Shown: positions 1 to 63,079 of the stretch, piece by piece
Layout of the letters: each line of letters begins with the position of its first letter
Position numbering within the stretch: the stretch's first letter is position 1
IMG/VR virus record: IMGVR_UViG_3300013307_000005
Coordinates: 1 to 63,079 of that record
Source: a virus
Direction: 5' to 3' (one strand)
Length of the DNA: 63,079 bases
Program-made: the position numbers and the translations under genes
Notes under the pieces: model-generated
The model's database searches: none
The model's input: the letters and a program-made list of their open reading frames with translations, nothing else
Told to the model about the DNA's origin: nothing

Positions 1-123
1 AAAAAAATGTTACTGCAGGATAATAGGAACTGCTAGTGTGCTACAATACCACATTTTGGTATCTGTCGGTATCTTTACGTAATCTGTCGTCCAACATACT
101 ATGTCTTTGAAATATATATATGT
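1..123. repeat. Terminal direct repeat, left copy
   Basis: These 123 bases, from the run of seven A to the end of an AT-rich tract, recur identically at 62957-63079. The repeat ends exactly at both contig ends, which is what the overlap of a circular assembly looks like. A genuine short terminal repeat of a linear virion genome is the alternative and cannot be separated from it here. Confidence 0.95.
59..71 (+). repeat. 13-bp direct repeat, copy 1
   Basis: GTATCTGTCGGTA occurs here and again at 441-453. Both copies are followed within a few bases by TTTACG, so the similarity extends beyond the core. Function unknown; it lies in the non-coding junction region. Confidence 0.6.
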
Positions 124-354
124 TATAGATAAAATGAATGTAATGTAGATATGTCAGTGTCATCGTGTCTAGGGAGAGTATAGGCTTTTTTGTCGTAAGT
201 TTAGCGTGCAACAAAAACGACAGATAACGCAAAGACATCGACAGTTAAAGTGTAGTGTTAATGTTGCTGCTAGAAAGATTGAAACTTATGGCAAACTAAG
301 GTGTAGCATTTAAAACTTGAAATATCTGGCAGTCAAGGTTCCGGTCTCACAGGT

Positions 355-578
355 AGATTGATTGGTCGAGCGGACGTATATTAGATTTGAGTTGACAAAC
401 TTAATCTATCTTGCTACAACGTTAACTCAGAGTATGAGTTGTATCTGTCGGTACAACCTTTACGCTACGTTGAAAAGTGACGCTTAGGCGCTACACTCGA
501 TCAAACTTCAGGTAAACTTTCCATAAGCGATTGTAAGATTGATAGATTGATTCATAGCAAGATTGATCTATTGATTGG
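355..578 (+). repeat. AGATTGAT iteron-like cluster
   Basis: AGATTGAT occurs at 355-362, 536-543, 544-551 and 560-567, with a related ATTGATTGG at 570-578. The copies at 536-578 are nearly tandem. Clustered octamers in a long intergenic region are typical of initiator-binding sites, but no initiator has been tied to them. Confidence 0.35.
441..453 (+). repeat. 13-bp direct repeat, copy 2
   Basis: Second copy of GTATCTGTCGGTA (first at 59-71), again followed by a TTTACG motif. Confidence 0.6.
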
Positions 579-795
579 CTCAAGGCAGGTCTGTGGGAAG
601 GGAGAAAGGCTGGGCGATACTGTCAGGAGCGCATAGGTACGCGCTTCGCCCGCCCTGCCACTGGACGAAACTTACAACCGATATACCTATGGTTTCGATC
701 ATTCAACCATTCATTCGCCCGACCTATGTTACACGGCGTAACACCTTCCACGCATGTAATCGCATTGATTGAAGTAATCATTACTAGAGTTACCC

Positions 796-824
796 TTGTC
801 AAATTACCTATCACCTGATATGAT
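796..824 (+). promoter_or_regulatory. Promoter of the 870 gene
   Basis: TTGTCA (796-801), 17-bp spacer, TATGAT (819-824), with the phage-wide CCC element just upstream. An ATG sits exactly 6 nt downstream at 831 and opens a three-codon frame (M-L-D-stop). The real gene follows at 870 behind an AAAGGAG site. Confidence 0.75.
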
Positions 825-869
825 ACATACATGCTTGATTAACGGCATAACCACAAAGGAGAAATTGAC

Positions 870-1187
870 ATGACCGATACCAGCAAAAACACGAAAGAAA
901 CCGAACTGAAACCGATTCAAACCAAACACCTTGCAGCTCGCTTTGGCATGAAGGCAACCGCGCTTCGCCGGGTATTACGCAGCATGTCGGAGTATGCCGA
1001 TGGAGTCCACACGAACTACCGCTGGGCGGAGAAGGACCCCGCAATCGCGCGCATCGAAGCCAAACTGAAGCAGCTGGCAAAGGAGAAGGAGGACAGGGCT
1101 AAGGCTGCCAAGCTCGCCCTCGAGAAGCGCGCTGCGGAGGCCAAGGCAGCCGCGGCAGCTGACTCCAAGACCGCGCCGGCCAAGTAA
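870..1187 (+). CDS. Helix-turn-helix protein with charged tail
   Basis: 105 aa with AAAGGAG 7 nt before the ATG. Residues about 20-60 contain a compact HTH pattern (HLAARFGMKATALRRVLRS) ending in the aromatic YRW, followed by a long Lys/Ala/Glu-rich helical tail that could bind DNA non-specifically or form a coiled coil. The same architecture occurs in the leftward gene at 58275-58718, so the two are paralogues at opposite ends of the early regions. A nucleoid-like or regulatory DNA-binding protein is likely; the exact role is unknown. A strong terminator follows at 1205. Confidence 0.85.
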   Translation: MTDTSKNTKETELKPIQTKHLAARFGMKATALRRVLRSMSEYADGVHTNYRWAEKDPAIARIEAKLKQLAKEKEDRAKAAKLALEKRAAEAKAAAAADSKTAPAK

Positions 1188-1204
1188 CACTCGCTCGCCC
1201 AATT

Positions 1205-1229
1205 AGCCCGCTTAACACGCGGGCTTTTT
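1205..1229 (+). terminator. Rho-independent terminator after the 870 gene
   Basis: Stem AGCCCGC/GCGGGCT with a 7-nt loop, followed by TTTT. Confidence 0.9.
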
Positions 1230-1294
1230 GGTGCGTTCACTGGGATTTGTTAACCACAGTTAACTCGCAGAAGTGATCTACTCTTTCAATCTTT

Positions 1295-1336
1295 CTTCCG
1301 ACCGGTGTAACCGCTCAGGCCGGAAGGTGTTTTTTA
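1295..1336 (+). terminator. Second hairpin terminator
   Basis: CTTCCG (1295-1300) pairs with CGGAAG (1321-1326), followed after GTG by a T6 run. It separates the 870 unit from the promoter at 1346. Confidence 0.65.
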
Positions 1337-1345
1337 AGGTAACCC

Positions 1346-1374
1346 TTGACAAGCTTGTTATCCCATGATATACT
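1346..1374 (+). promoter_or_regulatory. Promoter of the 1381 operon (leaderless)
   Basis: AACCC-TTGACA (1346-1351), 17-bp spacer, TATACT (1369-1374). The ATG of the next gene is 6 nt downstream, so transcription should start at or beside the A of the start codon. Confidence 0.85.
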
Positions 1375-1380
1375 GTATAC

Positions 1381-1653
1381 ATGCCATGGCTAGGTTCACT
1401 ACTCATCAATGAGGTGAAGTTCGAATACAGCTCAGGAGCCTACGATGAATTCTCGTTTAAGGGCTTTCTGCATGATCTTCCAGTAAACATCTCAGTGAAC
1501 AAGAAGAACAACCCAGAGGAATTCAACCAGATCAAGCAAGCTATCTTCACAGTGGCATACCAACAGCTATATCCGAAGGTACATGTTCTGAAAGAATCGC
1601 TTGATGATCTTAAGCCCCCATCAGCAGCTGAGAGGAGAATCAAGAGTGAGTGA
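1381..1653 (+). CDS. Unknown early protein with RRIK tag
   Basis: 90 aa, not recognised. The start has no room for a ribosome-binding site and is predicted to be leaderless. The C-terminus is AERRIKSE, encoded AGG AGA ATC AAG. The same bases provide AGAGGAG for the next gene, whose GTG start at 1646 lies inside this frame. First gene of a chain of short, overlapping early genes. Confidence 0.8.
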   Translation: MPWLGSLLINEVKFEYSSGAYDEFSFKGFLHDLPVNISVNKKNNPEEFNQIKQAIFTVAYQQLYPKVHVLKESLDDLKPPSAAERRIKSE

Positions 1654-1870
1654 TGATTTCGAGGTAAGGAACGAGGAAGCGGAACGAGTTCTACACAACG
1701 TCGGAGCCATGCTAGGAACAATCATGCCACCGGGATTTGGCTTCGCCTTAGAGCTGTTCACGTTCGGCCCGGGTGGCAGTATGTTCTACACCTCAAACGG
1801 CAGGCGTGAAGATGTGATCAAGATGTTGAGAGAGATGATTGAGGGGAATAACAATGATCCCAGTGTTTAG
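1646..1870 (+). CDS. Conserved phage protein of unknown function
   Basis: 74 aa. The GTG at 1646 is preferred because AGAGGAG lies 8 nt upstream, inside the tag of the preceding gene; an upstream in-frame ATG has no such site. The segment with GFALELFTFGPGG and YTSNGRREDVIKMLRE resembles a small widespread phage family with a G-F-A-L core and an (R/A)RED motif. No function is known. It has no RRIK tag. Confidence 0.8.
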   Translation: MSDDFEVRNEEAERVLHNVGAMLGTIMPPGFGFALELFTFGPGGSMFYTSNGRREDVIKMLREMIEGNNNDPSV

Positions 1871-1988
1871 ACACTTCCTCTGTCATGTGTGCTTTAAGAT
1901 GTTAAATGCTGACGAGGTAGCTTGGGCTTTGAGAAACCCGGGCGATCCTAGGGCTTTCTTTTGCGGGTGTTGCTGGAGGGCATCGTGA
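1854..1988 (+). CDS. Small Cys-rich zinc-binding-like protein
   Basis: 44 aa, overlapping the 3' end of the preceding gene. GAGGGG lies 8 nt before the ATG. It has Cys pairs near both ends (CHVC at 10-13; CGCC at 37-40), the spacing of a minimal zinc ribbon. The following GTG overlaps its TGA (GTGA). Its place in a tightly packed operon supports it, but it is short. Confidence 0.6.
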   Translation: MIPVFRHFLCHVCFKMLNADEVAWALRNPGDPRAFFCGCCWRAS

Positions 1989-2275
1989 CAAGAAAGATTA
2001 AGCTTGTAACCGATGAGGATACCTGCGAGATTGAGATTCCCGATGAGGCTAAGCTTACGTTCGGACCGCTAGTTCCCAAGCATCACCTTAACGTACTTCG
2101 GATATACATCGACAAAGAGATCATCGCCACGTTCAAGAATATAGAGAGCTTCTACGACATGAGCAAAGTCAAGTACGTAGAGCGCGTGCGGAGGATTAAG
2201 GAACCACAAGCAGAGGAGCCACAGTTAGAACGGCGCATAGCCCCTGTGGGTGAGGAGGAAGAAGTGAATCTATAA
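1985..2275 (+). CDS. Unknown early protein with two RRI motifs
   Basis: 96 aa from a GTG that overlaps the previous stop, with GGAGGG 4 nt upstream. Not recognised. It carries RVRRIKEP followed about 12 residues later by LERRIAPV, then an acidic end. The first motif (CGG AGG ATT AAG) looks like an embedded ribosome-binding site, but no start codon follows it, so it may be a relic of an older gene junction or a tag with an added tail. Confidence 0.75.
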   Translation: MTRKIKLVTDEDTCEIEIPDEAKLTFGPLVPKHHLNVLRIYIDKEIIATFKNIESFYDMSKVKYVERVRRIKEPQAEEPQLERRIAPVGEEEEVNL

Positions 2276-2282
2276 CTTACCC

Positions 2283-2311
2283 TTGACAAAGATGATACCA
2301 TCTGATATGAT
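2283..2311 (+). promoter_or_regulatory. Promoter of the 2318 operon (leaderless)
   Basis: TTACCC-TTGACA (2283-2288), 17 bp, TATGAT (2306-2311), ATG exactly 6 nt later at 2318. Confidence 0.85.
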
Positions 2312-2317
2312 ATAAGT

Positions 2318-2533
2318 ATGGCAAACGTCACATTGTCCCTTGAGGACTTTATGAAGCTCGTAGATCAGGTGATGGCTCATTGGGATGATTTGGACACCAG
2401 TGGGCAGAAAGAAATCATCCAGCTTATTATGAAATGCAAGTTCAAGACTGAGGCTCCGGCAGCACTAAAGAGGCGGATTAAAGAGACCGAGCAGGAAGGA
2501 CCCCCATTCTCTAGATCTTGGACACCACGATGA
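2318..2533 (+). CDS. Unknown early protein with internal RRIK tag
   Basis: 71 aa, predicted leaderless. The helical N-terminal part is not recognised. LKRRIKETEQ starts about 20 residues before the end. Here RRIK is AGG CGG ATT AAA and the next gene starts about 60 nt downstream, so the motif does not serve as its ribosome-binding site. Confidence 0.75.
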   Translation: MANVTLSLEDFMKLVDQVMAHWDDLDTSGQKEIIQLIMKCKFKTEAPAALKRRIKETEQEGPPFSRSWTPR

Positions 2534-2721
2534 TCAATGAGAACGTACACTTCCGGTTGATTCAGATGCCTTGCTGCCAAACACTTCTGTGCTATATCAA
2601 CCATAGACTTCCGAATTATTGCTCAGAGTGCGGCTCTAGAATCTACGCCCAGATCCAGACTGACCCTACCAGATACATCCTCAAGGATGATCAAGAAGCT
2701 TGGTTGAGGTACAGCAAATGA
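2530..2721 (+). CDS. Small zinc-ribbon-like protein
   Basis: 63 aa. The ATG at 2530 overlaps the previous TGA (ATGA). Cysteines occur as a CC pair near residue 14, one more at 20, and CSEC at about 34-37, suggesting a metal site. There is no clear ribosome-binding site, so translation may depend on coupling. No RRIK tag. Confidence 0.7.
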   Translation: MINENVHFRLIQMPCCQTLLCYINHRLPNYCSECGSRIYAQIQTDPTRYILKDDQEAWLRYSK

Positions 2722-2963
2722 TTGGTCGCAAGCCTGTATTCGTCGACGACGGAGAATACTTGATCCGTGTGGATAGCATCCAAAAAGTTTCTGACCATCT
2801 GACTCCACAGGAAATACAATGGGGTTGGAAATCAAAACTCAATCTGTTTGGCTCTCAAACATCACATGCTAGTAATTGGACGATCGACGAGTGGCGTAGG
2901 TATTTGCTCGATCGACCTGAGCGGAGGATCAAAGATGCTGATCCGACAGCCACTGAGCGATAG
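2718..2963 (+). CDS. Unknown early protein with RRIK tag
   Basis: 81 aa. The ATG at 2718 overlaps the previous stop, with GAGGT about 9 nt upstream. The body has several Trp and is not recognised. PERRIKDADP lies near the C-terminus. Its CGG AGG codons place a ribosome-binding site before the next start at 2935, which lies in another frame. Confidence 0.75.
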   Translation: MIGRKPVFVDDGEYLIRVDSIQKVSDHLTPQEIQWGWKSKLNLFGSQTSHASNWTIDEWRRYLLDRPERRIKDADPTATER

Positions 2964-3159
2964 ACTGATCTACGATGCAGCATTCGACGTACGTGGAAAT
3001 ATAACGTATGGTGGGATCATTCTAGCTTATGAGTGCGACGAATGCTATGCTAGATTCAACTTCAGAGATGTTCATCCAGATAGTACTGAGTGTCCATACT
3101 GCGAGGAAAGAAAACTACTTGCTAGAGAATCTGGTGGATTTAGGAGAATTAAACCATGA
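2935..3159 (+). CDS. Zinc-ribbon protein ending FRRIKP
   Basis: 74 aa, with CGGAGG before the ATG. A zinc ribbon is formed by CDEC (about 34-37) and CPYC (about 53-56). It ends GGFRRIKP; AGGAGAATTAAACC leads directly into the ATG of the next gene. The architecture matches the leftward zinc-ribbon/RRIK genes at 58.8-61.4 kb. Confidence 0.8.
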   Translation: MLIRQPLSDRLIYDAAFDVRGNITYGGIILAYECDECYARFNFRDVHPDSTECPYCEERKLLARESGGFRRIKP

Positions 3160-3368
3160 GGATTGTTATTGAGATAAACACCGACCTGGAGAACTACAAA
3201 GACGTCAAGAATCTCATCGACATCGTTGAGATAGCCCTCGAGCAGGTCAATGAGATCAACAAACCAAAAGAGATTGGCACACCCGATGGACGGAGGGCCA
3301 CAATCAGCCTGCGTGTGGAACAAAACGACAAGGTGTTAGATGTGGTTGCTGGAAATGAGAAAGTATAG
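3156..3368 (+). CDS. Unknown early protein
   Basis: 70 aa, ATGA overlap with the upstream gene and an AGGAG site inside that gene's tag. Predicted alpha/beta; not recognised. It lacks an RRIK tag, showing that the tag is not universal in this operon. Confidence 0.7.
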   Translation: MRIVIEINTDLENYKDVKNLIDIVEIALEQVNEINKPKEIGTPDGRRATISLRVEQNDKVLDVVAGNEKV

Positions 3369-3588
3369 GCCTGGGGACGAACACAATCATAGTGTATACC
3401 TTCACTGTGGAGTTAACGTGCCAGTTCTTCTCATATACAAGATTGTTCATGTGAAGAACATGATCCAGGTATGGTACGAAGACAACAGCATGACCTATCT
3501 ACAATACGATGGGACTTGCAAATGCTCCATGAACTGCGAGATGTATCTTCTCACCGACGAACGTCCAGAGCGGAGGATCAAGCTGTGA
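3355..3588 (+). CDS. Tandem paralogue A with PERRIKL
   Basis: 77 aa. It starts (M)RKYRPGDEH, has a VWYEDN motif in the middle and CKCSMNC near residue 62, and ends PERRIKL. The next gene has the same plan, so the pair arose by tandem duplication. The tag (GAG CGG AGG ATC AAG) provides CGGAGG for that gene. The fold is unknown; the Cys cluster suggests metal binding. Confidence 0.8.
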   Translation: MRKYRPGDEHNHSVYLHCGVNVPVLLIYKIVHVKNMIQVWYEDNSMTYLQYDGTCKCSMNCEMYLLTDERPERRIKL

Positions 3589-3836
3589 GAAGATACAGAC
3601 CTGGTGATGAACTAACTAAGAAGATGTATCTTCATAGTCCCAGAACTTTCGACAACCCATGCGAGGTAGCGTTCTTTGAGTTCGAGAGAAAGGATATGGT
3701 TGTGTGGTATGAAGATGAGGATGGCACTAAACAATATGCAAGACTTCATTTAAACGGTATGTGCAGTTGTTCTGGTGGTTGTGATTTAGGATTATTTGTT
3801 GATGAAGAGTATCCAGAACGACGCATCAAGCCTTAA
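3585..3836 (+). CDS. Tandem paralogue B with PERRIKP
   Basis: 83 aa from a GTG overlapping the previous TGA. It starts RRYRPGDEL, has VWYEDED and CSCSGGC, and ends PERRIKP, mirroring the gene before it. The tag codons here are GAA CGA CGC ATC AAG: four of the five positions of ERRIK can be compared and the changes are all synonymous, although no ribosome-binding site remains and a promoter follows instead. This is good evidence that the peptide itself is kept. Confidence 0.8.
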   Translation: MRRYRPGDELTKKMYLHSPRTFDNPCEVAFFEFERKDMVVWYEDEDGTKQYARLHLNGMCSCSGGCDLGLFVDEEYPERRIKP

Positions 3837-3839
3837 CCC

Positions 3840-3868
3840 TTGACAAAGTTCGGTAATCCTGTTATACT
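3840..3868 (+). promoter_or_regulatory. Promoter of the 3887 gene
   Basis: TTGACA (3840-3845), 17 bp, TATACT (3863-3868). A short leader with AAGGAG (3876-3881) follows. Confidence 0.85.
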
Positions 3869-3886
3869 ACATTATAAGGAGTTAGT

Positions 3887-4573
3887 ATGCCACAGCTGGT
3901 TTATGAGAAAGACATCCACCTCCGAGTACCCACCCCAAACAATACCACCCAGGTAAATCCAATCCCCGTCGACTCGATGGACTTTACCATCAACGGACAA
4001 ACGACTGACTACCTATATAAGGGTAGCAAAAACGAGGCGGGAGCTCTATACTCGCCAAAGCCAGATATAGATATCCCGTCATGGGCTACTTATTTTGGCT
4101 ATAATCGTAGGGTCAAATATCTATCATTCGAGACTTTGGCTCAGGACGAATATGACTACAAGTTCACTTTGAACGAAGGTCAGATCAATCTCTCCACTCA
4201 GATCAATTTTGCAAACTCAAAAGGTGCTTTCCAGTGGGATCCCAATAACCCACCAAAATGGGAGGATAGCGGATTGAACGCTTTGCAATATCTCGACCCA
4301 GGAGATTACAACGACTTCATGGCTCGTTGTTCAACCGACAGAAAGACCTGGGCTTTGGAGTGGCTTGCAGTTAATAGTCATTCATTCAACTGCGGTACTC
4401 TACGCCGCGTTCCTCTTGCCACATCCTCTTGGACGAAGATGAAGGCCCACAATCAGGAACAGGCACAAGTCATCAATTCAAATCCTCCAGCACCAATCTA
4501 CACAATGAAACGATACATCAAGACTGAAGTGATCTTCAGCGACGCCCCAATTCCCCTCACCTGGTTCAGTTAA
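3887..4573 (+). CDS. Unknown 228-aa protein
   Basis: Not recognised. The protein is rich in Asn, Thr, Pro and aromatic residues and lacks a signal peptide, membrane segment or RRIK tag, unlike its neighbours. Its own promoter, an AAGGAG leader and a hairpin at the 3' end make it an independent unit. The composition resembles a virion or beta-rich protein more than a regulator, but no role can be assigned. Confidence 0.85.
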   Translation: MPQLVYEKDIHLRVPTPNNTTQVNPIPVDSMDFTINGQTTDYLYKGSKNEAGALYSPKPDIDIPSWATYFGYNRRVKYLSFETLAQDEYDYKFTLNEGQINLSTQINFANSKGAFQWDPNNPPKWEDSGLNALQYLDPGDYNDFMARCSTDRKTWALEWLAVNSHSFNCGTLRRVPLATSSWTKMKAHNQEQAQVINSNPPAPIYTMKRYIKTEVIFSDAPIPLTWFS

Positions 4574-4574
4574 C

Positions 4575-4611
4575 GTACACCCTGTGGGTCATCGAGGCTC
4601 ACAGGGTATAC
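4575..4611 (+). terminator. Hairpin after the 3887 gene
   Basis: ACCCTGTG pairs with CACAGGGT, and GTA/TAC extends the stem past a mismatch. There is no T run, so it may be a processing or stability hairpin rather than a terminator. Confidence 0.5.
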
Positions 4612-4617
4612 TTACCC

Positions 4618-4646
4618 TTGACAATCTAGGTAATCCATGATATACT
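4618..4646 (+). promoter_or_regulatory. Promoter of the 4653 operon (leaderless)
   Basis: TTACCC-TTGACA (4618-4623), 17 bp, TATACT (4641-4646), ATG 6 nt later. Confidence 0.85.
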
Positions 4647-4652
4647 ATATCT

Positions 4653-4814
4653 ATGGATGAAATTCAAGAAGAAATCGACATGCTACGTGACTTCATTCAA
4701 TCCTGCTATCAGGTGAGTGAGTTGTCGGATTCCTGTTCACCTCAACGCGCTGCCATCATTATGGAACGCATCGTAGAACGACTGGAGAAGCTTAAGTCAC
4801 TGGAGCCACAATGA
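4653..4814 (+). CDS. Small helical early protein
   Basis: 53 aa, starting MDEIQEEIDMLRDF and almost entirely predicted helix. The ATG is placed exactly as in the other leaderless genes, and the stop overlaps the next ATG (ATGA). The promoter position and gene packing support it. No known family. Confidence 0.7.
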   Translation: MDEIQEEIDMLRDFIQSCYQVSELSDSCSPQRAAIIMERIVERLEKLKSLEPQ

Positions 4815-5014
4815 AGAGATGGGGAATCTTCATTCAGTTAACAGACGCTGGAAAGATAGCCGATTATGCCGATCTGGAGGACATTAAATCTAGAATTGCC
4901 AGGGCTTTCCAGCATATAGATTTTAAGATCGAATGTCTTCAGATCAATGAGATCACTCACAGAGTTCCTATAGAAAGGAGAATTAAATGTACTACCGAAT
5001 CACCCAAGACATAA
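4811..5014 (+). CDS. Unknown early protein with RRIK tag
   Basis: 67 aa, ATGA-coupled. IERRIKCT lies eight residues before the end, encoded AGG AGA ATT AAA. The next ATG begins at the last base of the Lys codon, so the tag doubles as its ribosome-binding site. Body not recognised. Confidence 0.75.
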   Translation: MKRWGIFIQLTDAGKIADYADLEDIKSRIARAFQHIDFKIECLQINEITHRVPIERRIKCTTESPKT

Positions 5015-5313
5015 TTCTCCAGTCTATAGAGTTCAATGCTTCTAAAGGCCTTCCAGAATTCGTTGTTATGGTGGGAGGAATGACCTTTCGTGTGAAGCCT
5101 GATCAGATAGACTTCAATAAGTTTTTGATAGGGATGGTAGAGCCAGCTGTTAAAAAGCAGGTTGAAAAATTGATGCTAGCTGTACCATTGGCATTGCCAT
5201 CTGAAGCTCCAACCAGAAGAGTTAAGATGAAGAAGGAAATCGAGGAAGAACCAGAACTCATAGACATGGATCCATGGGATGATGGAGACGATGAGAACAA
5301 TCAGGGGATATAA
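4987..5313 (+). CDS. Unknown protein with variant RRVK tag and acidic tail
   Basis: 108 aa. After a globular part of about 75 residues comes PTRRVKMKKE and a very acidic tail (EEEPELIDMDPWDDGDD). RRVK is AGA AGA GTT AAG and does not precede a start codon. The acidic tail might mimic nucleic acid or recruit a partner; this is speculative. Confidence 0.75.
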   Translation: MYYRITQDIILQSIEFNASKGLPEFVVMVGGMTFRVKPDQIDFNKFLIGMVEPAVKKQVEKLMLAVPLALPSEAPTRRVKMKKEIEEEPELIDMDPWDDGDDENNQGI

Positions 5314-5317
5314 GATC

Positions 5318-5695
5318 ATGAGAATCTCAAAAGAAATCAACCAGCAACATTTGAAAGATCCCAAACTTGGTGACTACTGGATGGAAATGTTTTCTCCAGT
5401 AGCTGTAGTAGTCTACGTTGATCCAAGGTATGTAGTTACTCTCGAGAAAACTAAGAACACTGATAAAGATCATTGGACTTGGGATATAGAAGCTATACCT
5501 ATACTCTATACTCGCAATCAATGGCTAATTAGGTGGAATTACGACTATATCAACGGCACTTGGTGCGACGTGGTTCCTGAGCGTCATCTGTGGGTACCTG
5601 AGTTCGTTGAAAGGCCGTTAGAACGCGCTGTACTGTATGTTCCTCGTAAACTTCCATCCGACAGGCGTATAAAACTAACCCTTGACAATCATTAA
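5318..5695 (+). CDS. Unknown protein ending DRRIKLTLDNH
   Basis: 125 aa. The ATG at 5318 is preferred, with AGGGGA 9 nt upstream, just after the previous stop. Trp-rich body, not recognised. The tag (AGG CGT ATA AAA) carries no ribosome-binding site. The last six residues are encoded by the CTAACCCTTGACAATCAT stretch, which is the next gene's -35 region, so coding and promoter overlap. Confidence 0.75.
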   Translation: MRISKEINQQHLKDPKLGDYWMEMFSPVAVVVYVDPRYVVTLEKTKNTDKDHWTWDIEAIPILYTRNQWLIRWNYDYINGTWCDVVPERHLWVPEFVERPLERAVLYVPRKLPSDRRIKLTLDNH

Positions 5696-5710
5696 TCTCT
5701 ATGTCATAAT
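5682..5710 (+). promoter_or_regulatory. Promoter of the 5717 operon (leaderless)
   Basis: AACCC-TTGACA (5682-5687), 17 bp, CATAAT (5705-5710), ATG 6 nt later. The -35 lies inside the preceding gene. Confidence 0.8.
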
Positions 5711-5716
5711 AAGAGT

Positions 5717-5914
5717 ATGCCTGACACTTACTACGTGATTCCCAACGACGGAGCAGAATTCAAATGCTACGAGTGCGGCAACCGAGGAAAGGCCAGCAAA
5801 GAAGTCTTCGTAAAGATTACTGGTCTATGGGGCGCACGTCATCGCAACTGTGTGGAAGATATTGAAACGATGGAACAAATCGACCCGCCAAAGGAGTTCG
5901 ATCCCCGACCATGA
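5717..5914 (+). CDS. Small zinc-binding-like protein
   Basis: 65 aa, predicted leaderless. CYEC at 17-20 and HRNC further on suggest a single zinc site. No RRIK tag. The stop overlaps the next ATG (ATGA). Confidence 0.75.
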   Translation: MPDTYYVIPNDGAEFKCYECGNRGKASKEVFVKITGLWGARHRNCVEDIETMEQIDPPKEFDPRP

Positions 5915-6168
5915 GCCAAGGAAGAAAGATGGGGAAACATCTAGTTCTAGAACAGGTAGAATTAAAGGAAGATGGTGGAATAACTCTACACTTCAAACTC
6001 GGAATAGTTGAATTTCAGGTTAGACTGGAGGATGATGGTAAGAAGCAATTCGATCATCTAATTACTGAAATAGCTGGTCCAACAACACACAGTTACTGGA
6101 AATGGTTCTTCGAAGAAATTAAGAAGTTCTGGTCATCTAACACTGAGGAACGGAGAATCAAGGGATGA
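5911..6168 (+). CDS. Unknown early protein ending EERRIKG
   Basis: 85 aa if translation starts at the ATGA overlap. An in-frame ATG at 5929, with AAGGAAG before it, is an equally good start. Amphipathic beta/alpha protein, not recognised. The tag (CGG AGA ATC AAG) places GGAG before the next ATG at 6165. Confidence 0.75.
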   Translation: MSQGRKMGKHLVLEQVELKEDGGITLHFKLGIVEFQVRLEDDGKKQFDHLITEIAGPTTHSYWKWFFEEIKKFWSSNTEERRIKG

Positions 6169-6395
6169 ACTGGCAACTTGTTATCACATCAGCTGCGCCG
6201 GTTATTGGTATGGTGTGTATGGTTTGGATCTTCAAGATAAACAACGAGATACACAACTCTACTCAGCAAGAGATTAGGTTGCTTTTGAGACATCTAGAAA
6301 ATATGCTTGAAGATATTCAGGGTGATCAGCCAGTCGAAGAAGACGAAGAGGAAGCTGAAGAGCCAGTTCCAACCGGGAGGAGAATTCGTGGTTAG
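6165..6395 (+). CDS. Small membrane protein ending TGRRIRG
   Basis: 76 aa. One hydrophobic segment at about residues 6-24 (ITSAAPVIGMVCMVWIF) is followed by a helical cytoplasmic part and an acidic stretch before the TGRRIRG end. The tag DNA, GGGAGGAGAATTC, leads into a GTG start. A membrane-anchored tagged protein is useful evidence against the tag being only a DNA-binding tail. Confidence 0.75.
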   Translation: MNWQLVITSAAPVIGMVCMVWIFKINNEIHNSTQQEIRLLLRHLENMLEDIQGDQPVEEDEEEAEEPVPTGRRIRG

Positions 6396-6708
6396 TAAAG
6401 AAAATCTGGAACTTCTCAAAAGAGTAGGTTCGGGACAAATCACTTTGAAGCAGCGACAGACAAGAAAGCTTGCCAACGACATTGTAAAAACACACGCTAA
6501 GTTTGGTTTTACCAGTGAAGATGTACTAGCCTTAAGAAGCATTTCTATATCTGTACACGAGGATGGATTTACAAAGCAGAAGGTGAAAGAAATAATTGAC
6601 AAAGTACTCTTCGCTTATAACCAGGAAGAAGCTGCTCCAGTAAGACAAAACCAAAGGAGAATTAAACTTGGCAACAGCATCCCAATCACCCTTAAGCCAA
6701 CTGAATGA
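6388..6708 (+). CDS. Unknown early protein with RRIK tag
   Basis: 106 aa from a GTG, with GGGAGGAG 5 nt upstream inside the preceding gene. Helical, lysine-rich, not recognised. NQRRIKLGNS is followed by 11 further residues. The tag (AGG AGA ATT AAA) is the ribosome-binding site of the TTG start at 6668. Confidence 0.75.
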   Translation: MVSKENLELLKRVGSGQITLKQRQTRKLANDIVKTHAKFGFTSEDVLALRSISISVHEDGFTKQKVKEIIDKVLFAYNQEEAAPVRQNQRRIKLGNSIPITLKPTE

Positions 6709-7198
6709 AGCCACAGCCGACACAGCTCAATTAGCCAGAGACGTACCAGAAGCTCAACTTTCGGATCAGATTGTTGAACGGGGAGATGTAAACTATGTCG
6801 AGGCATTAAGAACTTTTGAACCCCCCGTTCCGAGGGGCGGAGCTATGTCAATGGGCAGAGGAATTAATCCCCGCTCTGACATGTTGAAACCAAAACCTGA
6901 ACCTATACAGTACTTAGAAATACCACTCGAGAAGTTTAGAGTGGTTAATCACAACGGTGATAGCTACCTAATTGAAGCACACACGATGACGCTTCAATTC
7001 TTCAGCATGGAACAGCAGCCGCCCAAAAGTTACTACTGCTTCTATAAGAAAGTTTTGATTGCCACTGATGGTCGCCGCGACGATCATATAGTTGCTATGA
7101 TCGAAGATTCAATAGTAGAAGCTGTTGTCCAAGCAAAAACTCAATTCAAAAGCTCCAAGAAATCTAGCTCAAGGCGTATAAAGGACGACAAATCTTAA
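6668..7198 (+). CDS. Unknown protein ending SRRIKDDKS
   Basis: 176 aa from a TTG preceded by AGGAG at the right distance. The first 75 residues look disordered (Ala, Gln, Pro); the rest is an alpha/beta domain with FRVVNHNGDSYLIEAHT. Not recognised. The tag (AGG CGT ATA AAG) is not followed by a coupled gene but by a promoter. Confidence 0.75.
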   Translation: MATASQSPLSQLNEATADTAQLARDVPEAQLSDQIVERGDVNYVEALRTFEPPVPRGGAMSMGRGINPRSDMLKPKPEPIQYLEIPLEKFRVVNHNGDSYLIEAHTMTLQFFSMEQQPPKSYYCFYKKVLIATDGRRDDHIVAMIEDSIVEAVVQAKTQFKSSKKSSSRRIKDDKS

Positions 7199-7201
7199 CC
7201 C

Positions 7202-7230
7202 TTGACAAAGAGTACATCTCTTGATATGAT
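7202..7230 (+). promoter_or_regulatory. Promoter of the 7271 operon
   Basis: AACCC-TTGACA (7202-7207), 17 bp, TATGAT (7225-7230). A leader of about 34 nt ends in AGGAGG. Unlike many sister promoters, there is no ATG at +7. Confidence 0.85.
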
Positions 7231-7270
7231 AATAATAGGTTAAATTGCATCTTAATCCTCAGGAGGTCTT

Positions 7271-7375
7271 GTGAGTCGTTGGCTGCTAAGGATTATCCGA
7301 TGGAAAGACTACCGCAAGATCTCTGCCCAGCAATGGTTAGAGATCATGCGGCGTCTTGAAATCGGAACTAAGTAA
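7271..7375 (+). CDS. 34-aa basic peptide
   Basis: GTG start with AGGAGG 4 nt upstream. The product begins VSRWLLRIIRWKDYRK and is basic and amphipathic. The strong promoter and ribosome-binding site support it, but its length limits certainty. Could interact with membranes or nucleic acids. Confidence 0.55.
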   Translation: MSRWLLRIIRWKDYRKISAQQWLEIMRRLEIGTK

Positions 7376-7406
7376 GTTTTATTGACACTAACAACAGGAG
7401 AAACCA

Positions 7407-7628
7407 TTGGGCTGGCTCGAAAGATGCTTATGGTTCCAGACCCTGGTTACTTGGTGGCGTACTCGTCATCTAGGTGACCGTGAGTTTCGACAACACCTCC
7501 TTAAAGAGGTGATCGAAATGCGCAATCAACTGCATGAAGAATACAAAGACGAACCCGCAGATAAACAACTTATAGAAACCTTCAACGAACTGGACAGCTG
7601 GATTGAAGAGGCATCTGCTCAGTGTTAA
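7407..7628 (+). CDS. Unknown 73-aa early protein
   Basis: TTG start with AGGAG 6 nt upstream. The Trp-rich N-terminus (WLERCLWFQTLVTWW) may be membrane-associated; the rest is an acidic helix. No tag. The inverted repeat at 7635 begins six bases after its stop. Confidence 0.65.
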   Translation: MGWLERCLWFQTLVTWWRTRHLGDREFRQHLLKEVIEMRNQLHEEYKDEPADKQLIETFNELDSWIEEASAQC

Positions 7629-7634
7629 TCGTAC

Positions 7635-7698
7635 TCTCCCTTGTGGGTGCGGCTATACTGGCCATCTGTATAATATATGCAGATGCCCACAAGGGAGA
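7635..7698 (+). promoter_or_regulatory. 13-bp inverted repeat sequestering a ribosome-binding site
   Basis: TCTCCCTTGTGGG (7635-7647) is perfectly complementary to CCCACAAGGGAGA (7686-7698). The right arm contains the GGGAGA ribosome-binding site of the 7704 gene, so the RNA hairpin would hide it. The 38-nt loop holds a TATAAT-like box at 7669-7674. Translational control is the simplest reading. Confidence 0.6.
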
Positions 7699-7703
7699 CC
7701 GCA

Positions 7704-8084
7704 ATGACTGAGGAAGATAAAAAACTTACTGACGCACTGAGTATCCTTAATCACGTTTGGTTAACCCATCAACAAGAAATGATGGATGATAAAGTTACCT
7801 TTAGGTACGAACCTGGAAAAGGTCACATTGAATTCTATCAGTACGGACCCTTCCATATAGCCATCTGTGTTTATGAGTGTAGGGTCTATACAGTAGATGA
7901 GAGAGATGATAGATTAAATTCTTATAATGTAGTGGGAAAGAGATCAGAGTTGTTAGTACTTGAAATGCCAACTACCGCGTCAAGGGTGGCATTGTGTGTA
8001 AAAGAAATGCGTAACATGATAAAAAGAAAGCGGATAGGTCCGGTTACTCGTCGTATTAAGTTCCTTGACAACTCTGACAAATAG
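7704..8084 (+). CDS. Unknown protein with TRRIKFLDNSDK end
   Basis: 126 aa. The ATG at 7704 is chosen because GGGAGA lies 5-8 nt upstream; an upstream in-frame ATG would start inside the hairpin. Alpha/beta body, not recognised. The tag is CGT CGT ATT AAG, lacks a ribosome-binding site, and no gene follows for 80 nt. Confidence 0.75.
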   Translation: MTEEDKKLTDALSILNHVWLTHQQEMMDDKVTFRYEPGKGHIEFYQYGPFHIAICVYECRVYTVDERDDRLNSYNVVGKRSELLVLEMPTTASRVALCVKEMRNMIKRKRIGPVTRRIKFLDNSDK

Positions 8085-8121
8085 TGTTAGTGTAAAAATG
8101 TAGATACCCCTGAAGGTCCTA

Positions 8122-8137
8122 GCTAACATCTGTTAGC
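8122..8137 (+). other. Small hairpin before the late genes
   Basis: GCTAAC/GTTAGC around a 4-nt loop. No T run follows. Could be a weak terminator or an mRNA processing signal between early and late genes. Confidence 0.35.
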
Positions 8138-8166
8138 ATTCTGAAGGCACCGAATCCTGGTGTGAC

Positions 8167-8454
8167 ATGTCCAAAAAGTTGTTGATAGCAGGTCAGCAGA
8201 AGACAGTTGGTGCTTACTACGTGGGTCAGCGAACCGACGGAGCACCCAATCATTATGAGACCGTAGCTGAAGCTCAACGGCTTCGTCGAACAGGAAAAGC
8301 CACGTCCATCAATCGTGGTAAAGCTATCCTGATAAAGGGACCACGTCGTTCTGCTGATCCCATCAGGAACTCGGTGAAAAAGGGCTGGAAGGTAATTGGG
8401 CAAACTCCTAAAGGAGCTACTCGCCCAGGATTCCCACGGTGGAGTGCGGTTTAA
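8167..8454 (+). CDS. Unknown protein upstream of the terminase
   Basis: 95 aa, basic, with RRTGKATSINRGKAILIKG and GPRRSADPIRNSVKKGW. Its stop overlaps the TerS start (TAATG), so it is translated with the packaging genes. No family recognised; a packaging accessory or DNA-binding role is possible. Confidence 0.75.
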   Translation: MSKKLLIAGQQKTVGAYYVGQRTDGAPNHYETVAEAQRLRRTGKATSINRGKAILIKGPRRSADPIRNSVKKGWKVIGQTPKGATRPGFPRWSAV

Positions 8455-8915
8455 TGGCAAAGATAGAAGATGGCAGAGTTAGTGCTATTAACAAGTTGCC
8501 AGCCCATAAAAGAGCCTTCGTTAAAGCAAGGTCCGAAGGAAAAAACATCCGTCAGTCGGCAAAAGCTGCCAATATCAGTAATTCTGCAGCTTACGACTAT
8601 GACAAGGCTCCCGATATTCAAGCTGCCTATCGTCAGTTGATGAGGGCAGCTATCTCGCCCAAGAAGCTGGTAGGACTAATTAAAGGTGGATGCGAGGCGA
8701 AGATGCCAGTCTACTCTCCAGACGGTAAGAAAGTTACTGAGAGGGCTGATTGGAAAACAAGAAAGCCATATATTGACATGGCCGCAAAGCATGCCGGCTA
8801 CTACGAAGAAAAGAATCCGAACGGCGGAACCCAGATTGTGATTGCAGTTAATCACATCGGACTCAAGAATGCCACCACTGAACATATCGTTGAAGCTTCA
8901 ACCGAAGCAATCTGA
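8454..8915 (+). CDS. terS: Terminase small subunit
   Basis: 153 aa. The N-terminal HTH (NIRQSAKAANISNSAAYDY) and position immediately before TerL are typical of small terminase subunits, which recognise packaging DNA and hand it to the large subunit. The ATG overlaps the previous stop, with GGTGGAG about 9 nt upstream. The C-terminal part would mediate oligomerisation and TerL contact. Confidence 0.85.
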   Translation: MAKIEDGRVSAINKLPAHKRAFVKARSEGKNIRQSAKAANISNSAAYDYDKAPDIQAAYRQLMRAAISPKKLVGLIKGGCEAKMPVYSPDGKKVTERADWKTRKPYIDMAAKHAGYYEEKNPNGGTQIVIAVNHIGLKNATTEHIVEASTEAI

Positions 8916-10419
8916 GCTTTTAAGCCTCTGCGAGGACTCGGAAGCCAATATTATTGGCTACGGGGGTTCCAGAGGTGGAGGCAAGAGTGGTGCCCTTCGC
9001 CGGATCATGCTTCTTCGTAGATTGTCAAATCCTGGTACAGCTGGTTTGATCTTCCGTCGAGTCTACGACGACCTCAAGAGAAATCACATCGATAAGTTCT
9101 TTGAGGAGTTTCCAGAACTTTTCAAGTTCTATAGATCCACAGATCACGAAATTATCCTTCCCGCCCAAGGCAACAACCCTCCTTCCCGCATAGTTTTCGG
9201 CTACGCCGAGACGGTCCAAGAAGTAAAACGCAAATTCCATGGTGTTGAGTACATGGATATGTTTGTGGATCAGGCTGAGCAGCTCTCCGAAGAAGAGATT
9301 AGGATCATGAGAACTGCTTGCCGCTGGCCCAATGTTGGTCGGCACAAGTGCAAGTTCGTCATGTTCTTTAATCCGGGAGGCATCAGCATTGCCTATCTCA
9401 AGCGAATTTTCCATGATTGTAAATATACAGAGAAGGAACGGCCAAGCGACTACCGTTTTATACAGGCCTACGGTTGGGATAACGTCGAATGGGTTCGCTC
9501 GGCCCTCATCGAGCGTGGACTCTCGGAAGATGATTTTTACTCTTGGGATAATGACAAGCGTTTTGATTATTTTATCAACGAGTCTCAGTATGGCCAGGAA
9601 CTAAACTCCCTCCCCCAAGCCCTCAGAATCGGCTATCTGATGGGCTCCTTCGATACGTTTGCTGGTCAATACTTCGACATTTGGGATCCGGATGAACAAA
9701 CCATCTCAGTCGTTGACCTTCAAATCAAGCCTTGGATGGCCAAATGGATTTCAATCGACTGGGGCTATGCCCACGATTCGGCGATTTACTGGTGGGCTCA
9801 GGACGGTGACATCACAAAGACCTATCGTGAGCTCGTAATCTCCGGTATTGGTCCTAGAGCTCTAGCTCAGATGATCATCGACGCCAGTACACTGTTTGAA
9901 GGAGAAGAAATTAAGGGCATCGACGCGATTTATATCAGCCCTGACTCTCTTCAGAAGCGTACCAATGAGGATAGAATCCTCGATCAGATGGCTTCCGTCT
10001 TTACCTCTGTGGGTTTGCCTCGCCCACGCATCGCCGAAGATGAAAGAGTCTCCGGTTTCATGCTCATGCATGAGATGCTGAACTACGGAACTTGGAAAAT
10101 CGGTCGAAATTGCCAAAAACTGATCGAAAACATCCCTCTCTTCACTCGAGATGAGAAAAATCCAGAAGATTGTGTTAAATTCAACGGTGACGACCCCGGT
10201 GACTCAGCCCGCTATGGTCTTCGGTCGCGTTTTAGCAGTCGACAAGCTCCGAAAGAAGTGCAATTGGAAGCTTTCTTGAGCGATGTTAGAAAGAAATCGT
10301 CTCATAGCGAAGATTTAGGTCGTCTTCACACCTCCATGCATATGAATCACCTCAAATTTGAGCAAAATTGGAAGAAGACTCATCAACCAGTCCGTAGAAT
10401 CAAGAGGAATTGGAGATGA
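8869..10419 (+). CDS. terL: Terminase large subunit (packaging ATPase/nuclease), RRIK-tagged
   Basis: 516 aa from the ATG at 8869; a TTG at 8842 is the alternative. Walker A GGSRGGGKS at about 32-40; Walker B-like YMDMFVDQAEQ, with Gln directly after the Asp; coupling motif FFNPGG. The RNase H-like nuclease domain shows ISIDWGYAHDSA, ISPDS and GDDPGDSARYG as its acidic residues. The extreme C-terminus is PVRRIKRNWR, encoded CGT AGA ATC AAG. The next gene's ribosome-binding site (AGAGGA) begins just after the tag, not within it. This is the only late gene bearing the tag. Confidence 0.95.
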   Translation: MPPLNISLKLQPKQSELLSLCEDSEANIIGYGGSRGGGKSGALRRIMLLRRLSNPGTAGLIFRRVYDDLKRNHIDKFFEEFPELFKFYRSTDHEIILPAQGNNPPSRIVFGYAETVQEVKRKFHGVEYMDMFVDQAEQLSEEEIRIMRTACRWPNVGRHKCKFVMFFNPGGISIAYLKRIFHDCKYTEKERPSDYRFIQAYGWDNVEWVRSALIERGLSEDDFYSWDNDKRFDYFINESQYGQELNSLPQALRIGYLMGSFDTFAGQYFDIWDPDEQTISVVDLQIKPWMAKWISIDWGYAHDSAIYWWAQDGDITKTYRELVISGIGPRALAQMIIDASTLFEGEEIKGIDAIYISPDSLQKRTNEDRILDQMASVFTSVGLPRPRIAEDERVSGFMLMHEMLNYGTWKIGRNCQKLIENIPLFTRDEKNPEDCVKFNGDDPGDSARYGLRSRFSSRQAPKEVQLEAFLSDVRKKSSHSEDLGRLHTSMHMNHLKFEQNWKKTHQPVRRIKRNWR

Positions 10420-10748
10420 TTTTTGGTTATAAAGGCTTCCTCGAGCGGGAAAATGAGAGATTGAGAGAGCGTATTGACACACTGGAAGCTAGGAACCAAG
10501 AACTTCTCCAGTATCTCTACGAAAAGATCCCCGTCTCTCAGAAGAAAACTGAAACTCCAGTTCAGCATCAGATGAAGAAAGGTGAAACCCAAGCCTCTTG
10601 CTCCTGTGGGTGGAACACTTTCTCTGATGATCCTGTAAAACTTCAACAAGAGATCAGCTCTCACTTCCGCAAATACGCCGCACCTGCCGGAAGAAAAAGC
10701 TGGGCTCAAACTAAAAACATCCTCGAATCGGCAGGAGATACACAATGA
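10416..10748 (+). CDS. Coiled-coil protein with CxC motif
   Basis: 110 aa. An N-terminal coiled coil (about 8-45, ERENERLRERIDTLEARN) is followed by CSCGW near residue 63, perhaps half of a metal site. Position between TerL and the head genes suggests a head-assembly or packaging accessory. Confidence 0.75.
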   Translation: MIFGYKGFLERENERLRERIDTLEARNQELLQYLYEKIPVSQKKTETPVQHQMKKGETQASCSCGWNTFSDDPVKLQQEISSHFRKYAAPAGRKSWAQTKNILESAGDTQ

Positions 10749-11077
10749 TCAAGGAATTCGATCAAGTAATCTACACGGAAGGTGGTAAGAAATACAACGC
10801 CACCGTCCTTGGTGTCCGAGCTCTGGACCATCACACAGGTGCTAACGGAGAGCCTCATCTCCATCTCGGCTTTTTCGCTCCAGTGGAGGGGAGAACCGTA
10901 ATTGGAACACAGGATCAGGACAAACTTGCCCAGTTCCGTCTCGACGTGGTTCACGAGTCGCATGAATTCGATGAGGCTGCTCAGAAGGCTGGACACAAGG
11001 GAAGCTATCCTGGTGGCCGCTGGAAGGAACGGCCTGTTGGCAAAACGAAGGCACCGAAACCAGAAGAGACCGAGTAA
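10745..11077 (+). CDS. Unknown protein in head module
   Basis: 110 aa, ATGA-coupled, with AGGAG 8 nt upstream. Here that ribosome-binding site is read in the upstream gene as SAGDTQ, not RRIK. Beta-rich N-terminus with HLHLGFFAPVEG and a basic Pro/Lys end. Possibly a head accessory. Confidence 0.75.
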   Translation: MIKEFDQVIYTEGGKKYNATVLGVRALDHHTGANGEPHLHLGFFAPVEGRTVIGTQDQDKLAQFRLDVVHESHEFDEAAQKAGHKGSYPGGRWKERPVGKTKAPKPEETE

Positions 11078-11086
11078 GGAGAATTG

Positions 11087-11608
11087 ATGCCCACTTACAA
11101 AGGCGATAAAGGCGAAAGCCACTTCAGTATGAATCCCCAGGTCGGAAAGGCCAAGTTCGGCTCGGGGACTGGGTCTCCAAAGAAGGAAGGCAGTAAACCG
11201 GAGGCTAAAACTGAGAAGCCTGCTGAGAACAATTCAGCTCATGGGTCATCAGTTACACTCCACGATCACGGAGACGGGACCTTTCACTCAGACCACGGGG
11301 ATGGAAATGCAGTTGAACATCCCAGTCTCGGTCATGCTCTGATGCACTTGGCCAATCATCATGCACCGTCCGGTAAACATATCCACGTTCACTCAGAAGG
11401 TGGACTTCACACAGCTCATACAGTTGATGATACTGGGAATCCTGATGGACCTCATGATCATCAGAACATTGAAGAACTGAAAAACCACATGGACCAATTT
11501 CTCGACGAGGAAGCTCACGAAGGGGGAGAGGGACAAGGCGGCGAGTATGAGGCCGAGAGTGGTGACCAAGGTGGCGACTCTACAGGTCTCAGCCACTTAA
11601 TGGCATAG
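11087..11608 (+). CDS. Histidine-rich head-module protein
   Basis: 173 aa. AAGGAG 5-6 nt before the ATG. The central part is very rich in His, Asp and Gly (LHDHGDGTFHSDHGDG), suggesting metal binding or a flexible linker; the ends are low-complexity and acidic. Its AAGGAGAATTG site lies wholly between genes, showing that AGGAGAATT is also this phage's ordinary ribosome-binding sequence. Confidence 0.8.
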   Translation: MPTYKGDKGESHFSMNPQVGKAKFGSGTGSPKKEGSKPEAKTEKPAENNSAHGSSVTLHDHGDGTFHSDHGDGNAVEHPSLGHALMHLANHHAPSGKHIHVHSEGGLHTAHTVDDTGNPDGPHDHQNIEELKNHMDQFLDEEAHEGGEGQGGEYEAESGDQGGDSTGLSHLMA

Positions 11609-11611
11609 GAG

Positions 11612-12469
11612 ATGAAAATGCGTAAATTTCTTATCAGTCTGCTGGTGGCAACCGCCACTCTGTGCCTGCCTGTGGCATCACTCGGGCAGGGGCCCAAAAC
11701 TCCCCTAGGTGGGACCTATGACTCCGGAATCTTCTACAGTCCGAACTATAACTATGGGAACGTTTCAACAGTTCCGCCCATGGTTGTTTCGATCGGTACT
11801 TCGGCTTCTGGAGCCGGCTCCGTTACTCTGACCTATGGGTACTTCACCACTCCCGACGGTCGTGTGGTAGCTCCTTTCCAAAACATCACTGCGAACGGAC
11901 TGTCACTCCCGGCGATTACTATCGATTCGGGTTCAGCCCAAGAAACGGTGACTCCGTCATCCGTTAGCTGCGCCACCCCATCGGTTATCAATACCTGTGT
12001 GGTGACTGCAACTTTCAGCAATGCTCATCCGGCTGGAGCTCGAGTTTTCTCTGGTGATCAGGGAATTCAGGAAGCTATCAACGATGCGGCCTTGACCGGC
12101 GGTGGAGCGGTATACTGGATTATTGATCCAGGTATTGTGACCCTTGCAACTGGATCAGCCAATACCAACCTAGGTTCAGTGAACATTCCGACACGCTCTA
12201 CCGTTATGGGGGCAACGGCAAAGGTTACCACAACCATTGCTACCTGTGCCGGTGGGTGGTCTCTCGGTTTCTCCACAGGAACTGAGTTCACTGCGGCAAA
12301 TACCACGTTGACCGCCGGTACTACAACCGACTCGTCAACCCTGGTTCCGGCAGTTGCTTTCAATGCTGCTGCCACTGTGCCGATTGCCCATTGCACCACC
12401 TCAAACGCTTCGGCTGGAGCCATCCATGCCCGCGTGTGGGGTTACAAGCAGGTCGCTCCGGCGTTCTAA
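11612..12469 (+). CDS. Secreted structural or adhesive protein
   Basis: 285 aa. A classic Sec signal peptide: basic start, LISLLVATATLCLPVA core, cleavage predicted after SLG before Q (about residue 25). The mature part is Ser/Thr/Gly/Val-rich beta structure with a GDQGIQEAINDAA segment like the first turn of pectate-lyase helices, and a few Cys. It sits among head genes, so export is unexpected. Confidence 0.8.
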   Translation: MKMRKFLISLLVATATLCLPVASLGQGPKTPLGGTYDSGIFYSPNYNYGNVSTVPPMVVSIGTSASGAGSVTLTYGYFTTPDGRVVAPFQNITANGLSLPAITIDSGSAQETVTPSSVSCATPSVINTCVVTATFSNAHPAGARVFSGDQGIQEAINDAALTGGGAVYWIIDPGIVTLATGSANTNLGSVNIPTRSTVMGATAKVTTTIATCAGGWSLGFSTGTEFTAANTTLTAGTTTDSSTLVPAVAFNAAATVPIAHCTTSNASAGAIHARVWGYKQVAPAF

Positions 12470-12666
12470 TGCCCTGGAACGAAGTAATGTCAAAATGGAA
12501 GGCTGGGGCCCTCAAATCAGGGGGCTCCGGCAAGCCTGTTAAATCCCAGAAACAGGCTTTGGCAATAATGTTCTCCGAGAAAAAGAAAGCCGATTCCGGA
12601 GATTCAGAATATAAAGCTAAACCGCACTGGCCAGGACTATTGAAACATGGCAACTCCCGTTCTTAA
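12469..12666 (+). CDS. Small conserved phage protein (DUF6496-like)
   Basis: 65 aa, start overlapping the previous stop (TAATG). It contains MPWNEVMSKWKAGALKSG and QKQALAIMFSEKKKA, which resembles a small, widely distributed family that I recall as DUF6496. Function unknown. Basic; could bind DNA. Confidence 0.75.
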   Translation: MPWNEVMSKWKAGALKSGGSGKPVKSQKQALAIMFSEKKKADSGDSEYKAKPHWPGLLKHGNSRS

Positions 12667-14905
12667 TCTAGAAGATACACAAGCTCCTCTCACTGAGGGC
12701 GCCAGTCCCACTGGCAACATGAGCGATGTAGATCCCTATGATCTTCTAGAAGGGGATACCCAAGCTCAGATAGCCGTAAAGGAACTGTGTAAGTACTTCA
12801 TTGGGCTTGATAAGTGGGTTCGCCGTCAAGAAGTTATTGAGGCTCGCAGACAGAGATTCTACTGGAGAAATGATCAGTACATCTACTGGAAAAGCGATGC
12901 CGTTGGATTTTTACCTGCCATCGCCGGACAATCCATTGATGCCGGGACAGAGCAGGTCAATGTGGGGAGGTATACAGATGTCTACAACATCTATACTCCC
13001 TATGGAGAGTCAATACTCTCCACACTTCTGCAAAATGCTCCCGGTGTAAACTGGCAGCCACTCGATCCGTCAGAACCAAACGATGTAATTGCCTCAAAAA
13101 CTGCTGAGAAATTCCAGCAGAAGGTAGAAAACGATAACGATCGTAAAAGCCTACAAGCTAGTGTAGGTAGACTTTTCTATACAGATGGAAGAGTTATTCT
13201 CAAGGTTGAACACGATGATGAAAAGGACATGGAGTGCATTTCATCTCATGGAGTACTTGAGACAAAGGTCGTTCCAATTACGTCTAACTGCATTGAGGAT
13301 TTGGTTGCTGTATTCATCTCTGAAGAAATTGACGTCTATCAGGCGAAGGCGGAGTTTCCAAACTACGCTCCAAAAATTAAGGAGAAGTCTGGAAATCTAG
13401 GAGAGTCAGCTTACGAAAGAATTGCTCGTCTCGGTGTTCTACAGGGAACTCGGCTACTGATGCAAGCGGGTGACGCCTTTGAGCACATGGTTACGAAGAA
13501 ATGCTGCTATCTTAGACCAGCTACTTTTGATAAGCTCCCTGACGAACATAAGGAGAACATTAAAGCTAAATTCCCCGACGGATTGAAAGCCTGGTTCTGT
13601 GGGGATGAGTATTGCGGATCAGAAAATGCTTCGATGGATGATCAATTAACCATCGGATTCCCTGGTCCTGGTGATGGAATGAGTCGTCCTAGCATCGGTA
13701 AGCGAGTAGTTCCTTTGCAGGATGTTTTCAACGACGAACTTAACCTCTGGCATGAAGCTCATGATTACTGTATTCCTAGCCTGTTTATGTACTCTGAAAC
13801 TGGTGATTTGGAAGCTATTAATGAGCAAATCTCCCAGCCAGGTAACATCATTCCTTTCACTTCTCTGCCTCCTGGTGCATCATCGGCTGAGTCAGCCTTC
13901 TATGCGTCTGTTCTGGAAGGAATTCCTGCAACGCTACCAAATCTGATTCAGTTTATTCAGGGTCCTTTGGCACAGTTCATTTCCGGTGCTTTTCCTGCTC
14001 TCTTCGGCGGTGATACCGGAGACAACGACACCGCAAAAGGTATTGCTATTCAGCGTGATCAAGCAATGGGTCGCATGTCCCTTCCGTGGGCGGCTATGCA
14101 GCAGATTTTCGCTGGAGCATATACTAACGCAGTTAGGTCGGCCGTCAAATATAAGGAAGGCGACACCTTTAGTTATACCGTTAAGGACATGACTGGGGCT
14201 GAAACAACCGAACAGCTCCAGATGGCCGATCTCAAGAGTGGGAAGGCAATCTGCAAAGCAGACACTGATGCTTCATTCCCTGAGAGTACCAACTCCAAGA
14301 GACAGAGCTATCAGACGCTGATGGCTGCTGCCGAAAGAAACCCAATCCTTGCCGGTATCATGTCGGATCCGAACAACCTAGAATACGGTCACGAGATCAT
14401 CGGTTTGCCTGATCTGATAGTACCTGGTGCTGATTCAAGAAACAAACAACTCATTGAGATTAAGCAGCTACTGGCTGAGCCTCCCATTCCACCGAGTATG
14501 CCAGAAATCATTGCTGCTTCACTTCAAGACCCCAATCTAGCCGGTGCAATGGCTCAGTGGGAAAACAACAGAATTGGACCAAATGGTCAACCGATTCCAC
14601 CACCGATACCAGATTCACTTTACAAACCGAGTGTTCCGGTGGATCCAGATTTTGACGATCACGCAGTCGAATACAAAACGGTTGCTGATTGGCTAAGTAG
14701 CGAAGAACGTCGTAGAGAGGAAGAGGAAAAAGGAAATCGTAGAGGTATTATGAACGTAAGACTTCACGGTTTGGCTCATAAAGCACTTATTCCTCCGCCT
14801 CCCATGCCTGAAGTAGCCCCCGCAGGGCATAAGTCAGGTAATCCAGGACCATCAGCCGCTGCCCCAATCCTGCATGGTGGCGCACAAGCACAAGGAGCTA
14901 GATAA
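12647..14905 (+). CDS. Portal protein
   Basis: 752 aa, in the expected place between terminase and scaffold/capsid genes and of the right size for a podovirus portal. The N-terminal region has the usual helical wing (RRQEVIEARRQRFYWRNDQY). A long helical stem follows (AKGIAIQRDQAMGRMSLPWA at about 465-485), and the C-terminus is Pro/Ala-rich and probably disordered. It should form the dodecameric DNA channel. Called from order, length and general sequence character. Confidence 0.85.
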   Translation: MATPVLNLEDTQAPLTEGASPTGNMSDVDPYDLLEGDTQAQIAVKELCKYFIGLDKWVRRQEVIEARRQRFYWRNDQYIYWKSDAVGFLPAIAGQSIDAGTEQVNVGRYTDVYNIYTPYGESILSTLLQNAPGVNWQPLDPSEPNDVIASKTAEKFQQKVENDNDRKSLQASVGRLFYTDGRVILKVEHDDEKDMECISSHGVLETKVVPITSNCIEDLVAVFISEEIDVYQAKAEFPNYAPKIKEKSGNLGESAYERIARLGVLQGTRLLMQAGDAFEHMVTKKCCYLRPATFDKLPDEHKENIKAKFPDGLKAWFCGDEYCGSENASMDDQLTIGFPGPGDGMSRPSIGKRVVPLQDVFNDELNLWHEAHDYCIPSLFMYSETGDLEAINEQISQPGNIIPFTSLPPGASSAESAFYASVLEGIPATLPNLIQFIQGPLAQFISGAFPALFGGDTGDNDTAKGIAIQRDQAMGRMSLPWAAMQQIFAGAYTNAVRSAVKYKEGDTFSYTVKDMTGAETTEQLQMADLKSGKAICKADTDASFPESTNSKRQSYQTLMAAAERNPILAGIMSDPNNLEYGHEIIGLPDLIVPGADSRNKQLIEIKQLLAEPPIPPSMPEIIAASLQDPNLAGAMAQWENNRIGPNGQPIPPPIPDSLYKPSVPVDPDFDDHAVEYKTVADWLSSEERRREEEEKGNRRGIMNVRLHGLAHKALIPPPPMPEVAPAGHKSGNPGPSAAAPILHGGAQAQGAR

Positions 14906-16290
14906 TGTTTCTTGAACTTCTACATCATCTCCCACACATCCTTTTGGCAGCTACAGCTGCTGTGGGCATGGGCGAAATTGGATCGGCCGGAGCTGATATT
15001 GTTGACTCCGCAACGGAAGGTACTGAGGAAGTAACAGACTCTGTTGAATCTTCAGAGGGTGGTGATTCCGGTGCTGACACTGACAACGAAGGTGTATCTG
15101 GAGAGGAAGAACAACCTGAAGTCCAGCAGAAAACTGATAGTAAAGTTGACTGGCGTACGGTTCCCGCAGAAGTAAAGGGACACATTCAGGAACTTCAGAA
15201 ATCCAATCCGAAGCTGGCAAATCTTCTTCAGAATGCCGTTTATACTTCCAGTACCTTCTTGAAGGAAGTACCCGGCGGTCTTAAAGAGATTCGGGCACTC
15301 AAAACTTCCATCGATCAACTCGGCGGCTTGGATGAGATTAAAACTCTCTCTGACACCCATAAGAGCATGGTCGAAAATCAGGAAGCTCTGGACACTCGTG
15401 CTCGTGAAGGTGATCCGGCAGTACTGGACTCTCTAGAGGAAGTGGCTGGAGAGGGATTCTTCAAGCTGGTTCCGGCGGCGATGAATAAGTGGGCTCAGAA
15501 GGACAGGGCTGGATACAATCACGAGATGAGCAAAATCTTCGTGAATGCCATGAGAGAAGGCGGCTTGGTTTCCGATCTCAATATGGCTTTCAAGCTTCTG
15601 AAACTGAACAGCCCTGAGGCCACCAAGGAAGCTGTGGAATGCCTCAATCGTTGCGCTGAGTGGGCCAACGGAATCAACAAGATTGCTACTGTTCCGCCTG
15701 AAAGACCGAAGATCGATCCGAAAATCGAAGAACAGCAAAAGAACATCGAGTCCGAAAGAACCAAGCTGTTCAACGACAAGTTCAGCAACGAGTTCGGTAG
15801 TTGGAGAGCAAAACAGATCAAGGATGCAGTCTCACAGGTTTCTGGCGGCAAGAGTCTGAACGAATATCAAATGAAGACTCTTAACGAGCGAATCGTCAGC
15901 GACATCCGCGACATTTTGACCACTGACACCGACTATATGAAGAGTCTCGAGAAGATCTACAACAGTCGGGACATGGCTGAGCTTCAGAAGTTTACCAGAG
16001 CTCGCACTTTGAAACTTCTTCCTGAAGTTTCAAAGAAGGCATACCGTTCCCTGTTCTCCGGTGCTGCACCAGTCAAGAAACAGGTTGCCAAACCGAACAC
16101 CCAAACCGATGGAAAAACAACTCCACAGGTGGCACAACAAGTTAAGGGATGGACAAAAGTTGCTCCGGACAAAGCTCCTAAGCCATCAGAAATCGACGAC
16201 AAGAAAACTCCGTTCGAAATGAAGTTTAGGAAGCAAGCTATCCTCAAAAACGGGCAAAAGGTATACTGGGGAGACAAGGTACCGGCGTAG
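14905..16290 (+). CDS. Scaffold-like protein
   Basis: 461 aa. Acidic, low-complexity N-terminus (about 25-80), then long charged helices (about 80-400) and a Lys/Pro-rich C-terminus. This composition, directly before the capsid gene, is typical of scaffolding proteins that guide procapsid assembly. The first 20 residues are hydrophobic (LLHHLPHILLAATAAVG), which is unusual for a scaffold. Confidence 0.75.
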   Translation: MFLELLHHLPHILLAATAAVGMGEIGSAGADIVDSATEGTEEVTDSVESSEGGDSGADTDNEGVSGEEEQPEVQQKTDSKVDWRTVPAEVKGHIQELQKSNPKLANLLQNAVYTSSTFLKEVPGGLKEIRALKTSIDQLGGLDEIKTLSDTHKSMVENQEALDTRAREGDPAVLDSLEEVAGEGFFKLVPAAMNKWAQKDRAGYNHEMSKIFVNAMREGGLVSDLNMAFKLLKLNSPEATKEAVECLNRCAEWANGINKIATVPPERPKIDPKIEEQQKNIESERTKLFNDKFSNEFGSWRAKQIKDAVSQVSGGKSLNEYQMKTLNERIVSDIRDILTTDTDYMKSLEKIYNSRDMAELQKFTRARTLKLLPEVSKKAYRSLFSGAAPVKKQVAKPNTQTDGKTTPQVAQQVKGWTKVAPDKAPKPSEIDDKKTPFEMKFRKQAILKNGQKVYWGDKVPA

Positions 16291-16316
16291 GGCGAAATAC
16301 AGTCAAATTCAGGCAA

Positions 16317-16396
16317 AACCTAGGTACCTAGGTTGATTTTCTAGCAGTCAGTCTGATATAACATATATCGGATAATTTACTGCAAACCTAGGTACC
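16317..16396. repeat. Paired inverted-repeat element A
   Basis: GGTACCTAGGTT (16323-16334) and its exact inverse AACCTAGGTACC (16385-16396) enclose 50 bp. The left arm is extended to an 18-bp palindrome, AACCTAGGTACCTAGGTT. An equivalent element with the same arms and the same 50-bp spacing lies at 38038-38111. The core has a TTGATT/TATAAC pair at roughly promoter spacing. Function unknown. Confidence 0.85.
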
Positions 16397-16605
16397 TCCT
16401 TTGACTGACATGGAATTATTGACATAGTTTGCGGAAACGGCACTCCGAGAACCGGTTGCTTTACAAAATTGCAATAAAGAACAACCCAAAAAGAAGACGG
16501 ATAATCATTCCGGGGAATGGGATCTGAAACCCTTAAATCACGGGACAGGGCCCGGGGAAACCATTCTGAATTGAGATTGGGTGAGTCCAATAAGAGAGAA
16601 ATCTC
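16397..16605 (+). other. Long untranslated leader of the capsid gene
   Basis: About 210 bp without a gene between element A and the capsid start. Short inverted repeats occur (ATTCCGGGGAAT near 16509; GAATGG with CCATTC near 16515/16560), so the RNA is probably structured. AGAGAG precedes the capsid ATG. I see no convincing promoter of the phage's CCCTTGACA type. Confidence 0.5.
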
Positions 16606-17871
16606 ATGGCAGTTGCAAACGTAGCACAGGCGATTGGGATCATGCACGAGCAGGTTCGTCCAGAACTTCCTCGTCTTTACCAACAGGACTATACAGCCTG
16701 GGGTAGGATCAAGAGCCGGACGGACATTGTTGTAGTTTCTTCCCGTCCAACTCGCGTTCCTCTCCGTCTGTTGGCCGGCGGTAAATTCCGTGTGGGATCC
16801 CCGGACGGTGGAGATATCGGTCTTGGTTCGTCCTTTGTAACTGATGCAATGACCCTGGTCCCGGTTTACTTCTTCCAGGCGAGTCAGTACACAAAGGCAA
16901 CCGAAATCAACACCAATTCTGATGAGAAGGCGATCGAAGATTACGCCATGCTCACCATGAAAGACGCGATGGAGCAATTCAACGTCTGCATGGAATCCGT
17001 TCTGCAGGGTGATGGTTCCAACACCCTCGACACCGTCGTTTCGCTTTCCAATGCGAACACAACCATTACCTGCAATAACGCCAACCTGTTCACGGATAAC
17101 CAGGACATTGACTTCTGGGCAGCACTTGGTGGAGCTTTCCTCGGCACAGGAACCATTCTGTCCGTTGACGGCCCCAACAACCAGATCAATATGACCACTC
17201 CGGTTCCGGGCGGTGTAGGTGCAGGTACCCTGATGCTTGTCAGCGGATCCGCCGGCATTGCGAACTCGGGGCTCTTCGGAATCAAGTATTGGCAGGTTTC
17301 TTCCAACACTGGTTCTGTGGGCAACTTGGCTCGCTCGGCTTACCCCGGCAAGCTCACCACCCCGCACGTTTCTGGTAACAACCAGGCTTTGACTCCGGCT
17401 AAAGCCCGTGTGTTCCAGGCTCAGATGCAGGCTGCAATGGGAATCGATGCCGCTGAAAAATCAGAGCTCGAGTATCACATGAACACGGATATGATCGCCG
17501 CTTGGGAGAATGTTGGATTGCTGGTTTCTCAGGTAATCCAGAATCAGATCAAGGGTGACAGTTCAGTGGACATGCTTAAGAAGGATGTTCCGCAGACCTT
17601 CGCAGGACGCCCAGTTCTTAAGAGCATCCATGCAACTCCTGGCCGCATCGACGGTCTGGCGTTCAAGCACTGGTTCCGTTGCGAGAACCAGCCGATTGAC
17701 TACTACGAAGTTGGTGGACAGACTCTGTTCCCGACCTACGGAGCCAGCGGCGGTCTCAGCACCAGCACCCTATTCTATCTCTGGACTGGCGTTCAGATCG
17801 GAAATGAGAATGTCCGCGCTGGAGTCTATGGCGACGGCTTCGCAATTCCGACCGGTTACTTCGGTCATTGA
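16606..17871 (+). CDS. Major capsid protein
   Basis: 421 aa, following the scaffold gene and closed by a very strong terminator, as expected for the most abundant virion protein. The helix with AIEDYAMLTMKDAMEQFNV (about 105-125) fits the spine helix of an HK97-type fold, and the long middle insertion (about 145-225, Thr/Asn/Gly-rich) may be a surface domain. Codon choice is noticeably richer in G+C-ending codons than in the early genes, fitting high expression. Confidence 0.85.
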   Translation: MAVANVAQAIGIMHEQVRPELPRLYQQDYTAWGRIKSRTDIVVVSSRPTRVPLRLLAGGKFRVGSPDGGDIGLGSSFVTDAMTLVPVYFFQASQYTKATEINTNSDEKAIEDYAMLTMKDAMEQFNVCMESVLQGDGSNTLDTVVSLSNANTTITCNNANLFTDNQDIDFWAALGGAFLGTGTILSVDGPNNQINMTTPVPGGVGAGTLMLVSGSAGIANSGLFGIKYWQVSSNTGSVGNLARSAYPGKLTTPHVSGNNQALTPAKARVFQAQMQAAMGIDAAEKSELEYHMNTDMIAAWENVGLLVSQVIQNQIKGDSSVDMLKKDVPQTFAGRPVLKSIHATPGRIDGLAFKHWFRCENQPIDYYEVGGQTLFPTYGASGGLSTSTLFYLWTGVQIGNENVRAGVYGDGFAIPTGYFGH

Positions 17872-17891
17872 TATCACTTCCGAGGGAGAAA

Positions 17892-17925
17892 GGGGAGGTG
17901 GCTACGGCTATCTCCCCACTTTTTT
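17892..17925 (+). terminator. Strong terminator with UACG tetraloop
   Basis: An 11-bp stem from GGGGAGGTGGC to GCTATCTCCCC closes a C(UACG)G tetraloop, an extra-stable UNCG type, and is followed by T6. The ATG of the next gene directly abuts the T run. Confidence 0.9.
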
Positions 17926-18144
17926 ATGGATAAATTGGACGAACTCTTAATTTCTCACGACGAATTGCATATTATATGCAAAGCTATGATGAGTATCATT
18001 CTGGAAAGAAATCTACAGGATGATTTTGAGGAAAAATTGAAAGAAGCAAAAGTTACTCCTGGATTTGCTGAAAGGGCGATGCAGATCGAGGAACAGTTTA
18101 CTCAAAGACGTAGAGTTCTCATGGCTACTGGGAGACTTCAATGA
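17926..18144 (+). CDS. Small helical protein
   Basis: 72 aa, acidic and helical. No ribosome-binding site is visible because the U tract of the terminator abuts the ATG; translation may be weak or start on read-through mRNA. The stop overlaps the next ATG. Confidence 0.65.
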   Translation: MDKLDELLISHDELHIICKAMMSIILERNLQDDFEEKLKEAKVTPGFAERAMQIEEQFTQRRRVLMATGRLQ

Positions 18145-18893
18145 GTGTCGAATTAATCGGAGGGAGTTGTCCATCACTGCAGCAACTTCCAATCGGTTCT
18201 CTGAAAGTTATGGGCTGCAACCCATACGGAGAACCGATATTTCGTGTGGTGTGGTCCGAATCTAGATATTACATGGTCGGAGCTGCACATCGTGAGTATG
18301 ACGGGGATCCGGCATCCGATAAAGTTCTTCGGATGAGAGGTAAGGATCCTAATCTCACTAAAGAGCACGTTGGTTATAAATGGCTTCCACTGTATCCCGG
18401 TCCCGGGCGCTGGGTTCTAGAGATGTGGAAAAGCCCAATGGGATTCACCGGCTGTACTAAAGAGCAGTATGAGCTTATGTACAGAGATCCTGTAACTAAT
18501 CTTATCACTTTGGGCCCATATCCAAGTCGGGGAGAGTATGTCCAGTGCTCTGTACAGCTGTCTCCCAGCCCTGGTCGTGAAGAAATCTTGAGAAAGATTG
18601 AACTCATCAAAGCTGGGTGGAACTACTCTTATGCCGAAAAAGAATCTGCTAATCGAGCTGCTTTGGAAAAAAGTGAAAAAGATAAGTTCAACACTTTTAA
18701 GGATATGTTTAAAGATGCTCAACAGGCATTCAACAACAATCCATCCAGCGTCCGTCCGGGCAAAAGGACAAAGGAAAAGTACGAAATCAAAGTCACGGCG
18801 GAAGAAGCCGGTTTAGCTAGAGTTTCCGGATTCAACGCAGGAACACCCCGCACACCAAGGAGACAACATGCCAGGAACCGCAGAACAGCGTGA
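18141..18893 (+). CDS. Unknown 250-aa virion-module protein
   Basis: The N-terminal two thirds is a globular domain rich in Tyr, Trp and Gly-Pro motifs (PLYPGPGRWVLEMW); the last third is basic and probably disordered. ATGA coupling on both sides. Possibly a head-tail or structural accessory; no family recognised. Confidence 0.75.
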   Translation: MSVELIGGSCPSLQQLPIGSLKVMGCNPYGEPIFRVVWSESRYYMVGAAHREYDGDPASDKVLRMRGKDPNLTKEHVGYKWLPLYPGPGRWVLEMWKSPMGFTGCTKEQYELMYRDPVTNLITLGPYPSRGEYVQCSVQLSPSPGREEILRKIELIKAGWNYSYAEKESANRAALEKSEKDKFNTFKDMFKDAQQAFNNNPSSVRPGKRTKEKYEIKVTAEEAGLARVSGFNAGTPRTPRRQHARNRRTA

Positions 18894-19605
18894 GCAAGCA
18901 GTAAGAGAGCTTAAGGCGAAAAATCAGAAGGATGTTTTTGAGCTTCCGCCCGAGCTAAGAGTCATTGGGAAACCAGTGATGATTTTCAACGTAGGCCCCT
19001 TCCGTCATCAGCGGAGTATGGGAAGCTATGGACAATTCCTCATCCATGCTTGTGAAGACGGTGAACCCTATTCCAAAGGCACCGAGATTCCTTACATCAC
19101 CAATGACCCGGTTCATGTCGATATGTTCCAGATGGCTCATCGCCACGATTCGGGAAGGAAATTGGCGAATGACATCATCGGAGTGGGTCAGTTTCATACA
19201 CCTTCCGAAGATTTGACTCAGTGGGGCGTCTTCGTAGCTTCTGGTGATCTTCCTACCGAGGCTGAACTCAAAGAAGCCCGCCGTAAGATGATCAAGACCG
19301 CTGATCGTCTCATTCAGGAAGCTGATACCTATTGGAATCAGGGTCCCAGCGAATATAAGAACGTTACTGAAATGCACCGTTGGGCTGCCAAGATGCGCGG
19401 CCAGATGGACAAGCCTTGGGCTCGTGCAGTTCAGGAAATGAACTCTTGCGACATCTGTGGGTCACAAGTATCACCAAGCGCAGCAATTTGCCCGACCTGC
19501 AAGAATGTCATTGATGAAGAAAGAGTCATCAAAGCAAAGCTTCGTGGTTATGAGCATCTCTGGAAGAAAAAGGCTACCAACGAGGCTCCAGCAGATCTAG
19601 GATAA
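18868..19605 (+). CDS. Protein with C-terminal zinc ribbon
   Basis: 245 aa. An alpha/beta body is followed by a zinc ribbon CDICG ... CPTCK at about 194-213. It overlaps the preceding gene by 26 bp. Located between capsid and secreted fibre genes. Role unknown. Confidence 0.8.
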   Translation: MPGTAEQREQAVRELKAKNQKDVFELPPELRVIGKPVMIFNVGPFRHQRSMGSYGQFLIHACEDGEPYSKGTEIPYITNDPVHVDMFQMAHRHDSGRKLANDIIGVGQFHTPSEDLTQWGVFVASGDLPTEAELKEARRKMIKTADRLIQEADTYWNQGPSEYKNVTEMHRWAAKMRGQMDKPWARAVQEMNSCDICGSQVSPSAAICPTCKNVIDEERVIKAKLRGYEHLWKKKATNEAPADLG

Positions 19606-19609
19606 ATCA

Positions 19610-22504
19610 ATGAGAAAACTGGCTGTTGCTATCCTGTTAGTTGTCGCTGTATCAGCTGCCCTTGGGCAGAATGCGTATCGTGTTGATAATCCTGTACAAA
19701 CTATCAATACAAACGTTCCCGTCACGAACAATATGTACCCAGTTCTGGCGATTCCTAATGCTGGAGTGAACATCTGTAATGTTCCAGCAAATGGAGTTCC
19801 TTGCACCAACAAAGCAACAACTTACACGGATAGCACCGCCGGGACAACCTGTTCTACGTCCACTCAATTCACTCGTCCCAATTCCAATGTTTGTGTAGCC
19901 AACGCCGATTCCACTGGCAACTGGGGAGGCTGGTTCGCTACCGGGAACTACCAATACACCATCACTTTGCCCAATGGGAGAAGCTACGGACCATATGACC
20001 TATCTGTGGGAACTAACGGATCATCCACAGGACTGCCGGTAAACAATCCAGCATTCACTGGGAAGATGACCGGACCATCTATTCTAGCCAGCATCAACAA
20101 CATGGTTAATGTGATGGCTCCACCCTACAACGCTAAAGGTGATTGTGTTACTGATGATACAGCTGCCTTTGCTGCCGCTCAAGGTGTAGCTGAAACCTTC
20201 TCAGTGGGAAACAGCTTACCAGCAGCTCTAGTTATACCGAAACCTCCTGGCGGCTGCTATATAATCAACGATTTTGTTTGGCACGGAGTTAGTTTAGAAG
20301 GACTCGCTCCAGCTGCCATAGGACCAGCATCTCCAAAAACTTACCCGGTTACTCTTAAAAACTCTCCCGGCGCTCACGATATCTTAAAGATTAATGATCC
20401 AAACTTTGTAGCTGGACAGAGTAGAATATTTCCCGGGTGGTCAATTCGCAACATCGGATTCATCGTTGATAACTCTATAGGTGGTGTGAGACCCCATCGT
20501 TGGCCTGGACGCTGGTTTGATGATGGTGCAATGACCAATGGTAGCGCGGTCTTTACAAGTTCCACTAGAGCTGCCAATATTACATGTGCTGATGTTGGTC
20601 AAGCTATCCAAGTTAATGGGGCAGGTCCAGGCGGTGCAAATCTAGTAACCACCATTCAGAGCGTTTCACCTTGCTGGTACTCGACTAGTACTCCAACCTG
20701 GACCACAATTACTCTAGCAGCTTCCGCTTCTACTACCGTTTCCAATGCCCATACCTATATCTCGGTTCTTGGGCTTCCTGTCACGAAGACTTTAGGGAAT
20801 GCTGCAATCGCACAAGATCTGTATGACGGAAATCCGGCTCATTGGATAGGAACTTCTCTTACCGGAAACTATGGTAAGATGGAAAATGTTTCCTTCGTAA
20901 CTACCAACGGATCTAACTACACCAATCCGAACAATTATCCAGTTGGAGTCTTCACTCAGGGTATTCCTTGGCTTTACGGTCTCGATGTTAAGAACTTCCT
21001 ATTCAATGGCTTCTATTTTGGAGTAGCCCAAACCGGATCCGAGCTCAATTCCTTCCTTCAATCTAGCTCAGGTGATTACGAAACCTGGATGCACGGACTG
21101 TTCTTTTTCAACACGTCCCCGTGGATATCCTATAACGGTTTTTCCCAGCATCTAGAAGACAATCAGATAGCCGGAGATGGTGGACCAATCATTCTTGGAT
21201 TGGGCAACCAAGCTTTCGACGCCCCCATTGGATGGACTATCCAGAATATGGGTATTGAGTCCCCAAATGTAGTTTCGCCCTGGGGTTGGGTCATTACTGG
21301 AGGTTTTCACACAGTAGCAGTCAGTTTGACTTCCAATGCTCCCAGTCAATTCGCTTACTTCGAAGCAAGTACTTCTAGCTGCAGATGCGGCGGGAACAAT
21401 GTCTTCTTTGATGGTCAGAATAACCGTATAGATGATGGTGGCGGCCCTCCACTGAACGTTGTGGATAGAGGATTTGGAAATGAGATCCTCTATGCCTATA
21501 ATGCAAATCCAATCAATGGTCTGCCATCAGCGCATGACGTGAATATGACAGTCTATAAAGGAAGTAATCAACTTCTCAATAGATTCACTTCTGACTTCAT
21601 CCGGGATGGAAACCCAGGTAATCCGTACAACAATGATGATTTATTTTTGTGGCCTCAGGACATAGTCTTCGGTACTCCACCATGGAATTCGGTGGTAGTT
21701 TCCGACACGACTTCTCCAACCGGGAACTATGCCAAGTTTACTTCCGGTCAGAGGTACAACATCTACGCTCCTTACACTCCGTCTAGAGGAAATTCTAATA
21801 GTCTAGTGGTTGGTGACAACCTTCCAACTACTGGAATAACGGTATATCTTTCTGCCAAATGTCCTGTAGCTGGAACGTTTACCCCACAGGTGCAGACTTT
21901 CGGTGGTACCGTAGTAGCTCCAGTTCTTAGCTGCACAACAAGCTATCAGCCTTACACCATCAACGTCCCATGGGCTGTGGGTGACTCCGGGAAACCATTC
22001 TACTTTGGAGCTGCAATCGGCAGCAATGAATTCCGTGTGGCATGGTTCGATATCGTTCCCTTTAAGACTGCCATCAATGGAATTGCTTTGCCCATAACTG
22101 GTGGTGCTCAATTCACGACCGGCCCCCAGAGTGGGACTACAACCAATAACATCGTCACTTTCGCTGACACGAAGGGAACTATCAAGGATAGTGGAATCAG
22201 TATTGCTTCTCAGATTGCCAATATCCAAATCACCGTACCGTCCTTCGTTTTCACTTCTGCAGTATGCTGGGGGCCAGCTTCCAACACTACCCCCGGAACT
22301 GCGGTTATGACGGGTATTTCAACTTCTACAGTTCTTACCGCCGGTTACTCCAGCAATCCAAGTGCTATTAACGGATGGGGAACTACAGGTGGATTGACTT
22401 TTCAGATGTGGCCTACAGCTAATCAGGTGAACTGGTTGGTTTGTAATCCAAGCGGTGCTTCGTTCACGAGCGGGTCCATAACATTCAACGTAGGGGCGAA
22501 ATAG
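19610..22504 (+). CDS. Secreted pectate-lyase-like beta-helix protein (depolymerase/tail-spike type)
   Basis: 964 aa. Sec signal peptide (MRKLAVAILLVVAVSAALG before Q). AKGDCVTDDTAAFAAAQG at about 175-195 is the hallmark opening of pectate-lyase-type right-handed beta-helices common in tail spikes. A long Asn/Gly/Thr-rich helix follows, then a C-terminal beta-sandwich region that could trimerise or bind sugar. Normal tail spikes are made without a signal peptide, so this protein may be released to digest capsule or matrix, or be displayed on the surface. Confidence 0.8.
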   Translation: MRKLAVAILLVVAVSAALGQNAYRVDNPVQTINTNVPVTNNMYPVLAIPNAGVNICNVPANGVPCTNKATTYTDSTAGTTCSTSTQFTRPNSNVCVANADSTGNWGGWFATGNYQYTITLPNGRSYGPYDLSVGTNGSSTGLPVNNPAFTGKMTGPSILASINNMVNVMAPPYNAKGDCVTDDTAAFAAAQGVAETFSVGNSLPAALVIPKPPGGCYIINDFVWHGVSLEGLAPAAIGPASPKTYPVTLKNSPGAHDILKINDPNFVAGQSRIFPGWSIRNIGFIVDNSIGGVRPHRWPGRWFDDGAMTNGSAVFTSSTRAANITCADVGQAIQVNGAGPGGANLVTTIQSVSPCWYSTSTPTWTTITLAASASTTVSNAHTYISVLGLPVTKTLGNAAIAQDLYDGNPAHWIGTSLTGNYGKMENVSFVTTNGSNYTNPNNYPVGVFTQGIPWLYGLDVKNFLFNGFYFGVAQTGSELNSFLQSSSGDYETWMHGLFFFNTSPWISYNGFSQHLEDNQIAGDGGPIILGLGNQAFDAPIGWTIQNMGIESPNVVSPWGWVITGGFHTVAVSLTSNAPSQFAYFEASTSSCRCGGNNVFFDGQNNRIDDGGGPPLNVVDRGFGNEILYAYNANPINGLPSAHDVNMTVYKGSNQLLNRFTSDFIRDGNPGNPYNNDDLFLWPQDIVFGTPPWNSVVVSDTTSPTGNYAKFTSGQRYNIYAPYTPSRGNSNSLVVGDNLPTTGITVYLSAKCPVAGTFTPQVQTFGGTVVAPVLSCTTSYQPYTINVPWAVGDSGKPFYFGAAIGSNEFRVAWFDIVPFKTAINGIALPITGGAQFTTGPQSGTTTNNIVTFADTKGTIKDSGISIASQIANIQITVPSFVFTSAVCWGPASNTTPGTAVMTGISTSTVLTAGYSSNPSAINGWGTTGGLTFQMWPTANQVNWLVCNPSGASFTSGSITFNVGAK

Positions 22505-24072
22505 TGAAGAAGTGGGTTTTACTGCTAAGTTTGACTAGTCCTTTATTCGCTCAGTACAGTACTACTTCTTGTAATTTCGGAGAGACTGGAACATGTAGAC
22601 TAGTTGCTAGCTGTAATTCAACTGATATAAATACTACCATTGCTGCTTCTTCCAATGGCGGGTTAGGATACATTGCTCCCAATCACTTTGATGGAGACGG
22701 AGTTTATGTGCCAGCTGGAAGTTGCAGCTGGACTTCTCCGGTTAACTGGACTAACAAGAACATCAACCTTATTGGGAATGGTGGAATTCTCCCGAGTAAT
22801 GCCACTAAGGGTAATCTAACATCCAGTAACACCGTGATTACTCACAATACCTCCAATGCTTTTCAAGTGAATGCATCCAACAATGGGTTCACCGCAGCTA
22901 CTTTTCGGATTGCAGGATTCACTTTCTCAGGGAGTAATCCATCTAATCAGCTACTCAACATCAATAACAGCAATCCGAACATGACTGCTGAGAATGGATT
23001 CTTTCGAGTAGATCACATAACCTATCTTTACACTCATTCTGGAGATGTTTTTGTAAACTACGGACCTACCTACGGTGTATTTGATCACCTGGATGGAACT
23101 ACGCCGCAGAATCATTTCCTTACCGCAATGTTCTACAACTTTGAAGCTCCCTTTACCACCATACTTCAAGGTGAAACTCTTGCTAGAACGGGTGCTAGAT
23201 TTGGAACTCAGAATTTCATCTTCATCGAAGATTCCAACTTCAATTGCTCAGGAAGCTTTGGTACTGGAGCTATAAGTGATTCTTCCAGTGGAATTCAGAG
23301 ATTGGTTTTCCGCCATAACAGCCTAACAGGGTCCTGTTTCCACTATCAACACTGGACCAGAAGTAACGAATGGGATGGTGGATACTCTGAATACTACAAC
23401 AACGTGTATCAATGTACGGATGCCAGCTGTGCGAGTGGGAGTTATCCTTGCAGATTCAACGCAGGAACCGGGATCTTCCATGATAATCAGATTACAGGAT
23501 ATCAGACCAACTCCTGCTTAATAGATGAGGCTCGTGGCTGTGGGGCTCAGACATCGGCAGTCGCTGGAGAATGTAAAGGAGCACCCCCATCAAATTCACA
23601 GATAGATGTTAATGGTGGTGATCCAAATGCCCCAGGATGGCCATGCGCAGGTCAAGTGGGTTCCGGTTGTACTTCAGGAACTTGTACTAGATCCCAGATG
23701 ACTTCAGTTCCTTACATTATGTACAATAACGGTGCTCAAGCCGGATGTGCTAATGGAGGAAGTTGCACCAATTCCACAACATTCTCTGTGGATGGACCTC
23801 CTGGTGGTGGAAGTTGTACAAGAACCATGTCCAACTATCTGATGAGTACTCCACACACAGCTTCTGGTGGATTAAACGGAGCTATTGACTACAGTTCTGG
23901 AGCTGCTAAACCCTCAAGTGTTGGAATCTACAGCGATATCGCCGGATACACTCCATTTCAGTATCCGTATCCAACTACTTTGATTAGTGGGGGTGGAGGG
24001 ACCGTTTTTCCAACAAGTCTAGGTCCCACTCCTATATCTTTTGTTATTAAGAAACGCCGGGGAGCCACGTAG
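22504..24072 (+). CDS. Secreted Cys-rich beta-helix protein
   Basis: 522 aa from a GTG that overlaps the previous TAG, with GTAGGGG upstream. Signal peptide MKKWVLLLSLTSPLFA before Q. The mature protein is Asn/Ser/Thr/Gly-rich beta-helix-like sequence with more than 20 Cys, plausible only where disulfides form, so the periplasm or outside. It ends with a basic SFVIKKRRGAT. Likely an adhesin or glycan-active partner of the preceding protein. Confidence 0.75.
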   Translation: MKKWVLLLSLTSPLFAQYSTTSCNFGETGTCRLVASCNSTDINTTIAASSNGGLGYIAPNHFDGDGVYVPAGSCSWTSPVNWTNKNINLIGNGGILPSNATKGNLTSSNTVITHNTSNAFQVNASNNGFTAATFRIAGFTFSGSNPSNQLLNINNSNPNMTAENGFFRVDHITYLYTHSGDVFVNYGPTYGVFDHLDGTTPQNHFLTAMFYNFEAPFTTILQGETLARTGARFGTQNFIFIEDSNFNCSGSFGTGAISDSSSGIQRLVFRHNSLTGSCFHYQHWTRSNEWDGGYSEYYNNVYQCTDASCASGSYPCRFNAGTGIFHDNQITGYQTNSCLIDEARGCGAQTSAVAGECKGAPPSNSQIDVNGGDPNAPGWPCAGQVGSGCTSGTCTRSQMTSVPYIMYNNGAQAGCANGGSCTNSTTFSVDGPPGGGSCTRTMSNYLMSTPHTASGGLNGAIDYSSGAAKPSSVGIYSDIAGYTPFQYPYPTTLISGGGGTVFPTSLGPTPISFVIKKRRGAT

Positions 24073-24074
24073 AG

Positions 24075-24269
24075 ATGTCGGTGGTCGAGGATGTTAGAAC
24101 ACTCAAACGAATCGTTATCGAAGGTAACGGTGAGGAGTCTCTAGTGAGCAAAGTCGCAGTTCTCGAACAGAAGGTTGGCGAGATGAGATGGGGTATTAGA
24201 CTTCTGATAGGCATGGCCTTAGGAATTCTAGTTCCCGTTGTCAAAGCCTGGATTCAAGGAAAGCTATGA
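24075..24269 (+). CDS. Small coiled-coil membrane protein, XhlA/holin-like
   Basis: 64 aa. An N-terminal heptad region is followed by one transmembrane segment (IRLLIGMALGILVPVVKAW) and a short basic end, the layout of XhlA-type lysis accessories. It lies two genes before the lysozyme-like gene, so a holin or lysis-control role is likely. Confidence 0.65.
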   Translation: MSVVEDVRTLKRIVIEGNGEESLVSKVAVLEQKVGEMRWGIRLLIGMALGILVPVVKAWIQGKL

Positions 24270-25282
24270 TCAAGAAAATCTTCATTGCATCCGTATTTCT
24301 CTTGGCCCAATCACTGATGGGTCAAAGTTTCTTCAGTCCACCACCAGTTCTAGGAATGTGTCTTTCCTCTGCTGGATGGGTTCCACTGAGTTCCACAGTA
24401 TCAGGTACTCCCCTAGGATTTTCTCCAGCTCAATATGGCCTCTATGGGAGAAACTCCAACGGCCAGTACTATGCTGTGGCTTGCGATACTAATGGAAATA
24501 TCAGCTCCTCTTCCGCAGTTCCAGGATGGCTAGGATTCCAGGGTGATGGATCTGAAGGTGCTTTAAGTGTTCCCAGCGGTAACGTAAACCTGAATGGTGA
24601 ACACTGGTATAGCTCCATTACTATTGCGGCTGGGGCATCCGTAACCTTCGTTAGCCAAAACCCCCCGTTGATCCTTAGGTCTACCGGGGCATGCACCATT
24701 GCCGGAAGCATTCTGGCAAACGGAGTCATGGGAGCAGTTACAAACTATGGTGCCTCAGGGGGTGGAGGCGGTGGTGGAGCTGCCGGTGGTAGTGCAGGAT
24801 CTAATGCCGGTATTGGAACTGCCGGTGGATCAGGTGGAGCTATTGGTGGGGTAGGTGGGGCTGGAAACCCGACTCTAGCCAGCATGTACAACATCTTTAT
24901 CTCTGGATTTGGACCCAATACCCAGGCTTTGGTAGCCGGCGGAACAATAGAACCTTTCGGTGGCTCAAAGGGCGGTCAAGGAGGATCAGCAGGCGGTGCA
25001 GGTGGGGCTGGGGGCGGTGCAGTTATTCTTGATTGCGCATCTATGAACTTTACCGGAACCATCGACGCAAGTGGTGCAGTAGGTGGAGCATCAACAGGTA
25101 ACAGCATCGGAGCTGGTGGTGGAGGTGGTGGTGGTTTTGTGATAATGAGATCACCAACCTGGACTGCCAATACCGGTACCATCAACGTTGGCGGGGGGGC
25201 GGGGGGCTCCTGTGGGGCTTTCACTGGATGCGGTGCAGGTGGGGCTGGGGGAACTGGCTGGTTTTACAAGTTTTTGAACTAG
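24266..25282 (+). CDS. Secreted glycine-rich adhesin-like protein
   Basis: 338 aa. Signal peptide (MIKKIFIASVFLLAQSLMG before Q). Residues about 165-330 are dominated by repeated Gly-Gly-x stretches broken by hydrophobic beta strands (GGGAVILDC, GGGGFVIMR), similar to the polyglycine-rich receptor-binding adhesins of T-even phages. Here it carries an export signal. Probably a surface or tail-tip receptor-binding protein. Confidence 0.7.
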   Translation: MIKKIFIASVFLLAQSLMGQSFFSPPPVLGMCLSSAGWVPLSSTVSGTPLGFSPAQYGLYGRNSNGQYYAVACDTNGNISSSSAVPGWLGFQGDGSEGALSVPSGNVNLNGEHWYSSITIAAGASVTFVSQNPPLILRSTGACTIAGSILANGVMGAVTNYGASGGGGGGGAAGGSAGSNAGIGTAGGSGGAIGGVGGAGNPTLASMYNIFISGFGPNTQALVAGGTIEPFGGSKGGQGGSAGGAGGAGGGAVILDCASMNFTGTIDASGAVGGASTGNSIGAGGGGGGGFVIMRSPTWTANTGTINVGGGAGGSCGAFTGCGAGGAGGTGWFYKFLN

Positions 25283-25291
25283 GGGATTAGG

Positions 25292-25783
25292 ATGAATTTC
25301 AGTAAAGAACAGATCCTAGAGGCCTGCCGAACCTACGGCCCTAGCTTGCTCGTAGTTTCAGGCATTTCGGGCCCTAGGGTCATGGCCGCACTGGCCTCTA
25401 ACGAATCATCCTACGGCCTTAATTGCGGACCTAGGCATGAGCCAGCATACGATGTAAATGGGGCAATATACAAGTCTAACCCGCTCCAGAGAAACTTAGT
25501 TAAAGAATTTGGTTCTGCAGCAGCTTGCAGCTACGGACCTTGGCAGATGATGTATATCAACTTCAAGGGCGCCCTTCCAAGCGAGTTGCAGAATGATCTC
25601 ACTCTTCTTGCACAGGAATTTGTTCACTGGTTCAACACATATGTGATTAAGATTCGACATGCCGAGACCGTTGAGCAAATCGGTCAGGTATGGAATCTGG
25701 GTCACATCACAAAAGAACCGCCGCCAGGTGTTCTACGCTACACTCAAGATTTGCAGAAGGCGTATGATTCTGTGGAGCTCTAA
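25292..25783 (+). CDS. Lysozyme-like endolysin (SLT fold)
   Basis: 163 aa. AALASNESSYG (catalytic Glu about residue 38) followed by YGPWQMM is the signature of soluble lytic transglycosylase/goose-lysozyme enzymes that cut peptidoglycan. No signal peptide, so it would need a holin or act from the virion. The neighbouring small membrane protein supports a lysis role. Confidence 0.8.
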   Translation: MNFSKEQILEACRTYGPSLLVVSGISGPRVMAALASNESSYGLNCGPRHEPAYDVNGAIYKSNPLQRNLVKEFGSAAACSYGPWQMMYINFKGALPSELQNDLTLLAQEFVHWFNTYVIKIRHAETVEQIGQVWNLGHITKEPPPGVLRYTQDLQKAYDSVEL

Positions 25784-26556
25784 TGCCCATTATAATTCCT
25801 CCATCTACTAACACGGCTCCATACGACGAGATTGAGACAATCCTCTACTTTGCTCGAGTGATTGCCAACGACGCCGGTTTGAGCATGGCTGGAACTTTGC
25901 TGAATGACAATCAGCCTTATATCATGCCTCTAATGAATCTGTCATGGAGAAAGCTGCAAGACAGATTAGCAAACAATAACATCGAAGATCTTCCCGCGGA
26001 AGCCATCATCACTGGATTGCCAGCCCAGAATGCTACATCCTTTGCTGACCCGGCAGTTCAAGCTGCTCTAGGTTATCAATCCTACTTTGATGGACAAGGC
26101 TACAATACTAATTTCTTCCTCCCACAGGATATGCAAATTCCTCTCCGACTGTGGGAAAGAGTCAGCGGGATGAATGCTCAATTCATTCCAATGATTCAAG
26201 CTAAGGATGGAATTCCGGCAGTTACCAAGACTTCCTATCTTCGCATGTGGGAATGGAGAGATGATGCAGTTTATGTCCCCGGTGCTAATCAGGTTCTAGA
26301 TATTAGAATTAGATACAGGAAGATATTTGGCGATTTGACAGCACCAACAACAGATACTATTCCTTTGATTCGTTGCGCAGTTGCACTGGCCTACTTGATA
26401 GTTGAAGTTCACGCTGCCGGTCGTGGTTCAGTGATGTTACCGGCATTCAACAAAGAAAAGGAAGATGCTATCAAACAACTCATCAATCAAACTACTCGTA
26501 AGCATCAGCGAGTAAACTACAGAAAACAACCATACAGCCGCCGAGGCAGATGGTAA
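25783..26556 (+). CDS. Head-tail adaptor or tail-tubular-A-like protein
   Basis: 257 aa. It begins with a proline-rich start and helices spanning ETILYFARVIANDAG, has a central WERVSGMNAQFIPM segment, and ends with basic arginines. Size and position right before the giant tail protein match the podovirus adaptor (gp11/gp4 type). Motif evidence is weak. Confidence 0.6.
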   Translation: MPIIIPPSTNTAPYDEIETILYFARVIANDAGLSMAGTLLNDNQPYIMPLMNLSWRKLQDRLANNNIEDLPAEAIITGLPAQNATSFADPAVQAALGYQSYFDGQGYNTNFFLPQDMQIPLRLWERVSGMNAQFIPMIQAKDGIPAVTKTSYLRMWEWRDDAVYVPGANQVLDIRIRYRKIFGDLTAPTTDTIPLIRCAVALAYLIVEVHAAGRGSVMLPAFNKEKEDAIKQLINQTTRKHQRVNYRKQPYSRRGRW

Positions 26557-26565
26557 GGAGCAGAC

Positions 26566-26961
26566 ATGGCAATCGCTTTGAGTGAATACGCGGGTCCTGG
26601 CTCGGGAAGTTCATTCCTGGGTGGCGACAATACGCAAAAACTTCGTCGGGTATACTTTAAAGTAGTTGCTTCCAACAACTATGCTGGTGCTCCCGGTGAT
26701 CCAATGGACTTTACAACTTTGGGTGAACTTCCTCACTCTCAGTATCCTCCGGTACTGGTGGTGATGCAGTCTCAAAACCCGGCTGGTGCTAGTGGCTACA
26801 AGTATCAGTACATTCCAAATGCTAACCCAACACTGGCGAATGGAACTTTCCAAGTTCTCAAAGGTCAGGCTGGACCCGATATCGACATCGGTGCCGGTGC
26901 TTACCCTGCCGGTGTAACTGGGGACACAATCGTCGGTTATGCCGACTTCATTAGGCTCTAA
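26566..26961 (+). CDS. Small virion-module protein
   Basis: 131 aa, Gly/Ala/Pro-rich beta protein (GPGSGSSFLGGD, YPPVLVVMQSQNPAG). Stop overlaps the next start. Perhaps a tail or decoration protein. Confidence 0.65.
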   Translation: MAIALSEYAGPGSGSSFLGGDNTQKLRRVYFKVVASNNYAGAPGDPMDFTTLGELPHSQYPPVLVVMQSQNPAGASGYKYQYIPNANPTLANGTFQVLKGQAGPDIDIGAGAYPAGVTGDTIVGYADFIRL

Positions 26962-29900
26962 TGGCTGAGAATGTTCTACAGCCGGTAGAAGTACCGGTCC
27001 CACTTCAGCTCTTCGGCGGCTTGGTGACAGAAATGTCTCCATCTGACCTCCCGGAAGGGGTGTCTCCTGATTGTCAGGATATCACCTTTTTTCCGGGGGG
27101 TATTTCTTCCAGAACCGGATTAACTAAGTGGTTAAGATTTCTTCCGAATAATGTTTCAGTCACATATCAGAAGACTTATGTTACTCCCCAGAATCTTATT
27201 CGTAACTTATTCCTGCTGTCTGATGGGAGTTTCTGGGTCCAAGCTGCAGAGACTGGTGTAGTAACAAACATCCTTACTGTCACTCCTGGAAGTTATGCTT
27301 CTTCAGTGAGTGCGTTTGGGAAAGAGCTTATTGTATTCCATGACACTCAAAAAGGTACAGACATCCCGAGAATCTACGATGGTACCTTTATTGATAGAGC
27401 CAGTCAGAATGGTCCGGCTCTACCACCTAACGTCTCCAATACGAGTTTTCCAACCGTCAACATGGTTGCGGCCGGTGCTCCATTTGTCAGCGTGATCAAC
27501 ACAATCAATGCCGCTGATATCATTCACTATGGAAACCCGCCAAACATCTCGTTCTATTACTCAGCAGTTATAATCAACTTTGTAACTCCACTGCCGGGAA
27601 CCATAACCGTAGGAGCTGTAGTCAGTGTAGCTGGAAACTCCCAGGCAATATTCAATGGAGTCTACTACAGCATCACTCAGATCATCGATTCCAATACTGT
27701 CAAGTGCGCAGCTTACTTTCCATATCCACCAGCCATTCCAACTGGTAACGGTGGAACTGTTACTATCGGGTCGAATAGTACCCTGGTCAGAAGCAACAAT
27801 CATGTTACCTGCGTAACAGCTGCTCCGCACAATCTTCAGGTTGGATTCAGAGCTCAGATCAGCGGAATCAATGATGCCCCTGTGGGTGGCGGCATCTCAA
27901 GCATCAACATCAATAATGAACAGAATCCCGGCATAGCCACCGTAACCACAGCTTCAGCTCACGGATTACTTCCAGAAAACGTTATCAAGATCACTGGAGT
28001 AGCTGATGCCCTAGTGGGTGGAGCAATCAGCACTGTTGCCAGAAGAGCACAGATTGTAACGGTTGTAACTACAGCCCCACACAACCTGAAAGCCGGTACA
28101 TCTGTAAAGATTACTGGAACTGTAGATCTTAACTTCACTGGTCAGTTCATAGTTCTCAACATCATTGATGCAGTAACATTCACCTATAGCCAGATCGACA
28201 GTGATGCGACCTCCACTGGTGGCGCAGTTCACATGGTTTGGCCAGTTTCCGACAACGCCATCATTCCCAATAACTACACGGTAATTTCAACTCCAACACC
28301 AACCACGTTTACCATTTCACTCTTCTACAGTGATGGAACCTGGACTGGTGGAGTAATTACCTTCCCGTGGTCAGGAACTTTCTATGTTACTCAGGTGATT
28401 GATGATGTAACGTTCGTTTATCTGCAATACGGTCCCAATGCCTCCACTAACACGGTCGGCACCGTAACTCCAACGAGTCAGATTGCTCCTGGTGCTAGAG
28501 GAGTTGTAGTTCTCTTTGAAACTCGACAGGGCTATATCACAGCTCCGTCACCACCAACCCAGATCATCACTCCAGGATCACAGTACCTAAGCATCTCCGA
28601 TATTCCCATTGGAACCGACAATGTAGTAAGAAGAATCATTGCCTTCACTGGTGCTGACGGTGCCAACTACTTCTACATTCCCGTAGGAGCCAGTGTAAAT
28701 GGTATTCAGGTATCTACGTCGACGGTCATCAATGACAACGTCACAACTAGTATTCTTGTTGATTTTGCTGATCCTACTCTTTTTGATTCTATTGCTATCG
28801 ACATTCCGGGCAATAATCTTTTTGAGATGGGTGTTATAGGTCCATGCTTGGGAGTTGCTAACTATGCCTCTCGAGCTGGGTGGTTCGGACTGAGAAATTC
28901 GATTCAGAACTTCCTTAACCTAGGATTCGATGCTGGCTACATCTCCTCACTGGGTTTGGGAACTCCTCCAGGCTGGACGGTGATAAATCCTGGAGGGATT
29001 TTAACTAATCTTGGAGATTTTGGATACGCTTGGACTATCGGTGGAGCTTCTGGGCCTAACGGTGGCATGATTACTCAGCCAGCATATGCTGATGTTTATA
29101 ATGTTCCTATCCTACAACCGAATACTCAATACTCCATTGATTTCAAAGCAGTTGCTCAGAGGAGTGGTGGATTACCAATCGGTGGAGGCAAGCTAGTATT
29201 CGAGTTTTACAGCCCAACTTCCGGAGTTCTTGCAACCGCTTCAATGCAGATCACGAATCTGATAACACCGTTCCCGGTAATCGGATTCTTCCCAGGATTC
29301 TTCACTATAACCATGGATAACAAAACTCCTGGTGTTATCCCATCGGATACCGTGCTGAGGATCTATGGAAACAACATCACCAACGGATGGGCAGTAACTT
29401 TCGATGACATGGAGTTCTACCCGACCATAAATCCAACCCTCCGTCAGTTCAAATGGTCCTACATCAATCTTCCCGATTCGGTTGATAATGAAACCTCCCT
29501 GCTTGGTGCTGCTTCCGATGATACCTTCATTCAGGCTTGGTTTGTATACCGAGATTCACTGCTGTTCCTCACCCAGTACGGGCTTTATGAAACCAGTGAC
29601 CTAGCCGGATATGAGCCTTACAACTGGAGTGTAAGACAGGTAGCTCATGATTGTGGTGCAGTAGGACCACTCGCTTGCACCAGCGGAGAAAACTTCTCGG
29701 CATGGTTCTCGGCACCGAGTTCCCAACTCCCTGTGGGCAGAGGTCTGTATCTCTACACCGGTGGTTCAGTGAATAAGATTTCTCAGGAGATTCAGCCGGA
29801 CTTCGATCAGATCAACCAGGCAGCTCAGACTAGAACCTGGGTAACTAATGATCCGATCACTCGTAGAGTTTATGTTGGAATTCCCACCGACACGTGGACT

Positions 29901-30581
29901 GCTCCTAACTTGGTTTATGTGATGGATTATCGAGAAATGGACACAGCTGGAGAGATTGCAGGTAAGTCTCCAATCCATATCTCATTCACTGGAAAGATGG
30001 TCTGCAGTGATCTTTCCCGGAAATGGACTAGATGGAACATGTTCATCAATCGAGGGGATATTCTAAACATTCCTGGAATTGGAATTCAATTCTCATTCGC
30101 TGGTGGAAATGGTATAGCACCGGCCACAGGCAGCGGTGGATTTTCATCCGTCTACTGGTTAGCTCCTGACGCAATGCAGGATGATGACTTTGGATTGATC
30201 GTTCCGTATTACACAACCTACTTCTTTGTTAATCACGAGATGGAGATGAACATCCAGGTAGGTGTACACCGTAAACTCTTCAAAAGGTACTCGGTGTATG
30301 TTCAAGGGTTTGGTCAGTTGGTTGTTACTCCATACGGTGATACGCTAACTAATCCTTGGCCTGTAATAAACAATCTTCCATTATCCGACAATCAACTGTT
30401 TGACTTAGGTGATGGCTTGTCAGTTATTGCCGAGAGAGCTGCTTTCAAGATCGGTAGCATACCTCCACCATTCTTCAGCGTACCTCTGAATGAGTCTTTG
30501 CACAATTCGTTTACTCTTAACAAGTTCACAGTGACCATATCTCAGGAGCCTGTAGCTCCGGTCAGATTTGGAGCAATCTAA
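26961..30581 (+). CDS. Giant tail (nozzle/tubular) protein
   Basis: 1206 aa. The opening (LFGGLVTEMSPSDLPEGVSP, then FFPGGISSRTGLTK) is typical of podovirus tail-tube/nozzle proteins of the P22 gp10 or T7 gp12 type. At about 270-430 there are three imperfect repeats of the pattern H-N/G-L-x3-x-V-x-I-x-G (HNLQVGFRAQISG, HGLLPENVIKITG, HNLKAGTSVKITG), each followed by a Gly-rich hairpin, indicating stacked small beta domains. The later part contains W-rich beta structure. Confidence 0.75.
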   Translation: MAENVLQPVEVPVPLQLFGGLVTEMSPSDLPEGVSPDCQDITFFPGGISSRTGLTKWLRFLPNNVSVTYQKTYVTPQNLIRNLFLLSDGSFWVQAAETGVVTNILTVTPGSYASSVSAFGKELIVFHDTQKGTDIPRIYDGTFIDRASQNGPALPPNVSNTSFPTVNMVAAGAPFVSVINTINAADIIHYGNPPNISFYYSAVIINFVTPLPGTITVGAVVSVAGNSQAIFNGVYYSITQIIDSNTVKCAAYFPYPPAIPTGNGGTVTIGSNSTLVRSNNHVTCVTAAPHNLQVGFRAQISGINDAPVGGGISSININNEQNPGIATVTTASAHGLLPENVIKITGVADALVGGAISTVARRAQIVTVVTTAPHNLKAGTSVKITGTVDLNFTGQFIVLNIIDAVTFTYSQIDSDATSTGGAVHMVWPVSDNAIIPNNYTVISTPTPTTFTISLFYSDGTWTGGVITFPWSGTFYVTQVIDDVTFVYLQYGPNASTNTVGTVTPTSQIAPGARGVVVLFETRQGYITAPSPPTQIITPGSQYLSISDIPIGTDNVVRRIIAFTGADGANYFYIPVGASVNGIQVSTSTVINDNVTTSILVDFADPTLFDSIAIDIPGNNLFEMGVIGPCLGVANYASRAGWFGLRNSIQNFLNLGFDAGYISSLGLGTPPGWTVINPGGILTNLGDFGYAWTIGGASGPNGGMITQPAYADVYNVPILQPNTQYSIDFKAVAQRSGGLPIGGGKLVFEFYSPTSGVLATASMQITNLITPFPVIGFFPGFFTITMDNKTPGVIPSDTVLRIYGNNITNGWAVTFDDMEFYPTINPTLRQFKWSYINLPDSVDNETSLLGAASDDTFIQAWFVYRDSLLFLTQYGLYETSDLAGYEPYNWSVRQVAHDCGAVGPLACTSGENFSAWFSAPSSQLPVGRGLYLYTGGSVNKISQEIQPDFDQINQAAQTRTWVTNDPITRRVYVGIPTDTWTAPNLVYVMDYREMDTAGEIAGKSPIHISFTGKMVCSDLSRKWTRWNMFINRGDILNIPGIGIQFSFAGGNGIAPATGSGGFSSVYWLAPDAMQDDDFGLIVPYYTTYFFVNHEMEMNIQVGVHRKLFKRYSVYVQGFGQLVVTPYGDTLTNPWPVINNLPLSDNQLFDLGDGLSVIAERAAFKIGSIPPPFFSVPLNESLHNSFTLNKFTVTISQEPVAPVRFGAI

Positions 30582-31129
30582 TGCCACTTGACTACCGCAA
30601 TCGTCAAATGATTTCCGATAAGTTCCCAGAGGTGGGAATGGCTTTGGATGATATGATCGATTACATCCAAAGTGTGATGACTCAGACCAACTCCAGTCCT
30701 CAAGGTCAGTCGGATCCACCGCCTTCTCCAGCATCGTTGAAGGTAACGGCAGCTCATGGTATCTTTGATGCTGCCATCACCGATAATAACCCAGTGAATC
30801 GTGGAATCAACTACTTCTTAGAGTATTCAGACAACCCACAGTTCAATGCTCCAACTACCATTGATCTTGGTCAGTCGAGGAACTTCCGGGGACATCTCGG
30901 GAATCAGAACCTTTACTGGAGAGCTCACTCTTCGTATCCTACGGGTCCAAGATCTCCACATGTGTATCACGGTGGGAGTCCAGTGAATCCGTCTCCAGTC
31001 GCCGGTGGGGGAGTCTTGACAGGTCCTACACCGCTGCCCAGTCAGGGAAGTGGAACCAGCAATGGTGCTTCAGGCAGTGATGGAGCTTTTGGTAACTTCC
31101 CGTATAGAAAGATCAGACCAACTTCATGA
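30581..31129 (+). CDS. Virion protein with fibronectin-III-like domain
   Basis: 182 aa. A helical N-terminus of about 45 residues, then a beta domain (SLKVTAAHGIFDAAI ... FLEYSDNPQF ... NLYWRAHSSY) with the strand pattern of fibronectin type III, then a Gly/Ser/Pro tail. Such domains decorate tails and fibres. Confidence 0.65.
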   Translation: MPLDYRNRQMISDKFPEVGMALDDMIDYIQSVMTQTNSSPQGQSDPPPSPASLKVTAAHGIFDAAITDNNPVNRGINYFLEYSDNPQFNAPTTIDLGQSRNFRGHLGNQNLYWRAHSSYPTGPRSPHVYHGGSPVNPSPVAGGGVLTGPTPLPSQGSGTSNGASGSDGAFGNFPYRKIRPTS

Positions 31130-31524
31130 TAGTTAGAATGCTTCGTGAATCCGACGTACCTAGGCTCAAAAGAATCTATAAGAAGATGGGAATTCCACTT
31201 CCGTTCCCTAATCTTAAAGAATTCTTTCCCATGCCCGTCATCGTCGATGAACAAAATCGAGTGGTGATGGGTGTGGGTATGATTCCCACAGTGGAAGTAT
31301 GGCTATTCGTTGATAAGAAGTGGGAAACCCCGGGTATGAGGCAAGAGGCTTTCAGGGTTCTTCACGAGTGGGTTAGGAAAGATCTTAGATCTAGAGGCAT
31401 TGTTCAAGCGCACGCCTTTCTTCCTCCAGATATGGAAAAACAGTTTGGAAGAAGATTAACAAAACTATTCGGCTGGATAAAAGAAAGCTGGCCTTGCTTT
31501 TTCCGGAGGACCGATCATGTCTAG
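31126..31524 (+). CDS. GNAT acetyltransferase-like protein in virion module
   Basis: 132 aa. The N-terminus (MIVRMLRESDVPRLKRIYKK) and the V-x-G-x-G-M strand followed by an alpha/beta end fit a GNAT-type fold. Similar proteins lie among internal virion genes of several podoviruses. Whether it acetylates anything or is structural cannot be told. Confidence 0.65.
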   Translation: MIVRMLRESDVPRLKRIYKKMGIPLPFPNLKEFFPMPVIVDEQNRVVMGVGMIPTVEVWLFVDKKWETPGMRQEAFRVLHEWVRKDLRSRGIVQAHAFLPPDMEKQFGRRLTKLFGWIKESWPCFFRRTDHV

Positions 31525-32086
31525 GAACGCCGCAAGTCAGGCTCAACAAACTTATAGAATGGGCCGTTCGCTGGAAAATCAATCCTTAGCGAACTCTAAT
31601 GCCCTTTACGATCAGCTGGAGCCAACGTTCCAGAACGAAGCGGTTAATCCCCAAGGCTTTAATCCTAAGGATATGGCCGATATGACCACTGGTGCCATGC
31701 AGAGTTCTGGTGGAGCTCTTGGCGCCGTGACTGGGAAAGCAAATCAGTACGCCGCAGCTAACAGAAATTCTGGTAGTTTCACTCCTGTCCTCGATGAGGC
31801 ATCGAGAGCTGCCAGCCGTAATCTTTCCAACACGAATCTTGACATCAAAAAGAGCAATGCCGATCTTAAAGAAAGTCAACGACAGGCTGGAATCAAGGGA
31901 CTCTCTGGTCTTCAATCCGAGCAAAATGCCGATGTCCTTGGCTCCCTCGGTTTGATGAACCAATCTACTGACGCCATGACCAAGGCAAGTCCTGGATGGT
32001 TCCAAAACTTCACTAGCCTGCTTCAGTCTTTGCAAGGTGCCGGTGCTAGCAAGGGTGCAGATGGCAGCTGGGCATTTGGGGCGTAA
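31517..32086 (+). CDS. Internal virion protein, Ala/Ser/Gln-rich
   Basis: 189 aa, helical, rich in Ala, Ser, Asn and Gln, no Cys. This is the composition of podovirus ejection proteins, and it is followed by two much larger proteins of similar style, as in the three-protein ejection sets of T7- and P22-like phages. Confidence 0.65.
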   Translation: MSRNAASQAQQTYRMGRSLENQSLANSNALYDQLEPTFQNEAVNPQGFNPKDMADMTTGAMQSSGGALGAVTGKANQYAAANRNSGSFTPVLDEASRAASRNLSNTNLDIKKSNADLKESQRQAGIKGLSGLQSEQNADVLGSLGLMNQSTDAMTKASPGWFQNFTSLLQSLQGAGASKGADGSWAFGA

Positions 32087-32088
32087 AG

Positions 32089-34017
32089 ATGATAGATCAA
32101 ACAGTTCCTCAAGATCCTACGGTTCTTAGCGATCCACTTCAGCAGAAGAAAATCGCTGAGAATGTCCTTTCCCAGCTGGGGCTTCACCCTAATCAACAGG
32201 GTGCTAAAAGTCTTCTAGATGCCCATTTCTCCGGACCCACAGCTCATCCGGATATTGCAAGCATCGTGTCCCAAAATCCAGCTCCTCAGCCTCAGCAAGA
32301 TCAGGGTACACCATTCAGTGGTCCTAACGGACTGAGTGGAACTTATCATGGTGACCCCAAGCTGTTCCCGGAGATTCACGATCAGAGTGGAAATAAGGTC
32401 CCAGTTCAGATGGGTGCTCCACCTGCGGCTGGCACTACTACTCCAGAAGTCCAAGCTCAGCCACCTGTACAAAAGTCTGCCGCTGTAGCGCCTTCAATTC
32501 CCGCTCCTGTAACTGGCGATCCTAAGATTGCTGCACTTCAGACGAACACAGCCAATACCACTGGTAATGCACAGCATGAGCTTGATAGACTGATCGACAC
32601 CGGCTCCGGAGTCAGTCAGATTCAGAATCCATTCCTGAGGGGCCTGGCTCGTGTGGGTGACTTGGGAGCAGAACTCTTTGTTCCTCGATTTGAGAAAGAT
32701 ATTCCCGGAACTGAAGGCCATCACTCTCAGCTTATTGAGAATCAAGAACATCTGATTAATGCCGGAGTTAAGCAAGGCCAAGAGGAAGCTCTTACCCAGC
32801 ATGAGAATGTTGAAACTCAGAAAGCCATTAACAATCCTAACGAACTAGCTGAGTGGATGAAGGAAAATCCTGGAGTTCCGATCAATAAATACTGGGAGCA
32901 GAAAGCCAATGCCCAGATGGGGAAACTAACTCCAGATCAGCAAGAACTTAGATTCCTTACTACACCCAGAGAACAGGGTGGAGAGGGTCTGACTGTTGAT
33001 GAGGCCTTCAAAACACTGAACGACAGAAAGATGGCCGGGAAACCTAAAACGGCTGCCCAGTTGAAGAGCGATTTCCAAGGCATCCTACAGAAAATGAGCC
33101 AAGGTCAGCCTCTTGATCCCGCTTTGATGAGTGATGAAAAAGCTCTAGTTCAGGCCATCGGCACATCTCCAAATCTTACGGATGAGGAAAAACAGAAAGC
33201 TTTCTCCTATGTAGTTTCTTCGAACACTCCAGCTTCAGCCGCTTATTCCGCGAACAAGAGAGCTAATTCGATGCTTCAACTTAGGCTATTCAATGGAATC
33301 GACACCTCAACCGGTCAGCTGGCCTTCGTAACTCCTGAGATGAATCAGCAAAACCCAGGTCGATACATTCCTGCGAGTCAGGGTCAGCAGTCCATGTCTA
33401 AAGAAGGACTGTTCAGGGATATTCACTTCAATATCGATCAGGTTAAAGAAACAATCAACAATCTTCACACCGACTTCGATGCAACTACAAGGGCTCAGCT
33501 TGCTCTTGTTCTCAAAAATCCGCATCCTGAGAGTGCTATGTCCAGCTGGCTGCAGGGTTCGGCTGCCCAAACTCTGTCGATGGACCAGATCGACTACGTT
33601 ACAGCTCTAGCATCTTTGATGGAGAATGCCATGTCCCTTCGGTCTGTGGGTCAGATGGGACAAGGATCCGATGAACTTCGCTCAGCCATTATGAGAGCTA
33701 TTCCGGGTCCAGGAACTCCAAGCAAGGATTACGCTCTACGTCAGCTTGAACTTCTGGTTGGTACTGTCTCCAGAATCGAAGGCGGCGTTCCGAAGAGCGG
33801 AGTTACTCCACCAAATCACGAGCCACCTAAGACTACTGAGCAAATTCACAACGAGAGAACTGGCGAGAAGCAGAAAACTGGCCAGACTATCACCAAGCAA
33901 GCAGCGATAGATGAGCTAAAGAGAGTTAATGAAGCTCGCCAAGCAAAAGGTCTTCAGCCTTACACCGAGGAAGATCTAAACAAAAGCCTTAAAGAGAATG
34001 GGATAACGGTGCAATAA
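32089..34017 (+). CDS. Internal virion/ejection protein
   Basis: 642 aa. Helical with Pro/Gln-rich linkers; a basic segment NPFLRGLARVGDLGAELFVPRF near residue 185 may be membrane-active. The C-terminal part is charged helix. Likely ejected with the DNA. The stop overlaps the next ATG. Confidence 0.65.
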   Translation: MIDQTVPQDPTVLSDPLQQKKIAENVLSQLGLHPNQQGAKSLLDAHFSGPTAHPDIASIVSQNPAPQPQQDQGTPFSGPNGLSGTYHGDPKLFPEIHDQSGNKVPVQMGAPPAAGTTTPEVQAQPPVQKSAAVAPSIPAPVTGDPKIAALQTNTANTTGNAQHELDRLIDTGSGVSQIQNPFLRGLARVGDLGAELFVPRFEKDIPGTEGHHSQLIENQEHLINAGVKQGQEEALTQHENVETQKAINNPNELAEWMKENPGVPINKYWEQKANAQMGKLTPDQQELRFLTTPREQGGEGLTVDEAFKTLNDRKMAGKPKTAAQLKSDFQGILQKMSQGQPLDPALMSDEKALVQAIGTSPNLTDEEKQKAFSYVVSSNTPASAAYSANKRANSMLQLRLFNGIDTSTGQLAFVTPEMNQQNPGRYIPASQGQQSMSKEGLFRDIHFNIDQVKETINNLHTDFDATTRAQLALVLKNPHPESAMSSWLQGSAAQTLSMDQIDYVTALASLMENAMSLRSVGQMGQGSDELRSAIMRAIPGPGTPSKDYALRQLELLVGTVSRIEGGVPKSGVTPPNHEPPKTTEQIHNERTGEKQKTGQTITKQAAIDELKRVNEARQAKGLQPYTEEDLNKSLKENGITVQ

Positions 34018-36458
34018 TGGCTCAAGAACCCACAGAGTTCAACTGGAATCAGGTAGGTCCTAAGAAACCTCCGGCTGCCTCAGTACAGCCACAGATTGAG
34101 CAGCCATTGGCTTCTGCTAGATCTGGCAATACGACTGTGCATGATGTTTCACCAGAACCGAAACAGTCTACTCCGGCGACTCCAGAGCCTACCTTCGATT
34201 GGGGCAGAGTTTATGCCAAGAAGCCTCAGGCCACCATTGGTGCAGAACAGCATCCCATCGAGAATCGACTTAATCAGCTTGCAAACGATATAAAGTTCGG
34301 ACCACCGGCTAATGATGACCGAATTCCTGAGAGGCTGATGAGGTTTCTCGGGTATCAGGGAACCCAGAAGGGTCAGTCTGGTAATCCCGGTGGTATGATG
34401 CCCATCGTCGGTGCAGTTGAAGGTGTACCGGAGTTGATCCATGCAACTTCTAGAGTTCCCCAAATCCAGTCGAAGAAAGATTTCACGTCGGTTTTTAATG
34501 AAGGAGCTGGTGGAGCTTTTAAGACTGTCGCTGGTGCTGCTGGTGCTGTCAGCCCCCTTAGTGTTGTTCCTGGCATGGCTCGTGCACTTCCAGCTTATGC
34601 TGCTGGATCTACAGGAGCAAAACTATTCGGAGCCGATCCTGACACCCAACAGATGGTGGGAAACATCACAGCCGCAGGATTACCCGGCGAAAAAGCAGCT
34701 GGAGAAAAAGTTGGACCATTGATCGAGCAACACGCCCCTGCTCTGGGCAAAGCGACTGGCTACGTAGCTGCTGCAGGCAAAGCCGCTCACGACGTCCTAG
34801 GTGGCAAAGGGTTTAATCCTCTTGACCTGATTTTCGCTTCTCCGCTGGGTACTAAACCCGCAGAAGCTGCTTTTCGTACGGCCGGCAGTTTAATGGGCAA
34901 CAGTGAACCACTCATTATGAATGGTCCTGAGAAGCCTGCTGCACCAGCTCCGGCACCCAAACAACTGGGCCCAGGAAATATAGAACTTAATCCGCCGGCT
35001 GATACTGGCAAAATGGAAGTTCCCAGAGCACAAGCCCAAGTTGTCCGTGGTAAAGGTGGAAAGATGACGAAGCAGTTCACCACGTCACCGGACAGCGGGA
35101 AAGTACAGTTTGGCACTGAGAAACCACTGATTCAGACCGACTTTGGTGAACCAAAAGCTCCACCCAATGCCGCTGGAACTGTTGAACCTGTGGGCAAGAC
35201 TCCGGAAGCTCAAGCAAAGCCGGCAACCAAGCTAGATGAGATCAATTCCACTGTCGATCAGATTGTCCAAAATCTTCAGCAAGCAATCGACATGAATAGC
35301 CACGAAGAAGATCAGGCCAGTCTAGATCGTAAAGCCGGGTATGAAAAAGAACTGAAGGAGTGGCAGGATTTCAAGAACTCAGTCAATCAGCCAGGATACA
35401 GCAATCCTCATATCGACTTGACAGCTCCAGCTGAGGTTAAACCAGCCAGTGAGCCAATCAATGAATCAAGTGCAGTGAAGGGACTTGACCAACCTGCACC
35501 TACGGAAGAAACTGAACCCTTGACAAACCGCCGTAGTACTGATATAATCGATAATGGTATGCCAAAAAAAACTTCCGAGATAGGACCTAAAGATCTCGAG
35601 GAAAAGGGTCTTCAGCAAGATCTCCGCAATAAATTCGATCGTGATCAAGAAGCTGCCGATGAGCATGGCCTCAAGGCGATGTATAAAGGAATGAAGCCTG
35701 GCTATAATCCCGACGTAGAGTCCCCACAACCTTTTTCAGAACACCCGTTCGGAAAGTTGATAGATAATGGTGAAGAAGATTACGAACCGCCGGAAGGCGC
35801 CAGTGCCTCTCTTAAAGGCCCGGGCAGCACTCAGAGTTTTATCAACCCTTTCACTGGTGGACACGAAGCAGAACCTGATTTCTCATCTGACGAGCTTGAT
35901 CGCCTCTACGGAAACGACGTCCAAAAAGAGCTTATCAACAACAAGGAATCGGAACTCATCAGTCAAGAGGTCCCTAAAGAAGTAGAAGACGCCATGCTTC
36001 ACATTGCTTTAAACACCGATACTCGAGATTTCGACGGTGTAGCCGATCTTTTTCAGGAAAAGGGCTTGGATCCATTTAATGGAGAAGACGTGATAAAGTT
36101 GGCGCAGTCTCTCGGATGGAAACATCCGGGTTCTGGGAATTGGCCTCTTATCGAAGCTATGGGGGGACAAGATATTCCTGAAAGTAAGAAGATCCCAGAA
36201 GGGGAAGATTTTCATCACTTCGAACCTGACGACGAAATAGAGCACGAGCTTAGTTTTAAAGATGCCGATGACGAGAGTTTAGCCTGGGAATTTCTAAAAA
36301 CTAAGGGATTTACTCCAGAACAGTTGGCCCATATGCCGGTTCGTGAACTCGTCGATACAGCTAAACAACACGGTTTCCAATTTAGTTCTGAATATCCTAG
36401 ATCCAAGTGGACTAAAGAGATGATTGATCATCCCCAAAACCCACCTGAGGAGAAGTAA
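34017..36458 (+). CDS. Large internal virion protein with an internal promoter
   Basis: 813 aa. The N-terminal part is Pro/Ala-rich with an Ala/Gly hydrophobic stretch at about 160-210 (AGGAFKTVAGAAGAVS), compatible with membrane insertion during ejection. Near residue 502 the frame reads through a perfect phage promoter (35520-35548), followed by an in-frame Met at residue 515 starting MPKKTSEIGPK. The C-terminal 300 residues are acidic and helical and may also be made as a separate protein. A fusion of two genes is possible. Confidence 0.75.
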   Translation: MAQEPTEFNWNQVGPKKPPAASVQPQIEQPLASARSGNTTVHDVSPEPKQSTPATPEPTFDWGRVYAKKPQATIGAEQHPIENRLNQLANDIKFGPPANDDRIPERLMRFLGYQGTQKGQSGNPGGMMPIVGAVEGVPELIHATSRVPQIQSKKDFTSVFNEGAGGAFKTVAGAAGAVSPLSVVPGMARALPAYAAGSTGAKLFGADPDTQQMVGNITAAGLPGEKAAGEKVGPLIEQHAPALGKATGYVAAAGKAAHDVLGGKGFNPLDLIFASPLGTKPAEAAFRTAGSLMGNSEPLIMNGPEKPAAPAPAPKQLGPGNIELNPPADTGKMEVPRAQAQVVRGKGGKMTKQFTTSPDSGKVQFGTEKPLIQTDFGEPKAPPNAAGTVEPVGKTPEAQAKPATKLDEINSTVDQIVQNLQQAIDMNSHEEDQASLDRKAGYEKELKEWQDFKNSVNQPGYSNPHIDLTAPAEVKPASEPINESSAVKGLDQPAPTEETEPLTNRRSTDIIDNGMPKKTSEIGPKDLEEKGLQQDLRNKFDRDQEAADEHGLKAMYKGMKPGYNPDVESPQPFSEHPFGKLIDNGEEDYEPPEGASASLKGPGSTQSFINPFTGGHEAEPDFSSDELDRLYGNDVQKELINNKESELISQEVPKEVEDAMLHIALNTDTRDFDGVADLFQEKGLDPFNGEDVIKLAQSLGWKHPGSGNWPLIEAMGGQDIPESKKIPEGEDFHHFEPDDEIEHELSFKDADDESLAWEFLKTKGFTPEQLAHMPVRELVDTAKQHGFQFSSEYPRSKWTKEMIDHPQNPPEEK
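35520..35548 (+). promoter_or_regulatory. Internal promoter within the virion gene
   Basis: GAACCC-TTGACA (35520-35525), exactly 17 bp, TATAAT (35543-35548): a better match to consensus than several intergenic promoters. The in-frame ATG at 35559 is 10 nt beyond the -10. An out-of-frame ATG at 35554 would start only nine codons. Confidence 0.75.
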
Positions 36459-36833
36459 ATGCCAGCATTCCAAACACTAACCCTTCCGCCCGCACTCTAT
36501 CAGGGGGATTCCTACCTGGTGTGGAATGCGGAGTCCGGCCTTGCCGGCACCAAGAGTGAACGTGTTGCTTTTGGTGTTAACCCAGGAGCTGCCGGTCAGG
36601 CTTGCTCGATCGAGATTACTTTTGGTGGAGCACCTGGAGTTTTCGAGATCGACTTCGAGACTGCCGACACTGACGTTGCCGGTGATTACGTTCAAAAGAC
36701 GATTATCAACGGTGTAAATGCGAACAATGCCGTCCGTGTAGAGATCGATCCCTTCGTAGCTAACTTCGGGAGACTCAACATGGTTGCTCTAGCCAACGCC
36801 GTATCTTGCACTGCCAAGATCACAGCAAAGTAG
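36459..36833 (+). CDS. Small beta-rich virion protein
   Basis: 124 aa, immediately after the preceding stop. Ala/Val/Gly-rich beta protein with ITFGGAPGVFEIDFETAD. Possibly a decoration or fibre-associated protein. Not recognised. Confidence 0.7.
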   Translation: MPAFQTLTLPPALYQGDSYLVWNAESGLAGTKSERVAFGVNPGAAGQACSIEITFGGAPGVFEIDFETADTDVAGDYVQKTIINGVNANNAVRVEIDPFVANFGRLNMVALANAVSCTAKITAK

Positions 36834-36838
36834 GTACG

Positions 36839-37378
36839 ATGAACGTCGGTGGATTCATTAAGCAAGTAGCTCCGTGGATCGGTGCTGCAGCGACGGGCAA
36901 CATCCCCGCTCTTGTTGCTCTAGCTGCTCAGACCGTCTCCAAGGTGACTGGCGGAAAGGTGGATGCCAGTCCTGACTCGATTAGTGCAGCTATTGCGGGG
37001 GCTTCCCCAGAGCAGTTGCTGGCACTAAAACAGGCTGACAACGAACTTGCCGAGAAGATGCAGCAAATGGGATTCCAGCATCTTGAGGATCTTGAAAAGA
37101 TTGCTGCTGACGATCGGGAGGGCGCAAGACAACGACAGATCGCTATCAAAGATCACGTTCCCGCAATGCTAGCATTCACTATCACTGTGGGATTCTTCGG
37201 TCTTCTAGCCGCAATGCTTAAGGTCGCTATCCCACAGGATGCCAAAGAAATCATCAACATCATGGTTGGTTCGTTAGGCACAGCTTGGATCAGTGTTGTA
37301 AGTTATTACTTCGGATCCAGCGCAGCACATACCGCGCAGTTGGCTGCACAAAGTGCTAACTCACACGCTATCAACTAG
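36839..37378 (+). CDS. Holin-like membrane protein
   Basis: 179 aa. SPEQLLALKQADNE and DDREGARQRQ, followed by two membrane segments (MLAFTITVGFFGLLAAMLKVA and MVGSLGTAWISVVSYYFGS), match a common phage membrane family often annotated as a putative holin. The ATG at 36839 lies six bases after the previous stop; longer starts would overlap that gene. Confidence 0.75.
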   Translation: MNVGGFIKQVAPWIGAAATGNIPALVALAAQTVSKVTGGKVDASPDSISAAIAGASPEQLLALKQADNELAEKMQQMGFQHLEDLEKIAADDREGARQRQIAIKDHVPAMLAFTITVGFFGLLAAMLKVAIPQDAKEIINIMVGSLGTAWISVVSYYFGSSAAHTAQLAAQSANSHAIN

Positions 37379-37395
37379 GGCACTGGAGGTTTCGG

Positions 37396-37686
37396 GTGCA
37401 ATTACAAACCGCGCTAAGTTCAATCAACTTGGCTCTAACCGTTGTCCTCATCTTAATGTTGAGGAAAAGGAGCAGCAAAATCATGGCCGATCTTACAGGT
37501 CTTACCCAAGCAGTCAATGACACCGAGTCGGTTGAGGAATCAGCCATTGTTCTCATCGAAGGTCTTGCAGGAAAACTCGCGGATGCGGGAACTGATCCTG
37601 TCAAACTGCAGGCTCTTCAGGATTCGCTGAACTCAGAGAAAGAAAAGCTTGCTGCGGCGATTTCAGCCAACACTCCGGCAGCCTAG
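37396..37686 (+). CDS. Small membrane protein with possible second start
   Basis: 96 aa from a GTG with GGAGG 7 nt upstream, giving an N-terminal membrane segment (INLALTVVLILMLRK). An in-frame ATG at 37483, with AAGGAG upstream, would give a soluble 67-aa product of a widespread phage type ending in ISANTPAA. Two products, as with holin/antiholin pairs, are possible. Confidence 0.7.
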   Translation: MQLQTALSSINLALTVVLILMLRKRSSKIMADLTGLTQAVNDTESVEESAIVLIEGLAGKLADAGTDPVKLQALQDSLNSEKEKLAAAISANTPAA

Positions 37687-37694
37687 GAGATAAC

Positions 37695-37844
37695 ATGTTC
37701 TATGCAATCGTTGCAGTGGTGGCTTTCGTGGCCGGTGGGGCGGTTACTCACTTCTACGAAGGCCGAGTGATCAAACAGGTTTATAACCTAGAAGATAGGT
37801 TAAAAGCTTGGATTGATACTAGGCTTTCGACTCCTGGGAGATAG
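37695..37844 (+). CDS. 49-aa membrane protein
   Basis: AGGAGA lies 6 nt before the ATG. The N-terminal membrane segment MFYAIVAVVAFVAGGAVTHF is followed by a charged helix. Last rightward gene of the late unit. Possibly a spanin-like or lysis accessory protein. Confidence 0.65.
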   Translation: MFYAIVAVVAFVAGGAVTHFYEGRVIKQVYNLEDRLKAWIDTRLSTPGR

Positions 37845-38120
37845 ACTGCTGCCCCTAGAATAACCAGGACACTTACCTATTGCGGGAGGTAAGGTAGCCA
37901 AAGTCGAGGCAGCCAGGCCCTCACGGATTTCGCCCGATCTGTGGGGGCCTCGAAGTGTTCAAAGCTGGCTCTAGTATAAGTCATGCCAGGTATGCAGTCA
38001 AATGTATGACATGCAGGCATAAACCGGATAAAACTAGGGTACCTAGGTTGATTTGTGTAAGGCCCGTTATATGTCATATACCAGCGAATATTTCATGTTA
38101 ACCTAGGTACCTTATTGGTC
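37845..38120. other. Structured intergenic region between convergent gene blocks
   Basis: No gene. It contains a perfect 7-bp hairpin (CTTACCT/AGGTAAG, 37872-37893), other GC-rich complementary segments, and element B at 38038-38111. As the late genes and the leftward genes meet here, some of this should act as a bidirectional terminator, though no clear T tract is visible. Confidence 0.5.
38038..38111. repeat. Paired inverted-repeat element B
   Basis: GGTACCTAGGTT (38038-38049) and AACCTAGGTACC (38100-38111) flank exactly 50 bp, as in element A at 16323-16396. The cores share about half their bases, mainly GATTT at the left end and an AT-rich ATATxxCATATA-like middle. Conserved arms and spacing with a diverged core point to a protein-binding or recombination site. 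Confidence 0.85.
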
Positions 38121-38423
38121 CTATACGGACTTAAGTGAATCTTTCAGTACTTTTACCGCTTCTTCAGGACTTCTAATCACCGCATGGAGTCCACCGGCAG
38201 TTCTTATGGACTCTCCTTCCAATTCCTGTATTTTAGTAGTCTTTCCTGTATCCGTCTTTACCTCAAACCCAAAAAACAGTCCATCGAGGCATCCAACTAG
38301 ATCTGGTATTCCAGCATGTTGGAACGGGTTTCCGTGTATCTTCCTAACGTAACACCCCGGAAATTTGCTTTCCAGGGTGTTTACGATCCGTTGAACTAAC
38401 CTACTCTCAGGATTTTTACTCAA
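38121..38423 (-). CDS. VRR-NUC domain nuclease
   Basis: 100 aa from a TTG preceded by GAGGAGG in the upstream gene. GIPDLVG and FGFEVKTDTGK form the PD-(D/E)xK core of the VRR-NUC family (Asp in PDL, Glu-x-Lys in EVK). Small phage members act on branched DNA. It follows the DUF669 and RecA-like genes, so recombination or replication-fork processing is likely. Confidence 0.85.
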   Translation of the reverse strand: MSKNPESRLVQRIVNTLESKFPGCYVRKIHGNPFQHAGIPDLVGCLDGLFFGFEVKTDTGKTTKIQELEGESIRTAGGLHAVIRSPEEAVKVLKDSLKSV

Positions 38424-38910
38424 AGAGCTCTTCCTCCTCGCCGCCCTCTTCCGTTGATTCTTCCGAACCTTCAGATTCATCTTCCTCTGTGGGTTCAGCT
38501 TTCTCCTCGGCGCCCAGTTCAGATTTCGGGAAGAAACTTCCAACTACAGACTTCTTCTTGCCTTCGTAGTCATCATCGACCACAGAGGCTGCCATCTCGA
38601 GATTGATCAGTTTGTCGAGATCGATTTTGATGGCTTTCGGAGGAATCGTTTTGCCGGCTGCTTCGAGCAGATTACGAAGATTCCACAAGGCGTTTTTGGT
38701 GAGTGAGCAGGTATGCGGGAGTGTTTTTCCAACGCCCTTTGAGTTGCCGGCGGTGACTTTCAGCATGAAGAGAAGGTATTCATTTCCTGATTCCTTAGCC
38801 TTCTTCTTCAGAACCTTCGTGACTTTGAGGGCATAATCTCCTTCTGGGATATGGACTGATTGAACTCCAGACTCTACCCCCTCAAAATTCACACTGATTA
38901 CGTTAGGCAT
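38416..38910 (-). CDS. DUF669-type single-strand-binding-like protein
   Basis: 164 aa. VNFEGVESG at the start and LTKNALWNLRNLLEAAGK are characteristic of DUF669, small beta-barrel proteins next to RecA-like Sak4 genes in phages. The tail is highly acidic (EEGGEEEELFE), as in single-strand-binding proteins. The ATG at 38910 overlaps the end of the upstream gene. Confidence 0.8.
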   Translation of the reverse strand: MPNVISVNFEGVESGVQSVHIPEGDYALKVTKVLKKKAKESGNEYLLFMLKVTAGNSKGVGKTLPHTCSLTKNALWNLRNLLEAAGKTIPPKAIKIDLDKLINLEMAASVVDDDYEGKKKSVVGSFFPKSELGAEEKAEPTEEDESEGSEESTEEGGEEEELFE

Positions 38911-39664
38911 TTGTTTCTCCTTGGTTGGTAGTGATTTCGTTGAGACGTTCAGCGATTTTCTTGCGGATTGCATGGTAGGCTGGATTCTTGATCCGTTTCG
39001 GGAAGATGCCCGCCCGATCCTTGGCTTCCACAAACTGAGTGATGCGGAAATCTAAGAATCTAATCTGGTCGACTCCACCAGTTTTCTCATTTTCCTGATC
39101 CTCTAATATAAGGTGTCCAACCCAGTCTACAGCAGACGATAGATAGTTTCGGACACTAGGAGTAACAGCCGTAGATATTGAGTCATCAGCTTCGTCTTCA
39201 CCGCTTGACTTCTTCTCTTGTACAAGGTATAAAACATCTTTAGGAAAGTTTCTAGTTTCAGCTATACATTCTATAACTCTAGCAGCCACTAGCCCCCATT
39301 TTCGTTGATTCATTTCAAAACTACGCTTACCTTTAACTTCTCTGAGGGCAAGTGATTGTAAACCTGTAAGTGTATCAACTACGAGAAGATCAACTTTGTC
39401 TTGTTCTCGAGTGACCTGTTCAACGATGTCAAGATACCGTGTGATTTTGCTGGCTCTAATGATTCTGAGCTTGTCTTTAGGATGATTCCTAAGAGTAACA
39501 GCCCCTGAATCACTACAGTCGATCAAAGTTACGTTCATTCCGTCTTTGGCGGCATTTCCAGCAAACGTTGTCTTGCCGATTCCGTTCTTAGCATACACCG
39601 CCATGTGTATTGGCAGATCCTTGGAGTACGAACCGGGATCAGAAAACTCCAATACTTCGCTCAT
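38903..39664 (-). CDS. RecA-like ATPase (Sak4 type)
   Basis: 253 aa. Walker A AKNGIGKT at about 25-32 and Walker B LLVVDTLTG belong to the RecA/RadA core without its extra domains, as in phage Sak4 annealing/recombination proteins. The ATG at 39664 has GGGAG upstream. It is paired with a DUF669 protein. The segment FPKRIKNPAY resembles the RRIK tag but is part of the domain. Confidence 0.85.
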   Translation of the reverse strand: MSEVLEFSDPGSYSKDLPIHMAVYAKNGIGKTTFAGNAAKDGMNVTLIDCSDSGAVTLRNHPKDKLRIIRASKITRYLDIVEQVTREQDKVDLLVVDTLTGLQSLALREVKGKRSFEMNQRKWGLVAARVIECIAETRNFPKDVLYLVQEKKSSGEDEADDSISTAVTPSVRNYLSSAVDWVGHLILEDQENEKTGGVDQIRFLDFRITQFVEAKDRAGIFPKRIKNPAYHAIRKKIAERLNEITTNQGETNA

Positions 39665-39689
39665 TTTGTCTCCCTGTGCTATGTTATTG

Positions 39690-39718
39690 ACATTAAACCA
39701 TTTGCACTCTTTTGTCAA
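39690..39718 (-). promoter_or_regulatory. Promoter of the 39664 operon
   Basis: On the minus strand TTACCC-TTGACA (39718-39713), 17 bp, TAATGT (39695-39690), then a leader with GGGAG. Confidence 0.7.
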
Positions 39719-39726
39719 GGGTAAGT

Positions 39727-39891
39727 TTAGTCAGGTTTTTTCTTGACGGGCCACTCAAGAAAGGCATTAAGTACTTCCTTAGCCGACTGAAGCTTTTCTG
39801 GTGGGGCATCACTATTGAGAACAATCCACAACCTGAGAACCGCGGCGGCTGACCTGTCTTGAGCACGTAGTGTAAAAGTTGGTTCTTCCAT
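39727..39891 (-). CDS. Small conserved phage protein
   Basis: 54 aa, beginning MEEPTFTLRAQDRSA and continuing with LRLWIVLN and PPEKLQSAKEV. The LRAQD-x(8-12)-LW pattern is a familiar small phage family of unknown function. It overlaps the stop of the HD-domain gene, whose end supplies GAGG. Confidence 0.75.
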   Translation of the reverse strand: MEEPTFTLRAQDRSAAAVLRLWIVLNSDAPPEKLQSAKEVLNAFLEWPVKKKPD

Positions 39892-40412
39892 CATTTCCTC
39901 TTTTTGAAATTCTGCACAGACAGCATGTCGGCAGAGTGTAGAATGAAGGCTAACTTGCTCCGAGGCTCAACGGCAGCTCCCCATTCTCTCCTTCCATGAT
40001 GAGCCAAAAGAACATGGCTGATCTTGTCAATCCATTCCTGTGGGAAACCCATTCTTTCTGCTGTGTTAGCGAAGAAGCGATAACCCCACACAAGGTGCCC
40101 GATTTCCTTCTTGAACGGGGCGTCAGATATTACTCCGACAGGGTCTATCGAGTAATCGTAGATCTTACCGTAGTCGTGGAAAATCGCTGCCACCAGCAGG
40201 TCACTTTTTTCCGATGCCTCGTCGGTCATCGACAAAGCGTTTATAGCTACCTCATAGGTGTGTTCTGCCAAACCACCTCTATAGTTGTGATGATTTGTTG
40301 ATCCTCCAGCACCTTCCCAGAACATGATGTCATCGAGAACTGATGTCACCAAGTTTTCTTTCGATTCATCGAGATGAGTTCTTACCAAATTCCAAAAGTC
40401 TTGCTGAATCAA
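39891..40412 (-). CDS. HD-domain phosphohydrolase
   Basis: 173 aa. GGLAEHTYEV, IFHDYGK, then LLAHHGRREWG and HSADML supply the His/Asp metal ligands of the HD superfamily, closest in layout to YhaM-like 3'-5' exoribonuclease or nucleotidase domains. Lies between nuclease and polymerase genes. Substrate unknown. Confidence 0.8.
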   Translation of the reverse strand: MIQQDFWNLVRTHLDESKENLVTSVLDDIMFWEGAGGSTNHHNYRGGLAEHTYEVAINALSMTDEASEKSDLLVAAIFHDYGKIYDYSIDPVGVISDAPFKKEIGHLVWGYRFFANTAERMGFPQEWIDKISHVLLAHHGRREWGAAVEPRSKLAFILHSADMLSVQNFKKRK

Positions 40413-41428
40413 TTTGCCGCCTCCCTCTTAGCTTTTGGTTGATACTGATTAAGTATGATGAGTCGTCGATCGGTATCGCCCCTCATATCACATTGGCACA
40501 AGTTGTAATAATCACAGTCGAACTTGCAGTTATAGCCCCAATTCCGGAGAGGACGTACAGTCTTCTCAGCTCTTATAGCTCTTTCAACCCAATCACGTAC
40601 AAAATTCTCGCCCAACTTCATTTGCACAGAATTCTGCACACGTTCTAGCGACAGGGTCTGTGGGAGACTATCGAGCTTGTTTTGGAGGGCTATGGCTTCA
40701 TCCGGATTCTTCGGCTCAATACCGGCTTCTCTGAGTGATTTGAGGTATCCTCGCTGATCTGTGTTGATCTTCCGTATAGAAAGATTCCCATCCAGATTAA
40801 TGCGAGGTCTAGGAACAGGCTCAGTCCGTATGTAATCCCAGAGAATAGTATCAACGGTTATTCCTTTCTTCGAGAGAAGCCAAGCATAACTATGTACCTG
40901 TGGCTGTAGAATGCGTTCCTCAGGCGTTGGAATGGCCTTTTTAAACTTGTGCTCAACCAAGATAACACGCTTCTGCTCATGACCTCTAATCCTTCTGGCT
41001 GTTGAAACCTTCAATACGTCTTCCACAAGTAGATCAGCTTTCCATCTCACAGGCCAACCATGCTTCGTATTGATGGAGTATTCCTGTTCAACGCCGATCA
41101 CATTCCAGTGTTTTTCACTCTCAGCCCAGTGGGACTCGTAATGCTCCATGAGGTCATAGAGAGTCTCCATGAAATCCATGCCATACTCTTCTTTTTCCTC
41201 ATCAAACAGCTTATCCCAACGCTCGGCCTTCAGTTCCTCGAACTTAGCCTTCCAGCCAGGTCCTGGACGTGTGTAGTGAGCTTGTACCAGCTGATGCCCT
41301 AGATCTCCTCTAAAGAGACCGACTTTTTTGGTCTTGGGCTCAATCTTTTCCTCGTACCGGTAACTGTACATTTGCTCACATCTAGCAAGTTTCTTGTCAC
41401 TAGAGAATGAGATGCCTTTAACCTTCAC
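40409..41428 (-). CDS. PD-(D/E)xK exonuclease of the Cas4/RecB type
   Basis: 339 aa from a GTG with GGAGGAG in the upstream gene. The catalytic region includes WKADLLVED and ILVEHKFKK. A Cys in the N-terminal part (ARCEQMYSYRYE) plus C-terminal NCKFDCDYYNLCQC suggest the iron-sulfur cluster of Cas4/AddB-type nucleases. Probably makes ends for recombination or degrades host DNA. Confidence 0.8.
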   Translation of the reverse strand: MKVKGISFSSDKKLARCEQMYSYRYEEKIEPKTKKVGLFRGDLGHQLVQAHYTRPGPGWKAKFEELKAERWDKLFDEEKEEYGMDFMETLYDLMEHYESHWAESEKHWNVIGVEQEYSINTKHGWPVRWKADLLVEDVLKVSTARRIRGHEQKRVILVEHKFKKAIPTPEERILQPQVHSYAWLLSKKGITVDTILWDYIRTEPVPRPRINLDGNLSIRKINTDQRGYLKSLREAGIEPKNPDEAIALQNKLDSLPQTLSLERVQNSVQMKLGENFVRDWVERAIRAEKTVRPLRNWGYNCKFDCDYYNLCQCDMRGDTDRRLIILNQYQPKAKREAAN

Positions 41429-41735
41429 TGGGCTCTCCTCCAAGCATAGCCTTCAGGTTATTGCGGAAATTGCTGCTGGGAGACACGTTCTCCCTTATAA
41501 CTTCTTCACGACCCTGAGATTCTTTTATGATCTCATCAATCTTTTCACCAGATACTGCACCACCATTCTGGTCCATAAAAATCTTGAGTTGTTCAACAAC
41601 GAATTGACCATCAGGTGTGTATCCAACTCCGATTCCCAGAGGTGTTGGAAGATTAGTTCCAGACTTCATTATCTTGATGTCGTTGGGCTCTAAAACAACT
41701 ATGAAGGCCCCACCGGATGCTCCAAGAATAATCAC
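41418..41735 (-). CDS. Unknown 105-aa protein next to DNA polymerase
   Basis: GTG start overlapping the polymerase stop (GTGA); the AGGAG site lies in the polymerase's RRIK tag. The N-terminal half is beta-rich (LGASGGAFIVVLEPNDIKIM), the rest helical. No family recognised. Confidence 0.7.
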   Translation of the reverse strand: MIILGASGGAFIVVLEPNDIKIMKSGTNLPTPLGIGVGYTPDGQFVVEQLKIFMDQNGGAVSGEKIDEIIKESQGREEVIRENVSPSSNFRNNLKAMLGGEPSEG

Positions 41736-43558
41736 GGCTTGATTCTCCTTTCGGGAAGAAACGGTTCACCTTCCCAATGGCTCTCGTACGCATTCACGTC
41801 CATCAGGATAGGAATCTTAAACTCAAATCCGAAGTACTCAGCCATTGGCAGATTCTCCATCGTGTATTTTATACCTTCCTTGAGAGTCTGTACATAATCG
41901 CGATGTACTTCAAAGATCTGTGAATCATGTGCTGATCCAACCATAAAGCATTTGTTTAGATCAATTTTGAAGGGCCACTTCAGTCGATCAGAACATAGAA
42001 GATTAGAGATAAACAGATTAAGGTCAGAACCAGCTGACTGGATGGGAGAATTAATGCCCTGCCTGACCGACTCCCTCCTTTGCCAGTCATCCAGTCCCGA
42101 ATCGTACATAGCCCCAGGCAGATGTCTACGCCGACCAAAAACAGAATCGATCCAGCCCAGATTAGCAACCTGCCTTTCGACACGTGAATGCCACATGGGA
42201 AGGGCATTGTACTTATCAAAGAAAGCTTCACGGTATCTTTCCCCCTGATGGATATCAAGATTCAGACCGAACTTCTCCTTGGCGTATGCAACGAACTTCT
42301 TAGCAAACATCCCATACACAAATCCGAAGTTAACTGCCTTAGCTTTCTTTCTAGTTTCCTTGTCAATATCTCCAGTCGTTAATGTACTGGCTGTGGCGTA
42401 ATGAATGTCACCGTCTGGATCATTAAAGATCCTGATCATAGTGGGTTCATTAGCACAATGAGCCACAAGTCTCAATTCTATCTGTGAAAGGTCAGCAGCA
42501 ACAATGACCCACTCAGGATCGCGAGGCGAAATAAGATTCCTAATAAAAGGATCACGAGGACACTGGTGTAGAGTTGCTCCGCATTTCTTCTCTTTACGCG
42601 AGTTTTTAACCATTGTAGAGTTAAGACGGCCAGTATCAGTTGCTGTGAAACCATAATTAGCGTGTAGAATAGGACCGCTTCTAATCCAAGGACCAAGATA
42701 CGTTGATTCATATTTCTTCCACTTCCTCCACTCCATGATGTCGTCGATAATCGCGTGTTTACCCAACAACCTGATTAGAGCAGCCTCAGCAGAACTATTC
42801 GATCCTTTCTTGGTCTTAACTGGACACTTCAAACCAAGATCTTCATAAAGCAACTTATTCATTTGCTTAGGAGAACCCGGGTTGATATGTCTTCCAGCGT
42901 AGGTGTCAATTCGTCCATTATATTCTTCTAACTTTTGATAGCATACTCCAAGCTTTTCATATGCCATTTCCTCATCTATATGAAAGCCATCACATATCAC
43001 CTTAGTGAATGTTTCGATAGCCGGCATCAGGATGAATTTGGCAAGCTTGGCTACTCTTGGATTTTTCTTTAGGAATGGAAGATGTCTTTCTTTATAGAGT
43101 CGTAGATCATACATCACATCTCGACTATTGTATCTTTTGAGCCTTGGCCAGTCAGTGATCTTTTTAAACTCATCAACATCATCCCAGTATGGCACTCCAA
43201 GTATCTCTACTGCCTCGGCTTTGAGTCCAGAGTCTTCATTTTCGTTAATTAAATAAGATCCAACCTTTGTATCAAAGTAGAGTCTTGGCTGAATACCGAA
43301 GATCGTTTTAATCCACATGCCTTCGAAAGTTCCTCGGCGGCATATGATCTTATAGGTTTGAAAGAACTTGACGTATTTAGGATAATCATCTTTACGGATT
43401 CTGACCCAGTAAATCACCTGTGGGTCCTGAGCCAACGCCATGCACCAGATCTTAGCATCTGGACGAAATGGACTTAGACCATTAGTCTCTAAGTCCACTT
43501 CAACCGGCTTTTCAGGATCGAATATTCCCTCAGGGAACTTGCTGTACACAACTGCCAT
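41732..43558 (-). CDS. Family A DNA polymerase with proofreading domain, RRIK-tagged
   Basis: 608 aa. Exonuclease motifs VDLETNGLSPF, DTKVGSYLINEN and YNSRDVMYDL; polymerase motif A ADLSQIELRLVAH, motif B KKAKAVNFGFVYG and motif C GSAHDSQIFEV (His-Asp-Ser instead of the usual His-Asp-Glu). It ends LPERRIKP, encoded AGA? read on the minus strand as AGG AGA ATC AAG, providing the ribosome-binding site of the next gene. The replicative enzyme of the phage; its tag is unusual because family A polymerases normally end close to motif C. Confidence 0.95.
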   Translation of the reverse strand: MAVVYSKFPEGIFDPEKPVEVDLETNGLSPFRPDAKIWCMALAQDPQVIYWVRIRKDDYPKYVKFFQTYKIICRRGTFEGMWIKTIFGIQPRLYFDTKVGSYLINENEDSGLKAEAVEILGVPYWDDVDEFKKITDWPRLKRYNSRDVMYDLRLYKERHLPFLKKNPRVAKLAKFILMPAIETFTKVICDGFHIDEEMAYEKLGVCYQKLEEYNGRIDTYAGRHINPGSPKQMNKLLYEDLGLKCPVKTKKGSNSSAEAALIRLLGKHAIIDDIMEWRKWKKYESTYLGPWIRSGPILHANYGFTATDTGRLNSTMVKNSRKEKKCGATLHQCPRDPFIRNLISPRDPEWVIVAADLSQIELRLVAHCANEPTMIRIFNDPDGDIHYATASTLTTGDIDKETRKKAKAVNFGFVYGMFAKKFVAYAKEKFGLNLDIHQGERYREAFFDKYNALPMWHSRVERQVANLGWIDSVFGRRRHLPGAMYDSGLDDWQRRESVRQGINSPIQSAGSDLNLFISNLLCSDRLKWPFKIDLNKCFMVGSAHDSQIFEVHRDYVQTLKEGIKYTMENLPMAEYFGFEFKIPILMDVNAYESHWEGEPFLPERRIKP

Positions 43559-43919
43559 CTTCACCCTCGATCATTATACACTTGATTCCAGCTGCCATAG
43601 CAAGAAGCACACACCGAGGACAACTACCACTATGCCAACCGGTGGTGTAAAGTGTAGCACCTTGCAAAGTAATGCCGTACTTAGCAGCGAAGCAGATAGC
43701 GTTAGCCTCAGCATGTATCGTTCTAACGCAATGACCATTTTCCATTTTACATCCAACATCATCGCAATGAACTTCACCCGGAAGTGAGCCATTGTAACCT
43801 GTCGAGAGGATTCTGCCATCACGTTCTATTACGCAACCTACTCGGGCCCTGGGACAGGTTCCTCGTTCGCCCATCGTTCTGCTTACTCGCAGCATTTGTT
43901 CTTGTCTGGATATTCTCAT
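43530..43919 (-). CDS. dCMP deaminase
   Basis: 129 aa. IHAEANAI (zinc His and catalytic Glu) and SCPRCV (zinc Cys pair) with TGYNGSLPG define the deoxycytidylate deaminase family, which makes dUMP for dTTP synthesis. AAAGGAC precedes the ATG at 43919. It sits between a thymidylate-synthase-fold gene and DNA polymerase. Confidence 0.9.
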   Translation of the reverse strand: MRISRQEQMLRVSRTMGERGTCPRARVGCVIERDGRILSTGYNGSLPGEVHCDDVGCKMENGHCVRTIHAEANAICFAAKYGITLQGATLYTTGWHSGSCPRCVLLAMAAGIKCIMIEGEDGSCVQQVP

Positions 43920-44022
43920 TTCTTTGTCCTTTAAGAGGCCACCCAGCCCAACAGCTCCAGCAGGCCTCATCTACTGGCGGTAATAAACCTATAGGAGTTT
44001 TACACCTCTTACAGATGTCCAT
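43819..44022 (-). CDS. Small zinc-ribbon frame overlapping dCMP deaminase
   Basis: 67 aa. MDICKRCKTPIG ... ACWSCWAGW is a good CxxC/CxxC zinc ribbon, preceded by AGGGG. The last third runs 100 bp into the deaminase gene in another frame and looks non-natural, so either a long overlap, or an N-terminal zinc domain separated from the deaminase by a frameshift. Confidence 0.5.
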   Translation of the reverse strand: MDICKRCKTPIGLLPPVDEACWSCWAGWPLKGQRNENIQTRTNAASKQNDGRTRNLSQGPSRLRNRT

Positions 44023-44788
44023 CAATCCCCTTTCCCATGTAATAATCATTTCTAAAAAGATGTAGACTAGTAATGTGCATCGTGAAGCTGCCGGGTTTTA
44101 CCAGATTCCAGTTGACATCTTTCTTCCTCAATTCGTCAAGAACCCAGTGTTGTAGTCTGACCGTGAGATAGATGTCATTCCTGAGATGTCTATAAAAATC
44201 GCAGCTTCGGATGCCATAAACCACATGAAGCTTGTTCTCCCTCATAATGAATTGATAACCCAAGCTACACGGTTTACGCTCGTTTATAGGTGCACCAAGA
44301 TCCTCGGGAAACCACACCGGAAGGTACGCTTGTCGGGTCTGTGGGTCGGCCAGCAGAAGTGCCACGAGGTCATCTAGGTCGCCATATGGGAAGCGTATTC
44401 CCTTGTTAAGATTTTCTCCAGCAAATCGAGGCCAGTATCTTTCAGGATAGGTGTGGCTGAAAATGCCAGCTTCATTCTTGAATCTTGCATTGCCTTTAGG
44501 AGCATATGGCCACCACTCCTCACTTGGGGGAGGATTTAAAGGCTTTCTACTGACCCGCTCTTCGAAATGATCATCAGCCCACGGAAGGCTGGGCTCGATG
44601 TCGGGAACCAGGACTTCTCTTGGGAAATCTGTTGAGAACACTTTAATAGAATGATTTAGTACTTCAAAGGTGGTCATCTCCGGGTGCTTTTCGGTACTAA
44701 TACCCTGCCAGTACCCGGATTTGACGACCGGTGCTTTTAACAGCAAAGAGGCAGCTTCAGCTATAGCTGATTCAAAGTGAATATGCAT
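44009..44788 (-). CDS. dCMP hydroxymethylase-like thymidylate-synthase-family enzyme
   Basis: 259 aa. RKPCSLGYQF contains the catalytic Cys (174) and RSCD (194-197) the phosphate-binding Arg of the family. The residue equivalent to Asn177 of E. coli thymidylate synthase, 31 positions after the Cys, is Asp205 (HLRNDIYL). In this family Asn-to-Asp at that site switches recognition from dUMP to dCMP, as in T4 dCMP hydroxymethylase. It may therefore make 5-hydroxymethyl- or methyl-dCMP. Its promoter gives a leader of only about 5 nt. Confidence 0.8.
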   Translation of the reverse strand: MHIHFESAIAEAASLLLKAPVVKSGYWQGISTEKHPEMTTFEVLNHSIKVFSTDFPREVLVPDIEPSLPWADDHFEERVSRKPLNPPPSEEWWPYAPKGNARFKNEAGIFSHTYPERYWPRFAGENLNKGIRFPYGDLDDLVALLLADPQTRQAYLPVWFPEDLGAPINERKPCSLGYQFIMRENKLHVVYGIRSCDFYRHLRNDIYLTVRLQHWVLDELRKKDVNWNLVKPGSFTMHITSLHLFRNDYYMGKGIDGHL

Positions 44789-44799
44789 AGAATACTACC

Positions 44800-44828
44800 A
44801 ATATATCTCTTTTTCTGTCAGTTGTCAA
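44800..44828 (-). promoter_or_regulatory. Promoter of the 44788 operon
   Basis: Minus strand: AACCC-TTGACA (44828-44823), 17 bp, TATATT (44805-44800). The ATG is 11 nt downstream, leaving a leader of about 5 nt. Confidence 0.8.
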
Positions 44829-44837
44829 GGGTTAAGT

Positions 44838-45653
44838 TCAGGCAAGCCCAACTTCGTCAAGAAAGGTATCTACATCCAACAGAGAGGGCATCTCCATTGT
44901 ATCTTCCTTTAGTTTCTCGTTGAATTTCTTCGGGCTGATCGATAAGTCCTTAACCAGAATACTATTAGGTATGTGGCCATGCTCATCAAGAGCCATCATG
45001 CGTTTACGACCTCTTTTGAGTGGCCCGAACTTGATGTCCTCATAATCTACATCAGTGAGTCTTTTCATTGTTCTCTGAAGACGATGACCCTCGGGAGATA
45101 GCCCAAACATCTTTAGATAGAAGATCTGACTGATTCCGGAGATGAAGCAATTTGATACCACCCAGGTGGCTTTAACATTTGGGTATCCTAAAGCCCTAGC
45201 AACGACATTGATAAGAGCGAGATCAAGAAACCCAACTTTATCGAGATGACAAGCACGTGAGTACAGAATAACTTCCGGTGTAGGACAGATCCTGATTTGG
45301 ATTGATGAAAGACATCCACCATAGTTATGCCCTGTGTCCAGATTGACAGAATAAGAAGCGACGAAAGGACGAGATGGGTACCTTTGTAGTTTCTTAACAG
45401 CGCCGCTAATCCACTTAGAAATATCATCACGGAAGTACCTCCTTAGAAACCGAGTCCATCTTGACTTGGTATAGCTTGCCATTCCAAGGGTCATGCCTTC
45501 ATTGTCCATTGCATCGTCAATGCGAACAGACAAGAGATCTTCGTAGCCTATACAAACTCCCCACTTTAAGACGGGCAAGCTCTTGTCGTAAGCTAACTCC
45601 TCCGTGAGTCCACGGTATGCTTTCATCAGATTTGGAAACTGTCTCTCGATCAA
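44838..45653 (-). CDS. Second thymidylate-synthase-fold-like protein
   Basis: 271 aa from a TTG with AGGAG in the upstream frame. HNYGGCLSSIQI (Cys114) and YSRACHLDKVGFLDLALI align with the catalytic Cys and Arg regions of thymidylate synthase; Asp144 falls at the dCMP-selective position. Strongly diverged, so it may be a partner or a different base-modifying enzyme rather than a synthase. Confidence 0.55.
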   Translation of the reverse strand: MIERQFPNLMKAYRGLTEELAYDKSLPVLKWGVCIGYEDLLSVRIDDAMDNEGMTLGMASYTKSRWTRFLRRYFRDDISKWISGAVKKLQRYPSRPFVASYSVNLDTGHNYGGCLSSIQIRICPTPEVILYSRACHLDKVGFLDLALINVVARALGYPNVKATWVVSNCFISGISQIFYLKMFGLSPEGHRLQRTMKRLTDVDYEDIKFGPLKRGRKRMMALDEHGHIPNSILVKDLSISPKKFNEKLKEDTMEMPSLLDVDTFLDEVGLA

Positions 45654-45801
45654 GTTTAATTCTCCTAGTTATTGGTGGAGGAACGTGGCAGGTGCATGGA
45701 TCGCATTTCGGACAAACGTCATAACCGTGATCGCACTCAATTCCCACAGGTGAGTTGAGTGCGAGATTAAACGGGCAGTTGGCCTTATGCACAAACGTCA
45801 T
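45517..45801 (-). CDS. Cys-rich protein with internal TRRIK tag and long overlap
   Basis: 94 aa. Cysteines CDHGYDVCPKCDPCTCH suggest zinc binding. ITRRIKLDRE (AGG AGA ATT AAA) carries the ribosome-binding site for the TTG start at 45653. The frame then continues about 45 residues inside that gene, so the natural product may be tag plus an incidental extension. Confidence 0.6.
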   Translation of the reverse strand: MTFVHKANCPFNLALNSPVGIECDHGYDVCPKCDPCTCHVPPPITRRIKLDRETVSKSDESIPWTHGGVSLRQELARLKVGSLYRLRRSLVCSH

Positions 45802-46210
45802 AAACTTTCTCTAGCTGTGTTTTGAGTTCTGCTTCAAACAAGATTCTCCATACATGTGGAGGAATGAAGTCTGGGCCCTTGGGATTCACTGCGCCATACT
45901 TCTGTCCTTCATACGCTTTGGATGGAGTCTTGGTCATATTGGAACGATGGACTTCTCGGAAAACACGGTCGAATGGAATACCATAGCTCAGTGCAGTTCC
46001 TATCAGGACGTACACGAGATCTGCTATCCCATCTGCAATCTCAACAAGGTTATCCTTCTCAAGACCTTTTTCGATCAGCTCAGTATACTCTTCATTTATA
46101 AGCTTGAGCCTTAGATCTTTAACTACCGGCGAAATAGTCGTTGTGGGACTCGAGTTGACGAGGTGTCCGTACTTCACATGGAATTCACGAACCATATCTT
46201 CTAGAGTCAT
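45785..46210 (-). CDS. MazG-like nucleotide pyrophosphohydrolase
   Basis: 141 aa. LINEEYTEL and EIADGIADLVYVLIGTALSYG supply the EExxE and ExxD motifs of the all-alpha NTP pyrophosphatase family; VHRSNMTK matches the phage and dCTPase-like branch. It would hydrolyse a dNTP (dCTP or dUTP) to its monophosphate, feeding dCMP to the hydroxymethylase-like enzyme. Confidence 0.85.
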   Translation of the reverse strand: MTLEDMVREFHVKYGHLVNSSPTTTISPVVKDLRLKLINEEYTELIEKGLEKDNLVEIADGIADLVYVLIGTALSYGIPFDRVFREVHRSNMTKTPSKAYEGQKYGAVNPKGPDFIPPHVWRILFEAELKTQLEKVYDVCA

Positions 46211-46707
46211 CTATTCTCCTTTATGAAGGACTTGAGCTTTCTGAATGCATCCGGCTCGTCCCACTTGTAGATGTAAGTCCTGTTAATCGCGAAAGCCGAG
46301 TCTTCCACACAGGCATGGTATCCCTTCTTAATCAACTCAGCCTTCTCAATAACCAGCGGGTTTTCGTCAGGCTTGAAGTTAAGTTTATCGGGATCACAGA
46401 AGATAACGATGCTGTGGCATAGCATCAGCTCAAGAAGTTTTGTAAGATATTCATTCCTAGAGAAGGTTGAACGACCACGAAGTATGGGACCATAAACCAT
46501 CTCAGAGAACAGATACCTGTCAACAGCTACTCGCTGATTTTCCCCGTATAGTCTTAGGTAGCGATCAGTTTCTACTTTCATCCTTTCAGCATCGCCCTTA
46601 GCTGGAACTCTAGGAGAAGGTATAACTTTATCGATTATGTTGTCTTGCAGGAGCATCTCGGTTAAGGTAGTTTTACCCGAACCGTCCGGTCCCTCCACGA
46701 TTATCAT
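46207..46707 (-). CDS. Deoxynucleoside monophosphate kinase
   Basis: 166 aa. P-loop EGPDGSGKTTL at 5-15 and the DR-Y motif (VDRYLFSEMVYG) are typical of thymidylate-kinase-like phage dNMP kinases. Between the MazG-like gene and a helicase. It may phosphorylate a modified dCMP. Confidence 0.8.
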   Translation of the reverse strand: MIIVEGPDGSGKTTLTEMLLQDNIIDKVIPSPRVPAKGDAERMKVETDRYLRLYGENQRVAVDRYLFSEMVYGPILRGRSTFSRNEYLTKLLELMLCHSIVIFCDPDKLNFKPDENPLVIEKAELIKKGYHACVEDSAFAINRTYIYKWDEPDAFRKLKSFIKENR

Positions 46708-48157
46708 TAGTGATCTCCTCTGCCAGTTGTTTTATCTCCTCGGCAGCATCTTTGTTTTCTTGCAGCATTCGATAAATCCGAAGATCTACCGTTCCTTTGG
46801 ATTGTAAAAAATAATAGAAGCAGGTTTTGTCCTGACCGAGGCGGTGAATTCTATCAACACCTTGAAGAAAGTTAATCAAAGAGTGGTCGGTGGAGTAGAA
46901 AATCATGTAGTTTGCTGCTTGGAAGTTATTGGACCCAGATCCAGATTGTGTTTGACAGATCATTGCGCCACCCTCTTTGTTAAATCTATCAAGAACATCC
47001 TGCAATACCCTACCCTCAACCCTGTGGATATTGGGCCACTTGCGATCTATAAGCAGTTTCTTTATCTGAGCTATCTCCCATAAGAACCGAGCGAATATCA
47101 CGACCCTCTTCACTCCTTGTTCTTCCAGGCTATCGAGCAACTCATTTAAAGCATCCACCTTCGCCCTATGAACGAAGAGATCTTCCTTTCTATCATTTTT
47201 AACATGACCGCCAGCGATCTGGCTAAGCTTCATCAATTTTGTCAATGCGATCTTAGCTACTACATTTTCCCCATTCACATAGGCAACAAATTCATCTTCC
47301 ATCTGCTTGTATATCGACCTAGCTTCAGGAGGCATTCTAACCGGATATGGTATAAAGACTTTCTCAGGAAGTCCAGTCTTCTTAATACGAATAACGTGTG
47401 GAGCGATCTTGGCCATCAACTCCTTTACATTACGAGTCTTCAGTAATGTGAAGTTACCAAAACCGCCCCAGACGCCATACCTCTGTTTGTGATCTGCAAA
47501 GTCTTCGTCGAGTAAATCCTGTTTGATGAACCTAAACTGCGACCATAAATCCATCACCTTTCGGTTACCAGTGGGAGTGCCAGTCAGATCGATGGTATAC
47601 TCCGCAATCGTTCCGAGCCTATGCACGGCTTTACTTCTTCGTGCTGTAGGCCTTTTGATCTTGTGACCCTCGTCGATTATCACAATCTCAGGATTCCACC
47701 GGATTACTGCCTCTAGTACTTTCTCATCAAACCTTCGTCTCTTATTAATAATATTAAATGGTATTCCCCTTAAGGCGGCCTTTCTTTTTGCTCGCTCAGA
47801 AGGACCTGTGCTACCGTCCTTTTTCTTTCTTTTCCTGCGCGGGCAGAGAAAGTCATAATTAACAAGAATGATGTCTGCATTCCAGTTTACTTTCTCTCCT
47901 TTCAACAATAGACTGACTTTTAAAAAAGGACAATTGGTGCGGATTTCATCCAGCCAAACATCAATGGCTTCCAAGGGAGCTACTACTAAAGCTCGACTTG
48001 CTTTCTTATGCCATTTCAGGTTGGCTATGAAATCCACACCAATCTTGGTTTTCCCCACTCCCATATCGCCGATGACCAACACCCGTTTCGCCTTGTAGAT
48101 CTTCTTCAAGGCTCGAAGCTGCTCCGGTCTTGGTCGTCTAACGTAGGGATATGACAT
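46673..48157 (-). CDS. SNF2-type helicase
   Basis: 494 aa. Walker A GDMGVGKTK (30-38), motif II IIDEGHKIK, motif III LTGTPTGN, and motif VI FLQGVDRIHRLGQ. Phage SNF2 proteins act in replication or recombination by moving on duplex DNA. Overlaps the next gene by 35 bp. Confidence 0.9.
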   Translation of the reverse strand: MSYPYVRRPRPEQLRALKKIYKAKRVLVIGDMGVGKTKIGVDFIANLKWHKKASRALVVAPLEAIDVWLDEIRTNCPFLKVSLLLKGEKVNWNADIILVNYDFLCPRRKRKKKDGSTGPSERAKRKAALRGIPFNIINKRRRFDEKVLEAVIRWNPEIVIIDEGHKIKRPTARRSKAVHRLGTIAEYTIDLTGTPTGNRKVMDLWSQFRFIKQDLLDEDFADHKQRYGVWGGFGNFTLLKTRNVKELMAKIAPHVIRIKKTGLPEKVFIPYPVRMPPEARSIYKQMEDEFVAYVNGENVVAKIALTKLMKLSQIAGGHVKNDRKEDLFVHRAKVDALNELLDSLEEQGVKRVVIFARFLWEIAQIKKLLIDRKWPNIHRVEGRVLQDVLDRFNKEGGAMICQTQSGSGSNNFQAANYMIFYSTDHSLINFLQGVDRIHRLGQDKTCFYYFLQSKGTVDLRIYRMLQENKDAAEEIKQLAEEITNDNRGGTGRFG

Positions 48158-48528
48158 CAGATTTGGAGATTACCGAACATCTTCTTGAGCTCTTCAGCTT
48201 CATGCTTCTGTTGCTCAGTTTTCAGGCCTACAAGAAAACAAATTCTTCCCAGCATCAACAAGGTACCTGTCACTTGGGAACCGATAAAGGGAGTGGCAGC
48301 TACCATTGTCAGATGCGGATCGAGCTCGGCGACTTTGAAAACCAGATCATCCAATGCACAGACGCTGTCTCCAGCTCGCCGGCTTCGGTTATCCATCTCC
48401 TTCATAACAGCACAGAACCCACAGTTCTCCATGTGCTCTGACTTGTTTTCTCCTTCCTTGATGCCACCGGTGTGGCTCCGGATGTCGGAGATTACAGCCT
48501 CGATTTGTTCTTCAGTTGGAAATTGCAT
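48157..48528 (-). CDS. Unknown protein with hydrophobic C-terminal segment
   Basis: 123 aa. ATG at 48528 with GGGAGA 5 nt upstream. Helical, with CGFC in the middle and a hydrophobic stretch (PFIGSQVTGTLLMLGRICFLVG) near the end that may be a membrane segment. Between ligase and SNF2 helicase. Confidence 0.7.
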   Translation of the reverse strand: MQFPTEEQIEAVISDIRSHTGGIKEGENKSEHMENCGFCAVMKEMDNRSRRAGDSVCALDDLVFKVAELDPHLTMVAATPFIGSQVTGTLLMLGRICFLVGLKTEQQKHEAEELKKMFGNLQI

Positions 48529-49480
48529 CTGGTTCTCCCATGTCAATTTGATCTCTGAATCCCTGATAGATCGGAATCCTAGGCTTGTTCTTTGTCCCTA
48601 CTGGCTGGAATTTGTACTTGATGGTTTTGCCCAGAAGTTGAGATGGATCTGAGAGGAAACCGATCCACATGAGCCTACGTTGGTCGAGTGTGATTCCTGA
48701 GAGGTTGCCGAGTCTGAACTGGACTCCTGAGTGGATATCCCTGACTTCGAAACCACCAAGTCTCCCGTTGGCAACTTTATTCTCCTTGTGAGAGGAGCGC
48801 TTGGAGTTTCCGATTTCGTTGATCTTGGCTGGGTTATGATTCGTCTCTTGTTCGTAGCACCCGAGGATTTCGGCTTCTGAGTCCTCAAATCTCTTAACTT
48901 TGATAAGAATCCCTTCATTAAGAGTGGACCTACCTTCCTTGTAGCGCCCGTTTGGGTCCCGGATCATAATGCCTTCCCAGCCCTTAAGAACCATCATCTC
49001 TTCGTACTTGACAAGTTCTTCGTAGCTGTAAAGGTACCTGTGGGGAACTAACTTCAGAATCTTGTTCATCACAGGAACTCGTTGTTCGAGCATCCTGAAT
49101 CTTTCTTCAAATGTCAATTTAGGTTGGTTAGTTAAGTCAAAGGTGAAGAACCTGAAGTCAGGCTCACCGTCACGGGACATAACCCCGCTCTGTGTGTTGT
49201 TGAATACAACCTTCGTATTCGCTTTACCAACTACGAGCTCACCATCCATACCAATCCAACTGCGAGAACTGGTAAGTAGTGTTCTGACATAGTGGTTTGG
49301 GATGGCTTTATTCTTCCTACTCAATGCCACCATTCCAAGACTGTTCTCCTCGAGATGGCAACGAATTCCATCTATCTTCGGAGAACCCATCACCGGGTAA
49401 CGTAGGTTCTTCAACTGCCTGATAGCAAGTTCTGGGTCATCGGGATCCAGTTTAGCTGCCAGAAGTACTTTGCTTATCAT
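48512..49480 (-). CDS. ATP-dependent DNA ligase
   Basis: 322 aa. The nucleophile motif SPKIDGIR (Lys35), WEGIMIRDP and ILIKVKRF are nucleotidyltransferase motifs of ATP ligases; the C-terminal OB domain follows. The ATG lies exactly 6 nt from the -10, so the mRNA should be leaderless. RBS-like AGGAGAATAAAG inside the gene gives TRRIKL only in another frame and is ignored. Confidence 0.9.
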   Translation of the reverse strand: MISKVLLAAKLDPDDPELAIRQLKNLRYPVMGSPKIDGIRCHLEENSLGMVALSRKNKAIPNHYVRTLLTSSRSWIGMDGELVVGKANTKVVFNNTQSGVMSRDGEPDFRFFTFDLTNQPKLTFEERFRMLEQRVPVMNKILKLVPHRYLYSYEELVKYEEMMVLKGWEGIMIRDPNGRYKEGRSTLNEGILIKVKRFEDSEAEILGCYEQETNHNPAKINEIGNSKRSSHKENKVANGRLGGFEVRDIHSGVQFRLGNLSGITLDQRRLMWIGFLSDPSQLLGKTIKYKFQPVGTKNKPRIPIYQGFRDQIDMGEPDAISN

Positions 49481-49486
49481 GCTTTA

Positions 49487-49516
49487 ATTATATGACAGTG
49501 ATTACTTTCTTGTCAA
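49487..49516 (-). promoter_or_regulatory. Promoter of the ligase operon (leaderless)
   Basis: Minus strand: GCCC-TTGACA (49516-49511), 18 bp, TATAAT (49492-49487), ATG 6 nt later at 49480. Confidence 0.8.
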
Positions 49517-49567
49517 GGGCAATGATATGCAGGTCTTTGTAAACAAAGCCCTTATAACTTACGCCCC

Positions 49568-49596
49568 TTGACAAAAGTTTCAGTCACGTCTAATAT
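49568..49596 (+). promoter_or_regulatory. Promoter of the primase operon
   Basis: CCCC-TTGACA (49568-49573), 17 bp, TAATAT (49591-49596). The ATG at 49610 follows after 13 nt, so the leader is about 7 nt. It is back-to-back with the ligase promoter. Confidence 0.8.
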
Positions 49597-49609
49597 TGAC
49601 ATATTAGCC

Positions 49610-50185
49610 ATGAAACCTCTAGATGCTGCTGAGTTTCTATCGCTCATCTGGCCTCAGTCTCTTCTCAGAAATGAAACCCTGGAACTTCGGGCAATCAAAA
49701 GAAGTGACAAGACCATTAGTCGACGACACCTTAAATCCCAAGCAGAATTCCTCAAAACTGCTAGGGCGTTTGGAGCAGGTTGGGATATCTATTTTGCTGT
49801 TTGTACCAGGTATGAGAACGGTGGCAAGAAAGCCGATTGTATGAGAGTCAACTGCGTTTGGGTTGATTTCGACAATGTAAAGGAGTTACCCAGCTTCGGC
49901 AAGCATAAACCCGACCTGATGGTTAATTCTGGCGGTGGCTTTCATGTCTACTGGCTCCTCACTTCTCCGGTATTTGTTAGAACTGGTCGATGGCAAGAGA
50001 TTGAAGCTATAAACCGAGGTCTCACGAAGAAATTCAATCAATATGTAAGACCAGTTGATCCTAACAAAAAATTCGGTGGTGACATCATGACCATCGACAT
50101 CACTAGAATTCTTCGAGTTCCTGACTTCTACAACTACAAATATACTCCTGCAAGGAAGGTCGAAGCCTATGCCTTACAGGATTGA
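49610..50185 (+). CDS. Archaeo-eukaryotic-type primase (PrimPol)
   Basis: 191 aa. VWVDFDN (Asp86, Asp88), NSGGGFHVYWLL (the G-x-H-x motif) and DITRILRVPDFYNYKY are the hallmarks of the RepB/AEP primase fold found in phages and plasmids. An upstream TTG lies inside the -35 box and is rejected as start. Followed with overlap by the helicase gene, so the two probably form the priming-unwinding unit. Confidence 0.85.
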   Translation: MKPLDAAEFLSLIWPQSLLRNETLELRAIKRSDKTISRRHLKSQAEFLKTARAFGAGWDIYFAVCTRYENGGKKADCMRVNCVWVDFDNVKELPSFGKHKPDLMVNSGGGFHVYWLLTSPVFVRTGRWQEIEAINRGLTKKFNQYVRPVDPNKKFGGDIMTIDITRILRVPDFYNYKYTPARKVEAYALQD

Positions 50186-51611
50186 GGACTTCAAAGCTGC
50201 TGGATTATACGAAGAACGATCAGGTCAACTGGAATGTTTCTTCGAGAATGGCAACGTCATTCCCAATGGAGAACTCAAAGTCTCCAACAAGATTAAACAG
50301 ATGCTCTCTTCTGTGGGTGGAACCTCTAATAGAGGAGACTATAGTCGACAGGATTCAGCTGTAATTACATCGCTTCTGATGTCAGGACTATCACCGGCCG
50401 ATACAATGGCTACCTTTGCAGCTTCTATCCGTGGGAGAGATGCACAGCAAAGAAAGCTTGGTCACTTCGAGAATTACGTACAAAGGACTATTGAAAAATC
50501 TGCAGCTTTCATTCGAGAAAACCCTCCTGTAGAAACCAAATTCTCAATTAACTTTGCCAGTCCCAGAAGCAAGTTTGACGGTCAAGGACTCGTGGTCTCG
50601 ATGGGGCATGAGATTGAGACTGAGAAAACTGAGTGGATTTGGCCAGGTTTCATTCCAGCTGGCAAAATAACAATTCTGGCAGGTGACCCCGGTATGGGTA
50701 AATCTACCATTCTGGGTGACATCATATCTCGAGTGAGTAAAGGAACATTCCTACCCACAGGGCAACGTAGTGTGACAGGAACCTCATTGATCGCATCTGC
50801 TGAGGATTCTGCTGAAGACACCATTATTCCTAGGCTTATAGCTTGTGATGCCAATCTTAGAAAGGTTGGTGTGATACGTGAGGTTAGGGAAGACGCTGCC
50901 GAGGGTGAGTCTAAATACTTGAGTTTTCCTAGAGACATAGAGCTTCTAAGAAATACTCTGGTCACAACCGGGGCTCGAGTTCTGGTAATTGATCCGCTTA
51001 CTGCATTCATCGAGAAGGGCGCCGACAGTTACAAGGATCAGGATATGAGAAGAATTCTGCATCCTATTGAGGCTATCGCTCAGGAAACTGGATGTGCGAT
51101 CATTATCATCGCTCACTTAAATAAGCGTGAAGATGCGAGTACTCTGTATAGAGTAGGTGGCACGATCGGGTTTATAGCTGCGGCACGGTCTGTACTGGCT
51201 GTGACTCGAACTCCCGAAGATGTCCGTGTCTTATTCTCTTTGAAGGCTAATCTCTCCGTGAGACCCACAGCAATGTCCTATGACATCAGGCAGGTCAGAA
51301 AGACTAAGACCGATAGACAGACTTGGAAGGGTGAATCGGTAATCAACTCAAGTGCCATCAGGTGGCTTGGTGAAGTTGACTTCGACCCATTCAAGAAGCC
51401 TGATGCAACTCCTGATGGCACTGCTCTTCGAGAGGCATGTGAATTCTTAACCCAGCTTCTCTCCAGCGGGCAGATGGATAGCGAAGAGATCTACACAGAG
51501 GCCAAGCAAGCCGGGGTCTCCAAGACATATGTGAACAAAGCTAAGCTGAATCTTGGGGTCACGCAGCAAAGGCGATCTGGCAAATGGTTTTGGGATTTGC
51601 CGGTGGCATAA
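50169..51611 (+). CDS. RecA-like replicative helicase with C-terminal winged helix
   Basis: 480 aa. Walker A AGDPGMGKST (about 171-180) and Walker B RVLVIDPLTAF belong to the AAA_25/RepA-type hexameric helicase family. The last 60 residues form a winged helix (EEIYTEAKQAGVSKTYV ... GKWFWDLP) with the KWxW ending also seen in the 61817-62797 protein. Expected to load with the PrimPol. Confidence 0.85.
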   Translation: MPYRIEDFKAAGLYEERSGQLECFFENGNVIPNGELKVSNKIKQMLSSVGGTSNRGDYSRQDSAVITSLLMSGLSPADTMATFAASIRGRDAQQRKLGHFENYVQRTIEKSAAFIRENPPVETKFSINFASPRSKFDGQGLVVSMGHEIETEKTEWIWPGFIPAGKITILAGDPGMGKSTILGDIISRVSKGTFLPTGQRSVTGTSLIASAEDSAEDTIIPRLIACDANLRKVGVIREVREDAAEGESKYLSFPRDIELLRNTLVTTGARVLVIDPLTAFIEKGADSYKDQDMRRILHPIEAIAQETGCAIIIIAHLNKREDASTLYRVGGTIGFIAAARSVLAVTRTPEDVRVLFSLKANLSVRPTAMSYDIRQVRKTKTDRQTWKGESVINSSAIRWLGEVDFDPFKKPDATPDGTALREACEFLTQLLSSGQMDSEEIYTEAKQAGVSKTYVNKAKLNLGVTQQRRSGKWFWDLPVA

Positions 51612-51637
51612 CGTCAAATTACCCGTATATACCGGCA

Positions 51638-51686
51638 AAAAACAGGTACGCAGTGGCCCGTAATTGGTCCTACGCGGCCTGTTTTT
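51638..51686. terminator. Bidirectional terminator
   Basis: AAAAACAGG (51638-51646) pairs with CCTGTTTTT (51678-51686), giving U tracts on both strands between the converging helicase and sigma-like genes. The loop contains ATTGGTCCTACGCGG, similar to ATTGGTCCTATACGG at 38113, also beside a leftward gene end. Confidence 0.8.
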
Positions 51687-51870
51687 GCTTGTCCTGGCGG
51701 TTACCCCTAGCCATGTTATTCTCAATTCGCCTAAGGGCCCTTTGGTGAATTTCCCAGGCTCTTTGACGGCTAATTCCCAGCTGTGCGGCGATCCACTGGA
51801 AGGTCTTACCCTCTCTCCTCCAAGCCAGGATGTCCAGGTATCTCGGGATTATCGTAAGGTTCCTTCTCAT
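51670..51870 (-). CDS. Small sigma-region-4-like DNA-binding protein
   Basis: 66 aa. WRREGKTFQWIAAQLGISRQ followed by RAWEIHQRALRRI is the helix-turn-helix of sigma-70 region 4 (compare the x-R-E-R-x-R-Q-I-E-x-x-A-L-x-K-L type), which contacts the -35 box. It lacks other sigma domains. Leaderless by the 6-nt rule. It could modulate the phage's own TTGACA promoters or belong to a small terminase-type HTH family. Confidence 0.7.
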   Translation of the reverse strand: MRRNLTIIPRYLDILAWRREGKTFQWIAAQLGISRQRAWEIHQRALRRIENNMARGNRQDKQKQAA

Positions 51871-51876
51871 ACAATT

Positions 51877-51905
51877 ATAATATCAGAACTGTCTTCTTTT
51901 GTCAA
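51877..51905 (-). promoter_or_regulatory. Promoter of the 51870 gene (leaderless)
   Basis: Minus strand: TTGACA (51905-51900), 17 bp, TATTAT (51882-51877), ATG 6 nt later. The usual CCC is replaced by CAC. Confidence 0.75.
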
Positions 51906-52285
51906 GTGTCAAGATTTGAGTATGTAATATCTATGCGTTCCATCCGTTTAAAGCGGACGAACTTGTAGTATCTGGCTTTCCCTCCGAGTCGTTCTCTCAT
52001 ACTGTCATTGACTCTAAGCTCTATGTCTGGATCATCTGCTTCCAGCTGAGCCATCTCGGACGACAGTGGCTTTATACCATAGGAGACTATTACTTTACAT
52101 ACGCTCAGTGGGGCAACAAGAACCATTTCATCATAAAAGCCTCTACGATAAACTTTCAATATCTCTGCAGCATTAGCATAGGGTTTATCGTGCTGATCTA
52201 TGATTACATCTTCGCCATACAACCGCTTGAGTTCTCTTCTTTGAGACTCAAGCGGCTCATGGCGTGAGACCCAGAGTATTTTCAA
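51902..52285 (-). CDS. Unknown 127-aa protein
   Basis: TTG start with AGGAGG in the upstream gene's tag. Opens KILWVSRHEPLESQRRELKR; alpha/beta with a Rossmann-like strand MVLVAPLSVCKVIV. Not recognised. Confidence 0.7.
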   Translation of the reverse strand: MKILWVSRHEPLESQRRELKRLYGEDVIIDQHDKPYANAAEILKVYRRGFYDEMVLVAPLSVCKVIVSYGIKPLSSEMAQLEADDPDIELRVNDSMRERLGGKARYYKFVRFKRMERIDITYSNLDT

Positions 52286-52875
52286 TCCTTAATCCTCCTA
52301 GCTCTATCGGGAAGTGGTGGAGCTTCGGGTTCTGGAGTGGGTGTAATCGGCGTTCTCCAGGTATCTATCCAAGCAGCTTCGTTGGCCAGTGGTACACGTG
52401 TGAATATAGGTCTTGAAGGCGGGGGTTGTTCCTCTACTGCCCGTTGCATCCTAGTACGAATTAGTCTTTCCACCTGTTCCTGCTGAGCCTCGATGTCGCG
52501 CTGATATTGCTCCATCTGCCGTCGACTTAATTCTCGGTTGTGAGCTTCACGTCTTAGATCATCGAGTACTGCGGAGCTTCTTCCCCTAGCCTGCCTATCC
52601 ACAAATTGAATAACGTTCCTCAGATAATCGTCTGGCATCTGGGATATCTCAATCCATCTACCAGCACGATTCTGCCACCATCCTCGTGGATGACTATGCC
52701 ACAATCTCGGATTCACAGCAGCCGGTATAGGTTCTTGAACATCAACTACGTTGGTAGAATTCTCATCAGCCTCGATGGACCGTGCAGCCTGTCGTTCCTG
52801 GAGTCGCTGCCATCGATCAAGATTCCTTTGAATTTCGGGAGAGACCCGAGAGCCTCTCCCATTTAACGGTGGCAT
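52282..52875 (-). CDS. Coiled-coil protein ending ARRIKD
   Basis: 197 aa, Arg/Gln-rich helices (RREAHNRELSRRQMEQYQR) and Pro-rich linkers. The start overlaps the previous stop (TAATG). The tag AGG AGG ATT AAG GAT TGA carries the next gene's ribosome-binding site and TTG start. Function unknown. Confidence 0.75.
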   Translation of the reverse strand: MPPLNGRGSRVSPEIQRNLDRWQRLQERQAARSIEADENSTNVVDVQEPIPAAVNPRLWHSHPRGWWQNRAGRWIEISQMPDDYLRNVIQFVDRQARGRSSAVLDDLRREAHNRELSRRQMEQYQRDIEAQQEQVERLIRTRMQRAVEEQPPPSRPIFTRVPLANEAAWIDTWRTPITPTPEPEAPPLPDRARRIKD

Positions 52876-53756
52876 TAAACTCGTATCCTCCTTGTGGATG
52901 CCACGGTAACTGCCTCAGTCAAGCTGTGTTCTACTCCCTCCAGTTCATGACGAATCTGATTCCTGTGGTAATCGGAACTCCTCAGAAAATCAGCGCTCAC
53001 ATTTCCTATCAGACCCTTGATCTGATCTGTAAGGGATTTGAGTTCAACATCGTTGGTAATGTTACGTAGATCAAAGATATTGAGGAAATCCTGGAGCTTT
53101 GTGACGGTAGTGGAGTGGATTCGCTTGGAGGCTCCATAAGCATCGTTCTGCAAACTAAGTCTCAGATGCTTGACCAGCTGCAAGCAAGTCTCACGAAGTA
53201 TCATGCGGGCTTCTTCGTAAGCCTCCTCCATGCGAGCCCGGAATTTCCGTTGCTCAGTTTGGAAAAGTTCGGAGTTAACTGCTTCCAGGTCTAACGGCAC
53301 CTTCAACTCCATGAAGTTCCAATACATCGAGAACTGACTGGGTATGTCGTTGATGTCGTAATCCTGTTCCTTCCAGAGCTTCCTGAGCTTATCTGGGAAT
53401 TCCTCCCTGATGTTTGGCCAAACATTGGCGAAAGCCCGAATGTACTCGTGGCGTTCTACCTCGTATCGTTCGAGTTGCAAGTTGATCAGCTCGACGGTGG
53501 GTTTTGCTACCATGTGCAGTCCACTTTCCCAAGGAAAGCAAACTCCCCTTACGTAGCGGCGAATCTCGCTGTCGAGACTTTTGATACGGTCGAAAGCGTG
53601 GCTTTTGAAGATCACCTTACGGACTTTGACAAGATCCTTATCGGCATCTACTTCGATTTCATCAGAGGAGACGCCACGTTTGTCTCCCATTCTTGACAGG
53701 CCGATCTGAAGAAATACAACTGCTCGGTCTATCTCCTTTTTCTTGATTTCTACCAT
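52875..53756 (-). CDS. Unknown helical protein ending STRRIRV
   Basis: 293 aa, mostly helical, no known motif. AAAGGA precedes the ATG. The tag variant AGG AGG ATA CGA GTT TAA places AGGAGG before the next ATG. Led by a promoter containing a large palindrome. Confidence 0.75.
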   Translation of the reverse strand: MVEIKKKEIDRAVVFLQIGLSRMGDKRGVSSDEIEVDADKDLVKVRKVIFKSHAFDRIKSLDSEIRRYVRGVCFPWESGLHMVAKPTVELINLQLERYEVERHEYIRAFANVWPNIREEFPDKLRKLWKEQDYDINDIPSQFSMYWNFMELKVPLDLEAVNSELFQTEQRKFRARMEEAYEEARMILRETCLQLVKHLRLSLQNDAYGASKRIHSTTVTKLQDFLNIFDLRNITNDVELKSLTDQIKGLIGNVSADFLRSSDYHRNQIRHELEGVEHSLTEAVTVASTRRIRV

Positions 53757-53780
53757 TTCAATTTTCCTTTCAAGTTAGGC

Positions 53781-53813
53781 TCGGTAGCCTATAATGTTAT
53801 TATAAGCTACCGA
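53781..53813. promoter_or_regulatory. 33-bp palindromic operator over a -10 box
   Basis: TCGGTAGC ... GCTACCGA with an AT-rich centre: 14 of 16 base pairs match around position 53797. It covers the TATAAT (53804-53799) and most of the spacer of the 53756 promoter, the classic position for a repressor site. Confidence 0.7.
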
Positions 53814-53828
53814 AGTCTGCTTTGTCAA
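53799..53828 (-). promoter_or_regulatory. Promoter of the 53756 operon
   Basis: Minus strand: AACCC-TTGACA (53828-53823), 18 bp, TATAAT (53804-53799), then a leader of about 40 nt ending in AAAGGA. Confidence 0.8.
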
Positions 53829-53832
53829 GGGT

Positions 53833-54348
53833 TCAGCTTTGCTGTCCTTGGTTGATTTGTACTTCGTTGAGGTAAGGCTTCAGAGCAGATCCAAGCTTTG
53901 TGCCAAGTGCCTGCTCGAATCTCTCTGTAGCGTGTTCGCATTCATTGCCCACAAAGCCTGATGCGTCGAGCGTACCGCCCTTCTGAACGGTGATAGTGCC
54001 ACCGCCCGGGTGATGAACGATAAGCTCTCCGTTGGGCTGAGCCTCGCTGTACCAGCCGAGCTGTTCGCATTCTGCCTTGATAACTTCCATGGCATACTTC
54101 TCCTGGAAGGTCTCCATGTCAGATGCGCTGCCCCAGGCCCCGTTGTAGTTGTCGTAGAACACCTTGCCGTCCTTGTCGATCACCACGGGATACTGCCAGC
54201 GAGGGAACTTGATTCCAAGTCCTGTGTGGGACGACGCATACAGCCGATGAGTGCCTTCGCCAAGAACTGTGGCATTCATCAGCTCAGCAACCTTGACGGC
54301 TGCCTCCTGGTTTTTGAATTTCACATCAATCGTTACTGTGTGACTCAC
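53833..54348 (-). CDS. DUF1257 (Ycf35-like) protein
   Basis: 171 aa from a GTG overlapping the previous stop, with GGAGGAG 5 nt upstream. SHTVTIDVKFKNQEA at the start is the DUF1257 signature; the rest includes DKDGKVFYDNYNG and a C-terminal helix. DUF1257/Ycf35 proteins are usually found beside Ycf46-type AAA proteins, as here. Confidence 0.8.
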   Translation of the reverse strand: MSHTVTIDVKFKNQEAAVKVAELMNATVLGEGTHRLYASSHTGLGIKFPRWQYPVVIDKDGKVFYDNYNGAWGSASDMETFQEKYAMEVIKAECEQLGWYSEAQPNGELIVHHPGGGTITVQKGGTLDASGFVGNECEHATERFEQALGTKLGSALKPYLNEVQINQGQQS

Positions 54349-54593
54349 AGATGCTCCTCCAACCATTTGACTTCGTCGGTTATTACTTCGTTGCGGTTTG
54401 GACCGGATGCGATCACTTCCCTGTAATCGCCTTGTGGAACGAGTTCTGCTTCCCACTCACCAGTCGAATCGTTGAACTCTACATTGGAAGCTCTGTTAAC
54501 TTGTAGAGTTCCCAGAGCCTCCAGTAGAGGGCGAAATCGGTCGTCGTAGACGCAGGTTACTTTACCACCTGCGACTTTGATCTTTGTCGCCAT
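54345..54593 (-). CDS. Small protein between DUF1257 and Ycf46-like genes
   Basis: 82 aa. Beta-rich start (ATKIKVAGGKVTCVYDDRF) and SNVEFNDSTGEWEAEL. Related clusters in bacteria have a DUF2997-type small protein here, but I cannot confirm homology. Operon-linked on both sides. Confidence 0.7.
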   Translation of the reverse strand: MATKIKVAGGKVTCVYDDRFRPLLEALGTLQVNRASNVEFNDSTGEWEAELVPQGDYREVIASGPNRNEVITDEVKWLEEHL

Positions 54594-56053
54594 TAGTGAT
54601 TCCTCAGGTTTCTCCGTCCGGTGCCAGCAGATTCCTCGGCATCGTTTGCTCGGCGCAGATTGGAGCTAGCCCATTCACGAAGTTCCTTGATCTGAGTAGA
54701 CTTGGAAATCGGAATGACCTCGTTCCTGCAGCGGTCAAGCATCTCGATGGAGAGTTTTCTGTTTGTTCTGCGAGCTGCAGACTTGATAAGCTGTTCGATC
54801 TCGGCTCCAGTCCAATCCTCGCACATCTCAGCGATGGAGTCGGCAAAACCGACTTCACATTTGAGAATACGAAGGTGAACCTCAGCGATAGCTTCCCGTT
54901 CCTTGCGGTTGGGAAGATCGAGGAAGAACTTCTCGTCGAATCTGCCAGCTCGAACCATCTCTGTAGGCAGCTTGTTGTAGTCGTTGCAAGTGGCGATCAC
55001 CAAGACCGAAGACTTGTGCTCTTGCATCCATGTGAGAAGAGTTCCAACCATTGCCAGCGTGGTTCCTCCATCAGTATGACTTGAAGAGCTGTGTCCACCA
55101 ACTGCTTTTTCTACTTCGTCTAGCCACAGGACGCAGGGTGCGATGGCATCTGCAGTTGCGAGAGCCTTACGGATATTGGCTTCGCTCTGACCTACCAGCG
55201 ATCCCTTTGCCGCCGAAATGTCAAACCTGACCAGAGGCCATTGCAGCAAAGCCGAGGCAACCCTAGCCGATAGACTCTTGCCGGTGCCGGGGACTCCAAT
55301 AAGACAGATTCCCCGTACTTGCAGTTGTTCATCGTCCTTCGAGGGTAATACCTCTTCTTTGATGTATGACTTGAGTTGGCCGAGGCCGGCAAGGAAAGAT
55401 TCGTCTTTCGGAGCCTCAACACTCATGTAGTCAGATTTGACGAGTTTCATTTTCTCACCCTCGACTACGGTGTGAGAAAACTCTTTTCTGGCGGCAAGTG
55501 CAAAGACATCCTCAGCTTGAGCCATCGTCAGGCCTCTTGCCGATGAGAGCAGGGTCTGAATCTGTTTTTGCGGAAGAGTCTTATTCGTAGATCGGAGAAC
55601 CGATTCAAGAGGCTTCTCCAATTCTCCGGTAGATGGTAAATCCATCCGGATAACCGGAACCTGATGTTTCAATTCTTCAGGCAACTTCCATACTGGAGCT
55701 ACTATGACAATCATGGTGCCGCGGGCCTTGCAGGCATCGAGCACGCGGATTAAGGGGCGGTAAGACATAGCTGCCGACACCATGTGTTGAAAATCAAACA
55801 CAAACAGGATAGCTTCTTCCTGCTTGCTGATATAATCAAACGCCTTGGTGAAATTGGCACCTCCATCTACTACCGACCCGTTGTTACGGAGCTCATCAAT
55901 CAAGCCCCCAACAGCGGCGATACTGAAGACTTTCTCGCCGAGGTGGCGCTGTTTGCATTCCGCAACCAGTCGCTTCTCCTCCAGGCTTTCTACGGCGACA
56001 GCTGGATAGCCGGCGTCGAAGTAAGACTGGAGAACCTCATCAGTCTTTTGCAT
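54593..56053 (-). CDS. Ycf46-like AAA+ ATPase
   Basis: 486 aa. An N-terminal Rossmann-like domain (1-150) precedes the AAA+ module: Walker A GVPGTGKS (253-260), Walker B CVLWLDEVEKA (307-317), sensor-1 ATCND, Arg finger region MVRAGRFDEKF. The N-terminal domain plus WPLVRFD and LVGQSEANIRKAL are typical of Ycf46 rather than FtsH or Cdc48. Ycf46 with Ycf35 is best known from cyanobacteria and plastids; the role in phages is unknown. The C-terminus GTGRRNLRNH looks like a decayed RRIK tag. Confidence 0.85.
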   Translation of the reverse strand: MQKTDEVLQSYFDAGYPAVAVESLEEKRLVAECKQRHLGEKVFSIAAVGGLIDELRNNGSVVDGGANFTKAFDYISKQEEAILFVFDFQHMVSAAMSYRPLIRVLDACKARGTMIVIVAPVWKLPEELKHQVPVIRMDLPSTGELEKPLESVLRSTNKTLPQKQIQTLLSSARGLTMAQAEDVFALAARKEFSHTVVEGEKMKLVKSDYMSVEAPKDESFLAGLGQLKSYIKEEVLPSKDDEQLQVRGICLIGVPGTGKSLSARVASALLQWPLVRFDISAAKGSLVGQSEANIRKALATADAIAPCVLWLDEVEKAVGGHSSSSHTDGGTTLAMVGTLLTWMQEHKSSVLVIATCNDYNKLPTEMVRAGRFDEKFFLDLPNRKEREAIAEVHLRILKCEVGFADSIAEMCEDWTGAEIEQLIKSAARRTNRKLSIEMLDRCRNEVIPISKSTQIKELREWASSNLRRANDAEESAGTGRRNLRNH

Positions 56054-56293
56054 CTAGTTTCCTTTCTTGTGAAGTGGATGATCCTGGTTAAGTCCGCACA
56101 TACAACGAGCCCTCTTTGAATCGTAGTTCGGCGAGTATACGTGGGGACGTATGTGGAGTCGATAGTCTAGTTTCTGCCCACAGAGAAGGCATGTCCCCAG
56201 ACCCGGTTCAAAGTCACAGGCATGTAGCTTGATGACTTTGGGAAATTGACGAGGTGGCTTTGACAGAACTTTCTTCTTACGGTGTCTAGCCAC
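56054..56293 (-). CDS. Zinc-finger protein
   Basis: 79 aa from a GTG with AAGGAG upstream. Basic N-terminus, then CDFEPGLGTCLLCG and CMCGLNQDHPLH: probably two zinc sites. First gene of the AAA+ operon. Confidence 0.75.
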   Translation of the reverse strand: MARHRKKKVLSKPPRQFPKVIKLHACDFEPGLGTCLLCGQKLDYRLHIRPHVYSPNYDSKRARCMCGLNQDHPLHKKGN

Positions 56294-56310
56294 GGTATCT
56301 CCTTATTATT

Positions 56311-56340
56311 ATGATATACCGTTCCGAAATCACTTGTCAA
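56311..56340 (-). promoter_or_regulatory. Promoter of the 56293 operon
   Basis: Minus strand: TTACCC-TTGACA (56340-56335), 18 bp, TATCAT (56316-56311), short leader with AAGGAG. The -35 region encodes the last residues (ITLDK) of the upstream gene. Confidence 0.75.
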
Positions 56341-56635
56341 GGGTAATGTTCGGCGTCTCGTCGTTGTCCTCTTTGATTCTCCGACCAGCTTCCAGAGTTG
56401 CGAGCTCACGGTTTAGCCGTCGGAGCACAATTCTCATAACTGCAAGATGTCCTTCAGATCGTTTAAGTATTTCTTGATCTTCCATCACTTTCATCTGAGC
56501 ACGATGTAGTTCGCCCTTCATGTGCTCGATGGCAAATTTCTGGTTGGCAATCACGGATTCCTGATCCTCCGGGTCATAGTCACTAGCTTCCCAGCTTCCG
56601 TCCAAAAGATGCGTTAACATTAACCTATCACCCAT
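56330..56635 (-). CDS. Coiled-coil protein with GRRIKEDNDE tag
   Basis: 101 aa, helical (ANQKFAIEHMKGELHRAQMK). AGRRIKEDNDETPNITLDK ends the protein; RRIK is CGG AGA ATC AAA, about 45 nt before the stop, and serves no start codon. The last five residues come from the next operon's promoter. Confidence 0.75.
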   Translation of the reverse strand: MGDRLMLTHLLDGSWEASDYDPEDQESVIANQKFAIEHMKGELHRAQMKVMEDQEILKRSEGHLAVMRIVLRRLNRELATLEAGRRIKEDNDETPNITLDK

Positions 56636-56774
56636 TGCTTTTTCTCCTCAGAAGATCGATAGCTTCTTCAACTATGTTAGCTCGATGTCTGAATAGAAGT
56701 TCAGCGTTTCGAAGTTCAATAGACTCCCTTTTCAATTGCTTAAGGAGCAACTGTTGAGGCAGAGGTAGAATCAC
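56628..56774 (-). CDS. Small helical protein
   Basis: 48 aa from a GTG just after the previous stop; a longer frame overlapping that gene is possible. It ends LLRRKSNG: AGGAGA feeds the next ATG but the peptide is RRK, lacking Ile, so it is a near-miss of the tag. Confidence 0.55.
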   Translation of the reverse strand: MILPLPQQLLLKQLKRESIELRNAELLFRHRANIVEEAIDLLRRKSNG

Positions 56775-56775
56775 C

Positions 56776-57156
56776 TCAGTAGACTTGAGTTTCTTTTGGG
56801 AGCTCTTGGTACGTGACGCCGTGTTCGAGCGCCCAGGTGATGACTTCCGTTTTGAGCTCATCTTCGCCGATGACATCGAATGATCCTCCTTGATCATTGA
56901 ATACCAGAATTCCACGAACTGCCTTCTTAACCTGATCTCTGCTTGAGATGAGAGAGGAGAACAGTCTTAGCTTCATCATCTTTTCATACACCATTTCTGG
57001 CGGGGGGTGTCCAAGGTGCCAGCCGTGACAGAACTTGCATTTGTAGCACTCGAGACCGTGGATACCCTTCCGCCGGTGATCTTTACGCGCATTTTTCGCA
57101 AGCTTTCTACTCGTATACCTATGCTTACGAAGACACGTAGAGAGTTTGTAGTTCAT
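56776..57156 (-). CDS. Zinc-ribbon protein (topoisomerase-like CHCC finger)
   Basis: 126 aa. CLRKHRYTSRKLAK at the start and CYKCKFCHGWHLGHPP at about 37-52 form a zinc finger typical of small phage proteins that pair a C-x-K-x-R/H-Y start with a C-x2-C-x2-W-H-L-x-H end. The rest is an alpha/beta domain. Coupled by ATGA. Confidence 0.75.
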   Translation of the reverse strand: MNYKLSTCLRKHRYTSRKLAKNARKDHRRKGIHGLECYKCKFCHGWHLGHPPPEMVYEKMMKLRLFSSLISSRDQVKKAVRGILVFNDQGGSFDVIGEDELKTEVITWALEHGVTYQELPKETQVY

Positions 57157-57917
57157 CCGTCTAACCGATAGACTCCAGTGGCAACCCTGGTTAGTTTGCC
57201 TTCGTTAACTAGTGCTGCCAAAGCCGGTGGCAAAGACTTCTTTGCATGTTCTTGCTTCACTAGTGGCATATGACTCACAATCTCAGGAATCGTCCAGTTC
57301 GCATTCTTGTTCTGATCGAAGAACTTGACGATATCTGCCTTGCGGCAAATGGTGATGTCATCGGGAGCTGGCTTTCTCCATTTAATCTCCTGTGGAGCAT
57401 GTTTGTAGGTTGCCTGTGGGAGAAGATCAACTATGGCAGCTCCCTGTTCTTCGAGTAAAACGATGCTTGCCAGAGTTTCATCGAGCTTCTTGAACTTGGA
57501 TTGCATGTCCTCGATGTTTAACTCGATCGTGGCAACTTCATCTCCGATCTGCCTAAGGATTTCTTTCCGATCCCTGAGTCGAGTACGTGCAGCTTCAAGG
57601 CTGACTGCCAAGTTGTTCTTGGCGTCAAGAACGTGACCGGCAATCCCTTTGAGATAACCTTCAAAAGGATTGTGTTTTTCTTCCTCGGTCTGTTCTGATT
57701 CTTCCTCCTCGACTGGAGGCGGAGGAGTTATTTCTTTGATGAGATTGGGGTTGCTGTCAATCGGAAAGTGTTTCGGTTGATGGCGTTGCTTGAATTCAGC
57801 GATCCGCCTTTGCTCAGCCTCCGTAGTTGGTCGAAGGCCCCCGGTTTGCGGGTCTCTAATCATCTTCAGGCCTAAAGCTTCACCAAGCTGTTCGGCCATA
57901 GCTGTGTTAACTGGCAT
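57153..57917 (-). CDS. Coiled-coil protein with C-terminal winged helix
   Basis: 254 aa. A central coiled coil (about 85-150) leads to a winged helix (FFDQNKNANWTIPEIVSHM ... LVNEGKLTRVATGVYRL). Probably a DNA-binding regulator or replication accessory. A 12-codon leaderless frame (57945-57907) overlaps its start. Confidence 0.75.
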   Translation of the reverse strand: MPVNTAMAEQLGEALGLKMIRDPQTGGLRPTTEAEQRRIAEFKQRHQPKHFPIDSNPNLIKEITPPPPVEEEESEQTEEEKHNPFEGYLKGIAGHVLDAKNNLAVSLEAARTRLRDRKEILRQIGDEVATIELNIEDMQSKFKKLDETLASIVLLEEQGAAIVDLLPQATYKHAPQEIKWRKPAPDDITICRKADIVKFFDQNKNANWTIPEIVSHMPLVKQEHAKKSLPPALAALVNEGKLTRVATGVYRLDG

Positions 57918-57945
57918 GATGGTCCTTTTTGTTACAGGATTTCAT
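57907..57945 (-). CDS. Possible 12-aa leaderless upstream peptide
   Basis: ATG at 57945 lies exactly 6 nt from the -10 box, as in the leaderless genes, and encodes MKSCNKKDHHAS before a TAA that overlaps the first codons of the 57917 gene. It may control that gene by translational coupling. Confidence 0.35.
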   Translation of the reverse strand: MKSCNKKDHHAS

Positions 57946-57951
57946 GCTTTA

Positions 57952-57980
57952 ATTATATCTTAAAGATTATGGTTTGTCAA
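57952..57980 (-). promoter_or_regulatory. Promoter of the 57917 operon
   Basis: Minus strand: GCCC-TTGACA (57980-57975), 17 bp, TATAAT (57957-57952). Confidence 0.85.
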
Positions 57981-57988
57981 GGGCAAAG

Positions 57989-58207
57989 TCATCGGCATCT
58001 AGAACAGCGTTTGTGGGACAAGTCCTCTCTAGGACGCCCACAGTGATAGCAGCGGCCTTCAGAGACCCAGCGATTGCGTATCTTGACGTATTCCTTACAT
58101 CTTTTCACTGCGCATTTGAGGCAGGTTCTTTTATCTGGTCTAGGTTTACGCCCGCAGTAGACGCATAAACCTAAAGCTTTACGTTCTCTATAGTAATCTC
58201 TTTTCAT
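57989..58207 (-). CDS. Double zinc-ribbon basic protein
   Basis: 72 aa. CVYCG ... CLKC and CYHCG ... CSRC, embedded in Arg/Lys-rich sequence, indicate two zinc knuckles and nucleic-acid binding. A long upstream extension of this frame is out-of-frame reading of the acidic 58275 gene and is rejected. It follows the terminator of that gene closely. Confidence 0.75.
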   Translation of the reverse strand: MKRDYYRERKALGLCVYCGRKPRPDKRTCLKCAVKRCKEYVKIRNRWVSEGRCYHCGRPREDLSHKRCSRCR

Positions 58208-58211
58208 ATCT

Positions 58212-58250
58212 AAAAAAGAAGGGCGATATCTCGCTGCCGGATATCGCCCT
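58212..58250 (-). terminator. Terminator of the 58718 gene
   Basis: A perfect 11-bp stem AGGGCGATATC/GATATCGCCCT with a 9-nt loop; on the minus strand it is followed by TTCTTTTTT. Confidence 0.9.
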
Positions 58251-58274
58251 AAGTGGTAATCAACTCGTGAAGAA

Positions 58275-58718
58275 TTACTCGAGCTCTTCGCCCTCTTCGG
58301 AATCCTCGTCGCCGGAATCCTCATCCTCATCTTCTTCAACCTCTTCCTCGGGCTCGTCCTTCTTCTTGCCCTTGGCCTTGGTCTCCTTAGCCGGCTTCTC
58401 AGCCTTTTTCTTCTCAGCCTTTTCACGGGCTTCAGCGAGACGTGCTTCCTTCTTCTCCTCGGACTGCTTCTTGTACTTCTCGAAGCTGGCTGAGGCATCG
58501 GCGAGGAACGGATCATCCTCTTCCCACTTGTAGCGGGTGTAGCCATTGTCCTGGAACTTGGGAAGGGTGCGGAGCCAGCGCCGGAGGATGGTGGGCTTGG
58601 TGCCCAGGCGGGCTGCGAGTTCGGTGGAGGTGATCATTTTCTTTTCGGGTTCTGCCGCTTTCTCTACGGGCTTCTCAGCAACTGCGGTGTTGCCTTCTGC
58701 CTTATTCTTCTTCGCCAT
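58275..58718 (-). CDS. HTH protein with long charged tail (paralogue of the 870 gene)
   Basis: 147 aa. ELAARLGTKPTILRRWLRTL ... YTRYKWEEDDP matches the HTH of the 870 protein position by position; a Lys/Glu/Ala-rich helical tail of about 60 residues follows. GGAGAC precedes the ATG. Monocistronic, with a palindrome in its promoter and a strong terminator. Likely an abundant DNA-binding protein. Confidence 0.85.
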   Translation of the reverse strand: MAKKNKAEGNTAVAEKPVEKAAEPEKKMITSTELAARLGTKPTILRRWLRTLPKFQDNGYTRYKWEEDDPFLADASASFEKYKKQSEEKKEARLAEAREKAEKKKAEKPAKETKAKGKKKDEPEEEVEEDEDEDSGDEDSEEGEELE

Positions 58719-58762
58719 GTAAGTGTCTCCGTGTTGCGGATTTGGATTTTAACTACATATTA

Positions 58763-58792
58763 ATTCTATGACAGATGGGTACCATTTGTCAA
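58763..58792 (-). promoter_or_regulatory. Promoter of the 58718 gene with internal palindrome
   Basis: Minus strand: TTGACA (58792-58787), 18 bp, TAGAAT (58768-58763). A 21-bp palindrome (58770-58790; GACA-x-ATGG/CCAT-x-TGTC, 8 of 10 pairs) overlaps the -35 and spacer and may be an operator. Confidence 0.7.
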
Positions 58793-58817
58793 GGATCCAG
58801 TTTAAAATTCTTTGGTA

Positions 58818-59012
58818 TTAGGAAGTAGTCTTTATTCTTCGGTAGGGGTAAGCTTTCGGAGATCCATCGCAGAATTGACATTCTAGGTAGAATGGCTCCA
58901 GAGTACCGTCATTCGATATCCAGATGTTGCTGCACTCTAAGCATTGCCAACGTAGAATCCTGAAAGGCCCTGTGCTGAGATTAAGTACTCTATCCTCGAT
59001 GATCTCAATCAT
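58818..59012 (-). CDS. Zinc ribbon with YPYRRIKTTS tag
   Basis: 64 aa. CLEC ... CQFC zinc ribbon, then YPYRRIKTTS. The tag is CGA AGA ATA AAG with no ribosome-binding site, and the next gene has its own promoter. ATG overlaps the previous stop. Confidence 0.8.
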   Translation of the reverse strand: MIEIIEDRVLNLSTGPFRILRWQCLECSNIWISNDGTLEPFYLECQFCDGSPKAYPYRRIKTTS

Positions 59013-59158
59013 TTAATTCTTCTCTCCGGATACTTCTTCGGCACTCCACCACATTCAGGACAATGAACGGTGTTCCGCAACCTTTCAAAGAAGAAGCGAT
59101 CACACAGTGTACACCAGTAGAAAGCAAATATACTTCCCTCCGAAATCAGCTGTATCAT
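59009..59158 (-). CDS. 49-aa zinc ribbon ending YPERRIK
   Basis: CTLC ... CPEC zinc ribbon in a 49-residue protein whose last seven residues are YPERRIK, the motif at the very C-terminus. ATGA overlaps link it to both neighbours; GGAGAG within the tag serves the next ATG. Confidence 0.75.
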   Translation of the reverse strand: MIQLISEGSIFAFYWCTLCDRFFFERLRNTVHCPECGGVPKKYPERRIK

Positions 59159-59349
59159 TTCTTAATTCTTCTCTCAGGATATTGCTTTGGTCTATATCCA
59201 CACCGTGGACATTCACCAGGTGGGCCGTCGACCTCGAATCGGGGTATGAAATGATCACAGATAGGACACGAGTAAAAGGCCTTTCGGCTTTCACCAAAAA
59301 GGCCTAATACCGAACCCTTCATAATGCAGTAAAAGGGTTTATCCATCAT
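59155..59349 (-). CDS. Zinc ribbon ending YPERRIKK
   Basis: 64 aa from the ATG that overlaps the stop of the 27-aa gene. CPIC ... CPRCGYRPKQ then YPERRIKK. Close paralogue of its neighbours in layout. The tag supplies GAGAG for the next gene. Confidence 0.8.
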   Translation of the reverse strand: MMDKPFYCIMKGSVLGLFGESRKAFYSCPICDHFIPRFEVDGPPGECPRCGYRPKQYPERRIKK

Positions 59350-59429
59350 TCCGGCCACGGGAACACTATCAGGATGGTTAATACGAGAGTGATTCCCAGG
59401 AAGATCAATGCTGCCTCAACTTTCTTCAT
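59346..59429 (-). CDS. 27-aa single-span membrane peptide
   Basis: GGAGGAAG lies just before the ATG. The product is MKKVEAALIF followed by LGITLVLTILIVFPWPE: two Lys then one membrane span. Overlaps both neighbours (ATGA at its end). Very short, but the ribosome-binding site, packing and topology are convincing. Confidence 0.55.
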   Translation of the reverse strand: MKKVEAALIFLGITLVLTILIVFPWPE

Positions 59430-59658
59430 TTTCTTCCTCCGCATTGCGCATGTCATAGACGGTCATCAGAACTGTGTCATCACCGCTGAAGAATCCGTTG
59501 TAGAGATCCCTAGAGAAGTCTCGCTGTTCCTCAGCGATCATCTCTAGTTCTTCTTGCTCAGGCGCCGGTTCATTAGCGTTGAAGACAGTAGCGAATTCCT
59601 GGATCGCAGCAACTGCCTTATCGTAGGCAGCTTTCGTTTCAGCTGATAATTTCTTCAT
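59416..59658 (-). CDS. Small acidic helical protein
   Basis: 80 aa from the ATG at 59658. MKKLSAETKAAYDKAVAAIQ then an acidic C-terminal half (EEQRDFSRDLYNG, EEENEES). Not recognised. Confidence 0.7.
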   Translation of the reverse strand: MKKLSAETKAAYDKAVAAIQEFATVFNANEPAPEQEELEMIAEEQRDFSRDLYNGFFSGDDTVLMTVYDMRNAEEENEES

Positions 59659-59822
59659 ACCTTGACCTTTCTGCCATATTCGTTGTTGTATACGGCGGTG
59701 GCCATCTTGAGCCAGGTCTTGAAGGATGGAGGCGTATAGTTCTTTTGCCGGCACCATTGATGGAATTCACCGTATGTCCCATTCTTCAGGATATACCAGA
59801 TTGATGGTAGGAGGAGAAGCAT
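59655..59822 (-). CDS. 55-aa basic protein
   Basis: Begins MLLLLPSIWYILKNGTYGEF and ends NEYGRKVKV. GGAGGTG lies 6 nt before the ATG, in the upstream gene. Its TGA overlaps the next ATG. The hydrophobic start may be a membrane anchor. Unknown. Confidence 0.65.
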   Translation of the reverse strand: MLLLLPSIWYILKNGTYGEFHQWCRQKNYTPPSFKTWLKMATAVYNNEYGRKVKV

Positions 59823-60059
59823 TTAGAACACCTCCGATAGAACTTCATCGTAGCGTTCCTTATGCAGCTTGAATATTGGGCGAAGCTTTTTAAGGGCTCC
59901 ATCCAGCGTGCGGGCGTTACCGATGTGTTCTTGAATATCGGTATCTTCCCAGCACTCAACAAGTACGTCCCAACCCTTTTCGTAATGCTCACGGGCATAC
60001 TTGCGAATCGCTTGAAGCAGCAGTTGCTGTTCAAGTACTGCTTGTGTCAATGGGTCCAT
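59823..60059 (-). CDS. Unknown helical 78-aa protein
   Basis: ATG preceded by TTGGAGAAC from the end of the upstream gene. Helical, mixed charge (IRKYAREHYEKGWDVLVEC). Not recognised. Confidence 0.7.
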   Translation of the reverse strand: MDPLTQAVLEQQLLLQAIRKYAREHYEKGWDVLVECWEDTDIQEHIGNARTLDGALKKLRPIFKLHKERYDEVLSEVF

Positions 60060-60061
60060 CG

Positions 60062-60247
60062 TTAGTTCTCCAAGATGTCAATGATTTCTTTCAGCTGGTT
60101 GATGTATTGCTTTTTCTCGGCGATATCTCCCGCATCATCTTGTTCCGAGAAGTGGTGGATATCATCATTCTCATTGTCGATTTCGTTCTGAATACATTCG
60201 ACAATCTGAGAGATCTGATCCTGAGTAAGCTTTGATAGATCTGGCAT
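60062..60247 (-). CDS. Small acidic helical protein
   Basis: 61 aa. GAGGG precedes the ATG. It ends IDILEN with its TAA inside GGAGAACTAA, the frame in which an embedded ribosome-binding site creates a stop; this contrasts with the RRIK-frame junctions. Confidence 0.7.
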   Translation of the reverse strand: MPDLSKLTQDQISQIVECIQNEIDNENDDIHHFSEQDDAGDIAEKKQYINQLKEIIDILEN

Positions 60248-60263
60248 GTTTCCCTCTAATTAT

Positions 60264-60292
60264 ATGATAAGCGATCACTTATCATTTGTCAA
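60264..60292 (-). promoter_or_regulatory. Promoter of the 60247 operon with palindrome
   Basis: Minus strand: TACCC-TTGACA (60292-60287), 17 bp, TATCAT (60269-60264). The spacer is a 20-bp palindrome (60265-60284, TGATAAG ... CTTATCA, one mismatched pair), a likely operator. Confidence 0.75.
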
Positions 60293-60466
60293 GGGTACGG
60301 TTTTTATCCTACGCTCTGGATAGCTTTTCTCTACCGAACCACAATAGGGGCATTCTTCAGGATCTCTATTAACGTCTACTGAAAACCAGTTTCCGCAGTT
60401 ATCACAACTAAATGTATTAAAGACTTCTATACCGAATGCAACGGTTGAACCAACTCTAGTGAACAC
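60275..60466 (-). CDS. Zinc ribbon with YPERRIKTVPLTNDK tag
   Basis: 63 aa from a GTG. CDNCGNWF ... CPYCG zinc ribbon, then YPERRIKT. RRIK is CGT AGG ATA AAA without a ribosome-binding role; the final residues are encoded by the -35 region of the next promoter. Confidence 0.8.
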   Translation of the reverse strand: MFTRVGSTVAFGIEVFNTFSCDNCGNWFSVDVNRDPEECPYCGSVEKSYPERRIKTVPLTNDK

Positions 60467-60662
60467 TTCTAATTCTCCTACCTGTGGGCGGTGGCTTCGC
60501 TATCATTGTATCGGCTTCGTATTGATGTGGTTCATTACCTGTAGCAGCGAAGTTGAGCAGATGTCTATCACACTTCGCACATCTTATAGCATATACATAA
60601 GCTTCATCAGCGTAAGCTATCTTAAACTCATATGACCCACAGGACATGCAGCAATGTTCCAT
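60456..60662 (-). CDS. Zinc ribbon ending TGRRIRSVH
   Basis: 68 aa. CCMSCG ... CAKC zinc site, then PPTGRRIRSVH. AGG AGA ATT AGA supplies the ribosome-binding site for the next GTG. No obvious ribosome-binding site for its own start. Confidence 0.75.
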   Translation of the reverse strand: MEHCCMSCGSYEFKIAYADEAYVYAIRCAKCDRHLLNFAATGNEPHQYEADTMIAKPPPTGRRIRSVH

Positions 60663-60670
60663 GGTAACCT

Positions 60671-60709
60671 CGAAGTGATGCCCCTCACTGTGGAAAGTAA
60701 GGGGCTTCG
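60671..60709 (-). terminator. Hairpin after the secreted FnIII gene
   Basis: GCCCCT/AGGGGC with an outer CGAAG/CTTCG pairing. No clear T run. It lies between the 61142 and 60662 genes. Confidence 0.5.
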
Positions 60710-60713
60710 GTGT

Positions 60714-61142
60714 TTACTGTACATTGCCAGATAAGGTACCTGGCGGTGGAGTTTGGCTAGTGCCTCCCCCGCCGCTTGAAGGGTTTGGAACAGTACCGGT
60801 ACAGATATTGCTCGGAACAGACTCTGAGTTGGAAAAGCTGACGTCCTGAGCAGTGATGTAGTAAGAATAGGTGCTGCCGGCAGTCACGTTGGTATCCGTG
60901 GTGCTAAGCTGACCAGTGAGACCCACGATCTTGGACCATGAGCTACAGGAGGTTACTGAGGTGCAAGTCCCCGGAGCCCGGTAAACGTTGTACCCCACTG
61001 AGAAAGTTGCTGAGGAAGCCAGCCAGTTCAGTGTTACTTGATGGTTGGTTTGCCCGGTGATTTGTTTCAGAGTACATGTGGTTTGAGCATTGGAGTGCCA
61101 AGCGTATAGGAATACACCTGCAAGAATTAACTTCTTTAACAC
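60714..61142 (-). CDS. Secreted fibronectin-III protein
   Basis: 142 aa from a GTG whose ribosome-binding site is the tag of the upstream gene. Signal peptide MLKKLILAGVFLYAWHSNA before Q. One FnIII domain: NHQVTLNWLASS ... GYNVYRAPG ... TAGSTYSYYITAQD, with four Cys near its loops, then a Gly/Ser/Pro tail. The HxVxLxW ... YNVYR type is common in secreted Acidobacteriota proteins. It might alter the cell surface, for instance in superinfection exclusion. Confidence 0.8.
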   Translation of the reverse strand: MLKKLILAGVFLYAWHSNAQTTCTLKQITGQTNHQVTLNWLASSATFSVGYNVYRAPGTCTSVTSCSSWSKIVGLTGQLSTTDTNVTAGSTYSYYITAQDVSFSNSESVPSNICTGTVPNPSSGGGGTSQTPPPGTLSGNVQ

Positions 61143-61357
61143 TTAATTCTCCTTTCTATAGGTGGGGGAGTTTCAATAGGCCTAATCTCGAAGTGTCTTA
61201 CAGGAGAACCCGTTACCCACCTGGCTTCCCATATAGGTTCTTTACACTGTGTGCAGATAAGTTTATATCTGTAATAGTCTGGCGATTCATCGGACAGAAC
61301 TCGATGTAGTTGAAGATTAGAAGATTGGCAGTAGGGACAACTTAGTAGAGTGCTCAA
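61136..61357 (-). CDS. Zinc ribbon ending IERRIKC
   Basis: 73 aa from a TTG. CPYCQSSN ... CTQCKEP zinc ribbon, then PPPIERRIKC. AGG AGA ATT AAG feeds the GTG of the secreted FnIII gene. Confidence 0.8.
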   Translation of the reverse strand: MSTLLSCPYCQSSNLQLHRVLSDESPDYYRYKLICTQCKEPIWEARWVTGSPVRHFEIRPIETPPPIERRIKC

Positions 61358-61626
61358 TTCTTAATCCTCCTCTCCGGATAGTGCTTTGCAAAACCTTTAA
61401 TCACGGGCGAAGTAGTATTGCCCTCCATAGCCGATTCTGGAACACCCCAAGCTGTGTAACCGAATCTGGTATCAAGATCTATATGATCTCTTCCCTTCAT
61501 CTTCACACTGCCGTCAATTGCCATAACCAGAGTTCCATCAAGTAAGTCGTTAAACTCTGATATGCTTAACAGATGTATTATCTGACCACGGGCTGGGCCA
61601 GAATCTATGGTCCATCGTGTACTCAA
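61354..61626 (-). CDS. Unknown protein ending YPERRIKN
   Basis: 90 aa from a TTG with AGGAGG in the upstream tag. Beta-rich (PARGQIIHLL, DGTLVMAIDGSVKMKG). Not recognised. Tag AGG AGG ATT AAG leads to the next TTG. Confidence 0.75.
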   Translation of the reverse strand: MSTRWTIDSGPARGQIIHLLSISEFNDLLDGTLVMAIDGSVKMKGRDHIDLDTRFGYTAWGVPESAMEGNTTSPVIKGFAKHYPERRIKN

Positions 61627-61820
61627 TCCTTAATCCTCCTTTCTGGGTAGGCAGAGACAAGGTCGTACCTGGGATTATTGCCTAAGTACTTACCGTCCAG
61701 ATTGGTTACGATGACGTCGAATGGAGAATCCTTCAAATGCACTAGCAGATGATTGTTATCGTACCCCATTCTGATCCTGCTTATCTGATGTCCACCTGAT
61801 GTTACCTCAAGCCATTTCAC
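61623..61820 (-). CDS. Unknown protein ending YPERRIKD
   Basis: 65 aa from a GTG overlapping the previous stop. Beta-rich (NHLLVHLKDSPFDVIVTNLDG). Tag AGG AGG ATT AAG GAT TGA with the next TTG overlapping its stop. Confidence 0.75.
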   Translation of the reverse strand: MKWLEVTSGGHQISRIRMGYDNNHLLVHLKDSPFDVIVTNLDGKYLGNNPRYDLVSAYPERRIKD

Positions 61821-62797
61821 TCGAATATCTCCAGCTTTACGCTTGTTCCTGCAACTGTGGCAACGCGAGGACGTGGTGGTTCTACTGCAGTGATAGCTGC
61901 GTCAGGTGCCAGCTCGTGGTCCACTTCCTCATCAGCAAAGTCGACGATTACCTCATGATCGTTATCTGAATACGCAGTGTTGTCAATCTCCACTGACGTA
62001 TCTGCAGCCGGTGGCGGTGGCGTCTGGTTAACATCTGTCCACACGATGTCGTTACCCTGCCGAGTCCATGTGATGCCGCCCATTACCTTACGAGCGAGGA
62101 GTATGAGCTCCCAGTCCCACTGCATCTCCGACCACGCGTCGAAAGCAATAACCTTATGCGGAACAGGTCCTGCAGATAGCTTATTACGCAGCCAGGTGAT
62201 TACCTTATCACTGGCGTAATACCACATCCACTTCTTATTCTCTAGATTCTTCTTGCTAAGAATGCCAAGGATACCCTTAGCTTTTAAAGCAGTACTGCGC
62301 TGGTAGCCAGCAGCCTGCATAAGCTCAAAGCCAACGTTGTTAGGAATCTGCCAGTTCCATTCCTCCATAATGACGCGCAGATCCTCAACTGCCGGTCGAT
62401 GCCGGGCACTGATCTCATCCTTGTATACGTTGTTCTCCTTGATCATAAGGATGTGGGCTTTATGCCGAGCCTCGTCAGGTGCTCGCCTAGGGAATGCCCA
62501 GTACCACTTCTGATTCTTACGGAATGATCGTATGCCAAGAAACTTCTTCAGTCGGTTGATAGTCGTACGCGAGCAGCCGGCTAGGAGCTCATCCATCTCT
62601 GTAGCGGGAATGCTTCTCTTGTGGGTATCCACAAAGGCATCATATACGCGAGTGGCGAGCAGATGCATGCGTGTGTTGGGATTGATCTTCGGAGGCTTGA
62701 CTGGAGTCTCGCCAAGATAATACATCTGGCTCTGGATCTCGAGCTCTTCCTCAGTGCGTCGTAATTTCTCAACTAAAGCATTGGGATTTAATGGCAT
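61817..62797 (-). CDS. Protein with repeated winged-helix domains
   Basis: 326 aa. Three successive helical units each end in a Trp-containing beta wing: FRKNQKWYWAFP (about 105), ENKKWMWYY (about 193) and QGNDIVWTD (about 255); the C-terminal 70 residues are acidic and disordered. The last domain of the replicative helicase ends the same way. Located beside the putative origin region, it is a candidate initiator or regulator. AAGGAT precedes the ATG. Confidence 0.75.
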   Translation of the reverse strand: MPLNPNALVEKLRRTEEELEIQSQMYYLGETPVKPPKINPNTRMHLLATRVYDAFVDTHKRSIPATEMDELLAGCSRTTINRLKKFLGIRSFRKNQKWYWAFPRRAPDEARHKAHILMIKENNVYKDEISARHRPAVEDLRVIMEEWNWQIPNNVGFELMQAAGYQRSTALKAKGILGILSKKNLENKKWMWYYASDKVITWLRNKLSAGPVPHKVIAFDAWSEMQWDWELILLARKVMGGITWTRQGNDIVWTDVNQTPPPPAADTSVEIDNTAYSDNDHEVIVDFADEEVDHELAPDAAITAVEPPRPRVATVAGTSVKLEIFE

Positions 62798-62817
62798 GTG
62801 GTGACATCCTTACTATT

Positions 62818-62847
62818 ATTATATGCCAGTAAAACGTGAGTTGTCAA
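62818..62847 (-). promoter_or_regulatory. Promoter of the 62797 operon
   Basis: Minus strand: GCCC-TTGACA (62847-62842), 18 bp, TATAAT (62823-62818). Drives the leftward early operon. Confidence 0.85.
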
Positions 62848-62956
62848 GGGCAGTAGTGTGTGGTGTGATACTAAGATTTAAGAGTAGGCTAAGTTTCAAT
62901 CTCTACTAGTCAACAATAGTAAATTTGCTTAACTGCCCCCCTAAATCGTGACGCTT

Positions 62957-63079
62957 AAAAAAATGTTACTGCAGGATAATAGGAACTGCTAGTGTGCTAC
63001 AATACCACATTTTGGTATCTGTCGGTATCTTTACGTAATCTGTCGTCCAACATACTATGTCTTTGAAATATATATATGT
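62957..63079. repeat. Terminal direct repeat, right copy
   Basis: Identical to positions 1-123. See the left copy. Confidence 0.95.

Follow-up and report, generated by a model that had tools for sequence, protein, structure and literature searches.

Two matched palindromic-box elements in the late region of an uncultured phage genome, one of them a candidate regulated promoter of the capsid unit

RinA/ArpU-type late activators are small HTH proteins that govern phage late operons. In phi29, a small phage protein, p4, makes the switch to late transcription by binding inverted-repeat sites at promoters A2c-A2b-A3 (PMC3100819). In phage Mu, the activator C binds as a dimer to late promoters whose own elements are poor, on the -35 or upstream of it (PMC4461284). 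Cluster A mycobacteriophages carry stoperators, more than 20 asymmetric 13-mers recognized by a monomeric immunity repressor (PMC9283540).

The stretch of DNA analyzed here (the window; 63,079 nucleotides, IMG/VR record IMGVR_UViG_3300013307_000005) is a complete genome with a direct terminal repeat of 123 bp, one copy of which lies at 62957-63079. As an earlier note on this sequence described, it carries two matched inverted-repeat elements, E1 (16323-16396) and E2 (38038-38111), with identical 12-bp arms around a spacer of exactly 50 bp in each. Like the p4 sites, inverted repeats that surround early and late promoters and in some cases overlap a -35, E1 and E2 are built of inverted repeats; the p4 site is 5'-CTTTTT-15 bp-AAAATG-3' and occurs four times in one region (PMC3100819), whereas the window has the box ACCTAGGT in pairs at two places 22 kb apart. 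Mu C would resemble the putative E1 promoter in that an activator site lies near the -35 of a poor late promoter; regulator and site are different, and the part of the Mu account available describes no downstream site or operon-end paired element (PMC4461284). Stoperators are likewise short, repeated, intergenic sites whose orientation is tied to transcription, and they are proposed to stop initiation and elongation (PMC9283540), but the comparison fails on site number and symmetry: instead of many dispersed asymmetric sites the whole genome has just two inverted pairs, four arms in all, with palindromic boxes, and neither an immunity repressor nor an integrase was recognized among the proteins searched. 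By analogy, the element most likely resembles the p4 and Mu C late switches in its working; we claim membership in neither. A literature search found no direct precedent for a phage late promoter with flanking operators. The reading that we tentatively prefer, giving it somewhat under an even chance on the sequence comparisons below, is that the capsid unit has in E1 a regulated late promoter flanked by operators and that E2 reuses the box pair at the late/early boundary.

Each arm includes the 8-bp palindromic box ACCTAGGT, five of whose six occurrences in the genome fall within E1 and E2. There is one perfect box per arm, except on the left side of E1, where the arm GGTACCTAGGTT (16323-16334) falls within a longer perfect palindrome, AACCTAGGTACCTAGGTT (16317-16334; 18 bp), made of two abutting boxes (16318-16325 and 16326-16333). 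The E1 core (16335-16384, plus strand) contains an inner dyad at about 16351-16373 and is followed by the right arm AACCTAGGTACC (16385-16396) with a single perfect box at 16386-16393. In E2, the arms GGTACCTAGGTT (38038-38049) and AACCTAGGTACC (38100-38111) enclose a core at 38050-38099 (plus strand), which agrees with that of E1 at 24 of 50 positions; the divergence of the cores claimed earlier is thus borne out. So is the absence of a third copy, which is meaningful given the completeness of the genome: there are just two occurrences of the exact pattern, and a profile of the element adds none. Dinucleotide shuffles of the genome (200 in all, spacers of 20-120) contained a mean of 0.52 12-bp inverted-repeat matches, and two inverted repeats with a common arm and spacing arose in none of them. 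The arm 12-mer, at up to two mismatches, was seen 10 times against 2.7 expected.

Uncultured relatives were found via the capsid, the DNA polymerase and a neighboring gene. No close isolate of this phage group was found among the phage records searched; the capsid protein and element DNA had no match among annotated phages, nor had the DNA polymerase and element pattern among genome contigs. In L038, a relative whose proteins mostly share 55-75% identity with those of the window, the E2 position is taken by a complete element, GGTACCTAGGTTGAATTT...TTTTATGTTAACCTAGG, of the form GGTACCTAGGTT-N50-AACCTAGG, its CCTAGG boxes 60 bp apart as in both window copies. A second phage is represented by L006, L008 and L009 on the capsid side and by L025 on the convergent side, which are probably one species. 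Its E1 and E2 positions both align with the window without gaps, and TTGAAT (TGGAAT in L025, at E2) stands 52 bp from the right AAC(C)TAGG box; the left CCTAGG is missing, and in L006, L008 and L009 the right box is doubled, 10 bp apart. All copies share one polarity. Among 2.9 million viral contigs of IMG/VR, the pattern CCTAGGTT-N50-AACCTAGG is confined to this phage group, and the exact long pattern is found only in contigs of the window species and in L005. The L005 match, a 65-bp palindrome (8116-8180) that lies at the edge of its contig and contains GGTACCTAGGTT/AACCTAGGTACC, was set aside, as its flanks are unrelated and it may be a fold-back artifact.

A hidden Markov model built from the three non-window copies placed E1 (E=1.3e-6) and E2 (E=1.9e-6) as the two best matches in the genome, both on the plus strand, and held-out tests recovered L038 (1.7e-8), L006 (6.7e-7) and, weakly, L025 (0.008). 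Once the boxes were masked the remaining similarity was not significant, indicating that most of the homology signal resides in the boxes and their spacing; this weighs against the promoter reading. The element is absent from the distant relatives L027/G008, L040 and L022. The expectation that the 12-N50-12 pattern would hold its place in relatives was borne out in part: no relative that has the element carries it at a random position, but it is missing before the capsid gene of a close relative, L007 (capsid 89-90% identical). Judged from the relatives' sequences, the element is real and conserved. It also shows the repeated palindromic box, with conserved spacing and place, that is expected of an operator pair, and of the three ideas in the earlier note, paired protein-binding sites are the best supported, since relatives retain box sequence and spacing at these two genome positions.

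E1 sits in the gap 16291-16605, upstream of the gene for the major capsid protein (16606-17871, plus strand; 421 aa). It does not directly adjoin that gene but ends about 210 bp before the start at 16606. Of the capsid-to-lysis module named in the earlier note, the capsid is only weakly identified (as a major head protein by PHROG, E=4e-4, together with relatives), and the lysis genes were not confirmed by Pfam. Within E1, on the plus strand, lies a weak promoter-like sequence (16333-16362): TTGATT at 16333-16338, an 18-bp spacer, and TATAAC at 16357-16362 after TGA. The E1 layout of L006, L008 and L009 matches that of the window (TTGAAT-N18-TATTAC in L006, with the same extended TG), so that both E1 copies read TTGAWT-N18-TATWAC plus extended TG. 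The phage carries about 20 strong sigma-70-type promoters, mostly TTGACA, 17-18 bp, TATAAT, and the N18 spacing of the E1 copies supports the promoter reading. Taken alone, the E1 score is moderate (rank 45 of 126,086 scored positions) and tells against this reading; the main support is therefore the conserved layout. The top-scoring promoter of the genome, TTGACA-N17-TATAAT with TG at 35520-35548 (plus strand), is inside a long gene (34017-36458) and perhaps serves the last late genes.

Downstream of E1 is a structured capsid leader of about 177 nt (16429-16605, plus strand), conserved in sequence and structure, with 28 pairs of which 7 show compensatory change across three sequences. It is retained in L006, L007, L009, L017, L018 and L021, has no Rfam match and, within the loci searched, occurs only before the capsid gene. 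Since L007 keeps the leader and lacks E1, E1 is dispensable in L007, and this too speaks against the preferred reading.

The boxes, their fixed spacing and polarity, the syntenic positions in relatives and the promoter-like layout of the E1 copies can be read directly from the alignments; from them we infer promoter activity, a binding protein, and activation as opposed to repression. E1 would be a host sigma-70-type, regulated late promoter of the capsid operon, with transcription predicted to start near 16369, and a dimeric phage or host DNA-binding protein would occupy the 8-bp palindromic boxes ACCTAGGT. The two upstream boxes, centered at about -39.5 and -47.5, would overlap and precede the -35, and protein bound there could help polymerase onto a promoter whose -35 is poor and whose -10 is extended. 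The third box, at about +21.5, might hold or time the polymerase. At E2, where the late and early units converge, the same protein bound to the box pair would serve as a roadblock or a boundary, with no useful transcript started.

An RNA function of the same sequences was weighed against this. E1 and E2 fold far better than shuffled sequences (z -6.4 and -4.5), and three of the five cores, those of E1, L006 E1 and L038 E2, beat shuffles on the plus strand (0/500, 0/500 and p=0.012), which makes an RNA function a serious rival. The same three cores fold better on the plus than on the minus strand, via G-U pairs, and their inner dyads are superfluous to a promoter, a point against the preferred reading. 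In read-through mRNA, hairpins at E1 and E2 could be processed by an RNase III-like activity or could protect the message, so that both the 5' and the 3' end of the capsid-to-late mRNA would be fixed; the common polarity of the two copies relative to the late genes and the differing stem sequences of the inner hairpins among copies would suit such a role. The E2 cores of the window and of L025 have no inner hairpin above chance, though, and neither element matched an Rfam covariance model. Of the 12 outer pairs, about half are disrupted in one or both of L006 and L025, and few of these changes are compensated; the right box survives. The "regulatory RNA element" proposed earlier thus has the three folding cores in its favor and, against it, an outer stem that is broken without compensation in one phage group. 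Loss of an arm without compensation, a self-palindromic box and base-exact spacing in aligned copies, unusual for an RNA loop, favor DNA sites over an obligatory RNA stem, and the loss of the left box alone in L006, L008 and L009 is as expected of separate DNA sites. We regard the RNA explanation as less likely than the promoter, with perhaps a one-in-four chance.

E2 lies after the last late gene (about 37685-37844, plus strand, position read by eye), past the last plus-strand stop at about 37844 as the earlier note had it, and occupies the gap between the converging late genes and the minus-strand replication genes, of which the nearest ends at 38121. Directly before it, a non-coding 3' region of the late operon (37845-38037, plus strand) contains several hairpins; the inverted repeats of this region differ in sequence from those of its L025 and L038 counterparts, and the regions have an AATAACC(A/G)GGAC-like start in common. 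E2 of the window keeps TTGATT (38048-38053) with no good -10, its best plus-strand scores being 4-5, and L025 E2 has no in-register promoter; both observations count against the promoter reading. E2 of L038 has TTGAAT-N15-TATAAT. A minus-strand promoter-like site beside E2 (37973-38001) was discarded because neither L025 nor L038 clearly shows one at that place.

A promoterless E2 would also fit sites that are operators or roadblocks only, where a repressor, as at stoperators, would halt polymerase during elongation, within the late operon in the case of E1 and between the converging operons in that of E2. The box pairs are intergenic and of one polarity, there are few sites, each tied to its position, and E2 of the window is not accompanied by a good intrinsic terminator. 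Set against these are the promoter-like layout conserved in both E1 copies, the strong terminator-like hairpin with T run that L025 has besides its E2, and the repressor and integrase searches mentioned above; we consider this explanation unlikely. E1 and E2 were rejected as intrinsic terminators themselves, since a GC-rich stem with short loop and T run was not found and the hits were weak and within the arms, and E2 as a terminator substitute of the window was dropped because L025 has both. The other convergent gene pair differs from the E2 boundary in having a bidirectional, terminator-like hairpin with an A-tract and a T-tract (51637-51690).

Two further explanations were judged from genome position. 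A replication or segregation site bound by a phage protein, for fork arrest or initiation, would agree with E2 lying at a drop in cumulative GC skew where transcription converges, and with AT-rich dyad centers between binding boxes; the skew tracks gene strand, E1 is away from its turning point, and the iteron-like region near 47-250 is the better origin candidate, making this very unlikely. That candidate origin (window 1-250) comprises an AT-rich dyad, inverted TCTGTCG-type repeats (60-90/217-247), a GC-skew minimum and a divergent region. The proposal that the elements serve to exchange the capsid-late module by recombination, or form a MITE-like mobile element, draws on copies that bracket the module and have terminal inverted repeats. 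It is not supported: recombination sites have a short spacer and a cognate recombinase, the spacer here is 50 bp and variable, the copies keep fixed syntenic positions in relatives with cores sharing about half their bases, no recombinase or transposase appeared among the proteins searched, and target duplication was not seen. We give it next to no weight.

For the preferred reading, the candidate binder of the boxes, a guess from co-occurrence, is a 66-aa sigma-70 region-4-like HTH protein (P0001; 51670-51870, minus strand; Pfam Sigma70_r4, 25.6 bits at a cut-off of 24.1). It is present in all three element-bearing phage groups, at 68% and 56% identity, which supports that reading, and its gene adjoins a helicase gene in relatives. 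It also occurs in G008, where no element was recognized, and this argues the other way. The predicted fold is a sigma-region-4/LuxR-like HTH, with weak Foldseek E-values. In being a small HTH protein it resembles RinA/ArpU activators; it differs in having matched sigma-region-4 models, with no RinA or ArpU model among its matches. A further speculation, to which we attach very little probability, is that this one protein binds the same-facing pairs at both ends of the late unit, switches on the start at E1 and closes off the end at E2, and perhaps bridges the 22 kb between them into a loop of late genes.

For this uncultured phage group the analysis defines a concrete, testable control element of the late genes, and adds to it a candidate regulator and a structured capsid leader that Rfam lacks. 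Should the same boxes act both where the late unit begins and where it ends, this would be an unusual way of defining a transcription unit. The early region of the window has two more perfect 13-bp inverted repeats, at 3542-3597 and 7635-7698, with spacers of 30 and 38 bp.
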